64,000 nucleotides of DNA, taken from positions 33,974,594-34,038,593 of the forward strand of contig JALGQZ010000011.1 of NCBI GenBank assembly GCA_023105745.1, read 5' to 3'. The notes beneath the pieces were generated by a model. That model had not been told where the DNA came from and made no database searches. It saw nothing but the letters and a program-made list of their open reading frames with translations. The position numbers and the translations under genes were made by a program. Source of the stretch: Austropuccinia psidii (taxonomy: Eukaryota; Basidiomycota; Pucciniomycetes; Pucciniales; Sphaerophragmiaceae). This document shows, in pieces, positions 1-64,000 of the stretch. Position 1 is the first letter of the stretch. Each line of letters opens with the position of its first letter.

Positions 1-3000
1 ATTGAAGCCAAAGTAAATTTGGATACAGGGGCATTTTGCACTTGTGTGGGCAACAATTATCTCCAAATTATACTTCCTGAATGGAAAAACCATCTATTAC
101 CAATAGAAGCTGTACAATTTAGTAGTACCAGTAACAATATGTACCCCTTGGGTATATTAGACACTAATCTTGTATTTCCACACCCAGCAAGAAGTGTAAG
201 GATGAAAACTGAGATTGTTGGAATTGATAATTGCACATCTCAGCACATCATTCTTGGAAATGATTACTTGAATATCTATGGTATTGACATAAATAACCAT
301 AAAGACAGATATTTCACAATTGGGGATAACAAAAGACAAAAATTTGCTTTTTCCAATATGCCAAAACAAATATCTGTAGTATCTTCTGTCAATGATACTT
401 ACAAAAATGGATTTGTGTGTAATCAACTTGTTGAAGCACAAATTAATCCATCATTGTCACCAAAGATGAGTAATGAACTTATTGAGATTTTATACACATA
501 CAATAATGCATTTGCCTCTGATAATGAAGCATTAGGTGCTATGAGGGGACATGAAGTTGATATTACTCTTAATATTGACAGGCCATATCCTCCAGTAGTT
601 AGAAGACCAGCTTATCCAGCCAGTCCCAGAGCTAGAGAAGCCTTGGAAAAACATATACAAGAGTTAATCCAATTTGGTGTACTAAGAAAAGTAGGCCATA
701 ATGAGGAAGTTGAAGTGACAATGCCTGTTAATATTGCATGGAATAATGACAAGTCAAGAATGGTTTCGGATTTCAGAGCATTGAATACCTACACAGTTCC
801 AGATAGGTATCCAATCCCTAGAATTCAACAAACCTTGACTCAATTGTCTAAAGCCAAGCACATAACATCAATGGATGCATTGAAAGGTTTCCATCAGAAT
901 GTTTTGAAACCTAAAGCTAAGAAATTACTTAGAATTATCACTCACTGTGATATTTATGAGTATCTTAGAATGCCAAATGGCATTAAAAATTCTCCATCCC
1001 ATTATCAAAGAATGATGAATACAAAATTCCCCACAGAATTGTCTGAAGGATGGGTTATAATTTATATTGATGATATGATCATATGTTCTGATTCGTGGTC
1101 TTTGCACCTTGAAAGAATTTCAAGAGTCCTTGACAAAGTTGCAGAAGTGAACATGAAAATTTCACTTAAGAAATGCAATTTTGTTTTTGAAGAACTCAAA
1201 GCATTACGACATATTGTTTCTGGTTTAAGCTTCGGTATTGACAAAAACAAAGTAGCAGCAGTGTTACTTAAGCCAATACCCCAGAATAAAAAAGAAATGA
1301 TGTGTTTTCTTGGGTTTGCCAGTTATTATAGGCAACACTTGAAAGACTTTGCAATTCTAGCCAAGTGAACATATAGAATCTGTGATCAACAGACTGTATT
1401 CGAGATGACATGGGAGAGAATTAAAGCTTATGAGAAGATAAGGAAAGCTCTTACAGAAGCACCTTTACTCCTCATTCCTGACTGGAATATTCCTTTTAAA
1501 TTGTACATTGATGCATGTGGAGATGGATTAGGGGCAGCCCTACATCAAGTCCAAATTATTGATGACAAACCTACAGAAGGACCAGTTTGTTACATCTCAA
1601 GGCAAATCAAACCAACAGAAGCCAGATATGGTGCAAGCCAAATGGAGTGCTTATGTTTGGTATGGGCACTTGAGAAATTACACTATTATCTTGATGGCAG
1701 TGTTTTTGAAGTGATAACTGACTGTAATGCAGTAAAATCACTTCTTAACATGAAAACTCCCAACAGACGCATGTTGAGATGGCAAATAGCCACTCAGGAA
1801 AATAGAGGAAACATGACTATAGTCCACAAAGCAGGAAACATTCACATAAATGCTGATGGACTTAGCAGGTGGGCATTAGCCAACACCCCTGATGAACCAG
1901 CTTATGTACCCCTGGAAGCTGAACCACAGATTCCAATTGAAGGGATTAATATAACTGATATTGAGACTGAATTCTTTGAAGAGGTTAGAGAATCTTATAA
2001 GCAAGACAAGAATTTACATATCTTGACTTCTTTTTTAGATAAAGACTGCAAAGATACATCTTTGGTCAATGCACTAGATGAATTTTGGAGAAATTCCTAT
2101 TCTGAAGGGAGATTTCACTTGTTTGATGAGATTATTTACCACAGAGCCAAACATTCTTGTGTAATGACATTATGCAGAAGATTGCTTATCAATACAGTTC
2201 TTCATGAATGCCACGATGACATCTACTCTGGACACCTGTCAGAGGACAGAACACTTGAAAAAGTAAAGAACTGTGCATGGTGGCCATCTTGGAGAAAAGA
2301 AAACATTGAATATTGCCATACATGTGACAGATGCCAAAAAGCAAACAGGAGTACAGGCAAGAAATTTGGACTTATGATCCATATTCAAGAACCAAAATCC
2401 CCATGGGAAGTTGTTCACATGGATTGGGTCACAGCACTTCCTCCAAGTGGTGACAAAAGTTATAATGCTTGTTTAGTCATTGTAGACAGATATAGCAAGA
2501 CTCCCATATTCTTACCATGTCATAAAGATGACACTGCTATGGACACAGCTCTTCTTCTATGGAGTAGAGTTATTTCTCATACAGGATTCTTTCAGAATAT
2601 CATAAGTGACAGAGATCCCAAGTTCACATCTGCACTTTGGACCAATATTTACAGATTTTTTAGGACTCATTCTCTACAGCTTATCACCCTCATACAGATT
2701 CGCTAGCAGAGAGGATGATTCAAACTTTAGAGTACATGATCAGTAGATTTTGTGCTTATGGGTTAAAATTCAAAGACTCAGATGGCTTTACCCATGACTG
2801 GTGCACTCTGATACCTGAATTAGAATTGGCATAAAAGACATCAGTCCATTCTTCCACAGGACAAACTCCTGCTATGTTAGAAAAAGGATGGAATCCAAGA
2901 CTCCCAGAAGACACACTGAGGAAAGACTTGATTGACATTCATCCTACAGCTTCCAGCTTCAAGATAATGCTTAATAAAGGAAAACATCATGCAAAACAAA

Positions 3001-3509
3001 GTATGGATGATGGTTTTAATTATGCAAAACAGAAGTGGGACAAGAGTCATAAAGTACCAGACTTCAAAGTAGGGGACTTAGTTCTAGTTTCAACCTTGAA
3101 TTTTAATAATATCAAAGGCCCAAAGAAATATAAAGATTATTATGTAGGACCTTTTGTTATTGTTGCCTTAAATGGAACCAATGCAATTCAAGTGGAATTG
3201 AGTGGTGAATTGGAAAATAAACACCCCACTTTTCCAGTCAGCTTGATAAAACCTTATCAACCAACTGATAAAGAATTGTTTCCTCTAAGGATCCCAACTC
3301 CTTTAACTATACCTTCAGTGGAACAGAATGAAGACAAAAAGATAAAGAAATTCATTAAAGAAAGGAGACTTAGGGGTAAAAATCAGAGAGAATATCTTGT
3401 CAGATATAGCAATCCAGTACATGAAGATAAATGGCTGGAAGAATCAGAGTTACCTGACTGAGATAAACTTTTGAGAAGATTTAGACATGAAAGAAGGCCA
3501 CAAGCCTGA
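1..3509 (+). pseudogene. Decayed Ty3/Gypsy gag-pol (family A, copy 1), 5' part outside window
   Basis: This is the 3' three quarters of a chromodomain Gypsy polyprotein, closely similar to the intact copy at 12243-17945. It opens at the aspartic protease (DTGAF near 19-50) and continues with reverse transcriptase (YIDD near 1065), RNase H (DACGDG near 1510), the integrase zinc finger and core (SDRDPKF near 2610) and the C-terminal chromodomain (near 3350-3460). It is broken by a TGA at 1366-1368, a 7-bp deletion and frameshift near 2672, a TAA at 2833-2835 and a TGA at 3459-3461. The last TGA lies at 3507-3509. Gag and the 5' LTR are off the left edge. It cannot make a working polyprotein. 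Confidence 0.93.
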
Positions 3510-3593
3510 ATATGTCTATAAATTTGCTTTAAAATACTTGATCTTAGTAATGCAAAGAGGTTGGACAGTGGACATTAACCCCCCTTTATTTTT

Positions 3594-3606
3594 TGGTGGG
3601 AGGGAA
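3594..3606 (+). other. Polypurine tract of Gypsy copy 1
   Basis: The purine run GGTGGGAGGGAA lies directly before the LTR start TGTGAGCC. This is the expected primer site for plus-strand DNA synthesis. The same tract precedes the 3' LTR of the intact copy. Confidence 0.8.
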
Positions 3607-5528
3607 TGTGAGCCTTGAGGTATATTCTACATACCCAGATAGGCCACAATTATCTTAAAAAGAAATTTTGAATTATGCATAACTCATAAGTCATGCATAT
3701 ATCCAAAATTCATCATTTTTGATTTCAGAAAAGATGAATAACTTTTTATTGAGTAAGTAAATCCATGGATTTAATACCAGATTTGGATTCTACACCAAAA
3801 TTCACCTAGGGTAGCTCCATAGAGTGAATAAGCTCAAATTAACTCTTTGAGGTGGTAAAATGGAAAATACTTCAATACCACATCATCAATACCACATAAA
3901 AGATCCGTGAAAATTTCTGGTTTTCTTGATTTCACGCCAAAATAATGGGAAAGTGAGAAATCCCATGTTACATATACACTAAGAATAGTCTTATGCATGT
4001 TTTGAGCACTTAATATCATGGTATTCGTACATGGACTTTTGGTACACCCATAGTGGAAATCTCACTTTAAGCTTAAATTTGTATTTTGACGTGAAAAATA
4101 AGCAAGGTGGACAAAAGACATCAAAGAGAGCCAGGGTACCCAACTTCTGAGGCCTCAGAGGCGTGGACAGCTCCAAAACTTGGATCCATGGCTGATCTTG
4201 GCCTAATTGGTAAACTAGAACCTTTTGGGAACTTGGTTACCATGTCACAACTACTGTAAATCTTAAGAAAATAGCAAATAACCTGCTATTTTGATGTGCC
4301 AAGGAGGTAAAGAGCTGCTTAGACTCCTGTAACCATGTCAATTCTTAATGACTTTCCATGGATAAACCCCAAAAGAGTAATTAAAACCCTTTTTGGACTT
4401 TTATCCATTGATTTACCTCATAGCAACCAGGGAAACACTGATATTTGCAATTCTATGTAGAAATGAGGTAAAAACTTCAAAAATTCATTACAAATACAAT
4501 TATTAATGAATTTTTCTGAAACTTTCAGGACTAATGGAGAACTGTTGTATCTATAGTACAACCAAAAAGAATTCCAGTTTTAGTAGTAAAATTAAAAGTT
4601 TTACTTACAGTCCTTTTTTGATATTCTATGTGAAACACTGAATCTTCAAAAATTCACAGTTATTACATCCTGTGATCAAATTGGCTATAATATTGATAAC
4701 TTTGAGAAATCAATGATTATTTTTGAATAAAAGAAGATTTACAGATTTTACTCCTTTTATTCTTAACCATATTGGGGATGGTAGTCACGTAAAAGCATCA
4801 ATTCAGTAATTATGATAATCTTACGTGACAACAGATGATGCAATCAATAATCCAAAAAGCTTTATTGCTTTCTCACTCACTGGTTTTTCAGTTTGCTCCA
4901 TGGCACGCCTATGTGGGCTGTTTTTGACTTAAAAGAGGCCTCTTCTTGCTGTTTTTTCCACATCATCATCTTATTATCATTTAAACCATTATTACCAACA
5001 GGTAAGTATTAGTTACAGCTATTCTTAAGTGTTTTAAATATTTGAGAATCAACCAGAAAGACGTGAAATCATAGAATACAACTATATATTGTTGTAATAC
5101 TGTTATAAATCCATTTTTGATCCTTAAATCCACAATTCTATGTCAAATCTCTCTACCTTATCTTTCAATAAGCTCTTTGGAATATTAGTGAGTGATTTAT
5201 TTTTAATTCTTAAAGTTTTCCTTTAAAATTAGTTTTCTTCAAGAATTACAATTATAATTATTCTTGCAAAAGATAATTATATATTCAAATAATTTTATTA
5301 TTTTAATAAAAGATGTTTTTATTATGAAAATCTTCTTGTAATTGCTTCTTGTAGACAATTACTTCCTCACTGTTAAAATCACTCGTAGTGTTTAACACAT
5401 GAAAGAAGTAATTTTTAATTATTTAATTGTGGTTAAAATAATATTCTATTATTATATTTTCATAAGAACAGACATAGTACTGTTGATTAATAGTAATATT
5501 ATCATCAGTTTCATAGTCACATCTTACA
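3607..5528 (+). repeat. 3' LTR of Gypsy copy 1 (family A)
   Basis: The LTR runs from TGTGAGCC to CTTACA with canonical TG...CA ends, about 1.92 kb. It aligns along its whole length, in reverse orientation, with the LTRs at 10184-12100 and 18560-20475. It differs from those young LTRs at several sites where they have CpG and this copy has TpG (near 4458, 4629 and 5143). The flanking sequence from 5529 is the LTR of an older family member, so this element inserted into that LTR. The presumed 5-bp target duplication is TCAAG (5529-5533), but the other copy lies outside the window. Confidence 0.9.
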
Positions 5529-5985
5529 TCAAGACTGATATCCAAAAAGGGTGTACCAATGCTTTATGTAAGAATAATATGTTTTTGAGTGCCACAAACA
5601 TGCATAACACTAATCTTAGTGTATATCTAACATGGGATTTCTCACATTCCCATTGTTTTGGCATGAAATTGAGAAAAACAAACATTTTTACAAGTCTATT
5701 ATATGCCATGGAGGATGTGGTATTAAAGTATTTCCCATATCACCACCTCATAGAGTTAGTTTAAGCTTACTCACTCTATGGAGCTACCCAAGGGAAATAT
5801 TTGTGTAGAATCCAGATTTTCCCTTAAATCAATGGGTTTACTTACTCATAAAAACTTCATTCATGTTATCTTAAATAAAATTTTTTTGGATATATGCATG
5901 ACTTATGGGTTATTCATAGTTCAGAATTTATGGTAATATTAATTTTGGCCTATTTGGGTGTGTAAAACATACCTCAAGGCTCACC
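5529..5985 (-). repeat. Remnant of left LTR of the old family A copy
   Basis: This is the last 457 bp (in plus-strand reading) of a minus-oriented family A LTR, ending at the degenerate boundary CTCACC next to the polypurine tract complement at about 5986-5998. The rest of the LTR was displaced to the left by insertion of Gypsy copy 1. It matches the corresponding part of 10184-12100 with many substitutions. Confidence 0.85.
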
Positions 5986-8900
5986 TTCCCTCCCACCAAA
6001 AGATAAAATTGTGATAAAATTTTATTAATGATATTTGGAAGGAAAAGGTGCCAAAGGGGGTCAATTTCCACTGTTCAACCTCTTCATATTACTCAGATCA
6101 AGTAATTTAAAGCACATTTTTAGACATATTTAGGCTTTTGTCCTTCTTTAATGTCTAAATCTTCTCAAACATTTATCTGATCCAGTTATATCTGATTCTG
6201 CCAGCCATTCATCTTCATCAACTGGATTTCTAAATGAGAGAGGACATTCTATTTGATTTTTATTCATGAGTCTCCTTTCTTTAATGACTGTCTTTATCTT
6301 TCTGCCTTCATTCTGCTCCATCACTGGTATAGCTAAGGGATTTTGGTGCTTCAAAGTAAACAACTCCTTATCAACTAGTTGTTAATTTTCTTATCAATAC
6401 TAATGGGAATATGGGATGTTTTTTTCCAATTCACCATTCAATTCCACTTGGAATTCACTGCATCTATGTAAGGAGAAAATAAAAGAAGGTCCTACATATG
6501 AATGTTTAAGTTTCTTTGGGCCTTATATATTATTAAAATTCAAGGTTGAAACCAGATAAAAGTTCAGTAAATTGAATTCTGGCACTTTATGTCTCTTGTC
6601 CCACTTCTGCTTTTCATAGTCAAAAGTGTCATTCATGCTCTCTTTGCATGATGGTTCACTTTATCAACAATAATATTGAAGCTGGAAGCTGTAGGATGTA
6701 TTTCAATTAAGTCTTTCATCAGTGTGTCTGCTAGGAGTCTTGAATTTCATCCTTTTTCTAATATATCAGGAGTTTAAACTGTGGAAGAATGAACTGATAT
6801 CTTGTATTCCAGCTCCAATGCAGGAATTAGAGTGCACCAGTCATGGGTAAATCCATCTGAGTCTTTGAATTCTATGCCATAGGCACAGAATCTCCTTATC
6901 ATGTCCTCTAAAGCTTGAATCATTTTCTCTGCTAGCTCATCAGTTTGAGGGTGGTATGCTGTATAAAATGATGACTTGTTCCCAAAAAGTGTATGAAGAT
7001 TGTTCCAAAGCTCAGATATGAGGTTCAAATCTCTGTCAACCATGATTTTATTCAATAACCCTGTATTAGAAATAACTGTATTCTGAAGGAGGAGAGCTTT
7101 ATCCATAGCAGTGTCATCATTATGACATGGTAAGAAGATGGGAGTTTTTCTGTATCTGTCTATAATTAATAAACAAGAATTTTAACTTCAGTCACCACTT
7201 GGAGTAAGTTCTGTTACCCAATCATTGTGAACAACTTCCCAAGGGAATTTTGAATCTTGAATATGGAGCATAAGTCCCAATTTCTTGCCTGTACTGCTGT
7301 TTCCTTTTTGGCATCTGTCACAGGTATTTCAGTATTCAATGGTCTCTTTTCTCCAAGATGGCAACCATGCACAGTTTTTCAATTTTTCAAGTGTCTTGTC
7401 TTCTGAAATGTGTCCAGAATAGATTATATCATGATATTCATGAATAATGGTATTGATAAGCAATCTACTGCATAATTTCATTAAGCAAGAATGTTTTGTT
7501 CTGTGGTAAATTATGCCATCAAAAAAAATGAAATCTCCCTTCATAATAGCAATTTTTCCACATTTCATCCACTGAATCAACCAACCCTGTGTCTTTGAAG
7601 TCTTTATCCAGAAAGGCTGTCAAGATATGGAAATTTATGTCCTTTTTATAAGATTTCCAACTTCAAAGAATTTAGGCCCAATATCAGTTATGTTAATTCC
7701 TTAAATTGGAATCTGTGGTTCTGCTTTCAAAGGCACATTAATTGTGTTATGAGGAGTAATGGCTAATTCCTATTTACTAAGTATATCAGAATTCCTGTGG
7801 ATATTTCCTTCTTTCTAAACTATATTCATTTTACCTCTATATTCTTGAATGGCTGTCTGCCATCTCAACATATGTCTGTTTGGATTTTCCATGTGAAGAA
7901 GTCACTGTATGGCTTTAAAGTCAGTTATCACCTCAAAGACTCTTCCATCAAGATAATATTGTAATTTCTCAAGTTCCCATACCAAACATACACACTTTGT
8001 TTTGTCTACACCATATCTGGATTCTGTTGGTTTCCTTTTCCTTCAGATATAACAAACTGGTCCCTTTTTAGTTTTGTCATGAATAATTTGAAATTTATGT
8101 AGGGCTTCCCCTAATCCATCTCCACATTTATCAATGTAAAAGCTGAAAGTGATATTCCATTCTGTAATACGTAGTAAGGGTTCTTCTTTAAGAGCTTTCC
8201 TTATATTATCATAAGCTTTAGTTCTTTCCTGTGTCATCTTAAATACTGTCTGTTGATCACACATTCTATAGAGTGAATTGGCTAGAATTTCAAAGTCTTT
8301 CAGGTGTTCCCTGTAATAGCTGGTGAATTCATGAAAAGACATCATTTCTTTCTTATTATGGGTTATTTGTTTAAGTAACACTGCTGCTACTTTATTCTTG
8401 TCAATAACCAAGCTTAAACCAGAAACAATATGTCCCAATGCTTTAAGTTCTTCAAAGCCAAAGTGCATTTCTGTAGTGAAATATTCATATTTACTCCTGC
8501 AACTTTCTCAAGTACTCTTGCAAGTCTTTCAAGGTGCAAACACCATGAGTCTTAAAATATGATTATATAATCAATATAAATTATGAGCCATCCTCCAGAT
8601 AATTCTGGGGCAAAGATGGTATTCATGATTCTTTGATAATGAGATGGAACATTTTTTGGTACCAAATGGCACTCTAAGATACTCATAAATACCACAGTGA
8701 GTCATAATTTCAATTAATTTCATTTCTTTGGCCATCAAAGCATTTTGATGAAAGCCTTTTAATGAATCCATGGAGCTTATATACTTCAATTTGGATAATG
8801 GGGTCAAAGTTTCCTGGATTCTAGGAATTTTATACCTATCTAGAGCTGTGTAGGTATTCAATTCTCTAAGATCTCCAACCATCCTTGATTTATTATTGTG

Positions 8901-10183
8901 ACAATGAATAATAACAGGAGTTTACACATCAACTTCTTCATTATAGGCTACTATTCTCAGTACACCACGTTGTATCAATATTGCACATGTGTTTCCAAGG
9001 CTTCTCTAGGTCTGGGTCTTTTTGGGTAAGCTGGTCTTCTAAGCACCAGAGGTCATGGTCTGTCAACATTAAGAGTAATATCAACTTCATGTTCTCTAAT
9101 AGTGCCTAATGGTTTATCATCTGAAGAAAATGCATTTTATGTGTTTAGAACACATAAAAAAGCTCATGCCTCATATTGGATGATAATTATGGATTAATGT
9201 GTGCTTCAACAAGTTTATCAGCCACAAATTTGTCCCTGCAAGTATCTTTTTTTGGAGATACTACTGGTATTTGCTTGGACATATTGGAAAAAGCAAATTT
9301 TTGTCTTTTATTTTATCCAATTGCAAAGTATGTGTCTTTATGTTTATTGATTTCAATACTGTCAATACCATAAATACTTAAGTGATCATTTCCAAGAATG
9401 ATATTTTGAGATGTAAAATTGTCTATTATTACTATCTTTATATTCATTCTCACACTTCCTGCAGGGTGTGGAAATACTAGATTAGTGTCCAATATGCCCA
9501 AAGGGTACATATTATTACTAGAACTACTAAATTGCACAGCCTCTATTTGTAACAGATGGTTCTTCCATTCAATGAGTATGAATTGAAGGGAAGAACCATC
9601 TACACAAGTGCAAAATGCCCCTGTGTCCAAATTTACTTGGGATTCAACATGATTCATCAGGATTAATGTAATACAAGATTCTGCAGCAGTGTTACCTTTT
9701 CCCTTAGCAGTTTTAGTTTTACTCCTTCTGGCATACTGGATATTGATAAGGCTATATGAGTTGTCACTATATTTTGGAAAGTGAGTATGCACTTCAGTGA
9801 CTTCAAAGAAAGCTGTAATTTTTTCAATGGGATATTCCTCTACTGGTCTGTCTTCAGAAATTGCAGAATATTGGTCAGATTCTTCTTTCTATTCAGCACA
9901 CTGAATCCTTTCAATTACTTCAGCTTCATTGATTTTAGTCTTTTTAGTATAAATTACACTTTTGGAAAGGTATTTTAGGTTTTTTATCCTCTCTGGAAAT
10001 ATTTGGGACAATTTTGGACTCCATAGGGTTTCAAATCCAGGTTTTACCAATTCTTGTCCTAGTAATGATATCTTCCATTGCATTGATATATTCACCTGTT
10101 GGACAGTGTTCTGGGGATCTGAATTTTATAGCATATTCTAATCCTCCTCCGAATTTTCTTAATATTTTCATATGGATCATTGA
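5986..10183 (-). pseudogene. Old Ty3/Gypsy pol relic (family A), left part
   Basis: On the minus strand, reading from high to low coordinates, this holds protease (DTGAF motif within 9313-9792), reverse transcriptase (8571-8882 and 8043-8468), RNase H (near 8100-7900), the integrase zinc finger (7580-7329), the integrase core (7106-6774) and the chromodomain (6363-6148). All are in short broken frames. Similarity to the intact polyprotein is clear throughout, but stops and frameshifts are frequent, so it is an old dead copy. The reading frame is cut at 10183 by insertion of the young element and resumes at 20476. Confidence 0.9.
10179..10183. repeat. Target site duplication ATTGA (left)
   Basis: ATTGA directly before the LTR start TGTAAG is repeated at 20476-20480 directly after the other LTR. 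A 5-bp duplication is normal for Ty3/Gypsy integration. Joining 10183 to 20481 restores the old gag sequence context. Confidence 0.92.
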
Positions 10184-12100
10184 TGTAAGATGTGACTATG
10201 AAACTGATGATAATATTACTATTAATCAACAGTACTATGTCTGTTCTTATGAAATATAATAATAAAATATTATTATAACCACAATTAAATAATTAAAAAA
10301 TTATTTCTTTCACGTGTTAAGCACTACTAGTGATTTTAACAGTGAGCAAGTAATTGTCTACAAGAATCAATTACAAGAAGAATTTAATAATAAAAACTTC
10401 TTTATTAAAATAATAAAATTATTTTAATATATAATTATTTTTTGCAAGAATAATTATAAAGACAATTCTTGAAGAAAACTATTACTAGAGAAAAACTTTA
10501 AGAATTAAAGATAAATGACTCACTAATACTCCAAAGAACTTATTGATAATAAAAGTAGAGAAATTTGACGTGGAATTGTGGATTTAAGGGATCAAAAGGA
10601 TTTATAACAGTATTACAACAATATATAGTTGGATTCTATGATTTCACGTCTTTCTGATTGATTCTGAAAGAATTAAAACACTTAAGAATAGTTGAACTAA
10701 TACTTACTTGTTGGTAATAAAGATTAATAAATTGATAAGATGATGATGATAAAACAGCAAGAAGAGGCTTCTTTTAAGTCAACAACAGCTCACAGAGGCG
10801 TGCCATGGAGCAAACTGAAAAACCAGTGAGTGAGAAAACAATAAACCTTTTTGGATTATTGATTGCATCATCTGTTGTCATGTAAGATTATCATAATTAC
10901 TTAATTGATGCTTTTACGTGACTACCAACCCCAATATGGTTAAGAATAAAAGGAGTAACACTTGTAAATCTTCTTTTATTCTAAAATAATCATTGATTTC
11001 TCAAAGGTATCAATGTTATTGCCAATTTCATCACAGGTTGTAATTACTGTGAATTTTTGAAGATTCAGTGTTTCACGTAGAATATCCAAAAATGGACTGT
11101 AAGTAAAACTTTTAATTTTACTAGTAAAACTGTAATTCTTTTTGGTTGTACCATAGATAATACAGTTCTCCTTTAGTCCTGAAAGTTTCAGAAAGATTCA
11201 TTAAGAATTGTATTTTTAATGAATTTTTGAAGGTTTTACCTCATTTCTACGTAGAATTGCAAATAGCAGTGTTTTGCTGGTTGCTATGAGGTAAATCAAT
11301 GAATATGGGTCCCAAAAGGGTTTTAATTACTCTTTTGGGGTTTATCCATGGAAAGTCATTAGTAATTGACATGGTTACAGGAGTGTAAGTAGCTCATTAC
11401 CTCCTTGGCACGTCAAAATAGCAGGTTATTTGCTATTTTCTGATGTTTTACAGTAGTTGTAACTTGGTAACCAAGTTCCCAAAGAGTTTTAGTTTACCAA
11501 TTGGGCCAAGATGAGCCATGGATCCATGCTCTGGAGCTATCCACGCCTCTGAGGCCTCAGAAGTTGGGTACCCTGGCTCTCTTTGATGTCTTTTGTCCCC
11601 CTTGCCTATTTTTTACGTCAAAATAGTAATTTAAGCTTAAAGTGAGATATCCACTATGGGTGTACCAAAAGTCCATGTAAGAATACCATGATATTAAGTG
11701 CTCAAAACATGCATAACACTATTCTTAGTGTATATGTAACATGGGATTTCTCACTTTCCCATTATTTTGGCTAAAAATCAAGAAAAACAAAAATTTTCAC
11801 GGATCTTTTATGTGGTATTAATGATGTGGTATTGAAGTATTTTCCATTTTACCACCTCAAATACTTAAATTGAGCTTATTCACTCTATGGAGCTACCCTA
11901 GGTGAATTTTTGTGTAGAATCCAAATCTGGTCTTAAATCCATGGATTTACTTACTCAATAAAAAGTTATTCATCTTTTCTGAAATTGAAAATGATGAATT
12001 TTGGATATATGCATGACTTATGAGTTTTGCATAATTCAAAATTTCTTTTTAAGATAATTGTGGCCTATTTGGGTATGTAAAATATACCTCAAGGCTCACA
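10184..12100 (-). repeat. 3' LTR of the young Gypsy element
   Basis: 1917 bp with TG...CA ends (TGTAAG to GCTCACA in plus reading). Compared with 18560-20475 it has one extra A near 10590, T for C near 10690, T for C near 10933 and G for C near 12060. In element orientation it begins TGTGAGCCTTGAGG. Confidence 0.95.
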
Positions 12101-12113
12101 TTCCCTCCCACCA
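12101..12113 (-). other. Polypurine tract of the young Gypsy element
   Basis: On the minus strand GGTGGGAGGGAA abuts the 3' LTR start TGTGAGCC, identical to the tract of copy 1. Confidence 0.8.
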
Positions 12114-12242
12114 AAAAATAAAATTGTACTACAATTTTATTAGTGATAAAAAGAATAAGGCCCCAAAAGGGGGTTAATGTCCACTGTCCAACCTCTTCAC
12201 ATTACTCAGATCAAGTAATTTAAAGCACATTTATAGACATAT

Positions 12243-15200
12243 TCAGGCTTGTGGCCTTCTTTCATGTCTAAATCTTCTTAAGAGTTTATCTGAGTCAGGT
12301 ATTTCTGATTCTGCCATCCATTCATCTTCATGTACTGGATTTCTATATCTGACAAGATATTCTCTTTGATTTTTACCCCTAAGTCTCCTTTCTTTAATGA
12401 CTTTCTTTATCTTTCTGTCTTCATTCTGTTCCACAGGGGGCACAGTTAAAGGAGTTGGGTTCCTTAAAGGAAACAATTCTTTGTCAGCTGGTTGATAAGG
12501 TTTTATCAGGCTGACTGGAAATGTGGGGTGTTTATTTTCCAATTCACCACTCAATTCCACTTGAACTGCATTGGTTCCATGTAAGGCAACAATAACAAAA
12601 GGTCCTACATAAGAATCTTTAAGTTTCTTTGGGCCTTTGATATTATTAAAATTCAAGGTTGAAACTAGAACTAAGTCCCCTACTTTGAAGTCTGGTACTT
12701 TATGACTCTTGTCCCACTTCTGTTTTGCATAATCAAAAGCATCATCCATACTTTGTTTTGCATGGTGTTTTACTTTATCAAGCATTAATTTGAAGCTGGA
12801 AGCTGTAGGATGAATGTCAATCAAGTCTTTCCTCAGTGTGTCTGCTGGGAGTCTTGGATTCCATCCTTTTTCTAACATAGCAGGAGTTTGTCCTGTGGAA
12901 GAATGGACTGATGTCTTGTATGCCAATTCTAATGCAGGTATCAGAGTGCACCAGTCATGGGTAAAGCCATCTGAGTCTTTAAATTCTAATCCATAAGCAC
13001 AAAATCTCCTGATCATGTCTTCTAAAGTTTGAATCATCCTCTCTGCTAGCCCATCTGTTTGAGGGTGATATGCTGTAGAGAATGATAACTTAGTCCCAAA
13101 CAATCTATGAAGATTGGTCCAAAGTGCAGATGTGAACTTGGGGTCTCTGTCACTTATGATATTCTTAAATAACCCTGTATGAGAAATAACTCTACTCCAT
13201 AAAAGAAGAGCTGTATCCATAGCAGTGTCATCTTTATGACATGGTAAGAATATGGGAGTTTTGCTATATCTGTCTACAATGACTAAACAAGCATTATAAC
13301 TTTTGTCACCACTTGGAGGAAGTGCTGTGACCCAATCCATGTGAACAACTTCCCAAGGGGATTTTGGTTCTTGAATATGGATCATTAATCCAAAGTTCTT
13401 GCCTGTACTCCTGTTTGCTTTTTGGCATCTATCACAGGTATGGCAATATTCAATGGTTTCTTTTCTCCAAGATGGCCACCATGCACAGTTCTTCACCTTT
13501 TCAAGTGTTCTGTCTTCTGATAGGTGTCCAGAGTAAATGCTATCATGGCATTCATGAAGAATGGTATTGATGAGTAATCTACTACACAATGTCATCACAC
13601 AAGAATGTTTTGTTCTATGGTAAATAATCCCATCAAACAAGTGAAATCTTCCTTCAGAATAGGAATTTTTCCAAACTTCATCTAGTGTATTGACCAAAGA
13701 TGTGTCTTTGCAGTCTTTATCCAATAAAGAAGTCAAGATATGGCAATTCTTGTCTCGTTTATAAGACTCTCTGACCTCTGCAAAGAATTCAGTCCCAATA
13801 TCAGTTATGTTAATCCCTTCAATTGGAATCTGTGGTTCAGCTTCCAAAGGTACATAAGCTGGGTTATCAGGAGTGTTGGCTAAAGCCCATCTACTAAGTC
13901 CATCAGCATTTTTGTGAATGTTTCCTGCTTTATGAACTATAGTCATGTTTCCTCTATATTCTTGGATGGCTATTTGCCATCTCAACATATGTCTGTTGGG
14001 AGTTTTCATGTTAAGAAGTGATTTCACGGCATTACAGTCAGTTATCACTTCAAAAACACTGCCATCAAGGTAATAGTGTAATTTCTCAAGTGCCCATACC
14101 AAACATAAGCACTCCATTTGGCTTGCACCATATCTGGCTTCTGTTGGTTTGATTTGTCTTGAGATATAACAAACTGGTCCTTCTGTAGGTTTGTCATCAA
14201 TAATTTGGACTTGGTGTAGGGCTGCCCCTAATCCATCCCCACATGCATCAATGTACAATTTAAAAGGAATATTCCAGTCAGGCATGAGGAGTAAAGGTGC
14301 TTCTGTAAGGGCTTTCTTTATCTTCTCATAAGCTTTAATTCTTTCCTGTGTCATTTCAAATACAGTCTGTTGATCACAGATTCTATAAAGTGACTTGGCT
14401 AGAATTGCAAAATCTTTCAAGTGTTGCCTATAGTAACTAGCAAATCCAAGAAAAGACATCATTTCTTTTTTATTCTGGGGTATTGGCTTAAGTAACACTG
14501 CTGCTACTTTATTCTTGTCAATACCCAAGCTCAAACCAGAAACAACATGTCCTAATGCTTTGAGTTCTTCAAAACCAAAATTGCATTTCTTAAGTGAAAT
14601 TTTCATGTTCACTTCTGCAACTTTATGAAGTACTCTTGCAAGTCTTTCAAGGTGCAAAGACCATGAGTCAGAACATATAATAATATCATCAATATAAATG
14701 ATAAGCCATCCTTCAGACAATTCTGTGGGGAAGATGGTATTCATCATTCTTTGATAATGAGATGGAGCATTTTTAATGCCAAATGGCATTCTAAGATACT
14801 CATAAATACCACAGTGAGTGATAATTCTAAGTAATTTCCTAGCTTTAGGCGTCAAAACATTTTGATGGAAGCCTTTTAATGCATCCATTGATGTTATATA
14901 CTTGGCTTTAGACAATTGAGTCAAGGTTTCTTGGATCCTAGGGATTGGATACCTATCTGGAACTGTGTAGGTATTCAAAGCTCTAAAATCTCCAACCATT
15001 CTTGACTTATCATTATGCCATGCAATAATAACAGGTGTTGTCACTTCAACTTCCTCATTATGGCCTACTTTCCTTAGCACACCAAGTTGGATCAACTCTT
15101 GGATATGTTTTTCCAAGGCCTCCCTAGCTCTGGGACTGGCTGGATAAGCTGGTCTTCTAAGTACTGGAGGATATGGTCTATCAATATTAAGAGTAATATC

Positions 15201-17945
15201 AATTTCATGTCCCCTTATAGCGCCTAATGGTTCATTATCAGATGCAAATGCATTATTGTATGTATATAATACATCAATAAGTTCATTCCTCATCTTTGGT
15301 GACAATGATGGATTAATTTGTGCTTCAACAAGTTGTTTAGACACAAATTCATCTTTGTAAGTATCTTTGACAGAAGATACTACAGATATCTGTTTTGGCA
15401 TATTGGAGAAAGCAAATTTTTGCCTTTTGTTATCTCCAATTGTGAAATATCTGTCTTTATGGTTATTTATATCAATACCATAAATATTCAAGTAATCATT
15501 TCCAAGAATGATATGCTGAGATGTACAATTATCCATTACTACAATCTCAGTTTTCATTCTTACACTTCCTGCTGGATGTGGGAATACAATATTAGTATCC
15601 AATATGCCCAAGGGGTACATATTGTTACTGGCACTACTGAACTGTACACCTTCTATTGGTAATAGATGGTTTTTCCATTCAGGAAGTATAATTTGGAGAT
15701 AATCCTTGCCAATACAAGTGCAAAATGCCCCTGTATCCAGATTTACTTTGGCTTCAATATCACCCATTAGAACTGATGTGATACAGGATGCTCCAGCAGT
15801 ATAACCCTTTCCTCTAGCAGGTTTTGTTTTACACATTCTGGCATCTTGGATATTGATCAGGTTGTAGCAATCCTCACTGTACTGTGGCAAGTGGGTATGG
15901 ACTTCTGTGACCTCAAAGAAAGCTGAAATGTTTTCAATGGGATAGTCCTCTACTGGTGTATCTTCAGAGACTGCAGAATCTTGATCAGACTCTTCTTTCT
16001 CTTCAGTACACTGAATGTCTTCAATGATTTGAACTTCATTGATCTTTGTCTTCTTAGGGCAAGTGTTGGCTAAATGTGAAGTACTTCCACATTTATGACA
16101 CTTCAAAACAGGTCTTTCTGGTCTTCTTTCCTCTCTAGGAATCTTTGAGACTATTTTGGACTCTATTGGGTTTCTAACCCAAGTTTTACCAATTCTTGTT
16201 CTGGTAATGATATCTTCCATAGCATTAATGTAGTCCTCTGTTGAACAGGGTTCCACACATCTGCTTTTGATAGCATGTTCCAGTTCTCCTCCACACTTTC
16301 TTAATATTCTCATATTAATCATAGTGTCAGACATATCTGGGTGTAAAGCAGATAATCTGTCTTTTTGTTTGAAGAACCAAGTAAGTGGTTTGTCTTTTTC
16401 TGAGTTAAAAATGGCACTTTCAAAAGCATTCTCCATTTTAAACCTCCAAGAATTATTGGCCCATTTGGTAATCACTTCAGATTTCCACCAAGACCAGTCA
16501 TGTCTTCCATGATCCATTCTCATCTTGTAATACCATTTCTTTGCAGTCTTGGTAAACAAACAATGTAATTTTCCTACTATGATTTCATCAGGTATATTAA
16601 AGTCTTCTTGCAACATATCAATAGTCCTGATGAATTCAATATGGTTGTATTCTCCTTCACCAGAGAATGTTGGCCATTCTTCTAATTTGGGAATATCCTT
16701 TGCAGAAATAACATTCTCTCCTAAGAATGGAGTCAAACTTTCTTTGACAGAAAGTTTTTCTTCAGTCAAAGGTGTAGAATGTCTTGGCATATGTGGTTCA
16801 TGATTCTTATGAATTTGCTCCACACTTGCAATTATTTCATTCTTCAATTTCTGCCTTTCACTGTCACTTTTTGCTAAATGTATAGCAAATTGATTGGTGT
16901 TCTTAACTATTTGTAAGACATGGTCTTCAAGAGTTTTAAGTCTATCATTTACTTTAAAGATGGAAAGATCCTCTGTGTCATTATTTTGACATTGGTTCTC
17001 AATTCTTTCACAAGCATTGCTAATTGACTCAAGGGTGACAGTTGTCAATTTATGCCAATCAGAATGTTGCTTGTCATTTTTCTTTAAATCATTGATGTCT
17101 AATGTAATTTGCTTTAACTTTGACTCAAGTTTGCCAATTTCTACACTAATACTTCTATGTACATCATTTATTTGCGTGGAAAAGTCCTGTTCATCCTTTC
17201 CTGCTCTTTGGCTGTGAATTCCATAAGAGTTCTGGCCATATTGAAGACACTGTCCACGGCTGAAGGCTCCAATCTGGGGATCCTGTACCCTTGTGGGTAA
17301 GGTCTGTGCCAATTGGCTTTGCCTTTGCCCTTGCCTTGATGGTTCTTGGGACCTCTCTGTTTCTTTTGAGGTCCTTTGGGCTTGTCCTTGGATGCTTCTG
17401 GAGCTGGTTTGGAGCTGGTAGATGCCACTGGTGCCTCTGTCTCCAAAGTTGGAGTCATTTCCAATTCTTTCTTCTGGTCTATGGATAAAAGACTCTGGTT
17501 CTTCAACCAATTCTTTATCTTTTTGACCTTGTCTTTGCAAGACAGGGGGCTCCAACCTCCTAAGAGTTCTATGGTCTTCTCCTGACCCAGAAAGCTCTTG
17601 ATGTGTAAGTAGGAGTTCATGGCCCCCTGCCAAAGGCTTGGGCAGATTTCCCACTCCTCTTCTTTGGCTGCTCTGAACCAATTTTTGTACTGGCTCTGAT
17701 ATATTTCTATTGCTGCCACTTGAAAATGGTTCAGCCCTGGAAATATTATCATGAATCAGTTCAGGCTCAGAATTCACGTCAAAATCTGTTGGTACAGACC
17801 TTGGGGAATGGGGGGCAACTCTGGCATCCTCCAGATGTGCCTTTCTTGTGGAAGATTTGGCACTTCTGGATTTGGTCTTGCCTCTTCCTTGTCCACATCC
17901 ATCTGGTTGGACTGAATAGTTGCTTCCATTTCTGGTATGCACCAT
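12243..17945 (-). CDS. Gag-Pol polyprotein of chromodomain Ty3/Gypsy retrotransposon
   Basis: A single intact 1900-aa frame starting with ATG at 17945. Visible order: gag with a coiled-coil-like N-terminal half; a CCHC zinc knuckle near residues 616-629; aspartic protease DTGA at 737-740; reverse transcriptase with YIDD at 1084-1087; RNase H beginning near 1230 (catalytic Asp 1233); the integrase HHCC finger near 1464-1510; the integrase catalytic triad D1537, D about 1597 and E 36 residues later (D-x35-E); and a chromodomain near 1850-1890. Gag and Pol are fused without a frameshift or stop. All catalytic residues I checked are present, so the protein is probably functional. An upstream coding exon may exist (see 17998-18153). 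Confidence 0.95.
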
Positions 17946-17997
17946 TTTTACGTCAATTTAAAGATAAAAGGTGAAAATATAAGATAAAATACACACC

Positions 17998-18153
17998 TTT
18001 TGGTGGTAATTTAGCTTTTTCTGAGTTGAATAAGGTGCCTCTTTTAGCAATCTGCACCTCAATACTGTCTTCAGATTCTGCTTCTGAAGATTCTGGACTA
18101 GTGATATATCTTTTACTGAGTCTGTTGCCAGCTGCACAGTATTTGATTAAAGA
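17998..18153 (-). other. Possible spliced upstream coding exon of the Gypsy gag
   Basis: Just upstream of the gag ATG is an open frame of about 52 codons, containing SKRYITSPESS and IEVQIAKRG, with no ATG of its own. It ends at a good donor (AAAAG then GTGTGT) and is preceded by an acceptor-like TTTCTTTTAG. The old copy near 22100-22260 keeps the same frame and similar residues (SKRDISSPE, IEVKIAKR), with a length difference in whole codons. That suggests selection on protein sequence. Whether it is spliced onto gag is inferred only. Confidence 0.45.
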
Positions 18154-18540
18154 CACTAAAAGAAATTATAAAAGAGAAAAAATTATTTTTTATACTTTTT
18201 TAAAATATTTTTTAAAGATTTTTTATAAGTTTTATATTATTTTTTTTTTTTTTAAATATTAAAAAAAAATTATTCTTTTTAAAGAAAAAAAATTAAAATT
18301 TAAGATTTTGAATGAAAATTAATTCAGAGTAACTCAAAGAATAATGTTATAAGTTTTTGGATGTGAAAAAGCCACGTGTAAAAACAATATAAAATTAAAC
18401 TAAATTCCTCAATGAAAAAGATTTTAAAACAATTTCAAAAATAGAAATATTTTAACTCCAAATTGAAAGAAAAAAAATTAATTAAATTAATATATTTTAG
18501 AGCTTAAAAATATATTAATTAAGGGTACAAGGTTCAAAAA

Positions 18541-18559
18541 ACACGGCCAGGCCCCCAAA
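18541..18559 (-). other. Primer binding site of the young Gypsy element
   Basis: On the minus strand the LTR end CTTACA is followed by TTTGGGGGCCTGGCC. The TGG start is the usual complement of a tRNA 3' CCA end. The matching tRNA was not identified. Confidence 0.6.
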
Positions 18560-20475
18560 TGTAAGATGTGACTATGAAACTGATGATAATATTACTATTA
18601 ATCAACAGTACTATGTCTGTTCTTATGAAATATAATAATAAAATATTATTATAACCACAATTAAATAATTAAAAAATTATTTCTTTCACGTGTTAAGCAC
18701 TACTAGTGATTTTAACAGTGAGCAAGTAATTGTCTACAAGAATCAATTACAAGAAGAATTTAATAATAAAAACTTCTTTATTAAAATAATAAAATTATTT
18801 TAATATATAATTATTTTTTGCAAGAATAATTATAAAGACAATTCTTGAAGAAAACTATTACTAGAGAAAAACTTTAAGAATTAAAGATAAATGACTCACT
18901 AATACTCCAAAGAACTTATTGATAATAAAAGTAGAGAAATTTGACGTGGAATTGTGGATTTAAGGGATCAAAGGATTTATAACAGTATTACAACAATATA
19001 TAGTTGGATTCTATGATTTCACGTCTTTCTGATTGATTCTGAAAGAATTAAAACACTTAAGAATAGCTGAACTAATACTTACTTGTTGGTAATAAAGATT
19101 AATAAATTGATAAGATGATGATGATAAAACAGCAAGAAGAGGCTTCTTTTAAGTCAACAACAGCTCACAGAGGCGTGCCATGGAGCAAACTGAAAAACCA
19201 GTGAGTGAGAAAACAATAAACCTTTTTGGATTATTGATTGCATCATCTGTTGTCATGTAAGATTATCATAATTACTTAATTGATGCTTTTACGTGACTAC
19301 CAACCCCAACATGGTTAAGAATAAAAGGAGTAACACTTGTAAATCTTCTTTTATTCTAAAATAATCATTGATTTCTCAAAGGTATCAATGTTATTGCCAA
19401 TTTCATCACAGGTTGTAATTACTGTGAATTTTTGAAGATTCAGTGTTTCACGTAGAATATCCAAAAATGGACTGTAAGTAAAACTTTTAATTTTACTAGT
19501 AAAACTGTAATTCTTTTTGGTTGTACCATAGATAATACAGTTCTCCTTTAGTCCTGAAAGTTTCAGAAAGATTCATTAAGAATTGTATTTTTAATGAATT
19601 TTTGAAGGTTTTACCTCATTTCTACGTAGAATTGCAAATAGCAGTGTTTTGCTGGTTGCTATGAGGTAAATCAATGAATATGGGTCCCAAAAGGGTTTTA
19701 ATTACTCTTTTGGGGTTTATCCATGGAAAGTCATTAGTAATTGACATGGTTACAGGAGTGTAAGTAGCTCATTACCTCCTTGGCACGTCAAAATAGCAGG
19801 TTATTTGCTATTTTCTGATGTTTTACAGTAGTTGTAACTTGGTAACCAAGTTCCCAAAGAGTTTTAGTTTACCAATTGGGCCAAGATGAGCCATGGATCC
19901 ATGCTCTGGAGCTATCCACGCCTCTGAGGCCTCAGAAGTTGGGTACCCTGGCTCTCTTTGATGTCTTTTGTCCCCCTTGCCTATTTTTTACGTCAAAATA
20001 GTAATTTAAGCTTAAAGTGAGATATCCACTATGGGTGTACCAAAAGTCCATGTAAGAATACCATGATATTAAGTGCTCAAAACATGCATAACACTATTCT
20101 TAGTGTATATGTAACATGGGATTTCTCACTTTCCCATTATTTTGGCTAAAAATCAAGAAAAACAAAAATTTTCACGGATCTTTTATGTGGTATTAATGAT
20201 GTGGTATTGAAGTATTTTCCATTTTACCACCTCAAATACTTAAATTGAGCTTATTCACTCTATGGAGCTACCCTAGGTGAATTTTTGTGTAGAATCCAAA
20301 TCTGGTCTTAAATCCATGGATTTACTTACTCAATAAAAAGTTATTCATCTTTTCTGAAATTGAAAATGATGAATTTTGGATATATGCATGACTTATGAGT
20401 TTTGCATAATTCAAAATTTCTTTTTAAGATAATTGTCGCCTATTTGGGTATGTAAAATATACCTCAAGGCTCACA
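18560..20475 (-). repeat. 5' LTR of the young Gypsy element
   Basis: 1916 bp with TG...CA ends, virtually identical to 10184-12100. It is followed by the right copy of the target duplication ATTGA (20476-20480). Confidence 0.95.
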
Positions 20476-22654
20476 ATTGAGTTAGACATATCTGAGTGTA
20501 AAGCAGATAATATGTCTTTTTGTTTGAGGAACCAAGTAAGTAGTTTATCCTTTTATGAGTTGAAAATGAAACCTTCCAAAGGATTTTCCATTTTAAAGAT
20601 CCAAGAATTATTTTCCAACTCAGTGATCATTTCAGATTTCCACCAAAGCCAATCATTTTTACCACGGTCTTGTCTCATCTTCTGATACCATTTCTTTGCA
20701 GTGCTGGTAAACAAAGAGTGTAATTTTCCCACTATCATTTCATTAGGTATAAGAAAATCTTCTTACAACATATTGATTGTTCTAATGGACTGAATATGGT
20801 TACATTCACCTCCACCACAGAATATTGGCCATTCTTCTAATTTGGGCATAGCTGTTTCAGAGATTGCATTGTCACCTAGAAAGGGGTTAAACTGTCTTCC
20901 ACAGAGGATTTTCTACAGTCAAAGGTGTATAATTTCTGACAATATGTGAATTTGGTTCATAACTATCATGAATATGATCCAAATGTGCAATTATTTCTTT
21001 CTTTAATTTCTTCCTTTTACTGTCTCTTCACAAATGTGTGGCAAAAAGATTGGTATTCTCCACTATTTCTACAGAATGTGTTTTTAAAATTGTGACTTTC
21101 TCATCAATGTGAGTTTCTAATTCATCATTTTGCACTTAATTTTTTCTCTCAATTCTGTCACATGTATGAAAAATTGACTCAAGTATAGAGCTTGTCACTT
21201 TATGCTATTAAGCAAATTTCTGTTATTCTTTTTTAAGTCATTAATATCCGATCTTAATTTATTAAATTTTGCATCAAATTTACCAATTTTTACATCAATC
21301 ATAAATTTGACAAATCTCATTTCATGTATTATTTGAGTGGAAAGTTCCTGTTAATCCTTTCATTCTCCTTGGCCGTGAATTCCATAAGGGTTCTGGCCAT
21401 ATTGAATACACTTTCCACAGCTGAAGGCTCCAATTTTGGGATCCTTCACCCTTGTGGGTAAGGTCTGTACCAATTGGCTTTGACTTTTCCCTTGCCTTGA
21501 TTGTTCTAGGGACCTCTCTGCTTCTTCTGAGGTCCTTTGGGCTTGTCTTTGGACACTTCTGTAGCTCGTTTGGGACAGCTTCATGCCAGTGGGCCTTCTT
21601 TCTGAAAGGCTGGGATCATTATCAACTCTTTCTTCTGTTATATAGATAGAATACTTTGGTTCTTACTTCAATTCTTCATCTTTTTAACCTTGATTTTGCA
21701 AGAAAATAGACTCCATCCTCCTAAGAGTTTTTTGGTCTTCTCCTGACCCAGAAAGCTCTTTATGTGTAAGTAGCAGTTCATAGCCCCTTTCCAAAGCATT
21801 GGGCATATTTCCCATTCCTCTTCCTTGGCTACTCTGTACCAGTTTTTATACTGCAAGTGATATATTTCTATGGCTTCCACTTAGAAATACTTCATTGCTC
21901 AAAATATTTCCTTGAATAAGTTCAGGCACAGATTAATGTCAAATTTTGTAGATACAGACCTTGGGTAATGGGGAAAAACTCTTGAATCCTCCAGAAATCT
22001 CTTTTTTGAGGAAGACTTGCCATATATGGAGTAGGTCTGGCCTCTTCCCTGTCCAAGTTCATCTGTTTGGACTGAATAGTTTCTTCCATTTCTGGTATGC
22101 ACTTTTTCCATGTCAATTTAAGAAAACACACCTTTTGGTGGTTTTTTGGATATTTCTGCTTTGAATAAAGTAAGTCTTTTAGCAATTTTAACTTCAATTC
22201 TGTCTTCATATTCTGGACTGCTAATATCTCTCTTACTGAGCTTATTACTAGTTTCATTGTATTTGATTAAAGACACCAGATACAAAAAATGATAAAAGGA
22301 AAATTATTTTTTATACTTTTTAATTTTGAAGATTTTTTATAGATTGATTGTTTTTTTTATAAAAAAACTATTCTTTTTGAAGAGAAAAGAATCAAAACTT
22401 AAAGTTTTGAATGAAAATTAATTCAGAGTATTCAAAGAATAATTTTATAAGTTTTTGGATGTGAAAACTACACATGTACAACAATATAAAATTAAACCAA
22501 GCTCCTCAATGAACAAGATTTTAAAGGAAATTTCAACAATAAAATAGTTTTGAACTATAAATAAAATAAAAAAATATTAAATTGATATATTTCAGAGCTT
22601 GAAAATATGTTAATCAAGGGTCCAAGGCTCAAAAAACATGCCAAGGCCCTCAGA
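20476..22654 (-). pseudogene. Old Ty3/Gypsy gag relic (family A), right part
   Basis: This continues the old copy cut at 10183. Minus-strand fragments 20738-20553, 21584-21360, 21880-21668 and 22111-21899 match the gag half of the intact polyprotein (for example KVHTRNGRNYSVQ at its N terminus). The frames are broken throughout. The leader at about 22115-22260 also matches the young copy's leader, including the conserved upstream frame. Confidence 0.9.
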
Positions 22655-23301
22655 TTTAAGATTTGTCCATGAAACTTCTGATAATATTACTATTAATCCA
22701 CAGTACTATAACTGTTCTTATGAAATAGAATAATAGAAATAATTACAGCCACAATGAAATAATTATTTATTTATTTTACTTGATATAAATAACTACTGAT
22801 TATAATAATAAGCATTAATTTTCTACAAGAATCAATTACAAGAAGTATTTAATAATAAAACTTCTTTTATTAAGATGATAAAATAATTTGAATATATAAT
22901 TATCTTTTGCAAGAATAATTATAAATATAATTCTTGAAGAAAACTAATACTACAGAAAAGCTTTAACAATTAATTTAAACCCCTCATTAATACTCCAATA
23001 AAACCTTGCAAAGAATTGGGAGAGAGATTTGATGGACAAATTGTGGATTTAAAGGATCAAAATTGATTTATGACAGTATTACAACAAATTATATCTTCTT
23101 TCTATTATTTAAAGTCCTTCTGATTTATTCTTCAATACTGAAAGAATTAAAAAAAGATTTTAACCAATATTTACATGTTGGTTTTAAAGGCATAATTGGA
23201 TCATAAGATGATCTTGAAAAAAACAGCAAGAGGAGGCCTCATTTAAGTCAAAAACAGCTCACAGAGGCATTTCATGGATAGAAATGAAAAGCCACTGAGA
23301 G
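22655..23301 (-). repeat. Right LTR of the old family A copy, first part
   Basis: Begins with a decayed boundary (TTTAAG for TGTAAG) and aligns with the start of 18560-20475. It is interrupted at 23301 by the small LTR element and continues at 26030-27285. Together the two parts make about 1.9 kb, a full LTR length. Confidence 0.87.
23297..23301. repeat. Target site duplication GAGAG of the small LTR element (left)
   Basis: GAGAG occurs immediately before TGTTAGCTGG and again at 26030-26034 immediately after GGCTCACA. Removing the element and one GAGAG restores the LTR context seen at about 10815-10845. Confidence 0.88.
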
Positions 23302-23887
23302 TGTTAGCTGGCGCCTCTTTTGTGGCTTCCAGGCTAAAATATTAGTAATTTGATAAACTAATAAGGAGTGGAATACTATTATTTGAAGTAATAGACGCGT
23401 CACTTGATTTAAAATTATGTACTGTTGGAATTTAGGCTTCAACAGTAGAAATGAATGATAATAGTGAATTGAATCACTTATAAGTGAGAGCGCTTGATAT
23501 TTCTAAAATAAAATTTAAATGACTTTAATTGTAAAAATATATTGGTGTAAGAGCTCTGAGGATTCATTCAAAGAGAATTAATCCTCTTTAAATGTTGTAA
23601 TTACAAATTTGAAATCAAACAATGTAAAATAATTCTGTTTTGAATGAGGAAAGATTTGCTATGGTAACAGGAGCAAATGTAACAACAAAATTAATGACAT
23701 AGTGGGAGCATATACTATGACACATTGAGTGATTAGTCATAGAAACAAGATTTAATTCATATTATAATAATATGAATTTAAGTATTTAAAATTTATACAA
23801 AAAATTAAGAGAAAATGAGACGAAAACTTAAAGAAAGTAATTGGGGTCTGTGTAGCAGGTAAAGGTTGACATGCTTGCAGGCTCACA
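23302..23887 (+). repeat. Left LTR of the small element
   Basis: 586 bp, TGTTAGCTGG to GGCTCACA. It differs from the right copy at only about four positions by eye (the first base, one near 23353, one near 23522 and one near 23869), with no indel. Insertion is therefore recent. Confidence 0.9.
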
Positions 23888-23927
23888 TTTGGTAATTCTT
23901 AAAAAAAAATAGTAAAAAAAAAATGAT

Positions 23928-25166
23928 TTAGTCCTGAAAAAGGTTATAATAATTTTGAATTCTGGAAATAATGTCTTGTATATTTGAGTTTTCTTCATAT
24001 GACAATTTTTTGTTGTTGGAGTCATGGAATTGTCTAAGATCCTTGAGTTCGTTTGTATTTAATTTATTTTTATGGAATGGCTTTTGAAGGAGAGCTGATT
24101 CAATCTGGACTTCTAGCGTATCGTAAGGTTTTTTTGAGTTGAGGTAGTAGTATAGGTTTCTTTCATTATGGATATTCTTTATGATACGCAGTAAGATACT
24201 TGACATTTGAATTTTAGTTGTGATAGGTTGATCGTTTAATTTTCTTTCAATGTAATTTTTTATCTTGTTCAATATTGTTTCATTTTTATTTTTATTAATA
24301 GTCGTATTTGTCGTTGCAAGCTCAATTTTGTCGATGCTGGAGCTAGCGCGACTGGTATCTTTATTTGTTTTAATAGTACTCGTCTTATCCATTGTTACAG
24401 ACCTAATTTCGTTGGTACTGAAGCTAGTACAACTAGTATTAGGTTGTAAATTCTGTTCATCGTATTTATATATCTTATTTCCGTTCGCGTCAGGTTGATT
24501 AAAGCTGAGATTGCTATCCTTCTTGATAGTATTCACATTGATACTTTTACTATCAAATTTACTACTATACTCCCCGTTAGTAATGGTTTCCTTGGTCGTA
24601 GTACAATTACTAATAGGCTTAAGAACAGAAGCAGTTTTTGGGTTTCTAGCGTTGTAAAGGAAGTGGGATTGTCTATTGCTAACAGGGTCAGAAATAACTG
24701 GCTTTAACACGATTCTGTAAGCTGTATTTGATGAGGATTTGATAGTATTATTGCTACTCCTATCTTCTGAAGCTGTATTGGTTGTTGAATTGTCTATGAA
24801 GTTTGATGTATCTCGTGTTTTTTTCTTTGTTGCTATAATTTCTTGATCTTTACTACCAGATTGTGATCCTGTATGTTGAAAGGACTTAAAATCAAAGTCT
24901 TTGGTGGTCCTGGGACTTCGGGATTTGATATTTGCAGTAGGAGGTAGTGATAAACTATCATAACTACAAGATTTGCCTTGGAAATGGTCTTTTTTCCAGG
25001 CTTCCGACCGAGCTGTAGGCTTCTTTTCCCGACGACGAGAAGTAGAATGGTTAAAAGAGTAGCTACTGGTCATCATTTTGGATAGATGACCAGTAACAAT
25101 GATTATGTCTTTCATGAACAAAGACAGGCGTTGAAAAGCTTCGATTTCAGGGGGGGCCATGGTCAT
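23928..25166 (-). CDS. Unrecognised S/T/N/K-rich protein inside the small LTR element
   Basis: An uninterrupted frame of 412 codons plus stop from ATG at 25166. The frame stays open upstream to about 25214 without another ATG. The middle (about residues 60-300) is low-complexity and rich in Ser, Thr, Asn and Lys. The last 120 residues look helical and charged (for example LNKIKNYIERKLND and DIISRIQNYYN). There is no zinc knuckle, protease or polymerase motif, and no signal peptide or membrane segment. It fills most of the internal region between two nearly identical LTRs. It may be a structural Gag-like protein or a captured gene. I do not recognise it. Confidence 0.6.
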   Translation of the reverse strand: MTMAPPEIEAFQRLSLFMKDIIIVTGHLSKMMTSSYSFNHSTSRRREKKPTARSEAWKKDHFQGKSCSYDSLSLPPTANIKSRSPRTTKDFDFKSFQHTGSQSGSKDQEIIATKKKTRDTSNFIDNSTTNTASEDRSSNNTIKSSSNTAYRIVLKPVISDPVSNRQSHFLYNARNPKTASVLKPISNCTTTKETITNGEYSSKFDSKSINVNTIKKDSNLSFNQPDANGNKIYKYDEQNLQPNTSCTSFSTNEIRSVTMDKTSTIKTNKDTSRASSSIDKIELATTNTTINKNKNETILNKIKNYIERKLNDQPITTKIQMSSILLRIIKNIHNERNLYYYLNSKKPYDTLEVQIESALLQKPFHKNKLNTNELKDLRQFHDSNNKKLSYEENSNIQDIISRIQNYYNLFQD

Positions 25167-25443
25167 CGAAACTTGATTGTTGGTGTTGGAGGATGGTACT
25201 AATGGTTCCAACAAGATTTTGAGAAAAAAAAATAAAAAAATAAAAAGCTTTGGTATTAAGTCTTCAAAGCTATAGAATAATAATAAAAATTAGAATCAGT
25301 ATTGTAACGTTGATTCTTGATTTTTGATGAAAGAGTTAGTTATAGAAAAACTATATATTATTAATTAGGTATTCCAATCGTCTAATTAATTTATTAGATA
25401 TAATTAATTAATCAAATCTAATCTAAAATTTTAATATATTAAA

Positions 25444-26029
25444 GGTTAGCTGGCGCCTCTTTTGTGGCTTCCAGGCTAAAATATTAGTAATTTAATAAAC
25501 TAATAAGGAGTGGAATACTATTATTTGAAGTAATAGACGCGTCACTTGATTTAAAATTATGTACTGTTGGAATTTAGGCTTCAACAGTAGAAATGAATGA
25601 TAATAGTGAATTGAATCACTTATAAGTGAGAGCGCTTGATATTTCTAAAATAAAATTTAAATGATTTTAATTGTAAAAATATATTGGTGTAAGAGCTCTG
25701 AGGATTCATTCAAAGAGAATTAATCCTCTTTAAATGTTGTAATTACAAATTTGAAATCAAACAATGTAAAATAATTCTGTTTTGAATGAGGAAAGATTTG
25801 CTATGGTAACAGGAGCAAATGTAACAACAAAATTAATGACATAGTGGGAGCATATACTATGACACATTGAGTGATTAGTCATAGAAACAAGATTTAATTC
25901 ATATTATAATAATATGAATTTAAGTATTTAAAATTTATACAAAAAATTAAGAGAAAATGAGACGAAAACTTAAAGAAAGTAATTGGGGTCTGTGTAGCAG
26001 GTAAAGGTTTACATGCTTGCAGGCTCACA
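25444..26029 (+). repeat. Right LTR of the small element
   Basis: 586 bp, offset exactly 2142 bp from the left copy along its whole length. Its first base is G instead of T. It ends GGCTCACA followed by GAGAG (26030-26034). Confidence 0.9.
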
Positions 26030-27285
26030 GAGAGAGAAACCAATTATACTCTTTGGATAATTGATTGCATCATCTGTTGTCACATAGGATTATCATAATT
26101 ACATAATCAAGGATTTTGTGTGACTACCAACCCATCTATGGTTAAGAAAAAAAGGATTAAGAACTATGAATCTTCTTTTATTTCGTAATAAACATTAATT
26201 CCTCAAATTTATTAATGTTATTGGACATTTCATCACAGGCTGTATTTTCTGCAAAAATTTGAAGAATCAGTGTTTTGTGTGGAATTATCAAGAATGGACT
26301 GTAAGTAAGACTTTTAACTTCAATTATTAGATAATAATTCTTTTTTATTCATTTATGAATCAGATTATTCGTCATTGGTCGTGTAAGTTTCAGAAATATT
26401 CATTAAGAATTGTATTTTTAATGAATTTTTGAAGTTCTTACCTTATTTCTAAGTAAAATTCCAAATCGCACAGTAAATTTGGTTGCTATGAGGTAAATCA
26501 ATGGACACTAGTCCAACAAGGGTGTTAATTACTATTTCATGGCTTATTAATGAAAAATAATGAAGAAGTGAAATGTTTATAGGAGTCTAAGTTGCTCTTT
26601 ATCTCCTTGTCACATCAAAATAGCAGCTTATTTGCAATTTTCTTATGATTTAATCAGAGTTTAACTTGGTAACCAATTTCCCAACAGGTTTTGTAATACT
26701 GATTGGGTCATTATCAGAAATGAATCCAAGCTTTAGAGCTTTCCACACCTCAGAGGCCTCAGAAGTTGGTAACATTGGCTCTCTTTGATGTCTTTTGTCC
26801 CCCTTAGCTATTTTCACATCAAAAATAGTAATTCAGGCTCAAGACTGATATCCACTGTGGGTGGACCAAAACTGTATGTAGGAATACTCTATTTTTAAGC
26901 TCATTGAACATTCATAACACTAATATTAGTGTTTATGTAGCATGGGATTTCTCACATTCCCATTAATTTGGCATGAAATTGCTAAAAACAGAAATTTCCC
27001 CATTATTTTATGTGGTCTTGAAGTATTTTCCATATAACGACCTCATAGAGTTAATTTAACCTTATTCACTCTATGGAGCTACCCTACATTGATTGCTGTG
27101 TAGAATCCAAATCTGCCCATGAATCTATGGACTTATGTACTCATAAAAACGTTATTCATCTATCTTAAATAAAAGCTGATTAATTTTGGATATATGCATG
27201 ACTTATGGGTTATCAATAGTTAAGAATTAGTTTCAATATTAATTGTGGCCCATTTGGGTATGTAAAATACACCTCAAGGATCCCA
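26030..27285 (-). repeat. Right LTR of the old family A copy, second part
   Basis: After the GAGAG duplication the sequence resumes the old LTR (TTGATTGCATCATCTG near 26063) and ends at the degenerate boundary GGATCCCA (27278-27285, intact form GGCTCACA). This is the outer right edge of the old element. Its target duplication cannot be checked because the left edge was displaced. Confidence 0.87.
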
Positions 27286-29071
27286 TACTTTGATACAATA
27301 CGCAAATATTCCTAATATTATACTTGTTGTACTCTGAATGTCCTTATTCAAATGATCAATAATATTGGAAGAAACTATAATAATAGGGAAATATCATAAT
27401 TATTGAATAAATTATTTACATTATTTGAATAAGTAAAAGAATATAAAGTATATTTTGAAAATAATATCATAATCATAAATATATTTATGGAAAGTTATTC
27501 TCTTGACCAAAAAATAATAATTACATGACAAGATTTTATTTGATAACAAAAAATTTATAACAATAATATTCCTGATATTAAAGTTAGATATTAATACAAA
27601 TACTATTTATATTAATGAGAGAATTTTGTAAAGTAGTATTAAAGAGAAAGTAACTAGCTTTTAACACTTAATATAGTATTTTTGGAGTATTTCTTGCCAA
27701 ATAACATAGATTAAACTTTTTTAAATTGTATTTACAAATACAAATCAAAGAAACCACAAATATTCTTCATTTTACATGGAATTAAACATTTTCAAGAGAA
27801 ATTAAAAAACACACACACAAAATATTGATTCAGTCACATCAAAGCTTGTGATTATAACAAATATTATCTTTGCTCTTTAATTATATGATATATCTCTATA
27901 TAAAGAATACAGAACTTACCATTTGATTTCAAGTTTTTTTTGTTTTTGATCCATCTGAGGGGAAAATAGAGTAAAAAGAGATCTATTTATAGTAAATCCT
28001 CCTTCCTACAGTCCAGGACACTTCTAGTAGACGTTTATGGATGGTATCCACTAGAATTTATCAGTATTTTAAGCTTTAGTAATTATTAAATCATAATTAA
28101 ATCCTCTTATCTCACCATCATGCCATTATTCAGAGTTGTAACTATAACTCTATGTTTTCTGATGTTGTAGGCTTGGAAGAAGTCTAAAACTTGTGTATTT
28201 AACTATCATTAAAGATCATATACCAGTGTTCATCAGTACAATCACTTATATAGATTTTAAACCTAAAATAAGGCTACAGTGAGTGATCATAAATAATCAT
28301 TTTTAAGCTTAAACTTTAATCATTGATAACTTTTGAGTTATACATGCTACAGCCATTCATAGAGTGGTTTCTGATATCTGTGCATGGCCTTAGGGAGCGT
28401 CCAGGAGCCTTTCATTACATAATCAAAACTCTATTTTTGATGATTTTCCTTGTAGCTCATCTTTTCTGTTGAAGTTTACTATTTTTACCTTCAAACCAAG
28501 ATCTCAAAGGGTTATACCTTGAATATAATGATGGAAGTACATAATTATTCATGTATGAAGAGTGGGATATGAATATCCACTTTCTTTAAATTTGAACTAC
28601 TTATAAATTAAAGTTGTCAACAGCTATGCCTATTTTTATCAATAAATGCATTTATGTTATAACCTTTTTTATAACCTGTCAAATAAACTCTATGTTGTTA
28701 TTCCTACAAGTACTTCATGGTAACTTTATTTTTGAATGAAAACTTCATCATCTAAAATTAAAGAGATAGGAGCCAATCACCATGAATATATGTGCTAATA
28801 ATAAAAGTGTATACATTCAGGTTATCTCAGTAAGTATTGACTTTACAGATATGACAGAAAAGTTTTATATGTGTAATTTCTAATGAGTAGTCTAATGGTG
28901 TACTTTTTTTCAAATTTTTGTTCATTGGGCTCTGAGATAATCAAGTATTTATGCCTTTTATGGAATTTTGGCTTATTTTAACATGATAATCTCAATTATT
29001 ATTATTGAAATAAGTATTGTAGATGTTGTTGCGACCTCCTTGGATATGTGGTCATATCTCAAAGGCTCACA
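27286..29071. other. AT-rich stretch, possibly a decayed LTR
   Basis: No supportable gene. The right end, read on the minus strand, is TGTGAGCCTTTGAGATATG, resembling the family A LTR start, and it abuts a decayed Gypsy pol (29072 onward). Some or all of this 1.8 kb may therefore be that element's LTR. I see no second LTR copy to prove it. Confidence 0.4.
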
Positions 29072-29659
29072 TTTTCATATCCCTTTTCATTTTACTGTTT
29101 GGCCTCTATGATAAACTTTTCTTCATTTTCTCATTCTTTTTCCATATTTCTTGGAAGTCTTTGGCTGTGGGATGTACTGAGAGAATTTTTTCTTTCAATA
29201 ATCTACTGGTAAAAGTGCATCCAATCCTTACTCCAATATAGAAGGTATATTTCCTGTTACTTAGTGCACACTGGTTTTAATTTCCAGTTTCATTTTTGGT
29301 AGAATGGTTATCCAGTCATGAGCTTATCCCTCATGGTCTTTGTATTCCATGCCATAAGCACGAAACTCTCCTGATGATGTATTTCACAGTCTGGATGTTC
29401 CTCTATTCCAGGCCATCTGTTTGTGGATGGTAGGCTTTTGAGAATTCTAGTTTGGTTCTTCACAGCTCATATACATTGGTCCAAACTTCTGATGTGAATT
29501 TTGGGTCCCTGTCACTGATTATTATTATTGGAACACCACAATTGGCTATGATTTTGTTCCAAAACAGATTGTAAGTCTGACAATTTGGTGTGCAATACCA
29601 TATAAGATTGATAAATGTTGTTGGTGGGGGGTGAAAAGTGGAAGTACCCCTATGGGTAG

Positions 29660-31190
29660 CCTCTGTTGAAAATAAAACAAAACGTATACTTGTCCTAGTT
29701 GGTAAGGTGATGCCTTGTGTCAAGAAAAATAGCGATGTCATTGGTTCAAGTCAGATTGAAGAAATAAAAATTTGAAAAAAAGGGAGGATTTTCAAAAATT
29801 CTTTTAAAGTTTGGAAAATAATTGAAACCTAACCCTAAAATAAAATTAAGTTTCAACCCACAAATTACTAAAAAAATCAAAATGATACGGTCAAGACAGC
29901 AAAATTGATAGACATATATGGATTAGATAATCAGGAATTATTTAATAAAGTATTAGTAATCAAATTACTTTATTAGTAATACTTAAGGAATTAAGGAGTA
30001 CAGGTACAATGTGGGATTAATCAGAAAGTGTAAGGATTAGAAATCAGATCAAAATAAGCACCAGCAAAATTACCTCAAATTAGTAAGCAAACCAACAAAT
30101 GATGCAATTATTTAAATAAATGACATCATTTAAGTGGGATCACCAGAAAAGAATTTTCCAAACCAAAAGAAATTGAAAAATTTGAAGTCCCTCCTTTTGA
30201 ACACCTCCCATGGAGAGCCCAAAAGATATGAATATAGGGCCTTTGTACCCAATTCTTTCCTCTTTCCCTCATGCTTTTTATCCCCCAAAAGTGGAAAGTG
30301 GATTCAAATTCATCCCTGGCTAGCAGATTAACTAGTTCCCAAATTAATAACTTTATTATATAAGGGATAAAAAGGCCTTATATAAGAGTCTTATGATAAA
30401 AAAATTAGTCTTATCATCAAGAAAAAGTCTTATCAAAAAAGAAAACCTTATGATATAATTTTATTATATAAAGGATAAAAAGGCCTAAGATAATGGTCTT
30501 ATAATTTCCAATTGAAAAAATTGTATTATCAAAGAAATCTACCTTGATATCAGAAATCAAAGCCCTTTTATAAGATAAAGGGATCTTTTGTCATTTTCAA
30601 AGAAATTATTATTATTATTTAGTTTCATAAAGTTATGCTTTAGTTACTAAAAAGAGATTTTATTACTTATAAAGGAAAATAACTATTATGGGAACTCATT
30701 AGTGTTATTTTATTGAAAAGGAAGCATTATTATTATTACCAAATTGAATTGTTGTGGAGAGTGGCTATTAATTAGTCTGGTCATTTGAGAATTTCATTAC
30801 ATAAGAGATCATAAATGATATAAAAAGGTGTTTGATTGTTTTATTATTATTATTATTATCAGCCTAGCGTCTCCAGAGCATATTAAATTACTTTTTGAGT
30901 AGTATTTTGTGTGATTTGTGCTAGGTCTGTTTCTGTTTGTTAATTAAATAGTCTTATACTTAAAATTTAGGGTAAATATTTTTGAGAACAAGCAAAGTCT
31001 GATAGAGTATGTTGGATAAACTTTTCAGAAATAGCCACAATCAAGAAATAAATTGATTGTGAATTCAAGTTGAGATAATTCAGCATTTTTGAGGAAGGGA
31101 GTTTCAGATTATTCTGACACACAAGCGGAGCAAGGATTAAAAGATTCAACAGAAATTAAAAACTATTTTCTTGAAATTTCCCCTTCCAGG
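29660..31190. other. AT-rich insert within the Gypsy relic, unknown type
   Basis: Interrupts the integrase core. No ORF worth calling. It contains a tRNA-like segment at its left end, two copies of a 25-bp phrase with TATATAARGGATAAAAAGGCC (near 30353 and 30462) and a TTA microsatellite near 30841-30858. Exact ends and a target duplication were not found, so the insert class is unknown. Confidence 0.45.
29691..29762 (+). ncRNA. tRNA-like sequence, possible SINE head
   Basis: An A-box-like CTAGTTGGTAAGG (29695-29707) and a good B box GGTTCAAGTCA (29742-29752) lie about 45 bp apart, as in Pol III internal promoters. Cloverleaf stems are poor, so it is not a convincing tRNA gene. It could be the head of a tRNA-derived SINE. 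Confidence 0.3.
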
Positions 31191-32400
31191 TACTGCCTCA
31201 TTTTATCCCACACAAGAGGAGTTCCAAAAGCACTTTTTCTATACCTATATCATACTACAAAGCATGTATTACAACTTCCATTTCCTCCTGGGAAGATTCC
31301 TGTAACCCACTCCATGTTTATAATTTCACAAGGTGCTTGGGTTCCTCTTTGTTTTGGAGTAGCCAATATCCTTTCCTGTGGTTTTTTTGCCCTTATGTAA
31401 TCTGTTGCAGCTGTTGATGTATACACTGAGTCATCTCTTCCACTTTGGCCACCAGTCTTGGCTAAAGATTCTTTCTTTAGTCCCCCCTTCACGTGTTTGT
31501 CCCATATATAAACAGTAATGGCATTCTTGTAGTATCAGAGAGGTATGTTCTTTGTCTACTGTTACTAGGGCACTGGTGCGTTTTTCCTTGTGGTACAGAA
31601 GCTCATCTATAAGGAAATATTTATTATTCTTACAGTTTTAAAATGTTATTCTTCCATCTGGCTCTCCTTCTCAGTGCTTCTGTACTTCTGCCATCAGAGT
31701 TGTATAGATATACTACACCTTTTGTGTTTGTTGTATGATGACTGCACTTCTTTAAAGAATCATGTGTTCAGATTTAAGGAGCTGGTTCCTAATATGTGCA
31801 GCCCTTTGTCTTCCTCAAAGATTTTTTGTGGATTTTTTGGATCATTATGTAATTCCCAATTTAACAATTTAAAATTTCTTTTCCTGTCTATTTCCATGTG
31901 TTTTAGAGGTGTTTTAGCCCCATTTTCCGGATCATAGGTTTAATTTGCTTTATAATTCCTCAATGGCCCTATACTGAGCCTATCTGAATTTGCATGTATT
32001 TTATCCTCTTTGTAGATAATGATCATGTTTTCTCTATATTCTTTTATAGCTATTTTCCATCTGAGAATTTGTCTTTTTTTTGTTCTCATGTTCAACAGTG
32101 ACTTTAACACTGTGCAATAAGTGAAAACTTCAAATAATGCTCCCTTTAAATAGAGTTCAAGTTTCTATAAAGTCCATACTAGACAGAGAAATTATTTTGG
32201 GGTTGCTACATATCTGGCCTCTGAGTCTTTTGGCTTTCTGGATATGTACAATATTGCACCGGCTTTGGGTAACCCATCCACTAATTTTTGTTGATGGAGT
32301 GCATCTCCTAGTCCTTGGCAATATGCTACAGTTATGTCAGCAGGAGTCTATGATAGAGTATATAAAATGGTATATACAACTCTAACTGTGACAGTGACAC

Positions 32401-33000
32401 AGATCAAGTTCATTAGAAAAGGTTTTTAAAAGCGTATTTCAGGGCTTTAATAAAGGATTTTAGTGGTGTTGAGCACTGGTGAAAGCCCTGGGTGCAATAA
32501 TTATATGTTGGGTTACAATAATAACTACTACAATACTTAAGATTAACAGTATATCTGATTCTTGTCCAAGAGTATAGCTTTTTTGGACAGTTTTACTACA
32601 AAGGAATTCAAGAGCAGGATGGGGAAACCTTTTCTGGTGGAGAAAAGGCCTCCTTTCATCTTAAAATGGGGTGGAATGGCTCTCTAGACCACCCATGTAG
32701 AGGAATTGAAGCATTTTTTACTTCAGAGTACTGGCTTGTGGTTTCCACAAAGCCTGTATACACTTTATTGTGCTCAGATGTGGTTTTAAAACCACATCTG
32801 GGAAGTTTTTACCAATACAGGGTGAAACTTTTCATCTGGAGACCACACATCCCTCTTCTGATGTGCATGACATGTAGAATGCTGTACAGAACCTGCATGG
32901 GGCCCCAGGATTGAATGAACTATGAGTTATTGCAGTATAAATATGCTTCTTTGTCTTTTTGACACCGCATAATGATAGTTGTGGGATATTATCACACAGT
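32401..33000. other. Unassigned flank of the giant element
   Basis: No convincing coding sequence on either strand. It might be more of the decayed Gypsy relic, or part of the LTR that continues at 59883, but I could not align either by eye. Confidence 0.3.
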
Positions 33001-33003
33001 AAA
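33001..33003. repeat. 3-bp target duplication AAA of the giant CACTA element (left)
   Basis: AAA precedes CACCAGGG and AAA follows CCCTGGTG at 59880-59882. CACTA/EnSpm transposons typically make 3-bp duplications. Because AAA is low complexity it is weaker evidence than the terminal repeats. Confidence 0.65.
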
Positions 33004-33049
33004 CACCAGGGCGAATCTTGTGTCAATCGTCGGCGATTGACTTCACGTC
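33004..33049 (+). repeat. Left terminal inverted repeat of the giant CACTA element
   Basis: 46 bp, pairing with 59834-59879. The three mismatches are all C versus T in a CpG/TpG context. The repeat contains a perfect 8-bp stem (GTCAATCG...CGATTGAC) around a 4-nt loop at 33022-33041. Confidence 0.88.
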
Positions 33050-33121
33050 AAGCAAACGTCAAGCAGGATAAAAGTCGAGCTCACGTCAAGCGAAAATCAA
33101 GCGAACGTCAACCACACGTCA
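33045..33121 (+). repeat. Subterminal ACGTCA repeats (left)
   Basis: Five copies of ACGTCA (33045, 33056, 33083, 33105, 33116), mostly followed by AGC or AC, within 77 bp. Matching TGACGT copies lie near the right end (59734, 59751, 59756). Subterminal arrays of this kind bind the accessory transposition protein in plant CACTA elements. That role here is inferred. Confidence 0.72.
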
Positions 33122-33340
33122 CACTCTTGTCTTACACCAAATCCTGTGACATCCAATAATATTGGTTCCCCTGTGCCTTCAACTCATAATCCTCACCACC
33201 TGATCATCCCGCAACCGTCCGATGATTGGTAAAAATTAGAACAGACCCCCGCCTGTTTGCACACACACACATCAAAGAGGTCCTTCAGCCAGTCTTGATG
33301 TAGGCGGGGGGTTTGACTTCACCAGATCATCCATGAAGTG

Positions 33341-33430
33341 TGCGTTTGCGTGTGCATTGGCGTGTGCGGGTGCGCTTGCGTGTGCATTGGCGTGTGCGGG
33401 TGCGTTTGCGTGTGCATTGGCGTGTGCGGG
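33341..33430 (+). repeat. 30-bp minisatellite, three copies
   Basis: Three consecutive 30-bp units of the form TGCGYTTGCGTGTGCATTGG followed by CGTGTGCGGG, nearly perfect. ORFs through it are by-products of the repeat. The rest of 33122-33703 shows no gene. Confidence 0.85.
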
Positions 33431-33703
33431 TGGGTGTGGGTACGCAACAGCCGATTCGGCTTCCAACATGATGATGGCGCAGTTAGAAATTTTGGATGCT
33501 GTGAAAGGTGAGTGTGTGGGTCAATTGATCATTGGCCTTGGCTTATTCACACTGTACCCCATGTCAAAATAGTAAGCTCTTTGTGGCAATGTGAAATAAT
33601 GGGCTTTGCTTGTCACAATGGCATGTCTCTGTCACTAAATTTTGAGGCAGTTATTTCACTAGCAAAATTGCTAATGAATCTGAGATATTTGCATTTTTGT
33701 AGA

Positions 33704-36700
33704 CTAAATATCATGAAATAACGGCTTTATCATTACAAGCAGTCCACATGACAGAGCTTTGTTATCATACAATCCACAGTTACCTTCTATTTCTTCTTCT
33801 GATATAATCAAGTGTCCATCATCAAAACCAACAGCTTTATAAATATTGAGATGTGGCCAATCTGGTAAGAAATTCACATCAATCTTCAAAGTTTTTAAGA
33901 TCAGAAAGTTATTGTTCAGTATGCTAGATGGCTCAGAGACTTTGAAAATGCTATTAATAATACCAAATCTTCGTGACCTGCCCCTCAGAAAACATATCAC
34001 ACTGTTGCTGACATTCTTGGATTCAGTTGAAAATATATTGTTCCCAATATTAATGTTTGAAACTGGAAAATACCAAGGTGAGACAATCCTTGAAGTGGGA
34101 TGACTTGTGGATTGCACGGTATTTTCTAAGCTGATCCAATCAACCATTTCCCTTGTTGCATGAAAAGTCTGTAAGTACTCAACAAGGCAATCATAATTTT
34201 GTTGGTCATGGCGGGATGGTTTGTTATATTTATGGTGATTGAACAGGGCAGGTGGCTGTGATTCGAAAAGCTGTTTTATTTCACATGGCACAGATGGGGA
34301 TTTCAGGAGAACGGAAAGGTTGGAAAATCGACAGATATGTTGAAGTAAGGTTTTATCTATATCATCTATTCAGAGTTGCAATAAGTTAGTCTTATTCAGT
34401 TCAGGTGTTTAATCAATGTGAATATATTGATCTTATTAATTGACATACATATCTTGTTATTTGTTGGCATCTTTGCAAATACTCCAATCAAGCGCTCATA
34501 ACCCCATGTGGCTGAGGCTTGTGCTGGGCCCCAACGTTGGAAGAGTTCGGGAATATGATCAGCAAAATGATGATTTTGTTTACTTTTCTGTTTTGGGAAC
34601 AGGTGTTGATTGGAAAGGCGGAATTTTTTCCAATGTTCAGCAAATGCAGTCCCATCATTTATTGAAACAGTCCAGCTTGTGGCAATGTTGATAGCACTAA
34701 TCAAATGGAATGTATTCTTGGCTAGTTCATTTGCAAGTTCTTCTGACTGACCCATTCTTCTTTGAGTGTTGGCAGATTGGTGTGCATCTAATGACATCTG
34801 TTGACTGAGCATTAGAAATGGAATATAGACCTTATATAAGAGAGCCCATTCAGCAGCTTTTAAGCTACCATGAGAGGGGGAACCCATTTTGTGGGGTACT
34901 CTTGTCCATGATGAGGGACTTATGGTCTCAGATATGATTTGTCGGAGATGCTCAAGAGCCTCACCCTTGATCTGGTGATCACTCAGTGCAGTGATATCCA
35001 ATTCAGAGGGGATTTCAGAAGTGGGGATGTAATCGGCATCAAATGAAGGAATCTCCGCAGAACCACTAGATGGATGTTCTGTGTTAGGGGTGGGCATTGG
35101 GAAATAGTTTTTTCGGGTGGAAGTAGTGGGGAGTGGCTCATTTATTATTTTTGCTGCGTCTCTTCTCAGGGAGCGGGCCTCTCTCAATGTGATTTTATCA
35201 AGAGAGCTGTTGGAGGTCTTGGAATCTGAGTCTGAACTGTTGGTGTCATTGGATTTCCTGCGGGACCTGAAGTAAATTTTTGATTTCGACTCTGGAATGC
35301 ACAATTTGAAAGTTGCATGATCCTTCAAAATTCCAAGTATTAAATTATGCATTATGTCAAGATTAACCATTCTGGTTGCATCCCAATATGGAAGGTCTTC
35401 CAAAATTGAATATCGCACTCCATACTCAGAGAAAATTGCTTGTCTTTGTTGTGGGGTTGCCCGAAGCCATTTGGCAATGGTTGATTTATGACTTTGGTAT
35501 GAGCGCGTGTAGTGAAATTGAGGACCAATTTCTTCAATTTGAGCTTTGTGAATGGTGCAAAAATTACAAAAGTGGTTTCCTGAATGGGAAATAAATCCAG
35601 TAAGCTTGCGCATGGCAACCACATCCGCAATGGCTGTGAGGATGGCAACACGGATAAAGGATCCTGAAGGACCTGTTGAGGTGGGTGCAAAATGGTAACC
35701 TTGCCATAGCTCTTTGAGCTCCTTGATGAGTGGCATTAATAGGTAATTCAATTGAAGCGCAGTTGGCTCCTTCCGACCAGGGATGATTCCTGCAACATAG
35801 ACATTCTCGGGCTTCAATCTTTCACTTGGGGGGAGATTAAGACAAATAAGCATGATAGGTCCAATGCTAGCCAACCGGGTTGACTTTCCATGTGCATTAA
35901 ACCAGTCCACATATATGGAGAAGGCCAATGCACCAGGAATGGACATGAATGGGGGGTCATTGGTATTTCTAGTGCCAGTGAAGCGTCTCCAGACCAATCC
36001 ATCCCAGACGTCACATTTGGGGGTACCTTCAGGGGTTTGGGATTGTTGATGTTGATGCAGAATTTCCATAATTCCAGCCCGCTGGAGGAATCTGGCAAGC
36101 CAATTTTTGAATGGTTGATAAATGAAATGTTTTGTTGGTATAAATTTTGGCTTCATGTTGGTTGTGTTTTGGGTGTGGGGTTCAGATGAATAGATGAATT
36201 TGCCTAATGATTGTGTGCAAGGGGGATCATGATCATTTGGGTCATTATGGCGTTGACAGTGGGGTTGGTCAGTTGTGACTGATTCAGTAAGGCCATTAAG
36301 AGAGAAACATTGAGGACAACATATATAGCTTTGAATCACTGGCTCCAATTGGAGATGTTCAAATATGGTACTCAGATCTTGAGGTATATGGAATGCAGGA
36401 GCGGGGGGACCAGCTGAGCTTGAGATACTGGACTTGATCAGCAGGTTCAGGGAGGGGTTGAGTATGCGTGAAGCCCTGCGGGGTAAATTATACCTTAATG
36501 ATAGAATGGCAGATATTATCATTCCTAGGTCTTGTGGGGGAAGGGTTTGACTGCCACTATATGGTTTCTGTGCAGTTGAATTGAGACCCGCTGGAGTTGA
36601 GAAAGTGCTTTGGGTCAATCGTGAATAATCAGCTGGGAAGATTTGATCCAATAGAATTTGTGGGCACCCAGATCCTGATGCAGAAGTAGGGATGTTTGGA

Positions 36701-36864
36701 AGAGATTTGGGTGCAATGGTTGATTTGAGCTTTTTAATGTGCTGTTTATATTGGAAAGGTGTGAAGGCAACTCCATGCCTATCACCCTCAGGGGAAGAGT
36801 GTGTTTGAGTTGAGCAGTGTTGACACATGCATATACGCATTGAGGAATAGGGCCGGGTTGTCAT
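33704..36864 (-). CDS. Tnp2-type CACTA transposase, two exons
   Basis: ATG at 36864; exon 1 36864-34449, intron 34448-34366 (GTATGT...TAG, 83 nt), exon 2 34365-33704; 1025 aa in frame. N-terminal cysteine motifs (C12, C14, C17; C182, C183, C186, C203, C216) look zinc-binding. The Tnp2 core spans roughly residues 240-520, with conserved Asp in YVDWFN (D320), AIADVVA (D414) and NLDIMHN (D503). Exon 2 gives the C-terminal domain common to basidiomycete Tnp2 proteins. No stop or frameshift was found, so it may be active. It should cut and rejoin the CACCAGGG ends. It is transcribed toward the left end and shares an upstream region with the divergent gene at 37830. Confidence 0.88.
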
Positions 36865-37829
36865 TGTTGCAGGAATTGGGAGTACGGTTGGTTTGTGTAT
36901 AAATATCTATGGTTGATGTGAAAGTGTTTGGGAGTGTTATTAATTGGAATTAAAATTGAGTGATTATTTATGAAGGGGGAGATGATTTGAGCCAGCTGAG
37001 GATTTTATCCCATTTGTAATGGTGCATGAGCTGCAGCGGATAAAGTGTAACATGTCTCATCTGGATGGCAGAATTGGTTAGGAGTTTAATTGGGTAAAAT
37101 GCCATGCTGCTCAATGCTCATACATATTCTAGTTTATTTACACATTGTGATGGTGCGGGTTTGACCATTGAGGGGGTTCCATTAGTGAAGTGTTACCATT
37201 GAAATGAGGGGATTAACCTTTAATCCATGTACGCTGGCACACCATCGTACAGTACATGGTTTAAACCTTATTACAGACATAACAATATAACTCTATTACA
37301 TAAGGGGTTGCAGTGCAGCTAAAGTCTTGGTATTTGGTTTGAGTGCGGTGGGCTTTTAATTGGTTGGAATGTGATTTGGATTGTCTTGCCTTTCTTGAAA
37401 AGGTGATGTCTCTTTTGTGCGTAAATCCTTCATGAATATACCCCTTTACAGATGTACAATGTTGTGGAATTTGAATGCATATATTGGCAGTTTGGATAAT
37501 TCACAAAATGTGACAATGGGGAGGCGGAAATGTTACCAAATATGATTACTAATGGATGATAGGTCCCCTTTGAGATCAAGGAAATATTTCATTATATGGT
37601 GGTAGGCCGTGCAGAGTGGTTTCCGAAAAAAGCGGAGGAGCTCAAGAGGAGGCAGGGAGGATTCTCCTAAAAAGAGTCTTATTGGACGTCCATGCAACAC
37701 TTGGTTCCAACTATTCATAGAATTTCTCTATTCTAAATTTGAAAAGATTTCATCTCATATAACTCTATTTTATCATAATACTGAGCTGTTTTATCAAGTT
37801 AAAAAAATTACTATACTTTTTTGGCCCTT
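36865..37829. promoter_or_regulatory. Divergent promoter region between transposase and second CACTA gene
   Basis: 965 bp without a gene between two divergent starts. It contains a near-perfect palindrome at 37229-37250 (GTACGCTGG, loop, CCATCGTAC), also bracketed by CCATGTAC and GTACATGG. No clear TATA box was assigned. Confidence 0.45.
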
Positions 37830-39878
37830 ATGTCATCTTCCAAGTCACATAAATCCCGTTCAGGTTCTGTTCATGACTCAGATAGTGAATCTACCATAGA
37901 ATATGTTCAAACACAATCACCATTGAGTCCCAACATTCCTCTCTCAACCCCTATCGCATCCTCAATGAATGTATCAGGTCTTAACATTGATGTGGGAAAT
38001 CCAAAGGCTCAAACTTCAAGCACTTGGTCAATCCCAAATATTTCCGTCACTCCGATTCCCCCCAATTCCACTAATACACAAATGCATGTGTCTCAGGGGC
38101 CAGAAGGCACACCTAAAATCTCATCAAGCACTAATCCCCAATCAAAATTTCCACATGAGTTCCTCCTCAATCCCAGTCAGAATCCAGCTGCTTCCCAGGA
38201 TCCCTTTGGACGAAGTAAACAGCCAACCCTCAATATCCCCTCAGGATCTCAGGCTCATGCGGTTGATGGGGGGCAACGAAAAAGACCATTGGAAAATGTA
38301 ACTTGGAGTGGTCTGTTGGAGGGAAATCCAGGATTGACTTTTCATCAAAGTAAGTCATTTTAATTTCCGAGTATAAACATTTTCACAATTTGATATGTTT
38401 GTTTAATGGGTTAGATATGGCACCTAAAGGCAAGTCGGTCCGATCTCAGGAGCCAATTGAAGACTGTGAGGATGACCAGTCTTCATTAATGTTTTGATGT
38501 GTTAACTGATGATTTGCATGGCAGGTGATGAACTTTATGCATCTTCACCTCTGGTCCATAAAGAGAAAGTCACTGGACGTCATCATCCATATGCCTCCAA
38601 ACCAAGAACGGGTCATGCCAGTACATCAAGAGAAAAAATTGTGGATGATGAGGATGAGATCATGTCTCCGACTCAAAGTGAAAGAAATGATGAACCAAGG
38701 AGGGGCAATTTCACACCGCATGAGCAAGGCACTCAATCAAATAGTGAGTTCACCACCCATCCTCAAATGGGCCTTGCCCATAGTATGCTTGAACAATCCG
38801 AGGTCAGACAGCAAAGGAGCCAGGCCCGCAAAGCTCACAATGTGGTGAAACGTGCAAGCCAGAAGGAGCAACAAAAATGGCTGAAGGCGGAACTTCCAGA
38901 GAACGTCCATGGAATGAGATCAGCAGTACACGCCCATTGCCTGTTCCTACTCAAAGTTAGGGATAAGGATTTTTCCTCACTACCAGCACCACCCAGCACA
39001 GAAGAGCGTGAAATTGCAATTCAAGTGGCTGGTCATCTCGGATATGTCCCCAAGGATGTTTTCAATGAGCCATCAACACAGGTTCAGTCTCAGGGTTTCC
39101 AAAGCTAATGCGAAAATGAGCTCCACAAGCTAGGACTAAAGCGATTCACTTGGGACTGGGAGAGCTCATGGCAACATCCGTTCAATGAGCTGATGTCTAT
39201 GGTGTTTTACCGTACATTCCGTCTTGCACTTGTCAGCACCGAGTATCATCAATACTGTTGGAACAAGGATCATAACAACTATGGGGTTGTGGCGGCTTTA
39301 ATGGAGCGATATTTCACTTATTTGAAAAGAGAATGGAAGTCTATTCAAAAGGATGCGGAGTATTTGGTAAAAAAAAGGAGAATCAAAAGCTCGCAAAGAT
39401 TAGTCAAAGGGTTAGTTACTGTATCTCTTCTTCATTGTGGACAAAGTCTGATGATGATCTACTTGATAATGTGCAGACCTGTGAGCGCCGTCGTGAATGG
39501 TGTGATACGGCTAAATTTCCCATTCTAGCATCACAATTCAATGACCCTCAAGTATGCTCAGATACTGAGGAGGTACTGGAAAATGGCCGTCAAGTTTACC
39601 GCAAAGTGGGATTACGCTGGCGCTCCCAGTTGTTTAATGAATTGGTATTGAAAATGGATAGAGACATAGAGTTTTGTAATCGGATTAAAAAAAAGGGTAA
39701 AAAAACTATTGATAGATTGCCAGAATTACAATCGACAGATGATGGTGATATTCCGGAAGGCCTATCATTTCAGGTATTTGATCAAGATTGGCTCAAGGGC
39801 TGTAGTAAGATGCAGACTATTGCCCTCAAAATACTTGACATGCCAGTTATTAGGCCGAATGGTGATGCTCTGCAATAA
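37830..39878 (+). pseudogene. Second CACTA-type gene (partner of Tnp2), frame broken
   Basis: Exon 1 37830-38349, intron 38350-38414, exon 2 38415-38465, intron 38466-38524, exon 3 from 38525; all introns GT-AG. The N-terminal half is Ser/Pro-rich. The C-terminal half is charged and ends in a region with CSDTEEVLENG and VGLRWRSQLFNEL, a pattern I associate with proteins encoded next to Tnp2 in basidiomycetes. A TAA at 39106-39108 interrupts exon 3. An A8 run near 39369-39376 is one base short of keeping the frame. It is either a damaged gene or affected by assembly errors. A DNA-binding accessory role is inferred from position only. Confidence 0.65.
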
Positions 39879-40216
39879 CTTAGTAATACAAATGTATAGC
39901 ACATTTACAAATCAAAATCTTGTGAATTATTTGTGCAGGCGTAATACAATCTGATTATTATTTCTTAAAGATGCAACAACTTGCTAAATATGTTAGAATG
40001 TAGACAATATGAATTGTAATTTATCACCGTCTCCCTTAGAAATAAGATTCTATTGCTCATTTTCATTGAGGAAATATTGAAGAAGTTCGATCCAGCTCAT
40101 GGTGTTCATAATTGTGGACCTGTGCCAGGGTCAACAGGAGTTATCAGCTTTGTCAAACACAAATTATATAATATCAGTATGGCTCACGCAGTTAATGATT
40201 TTTTCTTTTCTTGGAC
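39879..40216. other. Short intergenic region between convergent genes
   Basis: 338 bp between the 3' end of the second CACTA gene and the stop of the SNF2 gene. No gene seen. It presumably holds both 3' untranslated ends. Confidence 0.5.
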
Positions 40217-42616
40217 CTATTGGTGATTGGAATATGGCCTTCCCATAAGGAAGGATTTCAGATTAGTAATACAATCAAGATGAAAGATGAGCTCGAAAGG
40301 TACCTTCCGCATGTTGACCTCAACTGAATGAGGAGTGATATAGTGGATGACCTGTACAGGTCGTTGTTGGCCAATACAATGTAGTCGATCAACAGCCTGA
40401 GCCTCAATGGCTGGGTTCCAATTGGGCTCCTGGAAATGTGGATGTCAGGGGCCGCAAATCAGGGCAGAATTTTGGGGGTCCCCTCACCATTAAATAGACT
40501 ATATTAGCACAAGTTATATTGAGGCCAGTTCCAGCCGCGGCAATGGATGCAATGGGTACTTCACATTCAGGATTATTGAAGAAATTGTCAAGCGCCTTCT
40601 CCTGCGCTTGTGGTGTAATTGTTCCATCAATTCGTGATGAAAGGATAGAGTGATGGGCAAGTGCAATACCAATTCTAGAATAAAAAAAGTCAGATCGATT
40701 CAATTGGTTATGAATTTATATTACAATTAACTCACAAATCAAGAAATTGGGTCCATTGGGTATAAACCACCGATTTGGTTGGACCACACTTTGATTGTTT
40801 GTTCTTCATTAAGCTTTGTAGGAGGTGTGCAATTTTACTACTCATCATGCATGTTTCCACATCCACAATAGTTTGTGTGATTCTTGGGGAGTTATCCTGA
40901 GTGCTCCTGCCCTCGGCGTCTTCCAAATCTGCCTCCCCAATTGTGTTAAGCATGATGTGATGGTTACAACATATTCGCAGCTTATTAATATATCTGAAAA
41001 ACTCTCCTGGTCCTTTGCTTTTGGATGATAGGAATTCTTCGTATAATGTGGAATATTCTTGCTGCATGGTCGGGTTGAGTGGGAGCAGCTCATAATGATG
41101 GCTAATAGTGGGGAGGGATTCGAGATGTGTGGTTTTGGTGCGGCGCAAACTTAAATGCCGCAATGCCAAATGCAAGATATCATTGCAACCTTTGGAAAGA
41201 CTACTCAGGATGAATGGTGACCAGTTATCTTGATCAGCGCTCTGGGGTTGAGTGATGAATGATATTATGCCCAAAAGGTCATAAATGGTGTTGTGAATAG
41301 GTGTGCCCGTTAAGCATATTCGGCGGGATGAAAGGAGGCTATTAATGGCACGGTGAGTGGCAGTGTATTGAGACCGAATATAGCTATAAGATGGGGCAAG
41401 GGTTATTGGATATAAAAGGTAATTTGAATCATTTAAGCTCAGCCACTCACTGTGCTTCATCCAAAATTATACGATGCCAATTGATTTGAAAAATGAATGA
41501 TGTAGAGGTATTGGTTTGCTTAAATTCTTGGGTGATGGTATTGTAAGAGGTGATGATGATATCATATTTTAAGATGTCGGCCTCGGATAATGAGTAACGA
41601 GTGGGACCATGGTAGATTTTGGCATGCAGCGCTCCAGCCTGAGCATGCTTGGATATTTCAGATTGCCAGTTGGTAATTAAGCGACGGGGGGCAGATGATC
41701 ATGGTGGGCGTGGAGCAATGGGGGTTTGCAATCATCTGCTCCTTGGAGGTACCAATTAGAGCAATGGCCTGAATGGTTTTACCTAATCCCATATCATCCG
41801 CGAGCAGTCCTCCAAGAGGGGTATTGGTCGAAAGGGATTCAAATGAGCTAACGACCTTGTTTGTAATGATATGCCTTGCATTAAAAGTGGATCCTGGGGG
41901 TGAGGTGGCCCAAAGGTTACAGGCTGATTGGCCATTGGGGACTTCTCGATCCCAGAGAAAAGCTAGTCCGGTCTTTTGATGAGGGAGGAGGGGGGTTTGA
42001 ATAATGGCATGGGGCGGGGTCATCATGGGGAGGTCTGATCCACTGGGTAATTGTATCATTTTTTGCTTGGAAATCAATGATGAAACAGCAGGATATGAAG
42101 CAGGCGTCGAGTTTGAATCGGGAAATGTCGGAGTAAAGAGTTGAAATTGACTATGAGTATTACAGTCATATTCTTTGGGCATTTTAAGCTTGAAATCTTG
42201 TGTTCGAAAGCTTTCCATTATGAATAGAATGTTTGGATACCATGTGAAGAACATCAATGCTGATTGGGTTTTTGAGATGAGGAGGGATCATTTGCATCAG
42301 TCATAAATACTCCCTCAACAAATAATATTTGAGTAGGATTGGATTGGCAATTGTCAATCCATGCCCCACCAGGACCACAGTGCATGAACGTTTTTGGTGC
42401 CCCAAGGAATGGTATCAATGTTTGGGAAAGGGTTCCTGGGAGAGATCCAATAGCACGCTGGTGATTGGGGAGATATATGAATATGTTGTGTTGATTGTGC
42501 CATAGGATAATCCAAGAACCTAAGTGGGAATTCTCAGGCTTTAAGGTTATATCACTATTTATTTGAATACGAACATTAATCATCCCAATGCAAAGTGGTT
42601 GTGAAGGGGTTGACAT
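40217..42616 (-). pseudogene. SNF2-family DNA-dependent ATPase (Rad5/Rad16-like), one frame break
   Basis: Starts with ATG at 42616 and ends with TAG at 40217-40219. Motif I reads DDMGLGKT (near 41795). DEAH is split by an intron (41450-41384), followed by RICLTGTPIHN (near 41310). Further introns lie at 40735-40675 and 40487-40430. The helicase C half has SIAAAGTGLNI and the motif VI form QAVDRLHCIGQQRPV (near 40395). One frame change occurs at a C6 run (about 41686-41691) between motifs I and II. The join of the first about 115 residues to the rest near 42255 is unresolved. As a family these proteins remodel chromatin or act in DNA repair. It is transcribed toward the transposase side. Confidence 0.78.
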
Positions 42617-43921
42617 GATGGCTATTTTAAATTATTTGGGGACAGTTGGGAATTTTATGATTGGGAATGGTTAGCTAAAGGGAATGAAGAGGAATAAGCG
42701 CAGGTGGGGAACTTATATGAGAGGCAGCAATGGGCTCAAAGGGGGATGGCCTGTGGTTATGTGCATGGTTGTTAGGAAGATGGGCCTCTTGGGCTCATAT
42801 TTTTCATATCCGATTGGGGGCATATATCAAGGCAAGGTGGCAAGAATGTGGGTGCACCGAGATGACTGCAGGAGACGCATCAAGTTAGGCAACATTTTGT
42901 TGACCAAGGTTGACATTAGCATATGCAAAATTGGGTGTGTTGTAGAAACTTATTGTGAAGGGGAATATTAGAGGCATGCGGCCATGTTCGCTGGTGTGAC
43001 AGCAAACAATGAGTGTATCTTCCCCAGGTTAATTGTCGGACAGGGACCGAGCGGGCAATGTTGACAGCTTCAAAGAGCAATCTCATTGTGGGGATGTTTG
43101 TGTGTGGGCGGGTGAGATATGGTCGGTGGCACGCCACCGAACATGAGCTTGGTTTGGCCTGAAGTTTTTTGCTGACTGATGATGCGCACTGGGATTCCAG
43201 GGGGGAATGTGTGGCATGATCCAAGGGGGCGCCGGCCTTGAGCCGTGATCCACATATACATTCACCCCAATTGCGTTTGAGGCGGGTACTAAACCACCGA
43301 GATTGGCATCAGGGTCTTTGCCTCACGCATGTACAAAAGTCCGGTGAAGGAGGCCACCCGCCCAAGGGATTTTTGGGCTGCAAGCCAGGTGGCGCAACTT
43401 GCGCGGGGCGCTTGAAAACGTTCAGAAAATGACCCAGAGTGGGAGATCCCCACACAATCATAGGCCGGGATTATTCTAATGCGGATGAGGCTGAAGCAAA
43501 TCCACACTGATTGGTCTCAGGTTTCCACGCGCAGCGGGTGAGCGTCTGCAGTCAAGCTGACCACCCAACCAAGAAAATAGCCGGTCGGAAGACTGGAAGT
43601 AAAATGTCTTCCAGGCGTGTGAAAGCTGCCTGTGTATGACCCGTCGGGTGGTGCATATGAGAAAGCGTGTGGCTGCCCGCCAATGAGCACGCGCGGCCAT
43701 TCAAAGTTTTCCCCAATATCACCCACTTAGATTAACTTGGATTACACGCGCATCTGTGCCGTAGTTAGGCAGAGCTGTCCAACAAGGTGCATCAAAGGGA
43801 TGCAGCTGAGATATATGACTCGATGGCTTGACGTGATTGCATGTTAAATAGTTGAACAGCTTTTGCTCTGCCCCGCAGCATACATTTAAAAAGGTGTACT
43901 GCGTACTCAGTTGCAGCATTC
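42617..43921. other. Non-coding cargo region with palindrome
   Basis: No supportable gene. Overlapping short ORFs here lack family features. It holds the perfect palindrome TCGGTGGC-AC-GCCACCGA at 43123-43140, related to palindromes elsewhere in the element. It is less AT-rich than the retroelement regions. Confidence 0.5.
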
Positions 43922-44116
43922 GCTGCGACTGAGCTTCAATTTTGCCCACATGCCTGGGAGCTGAGCCTTTGTCGGGTGCTGCAACTGCTGCGACTGAGCC
44001 ACAATTTTGACCACACGCGTTGAAGCTGAGCCTTTGTCGGGTGCTGCAGCTGCTGCGACTGAGCTTCAATTTTGCCCACATGCGTCGAAGCTGAGCCTTT
44101 GTCAGGTGCTGCAGCT
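43922..44116 (+). repeat. 65-bp tandem repeat, three copies
   Basis: Three consecutive 65-bp units starting GCTGCGACTGAGC (43922, 43987, 44052), each containing AAGCTGAGCCTTTGTC or a close variant. The array sits just upstream of the TATA box at 44153, so it may be an upstream regulatory repeat for the gene at 44586. Confidence 0.85.
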
Positions 44117-44152
44117 GCTGGGACAGCTGAGATCGTCTCAGCTTCACCATGG

Positions 44153-44159
44153 TATAAAA
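44153..44159 (+). promoter_or_regulatory. TATA box for the Zn2Cys6-type gene
   Basis: TATAAAA followed by a pyrimidine-rich leader, 427 bp upstream of the ATG at 44586. A 5' UTR intron fits at 44515-44585 (GTACGT...TTTTTAG, with a CTAAC branch-like site), directly ending at the start codon. Confidence 0.6.
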
Positions 44160-44585
44160 GACAATCTTCACACGACAAGCCATTCACTTTCTTTCTCACC
44201 CGCTCCACTGCGCTCCACTTCACCCGCTGTTCTACTTTTTGTGCGTATTACCCTTGGTCTTCCTGCCTTTCTGCTCTTTTCTTTCGCACTCCACTAACCA
44301 CTATTCTATCCTTCTGCTTTGTTTTTATCCCGCTTATACTTCCAGAACTGCCATCTATCTACTTCGTGCGTTCCATCCTTCAATCAAAGTTTTGTCCAAA
44401 TTATGTTCCGATATTAATATTTTTCTTTCTTCACGACTCTCTTCTAGACTTTTAAAACCTTCCAACTAGAGGGCGTTTTCTTATTAAATTCCGTTTTAAA
44501 TTTTTTGATTCATTGTACGTCTTCTTCTTCTTTCTTGTTTTTTTATTTTCTATTAAGTTACTAACCACAATTGTTTTGTTTTTAG

Positions 44586-45928
44586 ATGTCGTGCACTTTA
44601 TGCACCAAGCGGGGTATCCCCTGCATCCGCTCTTCAACAACGAGCAATGCTTGTGATGCTTGCCGACAAGCACACAAGAAATGCTCGTTCGTTGTCCGAC
44701 CCTTCCGATCACGCGGCCAGAGGAGTTCCCGCCCAAGACGCCCTCGCAAGGACTCCTTTGTGGTCGACGATGATGAAACCATATCCGAGCGCGAATGGAC
44801 ACCGGGACCCCAAACAGGCCAACGGGAACGATTCCGGACGATTAGCCCTGTCCACTCCCCCTCCTAGGCCACCATCTGATGGTCACTTCACTCCTCGACC
44901 GGAGCGAAGTGATTATCCGGCCAATGAAGGATGGCGATGGCGAGAGGACATTCGAGCTTGGGCCGATCGTCACCATGTCTTGTCACCGATGGGATTCAAA
45001 TGCCAAAGTAAGTTTTATTTCTCCTCCTTATCTCATTTCTCTTCACGCAATGATACTGACTTTTGTCCATTACTCATAGAACAAAACGCACCGAATCCCC
45101 CCCGACAAGACTCTCCAGTTCCTAGTTTGCCTCGCGAGCAAACCCCGCGGCAACCCACTCCAGGCCCAAGTGGCACCCGATGGTCAGAGGAATTATTCCG
45201 CGGTAAGCAGCCAACTTTCCCTTTTCTCATTTCAACTTTCGCATAAAGATAACTGACTTTTACTCCTTTTGTAGAACCCTCCCAGCACAATGAGCAACCT
45301 ATTCCTGGCCCGAGTCCATCCTCCGAACCACCTGAGGACTTTCCGACTCGTGAGCCAGAACCTGAGGTGGCTCCTCCGCAATCCACGGAGGAATTTTTTG
45401 GTAAGTCCCTATTTCACTTTTTTAACTCTCCTCAACTTTTCCTCCCCCCTCCTTTGACTGTCTCCAGCACGTCCCGGTACTCCCCACTCGATAATTGTCA
45501 TTGACGATACGCCGGTTGGATCCCCCCCTCCCCCTCCCCCGACTCCGCAACCTTCCGCTCCTGTTTCCCTCCCCTCCACTCCTACCCCGGTTCCTTCCCC
45601 CGATATCCCTCCCATTGCCGCCGCAAACCCAACCGCCTCCTCCCCCCCGGTGCCAAGCTCCTCTCATTCCTACGATGACGCTCTCCAGGAATTCACCGAC
45701 TTACAACCCACGTTGATGATTCCTCGAGCCATCGTCCACCAATCAATCAACCAAATCTTGTTGGAGCATCGTCGGTTGCTCCACATGATTCCTTTCATGG
45801 ATGCAACTCATCGAAATGAGATGCACCGGGAATTCCGGGAGGAACTAAACTCCCTCCTTGGCCAGGCACTGGAGGCGTATCCAAAGGAGGACATCACTGG
45901 GATAGTCTCCAAATTCTCAGAAAAATAA
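44586..45928 (+). CDS. Zn2Cys6-type cysteine cluster, proline-rich protein (four exons, one frame break)
   Basis: From the ATG the first 35 residues contain C3-x2-C6-x6-C13-x9-C23-x2-C26-x6-C33, fitting the fungal Zn(II)2Cys6 DNA-binding cluster. Exons: 44586-45007, 45080-45202, 45275-45400, 45468-45928; introns GT-AG of 67-72 nt, all phase 1. The middle is very rich in Pro and acidic residues. The C-terminal about 90 residues look helical (HQSINQILLEHRRLLHMI). The frame shifts by one base at a C5 run near 44856-44862, so exon 1 as written stops early. It is possibly a DNA-binding regulator of the transposon or its cargo. No specific homologue was recognised. Confidence 0.62.
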
Positions 45929-46083
45929 AAAATTAAAAAAAAGAATCATTATTTGCTCTTTTTATTTTTTGTAATACTTTCTTTCAAATAAATTTTTTGT
46001 ATTCAATTATTGTTATTTTCCATTTCTCTTACTTTCTTTCTTCACGATAAATTATATTTTTTCTTCAATGGTTCAAATCTCCT

Positions 46084-46766
46084 ATTTTGTGAGAATTATT
46101 TTTATAAGTGCCCCACCAAAGGTTTGAGATAGTATTTGTTTGTGAGAAAATCTTTTGCCAAAAATGTGCCAATAGTCACCATTCCTGCCTCCTATATTTT
46201 CTTCCTCCATTGTTTAGAGCCATATCCAATCTTAACTGTAAAAAAGCGGGAGGTTCCGGCATGTGAGCAATCCACTCCAGATTCATGAGACATTGCCGTT
46301 CCTATGGTCACACCACACGCTATTAATCTTAGTCATGTATTGAATTGTTTAAATTGTCGGGAACCTTCACAAGCGTAAGGATTGGCGTGTGAACTTTCGG
46401 AAGCCTCCACAGGCGTAAGGATTTTTGATTTTTGTCGGAACCTTCACAAGCATAAGGATTAGCGTGTGAACTGTCGGAAGCCTCCACAGGCGTAAGGATT
46501 TTTTAATCTTTGTCGGAACCTGCACAAGCATCAGGATTTGTGTGTCAATTGTCGGAAGCCTGCACAGGCGTAAGGAATTTTGAGCATTGTCGGAACCTGC
46601 ACAAGCGTAAGGATTTGCATGTGAATCGTCGGAAGCCTGCCCGGGCGTGAGGATTTCTTTGAATTGTCGGGAACCTGCACAAGCGTAAGCATTCGCATGT
46701 GAAGCATCGTGATCCTGGACAAGAGCCACAAACCAGCACATATGTACGATGGCATGCCACCGTACA
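46084..46766 (+). repeat. About 680-bp direct repeat (left copy), minisatellite plus terminal palindrome
   Basis: Matches 55513-56188 along its length. From about 46357 to 46700 it holds a degenerate minisatellite with units of about 37-45 bp sharing GCGTAAGGAT and TGTCGGAA. It ends in the near-perfect palindrome TGTACGATGGC-AT-GCCACCGTACA (46743-46766). ORFs read through the minisatellite are not genes. Confidence 0.85.
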
Positions 46767-47644
46767 CAATCCATTTCACTTTTTTTTCATTGACTTAGTT
46801 TGACAATTAAATCCATTGCAATACTCAGCCAGCACCCCTTTTTTCCTCTGCCTCACACAGGCATTTACCTTATCAGTCGCAGCACCCACAAAAGTCTCAG
46901 CATCAAAAAAAATCAAATTTCCCTACCCTTCAAATATTCAGAATCAAACTTCCCCACCCTTCGAATATTAATTTCCGAATATTCGAAAATTCGAATTTTT
47001 TTTTCACATATTTGAAATGAATATTATTCAAAAATTTGAATTTTTTTTTTGAATATTTGAAAATTGGCATGAATTACTTTAAAAAATAATTTATTGACAT
47101 ACAGAACTCTCCAATTATTAATGACTTTATCACATAATTCCTCTTCAAAATATCTACATTAATAATTGTTTAAAAAATTCTTAATTGGAAAGTCAGAAAT
47201 CATTTGTATAATAGAAATATTTTCCTGATTTATTATGCTTTTTAATCATTTATTATATTAATAATTTAAATATTAATATGAAGGCATTACTATTTCTAAT
47301 AGTTTAATACTTCTTAATTACATTTGAATTAATAATTAATTTTTAAAATATATGAATCTTTAATTTAGCTTTCTATCTCCCTTATATATACCTACCAGAA
47401 GATCTCTGTAATCCCAATTTTTTTAACTGTAAGTTGAAAAATTTCAATTTGAGGAATTTTTGTTGGAAGTGTGTGCTAAAAATATTCTGAATAGAGAGAA
47501 AAATGCCTGAAATCTTTTGAATCTATGGTATAAAGTTATTCATTACCTTATGGAAGTTGAACTCAGAAGTTATTTTTTCTTAATGCTATTTGTCACAACT
47601 AGTCATATGATACATTTCATTGATTTGGATTAAAAGTATGAAAT
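46767..47644. other. AT-rich region with TTCGAA-type repeats
   Basis: No gene. It contains clustered TTCGAA and TTTGAAT words (about 46930-47070). Similar words occur near 55440-55500, next to the other copy of the 680-bp repeat. Confidence 0.5.
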
Positions 47645-48799
47645 TTATTTGGAGGAAGAAGAAAATCTACTTACAATTGAAGAATGATCATCTGCACTAA
47701 AATTGGATATTTTTCCTTCTGCTAAATTTTTGAAAATATTATATGCTTTTTTAGAAATTTGTAAAGACATAGATAATCTTGTAAAACAATTATTTTGACC
47801 ACCTTCTGGATAAAGAGTAAAATGATGGGTGCTTTTGGCTTTCCACACCATTTGTACAATTCCTGGTTCTTTACCAGTTAAATTAATATTAAACCTATAA
47901 TCAGGAAAAACAAAAAATTCATTAAAAAAGTCATAATTTTCAAAAATTAAACTACCATCAGATTTAGAAATAGGAATAGAAAGAAAATAAGCATATTCTG
48001 AACAATCAGTTTTATCACAATGAGGAAAATTGGAAAAACTATCAATAGTAAAGGTTAATTGATTTGCAAAAGAAGTAGAATTAAAATCAGCAAGATCTAA
48101 AATCTCAAAACCAGGAATATTATATTCTTCCATCTTACTAGAATTATGTTGAAATATTATAGAAGTAAATTTTTGATAAAGATTTTTCAGAATATTTTGA
48201 ATTTTGCTAAGTTCTGAAGTTAAACTATTATATAATTGGAGATTATTAGAAATAGCACTAGAATTGATATATCTACCAATAGTAGAATCTCCAAGCCTGG
48301 GTGGTCTCCATCCAATAGCATACATAGTACCACTAATTTTATTTCCAGTTTCTTGTTGTTTATTCAAAAAAAAATTATATTTATATAAAAAAGTACTTAA
48401 AAAATTAATTTCTGATTTTTCAATATCTTTTAAATTTTTGAAAGGAATAAATTGAACTATTGCAAATGATTTAAAATAAGTATCAGGAATTGTTTGATCA
48501 TTTAAAATAGTAAATCCAAAATCTAAAGAGAAATAATTTTCTTTAATATAATTTCTATAACTAGGAGTTTTGGTTAGAAAAATAGGTCTAAGAAATTTTC
48601 TATTGTTATCATTTGTTGGAATTGGATTGAAAAAATTTTCATTAGATAAATTGCAAGTTCTAATATAAGGCTTAGCTAAATCACATCCAAGGATTTTAGA
48701 TTGTTTTTGACGGGTATGTTGATGGGATCTTTGATTATTAGAAATTATTTGTTTTCTATTATGGATTCTAGATGACTTTTGTTTTAATTTTCTAGGCAT
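47645..48799 (-). CDS. Tet-like 2OG-Fe(II) oxygenase domain protein
   Basis: Intact single-exon frame of 384 aa, ATG at 48799. Landmarks of the rust Tet-like family appear in order: GTMYAIGWRPPRLGDSTIGRY (about 158-178), the metal-binding HxD as PHCDKTD (H260, D262), FVFPDYRFNINLTG, GIVQMVWKA, a distal His in THHFTLYP (H325 or H326), and the 2-oxoglutarate-binding Arg in TRLSMSLQ (R341). The basic N terminus (KLKQKSSRIHNRKQ) could be a nuclear signal. The TET/JBP branch oxidises methylated bases. Substrate here is unproven, and some family members may act on RNA or protein. Codon use is much more AT-rich than the neighbouring cargo genes. Confidence 0.82.
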   Translation of the reverse strand: MPRKLKQKSSRIHNRKQIISNNQRSHQHTRQKQSKILGCDLAKPYIRTCNLSNENFFNPIPTNDNNRKFLRPIFLTKTPSYRNYIKENYFSLDFGFTILNDQTIPDTYFKSFAIVQFIPFKNLKDIEKSEINFLSTFLYKYNFFLNKQQETGNKISGTMYAIGWRPPRLGDSTIGRYINSSAISNNLQLYNSLTSELSKIQNILKNLYQKFTSIIFQHNSSKMEEYNIPGFEILDLADFNSTSFANQLTFTIDSFSNFPHCDKTDCSEYAYFLSIPISKSDGSLIFENYDFFNEFFVFPDYRFNINLTGKEPGIVQMVWKAKSTHHFTLYPEGGQNNCFTRLSMSLQISKKAYNIFKNLAEGKISNFSADDHSSIVSRFSSSSK

Positions 48800-49400
48800 A
48801 GTAGAGATTTGAAATGAAAAATATAAGAATTGAATTTGTTTAAAAAAAACTTTTTAAAGTTGAAGAAAAATAATAATTTTTTTAAAAAAACTGAATAACG
48901 TTAGCCTCATTATAAAATGAGTTTAGCCACTCTTTGACTTACTCCCATACAAACAGTTGTTTTTTAAAAAAATATTTAATTAATTTAAAATATTGAAAAA
49001 AAAAATAACCAATTAATTAAGAATCTTTAAAGAAAAAGAGTAACTATCGTTACCCTCTTTTTGGATAAAAAAAAAGAGTAACCATTGTTACGATTTTTTT
49101 GGATAAAAAAAAAGAGTAACTATTGTTACACTTTATTTGGATAAAAAAATATTTTTAATATGAAATGAGAAATATAAAAATTTGATTTGTGTTAAAAAAA
49201 AGTTTTTAAAATTAAAAAAATAATAATTTTTTAAAAAAAACTGAATAACGTTAGCCTCATTATTACATGAGTTTAGCCATTCTTTGACTTACTCCCATAC
49301 AAACAGTTTTTTTTAAAAAAATATATTTAATTAATTCAAAAAAATCAAAAAAAAAATCAACAATAATTTAACTAAGAATTATAAAAAAAGAAAAAATAAT
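48800..49400. repeat. Tandem duplications upstream of the Tet-like gene
   Basis: A segment of about 190 bp ending in CTGAATAACGTTAGCCTCAT... occurs at about 48805-48990 and again 350 bp later (about 49155-49345). Between them are three units of about 39 bp with AAAGAGTAACTATYGTTAC and TTGGATAAAAAA (about 49036-49147). This is the 5' flank of the Tet-like gene and may contain its promoter. Nothing else is seen. Confidence 0.75.
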
Positions 49401-49592
49401 TTGTTTTTTTTTTGGGAGATTGCGAGAAAAAGACCAAAAAAAAAAATCAAATTGGTTTTTTTTAATATTGTTGTCATACAACAATACAGACCTCCCAATA
49501 ATCCTGCCACTGCCAAAAAGAGAAGTGGCGGGTCATACAGCTCCAATAACCTGCTGTATAGCCAAACCAAGGGTCCCAGGCTGTTTGGGACC

Positions 49593-49740
49593 TGTTACGA
49601 CTTAATATTTCTCTCTCAGTGTATAAACTGATTTTAAATAGTTTAAATCATCATCTCACAGTCCATTCATTACTCGCGCTCATTCATAAGAGTTCCACGC
49701 GCTTCTATTTGGGTCGAGATTGTCCTACACTATTCTTACA
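49593..49740 (-). repeat. Short Copia LTR (3' LTR of a fragment)
   Basis: 148 bp; on the minus strand TGTAAGAATAGTG to GTCGTAACA. It is directly preceded in that orientation by a polypurine tract (GATTGAGGGGGAG, complement of about 49741-49753). It belongs with the Copia coding fragments at 49741-49806 and 54661-54951. Confidence 0.72.
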
Positions 49741-49806
49741 CTCCCCCTCAATCTCGGCCCCAAATAATAACTCTTTCGACCATTCAAGGTGTTTTACCGG
49801 ACCTAG
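49741..49806 (-). pseudogene. Copia pol C-terminal end, left piece
   Basis: On the minus strand it encodes GPVKHLEWSKELLFG, the typical end of a Copia polyprotein, running into the polypurine tract and LTR. Joined across the nested element (one TAG removed), it continues in frame from the RNase H fragment at 54661-54951. Confidence 0.75.
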
Positions 49807-50068
49807 CACCGCAATTTTTAACTGGTTTCCTGTATGGTGTATCAATTACGTTGCACGGTATAACAGATAGCAGTTAGCTTCTGCGCGGGCTTTTTTTCTG
49901 GCACATGCACAGCACACACCACACACTCACCCAGTGCCCTCCCCTCCGAACGTCTCTAGTCGAGTGACCACCTTCTGTATTCAATCAAAAAGGTCAGCAA
50001 CTTTCTTTTCATCAGTCCCAAGTCTTCACTAACCCTTTTTCGAGATCTCCAGCTGCCAGCGCCATATT
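49807..50068 (+). repeat. Left 262-bp terminal inverted repeat of nested element
   Basis: Pairs with 54399-54660 over its full length without gaps. It is preceded by TAG (49804-49806). Confidence 0.9.
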
Positions 50069-50647
50069 TCCTGATTTACGTCTTCTCTCCATCTGGCGAC
50101 TTGGTTCACTCAGTCTGGCAGGTTTGGGTTGATTTTCTGCTTCATATCTCAGAATAGTCCTTGAAAAATCGGACCATAACTATTTCCTCGGTCGTTGGGC
50201 TGCAAGTGTCTTACTTTTAGAATGAATCATCATTCAAACCAATCGCGTCTTGGCTTCTCAACCTCAACCTCACATCTCAATCGATCGTGATCTCTTGTTG
50301 ATTGGTCTCATTCTTGACCTCCAAATTTAGAATCAACTGGCCTAGACAGCCATGCATCCCTTTGGTTCTCAACAACTCAGGGCGCATTATGCCGCCACCG
50401 ACTGGCCAGAAGCTCTGATACATTTTGCTCGGTTTGGAGATGGTCAGTCCAGTCGTCTTTTAGCCTGCACCCGTTTGTCACTGAAAAAATTTGCTTGTTT
50501 TCATTCACAAGACCAGCCAGTCAATTTAGGTTGGGGTACCAAATCGACGCAGTTTCATGGCTCGCTGGGTAAACCGGCTGCCCAAGTTTCTGAGGCCAAA
50601 ACCCTCCCCTTTGCCACAATTCCACCCAAGTCGTTTTCATTGAACGC
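50069..50647. other. Segment between left TIR and ELP1 similarity
   Basis: An open frame from 50352 (MHPFGSQQLRAHYAATDW...) runs to a stop at 50681 but shows no family I recognise. It may be captured flanking or unrelated gene sequence. Confidence 0.4.
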
Positions 50648-52959
50648 TTCCGAACTGAGCTGGAAAGGCGATGGTGCCTAGCGGACGTCAGCAAGATCAA
50701 TCAAGTTTGCGAGCTCATGGTGCTTGAATTGACCCACAAACAAGTGCAGTGGGAGTACATCAACAGTATTCTGACGGCATTTGTTTGTTCAAAATCACCT
50801 GATTATAAATCTGCGTTACAGATATTGTCAAAAATGAAGGGTAAGAGGCTTGTTTTATTGCTCAGAAAACATATGAAGTGAATTATGTGCTTTCTTACAG
50901 CTCAGGATGGCAAGGTTTTAGATGATGCGGTGAAATACATAATCGTTTTGAGTGACGTTAATGAATTGTACAACTTTGCTCTTTCAATGTATGATTTATC
51001 TTTGGTAATTCTTATCGCTCAACATTCTCAAAAGGCACGCAAGTATTTCTATTTCCAGTATTTACTATAAAGCACCTCAGGCTTATATTGTACTTTTTTC
51101 CTCAAATTACTGGCGCAATTAACTCAGGACCCCAAAGAATACCTACCATTTTTACAAAGCTTACGGGACCTTGAACCTGAGATGCGCAAATTTAAAATTG
51201 ATGACCAATTGGGGAATTATTCTTTGGCAGTGCGACATCTCTCAGCTGCAGGTGAAGATCAGTTTGATGCAGTGCTTAATTATATCACGCTTCATTCTTT
51301 ATATGCAGAGGCTCTTGATATGTATTCAGGTAATTCGGCTAAGACTAAGGTGAGGCTTTTTGGATTTTATGACATGAAAACTTGGGCTAGGCTAAATTAT
51401 TTGGTTAATATTTTTAGGCTTTGAGGAAACTCCAGGGAGTTTGGCTCGTCGAAACAAACAAAGTCTTTGAAGGCGGACTTGGTTGGTATTTTAAATTATA
51501 TAAGCTGCGAGATCTTTGAGGCCTTCTGACTTTGAATGTACAGCTTTTGAACTTGCCGACGAAGTCAAAGAAGCAGTGAAATGTTACCAACAAGCTGAAG
51601 CATGGCAGGAAATGTTTGCTTTGATTTCTCAAAATGAAGGAGACTTTAATATAGCTCAATGTGCCGAAGATATGGCTAGTGAGCATATAAACCAAGAGCC
51701 AGGCATATAAATTGCAAAATGAATTGCTGATTTTTTCTCGACTGTTTGCAGAACAATTAAGCGCATCTGGAAGGTATCTTGAAGCAGGCACAGTTTTGCT
51801 TGAGTATGGTAATCATTTGCATGATGCCATCACTGCTTTATGTGATGGACAGGCATTTTCACAAGCTATTTGTGTAGTTGCGTATCACGGTTTGCTTTAA
51901 ACAAGCCTGTGCTATTCTCAAGGATTGATTGGGCTGCTTGTTTGTTTCAGGCTCTTTCGAAATCGCAACCAGGTTTGGTCGTTGAAATAGTTATGCCTAC
52001 CGCGGAGGAGTTTGCAGAATCCCTATCAGAAGAGCTTGTTCAACTACAAGAGCAATTAACCAAGCCAGTTGATTGTTTAGCCGAGCTGAAGCTTGCGCGG
52101 GACACAAACCCTGGTTGGTGTTCCAAATTTTCAAGACTTTGTGCATGACACTGAAATTAGTTTTGACGTTTTGAAACCTAAAATTTATTCTTCCTCAACA
52201 ACATGGATGAAAATAATGGTGCACTTGATGGTGTCGAGGCAATGACCGATGTCTCGACCGTTTTCCATACTGATTATTTCTGTTATACCCAGGGTATTCA
52301 AAAATCACACTCGGTTGCCACTAGCCGTTCGGCTCAATCCTCATCGTGAGCGTTTCCTATTGATGCTTGCGCTACCATGCACGAGCTTAGCCAATGTATT
52401 ACTAAAAAAAAGAGTTTGACGTATCCGCTGATCAAACATTTGGTAATGAATTTAGTAGCTGAACCTCAAGGTTGTGAAAAAAGGAGGCAAAGAAAAAAGC
52501 AGCGGGCAAAAAGGGTAGCATTTATGAAGAAGAGTACCTGCTTAGCACTCTGGCCAAAGTTTGCACAGAAAAGTTACCTTATTTACAAAGTATGTTTCTT
52601 CCGATAGCTTGCTGAGCGAATCGTTGATAAGCGTTCTAAAAAACTAATTTCTTTTTTTAAAATATTTTACAATAGATACTTTGGGAAGTTTATTGCCAGC
52701 GTTTGTACAAATGATAAAATTTGATCTGACTTCCAAAGAAAAATTAATCGATATTTCATAAAGCCTGCAAGATCAATTAGAAAAACTACAACATGAGATG
52801 TTCAAAAAAGTCAATGAAGTCTGGGATGAACGTGAAGCCCAAAAGGAACTAAATTTAGAAGATCAAGAAAAAGTCGTCAAATTACAGAATAAGGATCAGT
52901 TGAATGTTAATCGACCAAATTTGGTAAATGATTTAATGTGGAAACTCAGCATGCTTTGA
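50648..52959 (+). pseudogene. ELP1: ELP1/IKI3 (Elongator subunit 1) 3' fragment, broken
   Basis: Successive pieces match the C-terminal half of Elongator complex protein 1: KINQVCELMVLEL, DVNELYNFALSMYDLSLVILIAQ, DPKEYLPFLQSLRDLEPEM, KFKIDDQLGNY, ATEEFAE-like PTAEEFAESLSEEL, KKAAGKKGSIYEEEYLLSTL (about 52494) and VWDEREAQKELN near the end. Introns are retained, for example 50841-50900 (GTAAGA...TTACAG). The next intron, ending at 51128, has a mutated GC donor. Frameshifts and stops (for example near 51519, 51709, 52147 and 52759) prevent translation. The N-terminal WD40 half is absent. Elongator modifies wobble uridines of tRNA. This fragment cannot. Confidence 0.88.
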
Positions 52960-53829
52960 AATGAACACATTTATCACATGATGGGCAATTCAATCTTTTT
53001 GTCAACGAAGAAAAATCAATATGTTGTCAATTATCAATGGGTGATGTGTGAATATTTTGTAAGAAGCTTTGCCCTTCCGATTTTAGTTGAATGAATTGAA
53101 GTTTCATGGTATGAGGATTTTTGCAGTTATGGCATAAAGACTTAGGACTGAAGGAAGCTGTGATTCTTTTGCCTATGCTATTTCAATCAAATATTTGCTT
53201 ATGTTTTTAGCACAAGTTTTTCAACTCTTGCTCAATTAGAAGTTATGTTATATATGTAATGATGATCCTAATTGTGGTGCATTTAAAAGTAATGCTTTTA
53301 AAAAAACAAGTACTTGAAAATTTGTGCTCATCCACTAAGCCTTTTATTTTTTAATACATTTAGTGTTGACCTGTCAATGGTTGCTAGGTCATGAGTTTGG
53401 TACAGGAGCCTAGAACTACTGGGCTCTATGGGTCAGTGGTTGGAACAATGATGCAATTGCAGTAGCAAACCAGTATGCAGTTCTACTGGAATAATATGTA
53501 AATGCAGTGTGTATGAAACTGATGTGTCAAATGTACAGAATGTTACGGCATTCAGTACCTACTGCATGCCGTTTCATACTGATAATTATAAGTCAACTGT
53601 GCAGTCCTTTCACATTAGAACAGTCAAATGGTGCTACTGCACATACTGCAGACATTTTCTAAAGTCACCACAACTCCTTTACTTATGTTCAATCCCCTTG
53701 AGAAAACAAGTAAAGTTAGCCAAACTGGCTGAAATCATGGAAAATTTTTGTTTCACCCAAAAAGAGTATGCAAAAATATAATTTAATCTACAAGTTCAAA
53801 ATTTTTTGAGGCTACATATTCAAAGAATC
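52960..53829. other. Non-coding part of nested element
   Basis: 870 bp after the ELP1 end. No gene or recognisable domain seen. It may include captured ELP1 downstream sequence. Confidence 0.4.
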
Positions 53830-54398
53830 ATTAACCACTCAAAGAGCCTTTGGGTACTTTCACCCATTCTTTGAGGCAAGTAAGATGAGAGATAGTTTTT
53901 GAACTCAGCCTAGCCCTTCTAGGAGTGACAATGTGGCCAATCTGAGAAAACACGTGCTCAACTGCAGCCAACGAGGCTGGTATTGATAGATAACATAGCA
54001 CAATGGACCCCTCAACAGGTAAGTTTCCACTGTGGATTTGTCTCTGTGAGGCATTTTTAAGGGGTAAGTAATGTGGAGAGATGATTTTGTGGTTATTACA
54101 ACTTATAAACTAACCTTCCAGTAAGAGACAATGTCCTCTTCAGGGGCCATAGGCCAATGGTTAGCCAAATATGCCATTACCTTGTCATTTCGGTGATTTG
54201 CAAATAATTGTGCTTGAATCTTGTCAAGTAGCTTGGAACATTGGTGTAATATATTATCCCGAGTATTGAGTTTGCTCTTTTATTTCTTGGGCAAACTGGG
54301 TGTCATGTGCAAGGTATCATTCTCCTTTTCATTGGTAAGCTGTTAAACATGGTAATAATATTTGCCCAATAAAGCATCTAAGGCTGGTTGATATTGAG
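53830..54398 (-). pseudogene. hAT transposase C-terminal remnant
   Basis: The minus strand encodes the hAT dimerisation region: DIVSYWK (near 54125), then after a probable intron LSIPASLAAVEHVFSQIG and TPRRARLSSKTISHLTCLKEW (about 53990-53870). Upstream there are stops (for example within QLTNEKEN...KK). It ends where the right TIR begins. The surrounding element lacks the 8-bp duplication of hAT elements, so this is a passenger relic rather than its own transposase. Confidence 0.75.
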
Positions 54399-54660
54399 AA
54401 TATGGCGCTGGCAGCTGGAGATCTCGAAAAAGTGTTAGTGAAGACTTGGGACTGATGAAAAGAAAGTTGCTGACCTTTTTGATTGAATACAGAAGGTGGT
54501 CACTCGACTAGAGACGTTCAGAGGGGAGGGCACTGGGTGAGTGTGTGGTGTGTGCTGTGCATGCGCCAGAAAAAAAGCCCGCACAGAAGCTAACTGCTAT
54601 CTGTTATACCGTGCAACGTAATTGATACACCGTACAGGAAACCAGTTAAAATTTGCGGTG
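54399..54660 (-). repeat. Right 262-bp terminal inverted repeat of nested element
   Basis: Reverse complement of 49807-50068. It is followed by TAG (54661-54663). Confidence 0.9.
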
Positions 54661-54951
54661 TAGTCTCTTAGTAAGAATGTCGGCCAGTTGTTTTGTTGTT
54701 GAAGTCCATTGCAAGGTAATGTTATGTTTTCTAAATAAATTGTCTACCATATAAAAATTTCTTTCCAGACTTTTAATTCTGGTTTTCGACCCTTGCAGAA
54801 TCATTATGGCCGCCTTATTATCGCAATGCATTTTTATTGGTATATTATCCACACAGGTCTTCACAAGTTGAATTGTGAATGTCAAGACTTCGGAAGCCAT
54901 TGCCAATGCTATATAGTTTGAGTATAAAAAAATTGAATTCTTTAAAACCAA
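54661..54951 (-). pseudogene. Copia RNase H fragment
   Basis: The minus strand encodes SNYIALAMASEVLTFTIQLV, then MHCDNKAAI and QLADILTKRL, the standard C-terminal RNase H of Copia polyproteins. It is truncated upstream at about 54951 and cut downstream by the nested element. The rest of the element is absent. Confidence 0.85.
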
Positions 54952-55512
54952 GTTAAAAACATTTTATTAGTGCTTTTAACCTCAATCCTTTATTGATAAT
55001 TCAAAATGGGGCTGACTAATTTAATTCTGCCTCACCTTCAATTAAAAAGCTACATCCAGGGCAAGAAATGAAATTGAAGCATATCACATGCCTTTATTCC
55101 ACACATAAAAATGCATGTAAATATAAAATCACATTACAAACTGCTTTTTACATCTATTCAATTGCATGTCATAAAATGGATTTCCATAAAGCTATATTTG
55201 ACCTTTTTTGATTTAAAAATTAAAATAATAATAAACAAATCAATCAATTCTTTTTTGAAAAAAAACTCATATTTAATATTTCCTAATTTTCAGAAATATT
55301 TTTTTGGGGAGGGTGTTTTTATTTATTTATTAAGTTTTATGATTAATAATAATATTTTTATTTTATAAAAAAATAAAACTTTACTAAAATTTCTATTGAA
55401 AATAATGAAATTCGTTACGAATTTGTGCATTTTGTAAATAAAATTCGAATTTGAATAATTTGAATTTCTGTCAGGAAAATTCGAATTGTTCGAATAGCCA
55501 TGCCTTGTTTAC
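54952..55512. other. AT-rich spacer
   Basis: No supportable gene. It includes TTCGAA-type words near 55440-55500. Confidence 0.45.
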
Positions 55513-56188
55513 TATTGTGTGAGAATAATTTTCGTAAGTGCCCCACCAAAACCTTGAGTGAGTATTTGTTTGTGAGAAAATCTTTTGCCAAAAATGTGCC
55601 AATAGTCACCATTCCTGCCTCCTATATTTTCTTCCTCCATTGTTTAGAGCCATATCAAATCTTAACTGTAAAAAAGCGGGAGGTTCCGGCATGTGAGCAA
55701 TCCACTCCAGATTCATGAGAAATTGCCATTCCTATGGTCACACGCTATTAATCTTAGTCATGTATTGAATTGTTTAAATTGTCGGGAACCTTCACAAGCG
55801 TAACGATTGGCGTGTGAGCTGTCGGGAGCCTGCATTGGCATGTGAGCTGTCGGGAACCTGCACAGGCGTAAGGATTGCCGTGTGAGCTTTCGGGAGCCTG
55901 CACAGGCGTAAGAAATTGTCAGCATTGTTGGCAACCCTCACAAGCCTAAGGATTGGCGTGTGAGCTGTCGGGAACCTGCACAGGCGTAAGGATTGGGGTG
56001 TGAGCTGTCGGGAACCTGCACAGGCGTAAGGATTGGTGTGTGAAGCGTTGGCAGCCCGCATAGGCGTAAGGAACTTTTAGCATTGTCGGAACCTGCACAA
56101 GCATAAGGATTCGCATGTGAAGCATTGGGATCCCGGACAAGAGCAACAAACCTGGCATATGTACAGTACGATGGCATGCCACTGTACA
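55513..56188 (+). repeat. About 680-bp direct repeat (right copy)
   Basis: Second copy of 46084-46766, with a minisatellite at about 55785-56120 (units sharing GCGTAAGGATTGG and CTGTCGGGAACCTGC) and a terminal palindrome-like GTACGATGGC-AT-GCCACTGTAC near 56166-56187. It lies just downstream of the gene at 56307-58548. Confidence 0.85.
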
Positions 56189-56306
56189 ATTACTATTGGT
56201 ATTCAGACTGTCGCATCCGGGCAGTAGTAGGATAGGAAGTCATGATTATTAAATTCTTAAATAACTTTGCAAAATTAAATTACAATCTATCTAGTACAAT
56301 GCTAAT

Positions 56307-58548
56307 CTAAAACGGGTCAATCCTGGTTGTAAGTTTAGCTGACCTGGGTACAGTCAATGTGACCTCATCACCTAAACCAAGAGGACGCTTCGCCACCCAG
56401 GCATCACCAAAGTCTAATACCAAGCATCGTGCAAATTCAAATCTAAGAGGTACAGTGGGGTTAAAAGACTCTGATGAGAAGAAACTTTTATTCAGTAAAT
56501 TACATATATACTTATTAGTACGTAGCCACATTGGCTCCACTAGATTTTTACCCTCTGAAAGTTTTGCGGAAATGTCAATTAGTGATAAAGCCCCTTTAAC
56601 TGAGCTTGTTCTCCAGTCATCTGAGCATACCATCAAACCACAAACCCCCGCCGCACAGAATGCCACTAATATACCATAGCAAATTCGATTTATTCCGAGA
56701 CTCTTGTGACACGCCAAAAGATCTTTGATGGCCTCATTTTTTTTTGAGTTTGTGAGTTTGCCTTTGATGCCATTAACTTTGACCTTTGTATGTGCACGTA
56801 CCATGTTGTACGCAATCATCAAATGGATAACTGTATCCATTAGATCCTCCAGGTTCTTGTGCGGCTTTGTGGATATCTCATTGTCAGCCCCGCCACCTTC
56901 AATGCTGAGTTGGGTTGCACGTTGCTTCGATTTACTCAAGCAGGAGGCAAGGTATTCAACTGCTCCGCGTTCGAGTCCAAGAGGATCGGTCGAATTTGAT
57001 GTTGGTGCAACGTATGGTTTGGGTGCAATCACATCGTATGAGACTAAACTAATGGATTCAAACATAACATTTGTCCAAAAATGTTTAACTGGATTCGCGG
57101 GGTAAAGAAGGCTCTGAACCATTTTGAAGAAGGAGTGTTCAGATTTTGGGAGATTTTCTGGAGGTTTAGCTGATTCCTTCATCAATTTGAGATTCCAAAT
57201 GTTGTGATCAAAAAATGCTTCTGTTTCTGTTGGCTTAAAAAAATATAACCCTGTATATTGCAATTTATATCACCAGTAAACAGCCAATAATCAAGTATCA
57301 TGCACAAAGATAAAAAAAAAACTCACCTGCCATCTCAAGGTTCTCCAGCCAAGCCGACATTTTAAGCTCTCGGTTACTGATCACCTTAATACCAACAGGC
57401 AGGAATGTATGAGCATCCTTTGTTGGTAAATTGTCCCATCTATTTTTGTAAATCCTATTGATATTATCAAGCCCCCTTTTCCAGGATTGTTGAGAAATAT
57501 TGGAATGATAATTCAAAATGCCTGCAAACTCTTCCATGCGGGATAAAAATATTCCTTGAAAATTCGCAGCAGATGACACTTCAGGCTCAGCGTCGGGAAT
57601 TATATCAGTCATATCTCGTCCCATTGTATCATGATTGATTGTTTCCCTTTCTTGAAAGGCTTGAATATTCCGAGGAGAGGTGGGAGGGGTTGCATCATGG
57701 ATTGTTTCATTGGGTATCGGGGGGCTTTCAGTATGTGGAGCTTCATCATGGATTGTTTCATTGAGTATGGGGGGGGTTCAGTATGCGGAGGTTCATTATC
57801 AATATGGTCCACTTCAGCATTGATCATTTCATCACCTTGATCCCGGGAATCCTTTGCGGCTTCAAAGGTACGGTGTTTTTTGTTGGTTTTTTTGGTCGCA
57901 TGTATATTTGATCTTTTTCCTAATCCTTTGCCTGGAAATCCAATTACGACCCGAGATCCTTCAGGTAGAGATTCTCCCACCTCCACACCTGCCCATATAT
58001 TGTAAGCAGGTATTTTTATCAATTTTGTTTTGATTTAGTAATGGACTTACGGTTCAAATCCATTTTGAGGAGGCTCATGGCTTCAGCAATCTTTTGACAC
58101 ACATAATCAGGAATTTTACTATCATTTTGAATCTTTTCGAGCCTTGGGATTGTTTGAGCAATGTTGGAGACAAATTGCTCCTTGGATATAATTTCCACCT
58201 CCCCACTGAAAATTACATCATCTTGCCCATCATCTTCTGTCGGTGCACAAGGTTCAACAGTCTTTTCCTTCTCATAAGTTTTAAAATTTGGTTTCTGAGA
58301 GCTTGGAGGTTGACCTGAAATAAAGGCTATGACACAATATCAGGTTTTGAGAGATTAGAAATACTCAAGATGGATGTATACTCACATTCTGGAAGAACTG
58401 GTGGATCTTGATTATCTTCATGTGACTGGCTCTCTGCTTCAATGCCTAATTCACGACTACTGGCCATATCAGATATTTCACTTCCACTCTCTGGGGCTGA
58501 AGTTGGTCGTTCATTAAAGTCAGTTGAATTTCCCGGGGTTTGGGCCAT
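56307..58548 (-). CDS. Unrecognised four-exon cargo protein (one frame break)
   Basis: Exons on the minus strand: 58548-58386, 58314-58051, 57988-57327 and 57250-56307; introns 62-76 nt, GT-AG, phases consistent. About 677 aa are expected. A C8 run near 57768-57777 is one base short, shifting the frame. The N-terminal third is acidic and Ser/Pro-rich with a duplicated phrase around PNETIHDA. A basic patch (KRSNIHATKKTNKKH) could be a nuclear signal. The C-terminal half is well folded in character (AYNMVRAHTKVKVNG, CYGILVAFCAAGVCGL). No domain recognised. It lies near the right end of the giant CACTA element, transcribed away from the end. Confidence 0.68.
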
Positions 58549-59040
58549 AGCGGAGTTAGTTTAGTAAGCAAATAGATGGTGACGAGTTGATTGATAACTT
58601 GTTTGAAAATTTTGAATAAAAAGATCCAAATTGAAGAAAATAGGTGGAAGTAAAATAATTGCATATGCAAAATGCAATTTGTTGGGAAATTGAAGGAGGC
58701 AATGTTTTGCAAATTATTTCATATTATGCAAATGAAATTACTTCACTGTGAGACATTGAATAAAGTTGACTAGTGAGAAACCTACTAAAGTCAACTTTTG
58801 AACTATTCAATGCTTATGAGGTAAGGACTAAGAAAAGTGTTCAATTTGAACTATATGAAATAAAATGGTTTTGTTGGGGAAACAGGAGACACATTTCTTG
58901 TCTTAAATAGTCCTCTTATTAGGTTTTAATTTGTGAGTCCCATGATTTAAACCCTAACCACAACATTGTGAATATACTGACCAATTTCCCCTGAGGTCCT
59001 GTTGGCAGAGAAGGCCACTCAGCATATTTCGGCGATTGCG
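58549..59040. promoter_or_regulatory. Upstream region of the four-exon gene
   Basis: No gene. It presumably carries the promoter of the minus-strand gene starting at 58548. Confidence 0.35.
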
Positions 59041-59048
59041 GTCATCAT

Positions 59049-59545
59049 GTACGCCAACAAGCCACCGTACACTGTGGATGTAATACGGAAACATGAGGAT
59101 GGTAAGCGGCATCGGAGGCATGTCGGGAGGGTACTTACTAGGCGAGCATAAGGATCGTAAGCAGTGTCGGGAGCATGTTGGGCGGGCACTACACGAGCGT
59201 AAGGATTGTAAGCAGTGTCGGGAGGGCACTCCATGAGCGTAAGGATCAAAAGCAGTGTCGGGAGCATGTTGGGAGGGCACTCTGCGAGCGTAAGGATCGT
59301 AAGCAGTGTCGGGAGCATGTTGGGAGGGCACTACACGAGTGTAAGGATCGTAAGCAGTGTCGGGAGGGCACTCCGTGAGCGTAAGGATCGAAAGCAGTGT
59401 CGGGAGGGCACTCCGCAAGCGTAAGGATCGTAAGCAGTGTCGGGAACATGTCGGGAGGGCACTGCGCGAGCGTGAGGATTGTAACGAGTGTCGGGAGGGC
59501 ACTACACAAGCGTAAGGATGGTAAGGGTGGGGGTGTGAAAGCGTA
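59049..59545 (+). repeat. Palindrome-like motif followed by GCGTAAGGAT minisatellite
   Basis: GTACG...GCCACCGTAC at 59049-59070, then about ten degenerate units (about 38-52 bp) sharing GCGTAAGGATCGTAAGCAG and TGTCGGGAGGGCACT between about 59110 and 59545. The word GCGTAAGGAT is shared with the arrays at 46.4 and 55.8 kb. Long ORFs across this array are artefacts. 59546-59833 shows only TGACGT subterminal motifs. Confidence 0.8.
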
Positions 59546-59733
59546 AGGAGTGGTGAGGACGGAGATGGGGGGGCAGGCAGTGTCAGAGTCTCATCTGGAG
59601 GGTGGTGCGGGTGCGTAAGCATGCTAAGTGTTGGGGAGGCGGAAGCTATTAGGTGAAATTACCCAAACGTTGCAAATAGTGTTGAAACGGGTTTGGGCTT
59701 TGAGTGACATTCTCATGTGACACATGTGACGAT

Positions 59734-59761
59734 TGACGTTGTCTTGACGCTGACGTGACGT
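59734..59761 (-). repeat. Subterminal TGACGT repeats (right)
   Basis: TGACGT at 59734, 59751 and 59756, the inverted counterpart of the ACGTCA array inside the left end. Confidence 0.65.
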
Positions 59762-59833
59762 GACCCACTAAATCCAGTGACTATAAAGTGACACTAACGA
59801 GACTGAAGCAAGATTTTATACTGACCGCAGTGC

Positions 59834-59879
59834 GACGTGAAGTCAATCGCCAACGATTGACGCGAGATTCGCCCTGGTG
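59834..59879 (-). repeat. Right terminal inverted repeat of the giant CACTA element
   Basis: Reverse complement of 33004-33049 with three C/T differences, ending GCCCTGGTG and followed by AAA (59880-59882). Confidence 0.88.
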
Positions 59880-59882
59880 AAA

Positions 59883-60630
59883 GATGTATTAGCCCAATTG
59901 TGGGATTTTAACTTTAAAACTGGTATAGATCTGTCAGTTTTTGAGATATTGAGCTCAAACTTGGATCATTTTGTATCCCTGGATGAGATCTTTACAATGG
60001 TACCTTATTTGGTATGGGTAACATTGAATATGGCAAAGTTATGCCATGTACAAGTTTTGTCATTCATACATAGGATTTTCTCAATATCTGTATGGGGCGT
60101 ATCTTCTCCATAACTTTTGTTCTAGATGAAATATGGAGGAATGAAATGCACCATAAAATACTCCTTATTGTGCTCTTTAAAAAAACCCACTTTGAATATC
60201 TCACACTCAAGTTATAGAAGCTAGATGAGAGGGGAATATTTTGTTCACCCTTGTCTGGCCTTATTTTGGCCATAACTTCTGCAATTTTGGTATTAGCTCA
60301 ATTTGGCTAATACCATTGGATAGCCATGACTTAGAGCTTCAATTTGAATACCCATTTTGTGGGGTTAAGTCTCTTCCTCTGGATTTCCAATGGGAGGTGA
60401 AAATTAAGGTTTATGGTCAGCAACAGCTTTGAGCAGGAATAACTTTGTTATTATTTTTCCCATGATCGTGGGAATTCTATATTTTGAGAGAGGTGAGCCT
60501 CCTCTGTTTTTTGTTACCTTTTGAGCCTATTTGGCTCAGCCCATGTTTTGGTGGTATCTTGGCTTTACCAATAGTGTATGATATTTGGCTGTCATGCTTG
60601 TGCTCTGGTTTTGAGTCACAAGATGACATA
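59883..60630 (-). repeat. Possible LTR remnant of a minus-strand Gypsy
   Basis: Non-coding. On the minus strand the boundary reads a purine stretch GGAGGCAAGG, then TGTCATCTTGTGAC, suggesting the start of a 3' LTR next to the Gypsy C terminus at 60631. The LTR would be cut at 59883 by the giant CACTA element. No second copy is visible. Confidence 0.4.
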
Positions 60631-60962
60631 CCTTGCCTCCAAAAAAGGATCAACATTGATAAGACTGTCCAGTCCTCCTAGAGGCCCTGAATCTCCTTAG
60701 ATGAAGGTTTCTATCTGGTATAGCATCCTCTGCCAGCCATTTGTCTTTTTCTGCTGTCTGGTTTTTCAATCTGACCAAATGCCTTCTTTGGTTTTTATCA
60801 TTCAATCTAATCTTCCTGGCCTTGATTATCTTCTTCACAGGTCCAGGGGAGTCTTACATTTCCACTCTTTGTGGTGGGCTGGTAATCTTTCTTCTGGAAG
60901 GGAACTTGTCCTCTCCTGTCTGGAAGTATGTTTTGACCAGAATCATTTGGAATACTGGGTGT
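60631..60962 (-). pseudogene. Gypsy chromodomain C-terminal fragment
   Basis: The minus-strand frame 60838-60650 encodes KARKIRLNDKNQRRHLVRLK and DKWLAEDAIPD, the C-terminal chromodomain pattern of chromovirus Pol (compare [19 protein letters not shown] in the intact copy). Upstream it is cut at 60963 by a plus-strand LTR. Confidence 0.75.
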
Positions 60963-61720
60963 TGTAACAACCACTAGTCAGGGGTAAGGGTATTCAATAT
61001 TAAACCCACTCAAACACCTCAAATCAACAATCCACTGTGTGTATCAGCAATCAGTTTCAGCAATCTTTCTTGCTGAAACATGTATACAGTCTAATGAATC
61101 AATACAGCCTGTCAATACCTGTACAGGTTGGGATTACCCAATACAGTTTGGATATACCATCCTGAAGCTGCATGCTCACTCAACACTACCACCCGTTCTG
61201 TATAGATACTGTACAGTTTGTACAGGATCTGTAATGGCCAGACTAAATTGAATCATCAATCCCTCTCATGAAAACTCTCTGTCTGGATCAGGGCTGGTGA
61301 TTCTCACATATACCAGCCCCTCTTTCTCTCCCCTGTGGATTTTCCCCAGTTAATCAATTTAGTTAATTTATTATTTTATAAATATTCTTACTATTAAATT
61401 TGGGTATTATATTGATTTGATATTGAGTTAGTCTTTGCATTTCTCTTGCCTGTTCAGTATAAGGTGTGGTGGACATATCCTTATTAACCCTCCTCTTTCT
61501 TTCTCACAGGTTGAAACAGTGGACTTGGACTTGTTTGTGGTGAGATATTTTATTTCCTACTCTTATTTTTGTTTCTTCTTTTCTTATATTAGTATTTCTT
61601 AGCAATCTTACTATCATTACTTTCTGAAGTGTTTTGCCTTATCATATCCCTGAGCCCTCTGCAGTGAGTCCCAGTTTACTGAGTACCAGGCCCTCTTCAC
61701 TTAAAAGAACCACTGTTACA
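60963..61720 (+). repeat. 5' LTR of plus-strand Gypsy element C
   Basis: 758 bp starting TGTAACAACC and ending CACTGTTACA. The ends form the 7-bp inverted pair TGTAACA/TGTTACA. It is followed downstream by gag and protease in the same orientation. The 3' LTR is beyond the window, so the boundaries are inferred from the termini. Confidence 0.65.
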
Positions 61721-62470
61721 TTAAATTAATTGAGTCATATTTTATTCTTTCTTTTCATTAATTTAACTTCATTTCTCTCATTAATCAATTCTTACCTTTT
61801 TATAATTTCATGATTTTTTATGGTTATGATTATGAATTTTCTCTCATCAATTTTCATCTCATCCATTATATTCATATGAAAATTGATTCCTTTCATTTTT
61901 TAATCATTGCTGATCATCTCACTTCATTCTCATTTCTATCTCAAATCAAATTTCTCTTTTTGTTTGCTTATTCAGGTCTTATCAGGAAATTCATTGATTG
62001 GTTAATTGATTAGTTGAGAGTCATTGGTTTATTTATTCAGAAATTCAGGGTTTTGGTTTTGGATTCATTGATTTATTTTTTTTGAATCCTCAAGATAACT
62101 GATTGATCTTCAAGAATTGATTTTGATTAGTGATTGACTTTGACTCATAAAGATATTGATATGAATTCTGAAGATATTGATGTGAATCCTGAAGATATTG
62201 ATTTGACTGATATATTCCTCAAGATTTGATGTTGTATTCAAGACATTGATTGATTAATTTATTGTTTAATTCTTCAAGATTTATTGATATTTGATTTGAA
62301 ATTGTTGATATTGACTTAATTTATTAACTTATTGATTGGTTGAATTTGACTTCACCTCAAGACTGTTGATTGATTCCTCAAGATCATCAACATTTTATTG
62401 ATTGCTGATTTGGCCAAGCTCTGATTCCTTTTTCTCAAGTATCATCAAGTCTTATTCTTCTTTCTCAATA
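61721..62470 (+). other. Leader of Gypsy element C
   Basis: 750 bp without coding potential between the LTR and the gag ATG, with many TTGATT/GATATTGA words. The primer binding site was not identified. Confidence 0.5.
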
Positions 62471-64000
62471 ATGCCAGTTCAGGATAGCCTTCCAGCCAAA
62501 AATACTAGATCTCAAAGATATCCAGCTGTTCTCACTTCTACAGAAAGGGTTCCTATTGACTGCACCCCATAAGTTCATCAACTGAGTAAAAATTTGGACA
62601 GAGGACCACCAATAGAAGCATCAGCACCCTTTAGAAGAGGGGGAATGAAATCAAGAAGAGAAAGATCTTTCTCTTGCCTTTTGGGTGGCTATCCTGGCAT
62701 GTCTGAAGGTGAAAGAGCAAGATTAGGGGAAGCTGGAGATGAAGAGGGGGAGGAGTCTGAAGAAACTGAAGTGGAAACTGTGTTGGCAGGTGTCCCTGAG
62801 GCTTCTGAAGCTGCAAATATAGCCCATTCTAATCACTCTCTTATCTCTCAAGCTGAACCAAATTTCCTCAACATGATGGAGTAGATGATTCAATTCATGG
62901 GGCAAGTTACTCAAGCAGTTTCTCCAAGGGACAATTCCAAAGCCCCTGCATTCAAGACTCCATCAATGAAGGCACCTTATCCTTTTTATGGTCCTCACAC
63001 CCATATATTGAGAACATTCATTAAATCCTGTCAATAAATTCTCCATAATGATCCAGCAACTTTCTTCCCTGACAGGAAGAAAGTTCTTTACTCAACTTCT
63101 TTTCTCACTGGTAGGGCTGGCGAATGGATTGAACCCTACCTTTCAAATATTTCCAATGAAGATCCTTCCTACCTCCCCAATAGTTGGCAGTTATTTGAAA
63201 CCTAATTATTCACTCTGTTTGGTGATCCCAATGAATTCAGGAAAGCTGAACAGGAGCTGGACAATTTGAGGATGAAGGAAAGTGGTCATGTATCCTTGCA
63301 CGTTGCTGATTGTAGAAGTTTAATGTCAAGAATTGGATATTGGGGAGAAAGGGCTTACATTAATGTTTAGAGAAGAGGATTTTCCTCAAGACCTTTGGAC
63401 CAGTTGGCTTCCTATCCTGGTAGCTTTGATACTATTCAAGAACTCATGGATATTACCCTGGAATCAAATACTAGATACCATGAGAGACAGAAGCAGAAGG
63501 GTAGTCATCAAGAAAAGAAGCCTCCTGTTACTGGATCCAATTCTTCAAGGCCTCCTAAAGACTCATCTTCAAAAAGGCCTCACCATAAGAAGAACGAGAA
63601 GGGCAGGCAATTTCAATATTAAAAGGAGAGGAGGATCAAAGAAGGGTTGTGTACTTTTTTTGGTGGAAAGCACCCAATTGATAAATGCTTCAAGAGACCT
63701 CAGAACAAGCCTGGGTCATCAAGAGGCTTCCCTAGCAAGCAGGAAAAAGCCTGAGTGGGAATCATGATGAGTTCAATGGTTCTCACTTATTTCCTTCAAG
63801 AGCACAATTGTTCACTCTGAATACTAGTTTCAAAAAAATTTTAAAGTTTCTCATTTTTTCTTCTTTCTCTGATATTTTTAATAGTATTCTCATTGATTCT
63901 GCTGCTAAAAACGCTTTTGTTGCAAAGAATTTTGTTCTCAAGTACTCATTGACCATCTCAGAGGTCCCTGAAAAGATTCCTTGTTTCATTCTGGATTGAA
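62471..64000 (+). pseudogene. Gag-protease relic of Gypsy element C, runs off the window
   Basis: From ATG at 62471 (MPVQDSLPAKNTRSQRYP) the gag frame meets TAA at 62570 and TAG at 62882, another TAA near 63035, and later frameshifts. The Retrotrans_gag domain is recognisable (FLTGRAGEWIEPYLS, LFGDPNEFRKAEQELD). A decayed zinc knuckle near 63650 (GGKHPIDKCF) has lost its second Cys. The protease near 63880-63960 has LIDSAAKNAFVAKNF, with DSAA in place of DSGA. It is a different family from A. Confidence 0.82.

Follow-up and report, generated by a model that had tools for sequence, protein, structure and literature searches.

A probable large Tnp2-bearing transposon of EnSpm/CACTA type in the rust fungus Austropuccinia psidii, seemingly lengthened by nested mobile DNA

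Results

Termini, target site, and CpG content

The window analyzed here, a 64-kb stretch of Austropuccinia psidii DNA, contains a pair of terminal inverted repeats (TIRs) that enclose 26.9 kb and are accompanied by a short flanking duplication and by subterminal repeats, as follows.

33001..33003: AAA, left copy of a putative target-site duplication (read from the sequence)
33004..33049, + strand: left TIR, starting CACCAGGG (TIR alignment and TIR-pair scan)
33045..33124, + strand: left subterminal ACGTCA(AGC) repeats, with five exact copies of ACGTCA
59734..59761, − strand: right subterminal ACGTCA repeats, three exact copies
59834..59879, − strand: right TIR (TIR alignment and TIR-pair scan)
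59880..59882: AAA, right copy of the putative duplication (read from the sequence)

The TIRs are identical at 43 of 46 positions (self-BLAST E 4e-12), and all three mismatches are CpG/TpG differences. The ends are of the CAC..GTG type, starting with CACCA and not with a literal CACTA. A scan of 32.9 to 60.0 kb for TIR pairs returned two with scores above 16, namely, the outer TIRs (37) and an inner pair at 49807-50068/54399-54660 (244), and no further copy of the 46-bp terminus was found in the 64-kb window, where the next best match agrees at 27 of 46 positions. The AAA on either side corresponds to the 3-bp target-site duplication of EnSpm/CACTA elements; on its own it is modest evidence, because random 3-mers of this composition would match with a probability of 0.021. 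The ACGTCA motif is mirrored: the left 250 bp contain five + strand copies and the right 250 bp three − strand copies (expectation, about 0.07 per 250 bp). An earlier note, made from the sequence alone, had described the 46-bp inverted termini, the AAA duplication, and ACGTCA repeats at both ends; all were recovered, the termini to the exact nucleotide.

Other right ends could be traced at the protein level in P0171 and P0260, the latter being an A. psidii MF-1 protein that also contains the peptide encoded by the right TIR. The terminus pattern had no matches in viral contigs. Outside the element lie a degraded Gypsy element on the left (29.2 to 32.3 kb) and a Gypsy C terminus on the right (60.7 to 61.0 kb). 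These two pieces do not represent neighboring stretches of a single element, and thus the flanks reveal no empty site that would demonstrate continuity of the target across the element.

Both outer edges also coincide with a step in CpG density.

33004..33503: left CpG-rich cap, 32 CpG in 500 bp versus 2 CpG in 600 bp outside
58980..59879: right CpG-rich cap with a 40- to 51-bp minisatellite, 61 CpG in 900 bp versus 2 in 600 bp outside

The observed/expected CpG ratio is about 1.0 in the caps and 0.05 to 0.09 in the DNA just outside.

Transposase and other genes between the termini

33704..36864, − strand: gene for the Tnp2 transposase (about 1,025 aa), open across two exons (PF02992; structure by eye)
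37821..39878, + strand: ORF2, oriented divergently from Tnp2, interrupted (adjoins Tnp2 in MF-1, tags O181_041661/041662)
40220..42631, − strand: SNF2-family Rad5-like ATPase gene, several exons (PF00176, PF00271)
47645..48799, − strand: Tet-like 2OG-Fe(II) dioxygenase (TET) open reading frame, 384 aa, in an AT-rich stretch (PF20515, E 4.5e-48)
56307..58562, − strand: right-end gene (RGENE), multi-exon by eye (MF-1 matches)

The Tnp2 gene consists of an exon at 34396-36864 on the − strand followed by a 3′ exon with a stop at 33704, the intron position having been set by eye. Its product matches PF02992 (E 8e-15; 55 bits against a cut-off of 28.6), and an alignment of 12 proteins identifies conserved residues D320, D414, C433/C436, and H506/H516 and a later E, the last being our own assignment; these are the D, D, CxxC, HH, and E motifs of the Tnp2/Transposase_21 protein that characterizes EnSpm/CACTA elements. 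In a search that took only proteins of at least about 452 aa, the nearest named relatives were A. psidii MF-1 proteins, which account for 17 of the 87 matches. No Tnp2 loci were found in viral contigs, and none of 14 pattern matches in genome contigs was confirmed. The earlier note had called the Tnp2 gene complete, and it is open in two exons; completeness does not extend to ORF2, which has one in-frame stop and a frame change, or to RGENE, which has a frame change near 57.8 kb.

ORF2, SNF2, and RGENE are A. psidii repeat families and not single host genes, with at least 56, 62, and 95 matches, respectively. All 95 RGENE matches are named A. psidii MF-1, as are 119 of the 120 matches listed from the 188 that passed in a third protein search. 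The best solved relative of the SNF2 gene product is RAD5. Solved-structure profiles gave no match for RGENE and two weak MafG matches for ORF2 (E 0.47 and 0.59), and the structures predicted for relatives of RGENE and of ORF2, with mean pLDDT values of 39 and 43, respectively, were too poor for a fold search. In P0171, also from MF-1, right-end subterminal sequence, the minisatellite, and RGENE occur within one gene model.

A Tet-like domain is present in 6 of the 95 RGENE models. The window TET aligns at E 1e-3 with five of these six, at 23 to 29% identity, and no closer relative of the RGENE-linked TETs was found within the window, so that membership of the window TET in the element is uncertain; the RGENE-linked MF-1 TETs are of another lineage. 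A sequence search for solved relatives of the window TET found none at E values of up to 10.

Nested and repeated DNA in the interior

Between 42.7 and 56.3 kb, the element is a patchwork of segments that includes the following.

46082..46766, + strand: copy 1 of a 0.68-kb repeat, containing a 77-bp minisatellite (self-comparison)
49807..54660: nested CAC..GTG element with ELP1 and hAT fragments, 262-bp inverted termini, and TAG on both sides
54661..54963, − strand: Copia RNase H remnant adjoining the nested element (by eye; without a credible Pfam match)
55518..56189, + strand: 0.68-kb repeat, copy 2, 84% identical to copy 1 (self-comparison)

The inverted termini of the nested element (4.85 kb) are 97.7% alike, and it has its own TAG duplication; the earlier note does not mention this second element. 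The one host gene recognized, a fragment of that for Elongator subunit 1 (ELP1), is located within it. Copy 2 of the 0.68-kb repeat is bracketed by the 9-mer TTACTATTG, which is located at 55509 and 56190 and has no other + strand site in the window. Given these duplications of their own, the nested element and one 0.68-kb repeat can be later arrivals. No inverted pair scoring above 16 bounds the TET segment or the stretch at 43 to 46 kb. CpG content did not provide a clean nesting clock, since the ratio for the nested element (0.57) is close to that for RGENE (0.52); the TET stretch is at 0.30. DNA nested in this way could still travel along with the element after its entry.

Gene linkage in A. 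psidii MF-1

Linkage was analyzed among 231 MF-1 gene tags (17 for Tnp2, 95 for RGENE, and 119 from the third search, in which P0188 has no tag); the 70 Tnp2 matches without an A. psidii tag were excluded. Four pairs of tags share a contig. ORF2 and Tnp2 follow one another directly on a contig of 7,857 bp, and SNF2 and RGENE do so on one of 5,705 bp; the other two pairs are both RGENE-RGENE (5464/5470 and 79539/79543). The near tags of another SNF2 (O181_096869) and RGENE (O181_096871) are on contigs of differing size and were left uncounted. SNF2 and RGENE were found adjacent in one pair only, and when tags are drawn at random, 8.5% of 2,000 trials contain one or more such pairs if a total of 133,000 tags, our own estimate, is assumed. 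The same two genes span 17.5 kb in the window. Because their tags share a 5.7-kb contig, about 12 kb of the interior appears to be absent from the MF-1 copy, which would be at least 11.8 kb shorter over this interval.

Discussion

A single insertion and its alternatives

Taken together, the TIRs with their CpG/TpG mismatches, AAA, the ACGTCA repeats, the CpG steps at both outer edges, and Tnp2 support the earlier proposal that a single CACTA/EnSpm-type unit, bounded by these ends, carries a transposase gene of its own. It seems probable that 33004-59879 constitutes a large transposon of this cut-and-paste class. We consider it likely that this was a single insertion whose core, about 15 kb in length, later grew to 26.9 kb as other mobile DNA became nested in it. 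The element's own genes would be Tnp2 at the left, followed by ORF2, the Rad5-like SNF2 ATPase gene, and RGENE; a slot for a TET/JBP-type dioxygenase probably lies between SNF2 and RGENE, giving four or five genes in all. ORF2 and RGENE would since have decayed. By analogy with its family, Tnp2 would act by binding to both the TIRs and the subterminal repeats and cleaving at the CAC..GTG ends, with a 3-bp duplication left upon insertion.

An unlikely alternative is that the left side, with Tnp2, and the right side, with RGENE, belong to two elements of the same family that each lost the end facing the other, 33004 and 59879 never having been excised together. In its favor are the patchwork middle and the finding that no contig size is common to the 17 Tnp2 and 95 RGENE entries, although one Tnp2 contig is 26.5 kb long; in addition, P0182, the one gene model with pieces of both genes, shows them in reverse order relative to the window. 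Against this stand the matching AAA, the lack of any remnant terminus in the interior, TIRs that differ at CpG sites alone, and the adjacency of SNF2 and RGENE in MF-1. It is more improbable still that the element is a true giant, in which all 26.9 kb, including the 43- to 46-kb stretch, the TET segment, and the ELP1-bearing element, moved as one cargo unit and exist in several copies. The ends and AAA do enclose everything, and Tnp2 is open, but the nested element and one copy of the 0.68-kb repeat have duplications of their own and may have entered later, and the MF-1 copy is apparently shorter. Of the earlier description of a giant with many cargo genes, both the giant size and the cargo are weakened: three of the genes are repeat families, the ELP1 fragment belongs to a separate element, and much of the length is probably due to later insertion. 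Mobile DNA that entered the element, and not a cargo of host genes, seems to account for most of its length.

Ascomycete Starships are likewise large, multigene fungal mobile DNA, with a tyrosine-recombinase captain and a mechanism and ends unlike those of this element. Size and multigene content are all that would recommend a Starship-like or other non-CACTA giant transposon here, a reading that we regard as very improbable given the Tnp2-type transposase, the CAC..GTG inverted termini, the 3-bp duplication, and the finding that none of 20 scanned open reading frames in the window has a tyrosine-recombinase Pfam match.

Relation to known elements and possible roles

Plant En/Spm elements have CAC..GTG ends, subterminal repeats, and a Tnp2-type transposase together with further proteins, as found here. 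Their genes are usually few and are not known to include an SNF2 or TET gene. KDZ elements (Dileera and kin), with 7- to 8-bp duplications, were rejected in view of the 3-bp duplication, the PF02992 match, and the lack of any KDZ family match in the Pfam search. Plavaka was also rejected, its score of 26.2 bits narrowly missing the cut-off of 26.3; the ends differ as well, those of Plavaka being TGT..ACA or CATCA..TGATG in the relevant part of PMC12730594.

EnSpm elements with TET genes have already been published for rusts in that article (Kojima 2025), which in the portion available also reports related EnSpm families in A. psidii. As described there, they share with the present element CAC..GTG termini, 3-bp duplications, a TET/JBP gene (of uncertain membership here), and an EnSpm transposase with some similarity to Plavaka; unlike this element, the TET-bearing families described there come from P. 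striiformis. The available part of its main text contains no mention of SNF2, and the SNF2 gene and the CpG-rich ends may be new. Enlarged EnSpm elements of 16 to 20 kb with 4 to 5 open reading frames, as cited in the accessible part of a 2019 review (PMC6431247), occur in the red alga Chondrus crispus, and these are similarly oversized CACTA elements with several open reading frames, in a different host.

SNF2 and TET would aid the element against silencing by chromatin or methylation. Somewhat speculatively, A. psidii may harbor an EnSpm lineage with an anti-silencing kit, SNF2 and TET beside the transposase, which would shield the CpG-rich caps from methylation-driven decay while the DNA just outside has almost no CpG. 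A TET from another lineage could then take over the TET slot; we hold this to be possible but doubtful. If the lineage truly carries both genes, it would be a concrete case of transposon-encoded chromatin and methylation tools. Nesting can give an element of ordinary size the appearance of a giant, and because apparent size can be inflated in this way, claims about size need copies and empty sites. CACTA elements make up the second highest share among the repeats of the A. psidii genome, according to the part of PMC12774611 that treats them.

Boundaries of the element

The stretch from 33004 to 59879 very probably constitutes a genuine CACTA/EnSpm element, the boundaries of which are exact. 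Its termini lie where the earlier note had placed them, with 33004-33049 and 59834-59879 forming inverted repeats identical at 43 of 46 bases. All three mismatches are C/T differences at CpG sites, a pattern that would be expected if identical termini had decayed by methyl-cytosine deamination. An inverted-pair scan of 32.9 to 60.0 kb gave two pairs scoring above 16, these termini (37) and an inner pair (244), and no further good copy of the terminus was found in the 64 kb (next-best match, 27/46). The AAA claimed for both flanks is present (chance that random 3-mers agree, 0.021), as are the ACGTCA subterminal repeats, with five in the left 250 bp and three mirrored in the right 250 bp (about 0.07 expected).

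The boundaries are independently indicated by steps in CpG composition, both of which coincide with the outer edge of the termini. On the left, there are 2 CpGs in the outer 600 bp, 32 in the element's first 500 bp, and 1 in the next 400 bp; on the right, there are 61 in the last 900 bp and 2 in the 600 bp beyond. These CpG-rich caps (33004-33503 and 58980-59879) drop abruptly to almost CpG-free flanking DNA.

Genes of the element and their relatives

Features between the termini
33704-36864, minus strand: Tnp2, the transposase (Transposase_21, E 8e-15)
37821-39878, plus strand: ORF2, oriented divergently to Tnp2, with one in-frame stop and one frame change
40220-42631, minus strand: SNF2 gene, multi-exon
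46082-46766 and 55518-56189: 0.68-kb repeats, mutual identity 84%
47645-48799, minus strand: TET, a Tet-like dioxygenase ORF (PF20515, E 4.5e-48)
49807-54660: nested element, 262-bp inverted termini from CACCGC, 97.7% alike, TAG on both sides
56307-58562, minus strand: RGENE, the right-end gene, with a frame change near 57.8 kb

Tnp2 is open, as had been proposed, with two exons encoding about 1,025 aa (intron position judged by eye), and in an alignment of 12 proteins it retains the invariant D320, D414, C433/C436, and H506/H516 and a later E. Some relatives among the matches to ORF2 and RGENE continue across the break sites. Neither of these two matched a Pfam family, and predicted structures of their relatives were too poor for use (mean pLDDT, 43 for ORF2 and 39 for RGENE). 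The solved structure closest in sequence to the SNF2 gene is RAD5 (E 1e-11).

Austropuccinia psidii MF-1 accounts for 17 of the 87 Tnp2 relatives (70-86% identity for 16, 36% for one) and for 95/95 RGENE relatives. In a joint search with three window peptides, 119 of the 120 matches listed (188 passing) were from MF-1; placed on the window, these fall on SNF2 (at least 62), ORF2 (at least 56), and TET (at least 1). So many MF-1 relatives indicate that Tnp2, ORF2, SNF2, and RGENE are, judged by sequence, amplified families and not single host genes, and that the window probably derives from A. psidii itself or a near relative.

The TET ORF is open despite lying in a 2.65-kb stretch of 23% G+C (46800-49450), with zero CpG across 47.0-48.5 kb. 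A Tet-like domain also occurs in 6 of the 95 RGENE models. The matching TET pieces of these six, some of which include RGENE, are mutually 46-74% identical; the window TET is only 23-29% identical to the five that align with it at E 1e-3, and no closer relative of the six was found within the window. The window TET shares 70% identity with a different MF-1 protein, P0253, and appears to belong to a lineage other than that of the RGENE-linked TETs.

Nested DNA in the interior

The nested element, with its CAC..GTG ends, contains fragments of Elongator subunit 1 (ELP1; E 2e-17 versus a solved structure) and a hAT dimerisation fragment, as if host sequence had been captured. A Copia remnant adjoins it (by eye). 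The 0.68-kb repeats carry a GTAAGGATT-type minisatellite, to which the minisatellite at the CACTA right end looks related by eye. The copy at 55518-56189 has nine identical flanking bases, TTACTATTG, a 9-mer absent elsewhere on the plus strand of the window, and is without visible inverted termini.

The stretch at 42.7-46.1 kb has 49% G+C and a CpG value of 0.77, versus 0.31-0.48 for Tnp2, ORF2, and SNF2, and by composition may be younger, although CpG is a weak clock because RGENE has nearly the same value as the nested element (0.52 and 0.57). A search for the ends of this stretch found none. Within it, 44557-45925 is an open stretch (G+C about 50%) with a cysteine-rich N terminus, the first part of which matched no Pfam family; we take similar proteins to be very frequent in A. 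psidii annotations.

Linkage in MF-1 and probable size of the core

MF-1 tags appear to follow contigs sorted by size, and consecutive tags with an equal-sized contig were read as probable neighbours. Among 231 tags, there was one case of ORF2-Tnp2 adjacency (7,857-bp contig; chance, 0.013) and one of SNF2-RGENE adjacency (5,705-bp contig; chance, 0.085, assuming 133,000 tags). The latter pair spans 17.5 kb here (58548 to 41035), so that the MF-1 copy would be at least 11.8 kb shorter; provided that the remainder is alike, the core would not exceed about 15 kb. One MF-1 model, P0171, extends from subterminal sequence of the right end (at 59.6 kb) across the minisatellite to RGENE, and another, P0260, leads from ORF2 to a right terminus, probably in a nested copy.

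A single EnSpm/CACTA element, with a core of its own genes inflated later by nested mobile DNA, is the likely explanation. Against a simple picture count P0182, the sole model with both Tnp2 and RGENE pieces, the order of which is opposite to that in the window, and the Tnp2 and RGENE match lists, which have no equal-sized contig in common; both slightly lower our confidence in this explanation. The earlier note had described a giant transposon with many cargo genes. The CACTA unit and its ends are borne out, but the 26.9 kb is probably mostly nesting, and the additional genes, although present, are probably mostly the element's own or those of other transposons.

Known elements and possible mechanism

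In EnSpm elements, Tnp2 works on the terminal and subterminal repeats, and movement is by cut and paste. Ends, flanking AAA, open transposase, and nested element are seen directly here; beyond these, SNF2 and TET would counteract silencing of the element. CpG-rich ends in plant En/Spm are protein-binding and methylation-control regions, and by analogy the caps are candidates for both roles.

TET-bearing EnSpm elements of P. striiformis are described with CAC..GTG ends and 3-bp duplications, both shared with the present element, and related EnSpm families are reported from A. psidii (Kojima, PMC12730594); the word SNF2 is absent from the main text of that paper. Chondrus EnSpm elements of 16-20 kb with 4-5 ORFs are cited in PMC6431247, and CACTA elements are given the second highest share among A. 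psidii repeats in PMC12774611. Judging by titles and abstract openings, none of the other papers retrieved from the library searched on CACTA with rusts, helicase, or SNF2 describes such an element.

Other elements in the window

A young-looking Gypsy element at 10183-20475 has 1.9-kb direct repeats that are 99.8% identical and encloses an open 1,900-aa ORF (12243-17945, minus strand). At 23303-26029, 585-bp direct repeats (99.5% identical) surround a 428-aa serine-/asparagine-rich ORF in which no retrotransposon domains were recognised by eye; this is possibly a non-autonomous LTR element.
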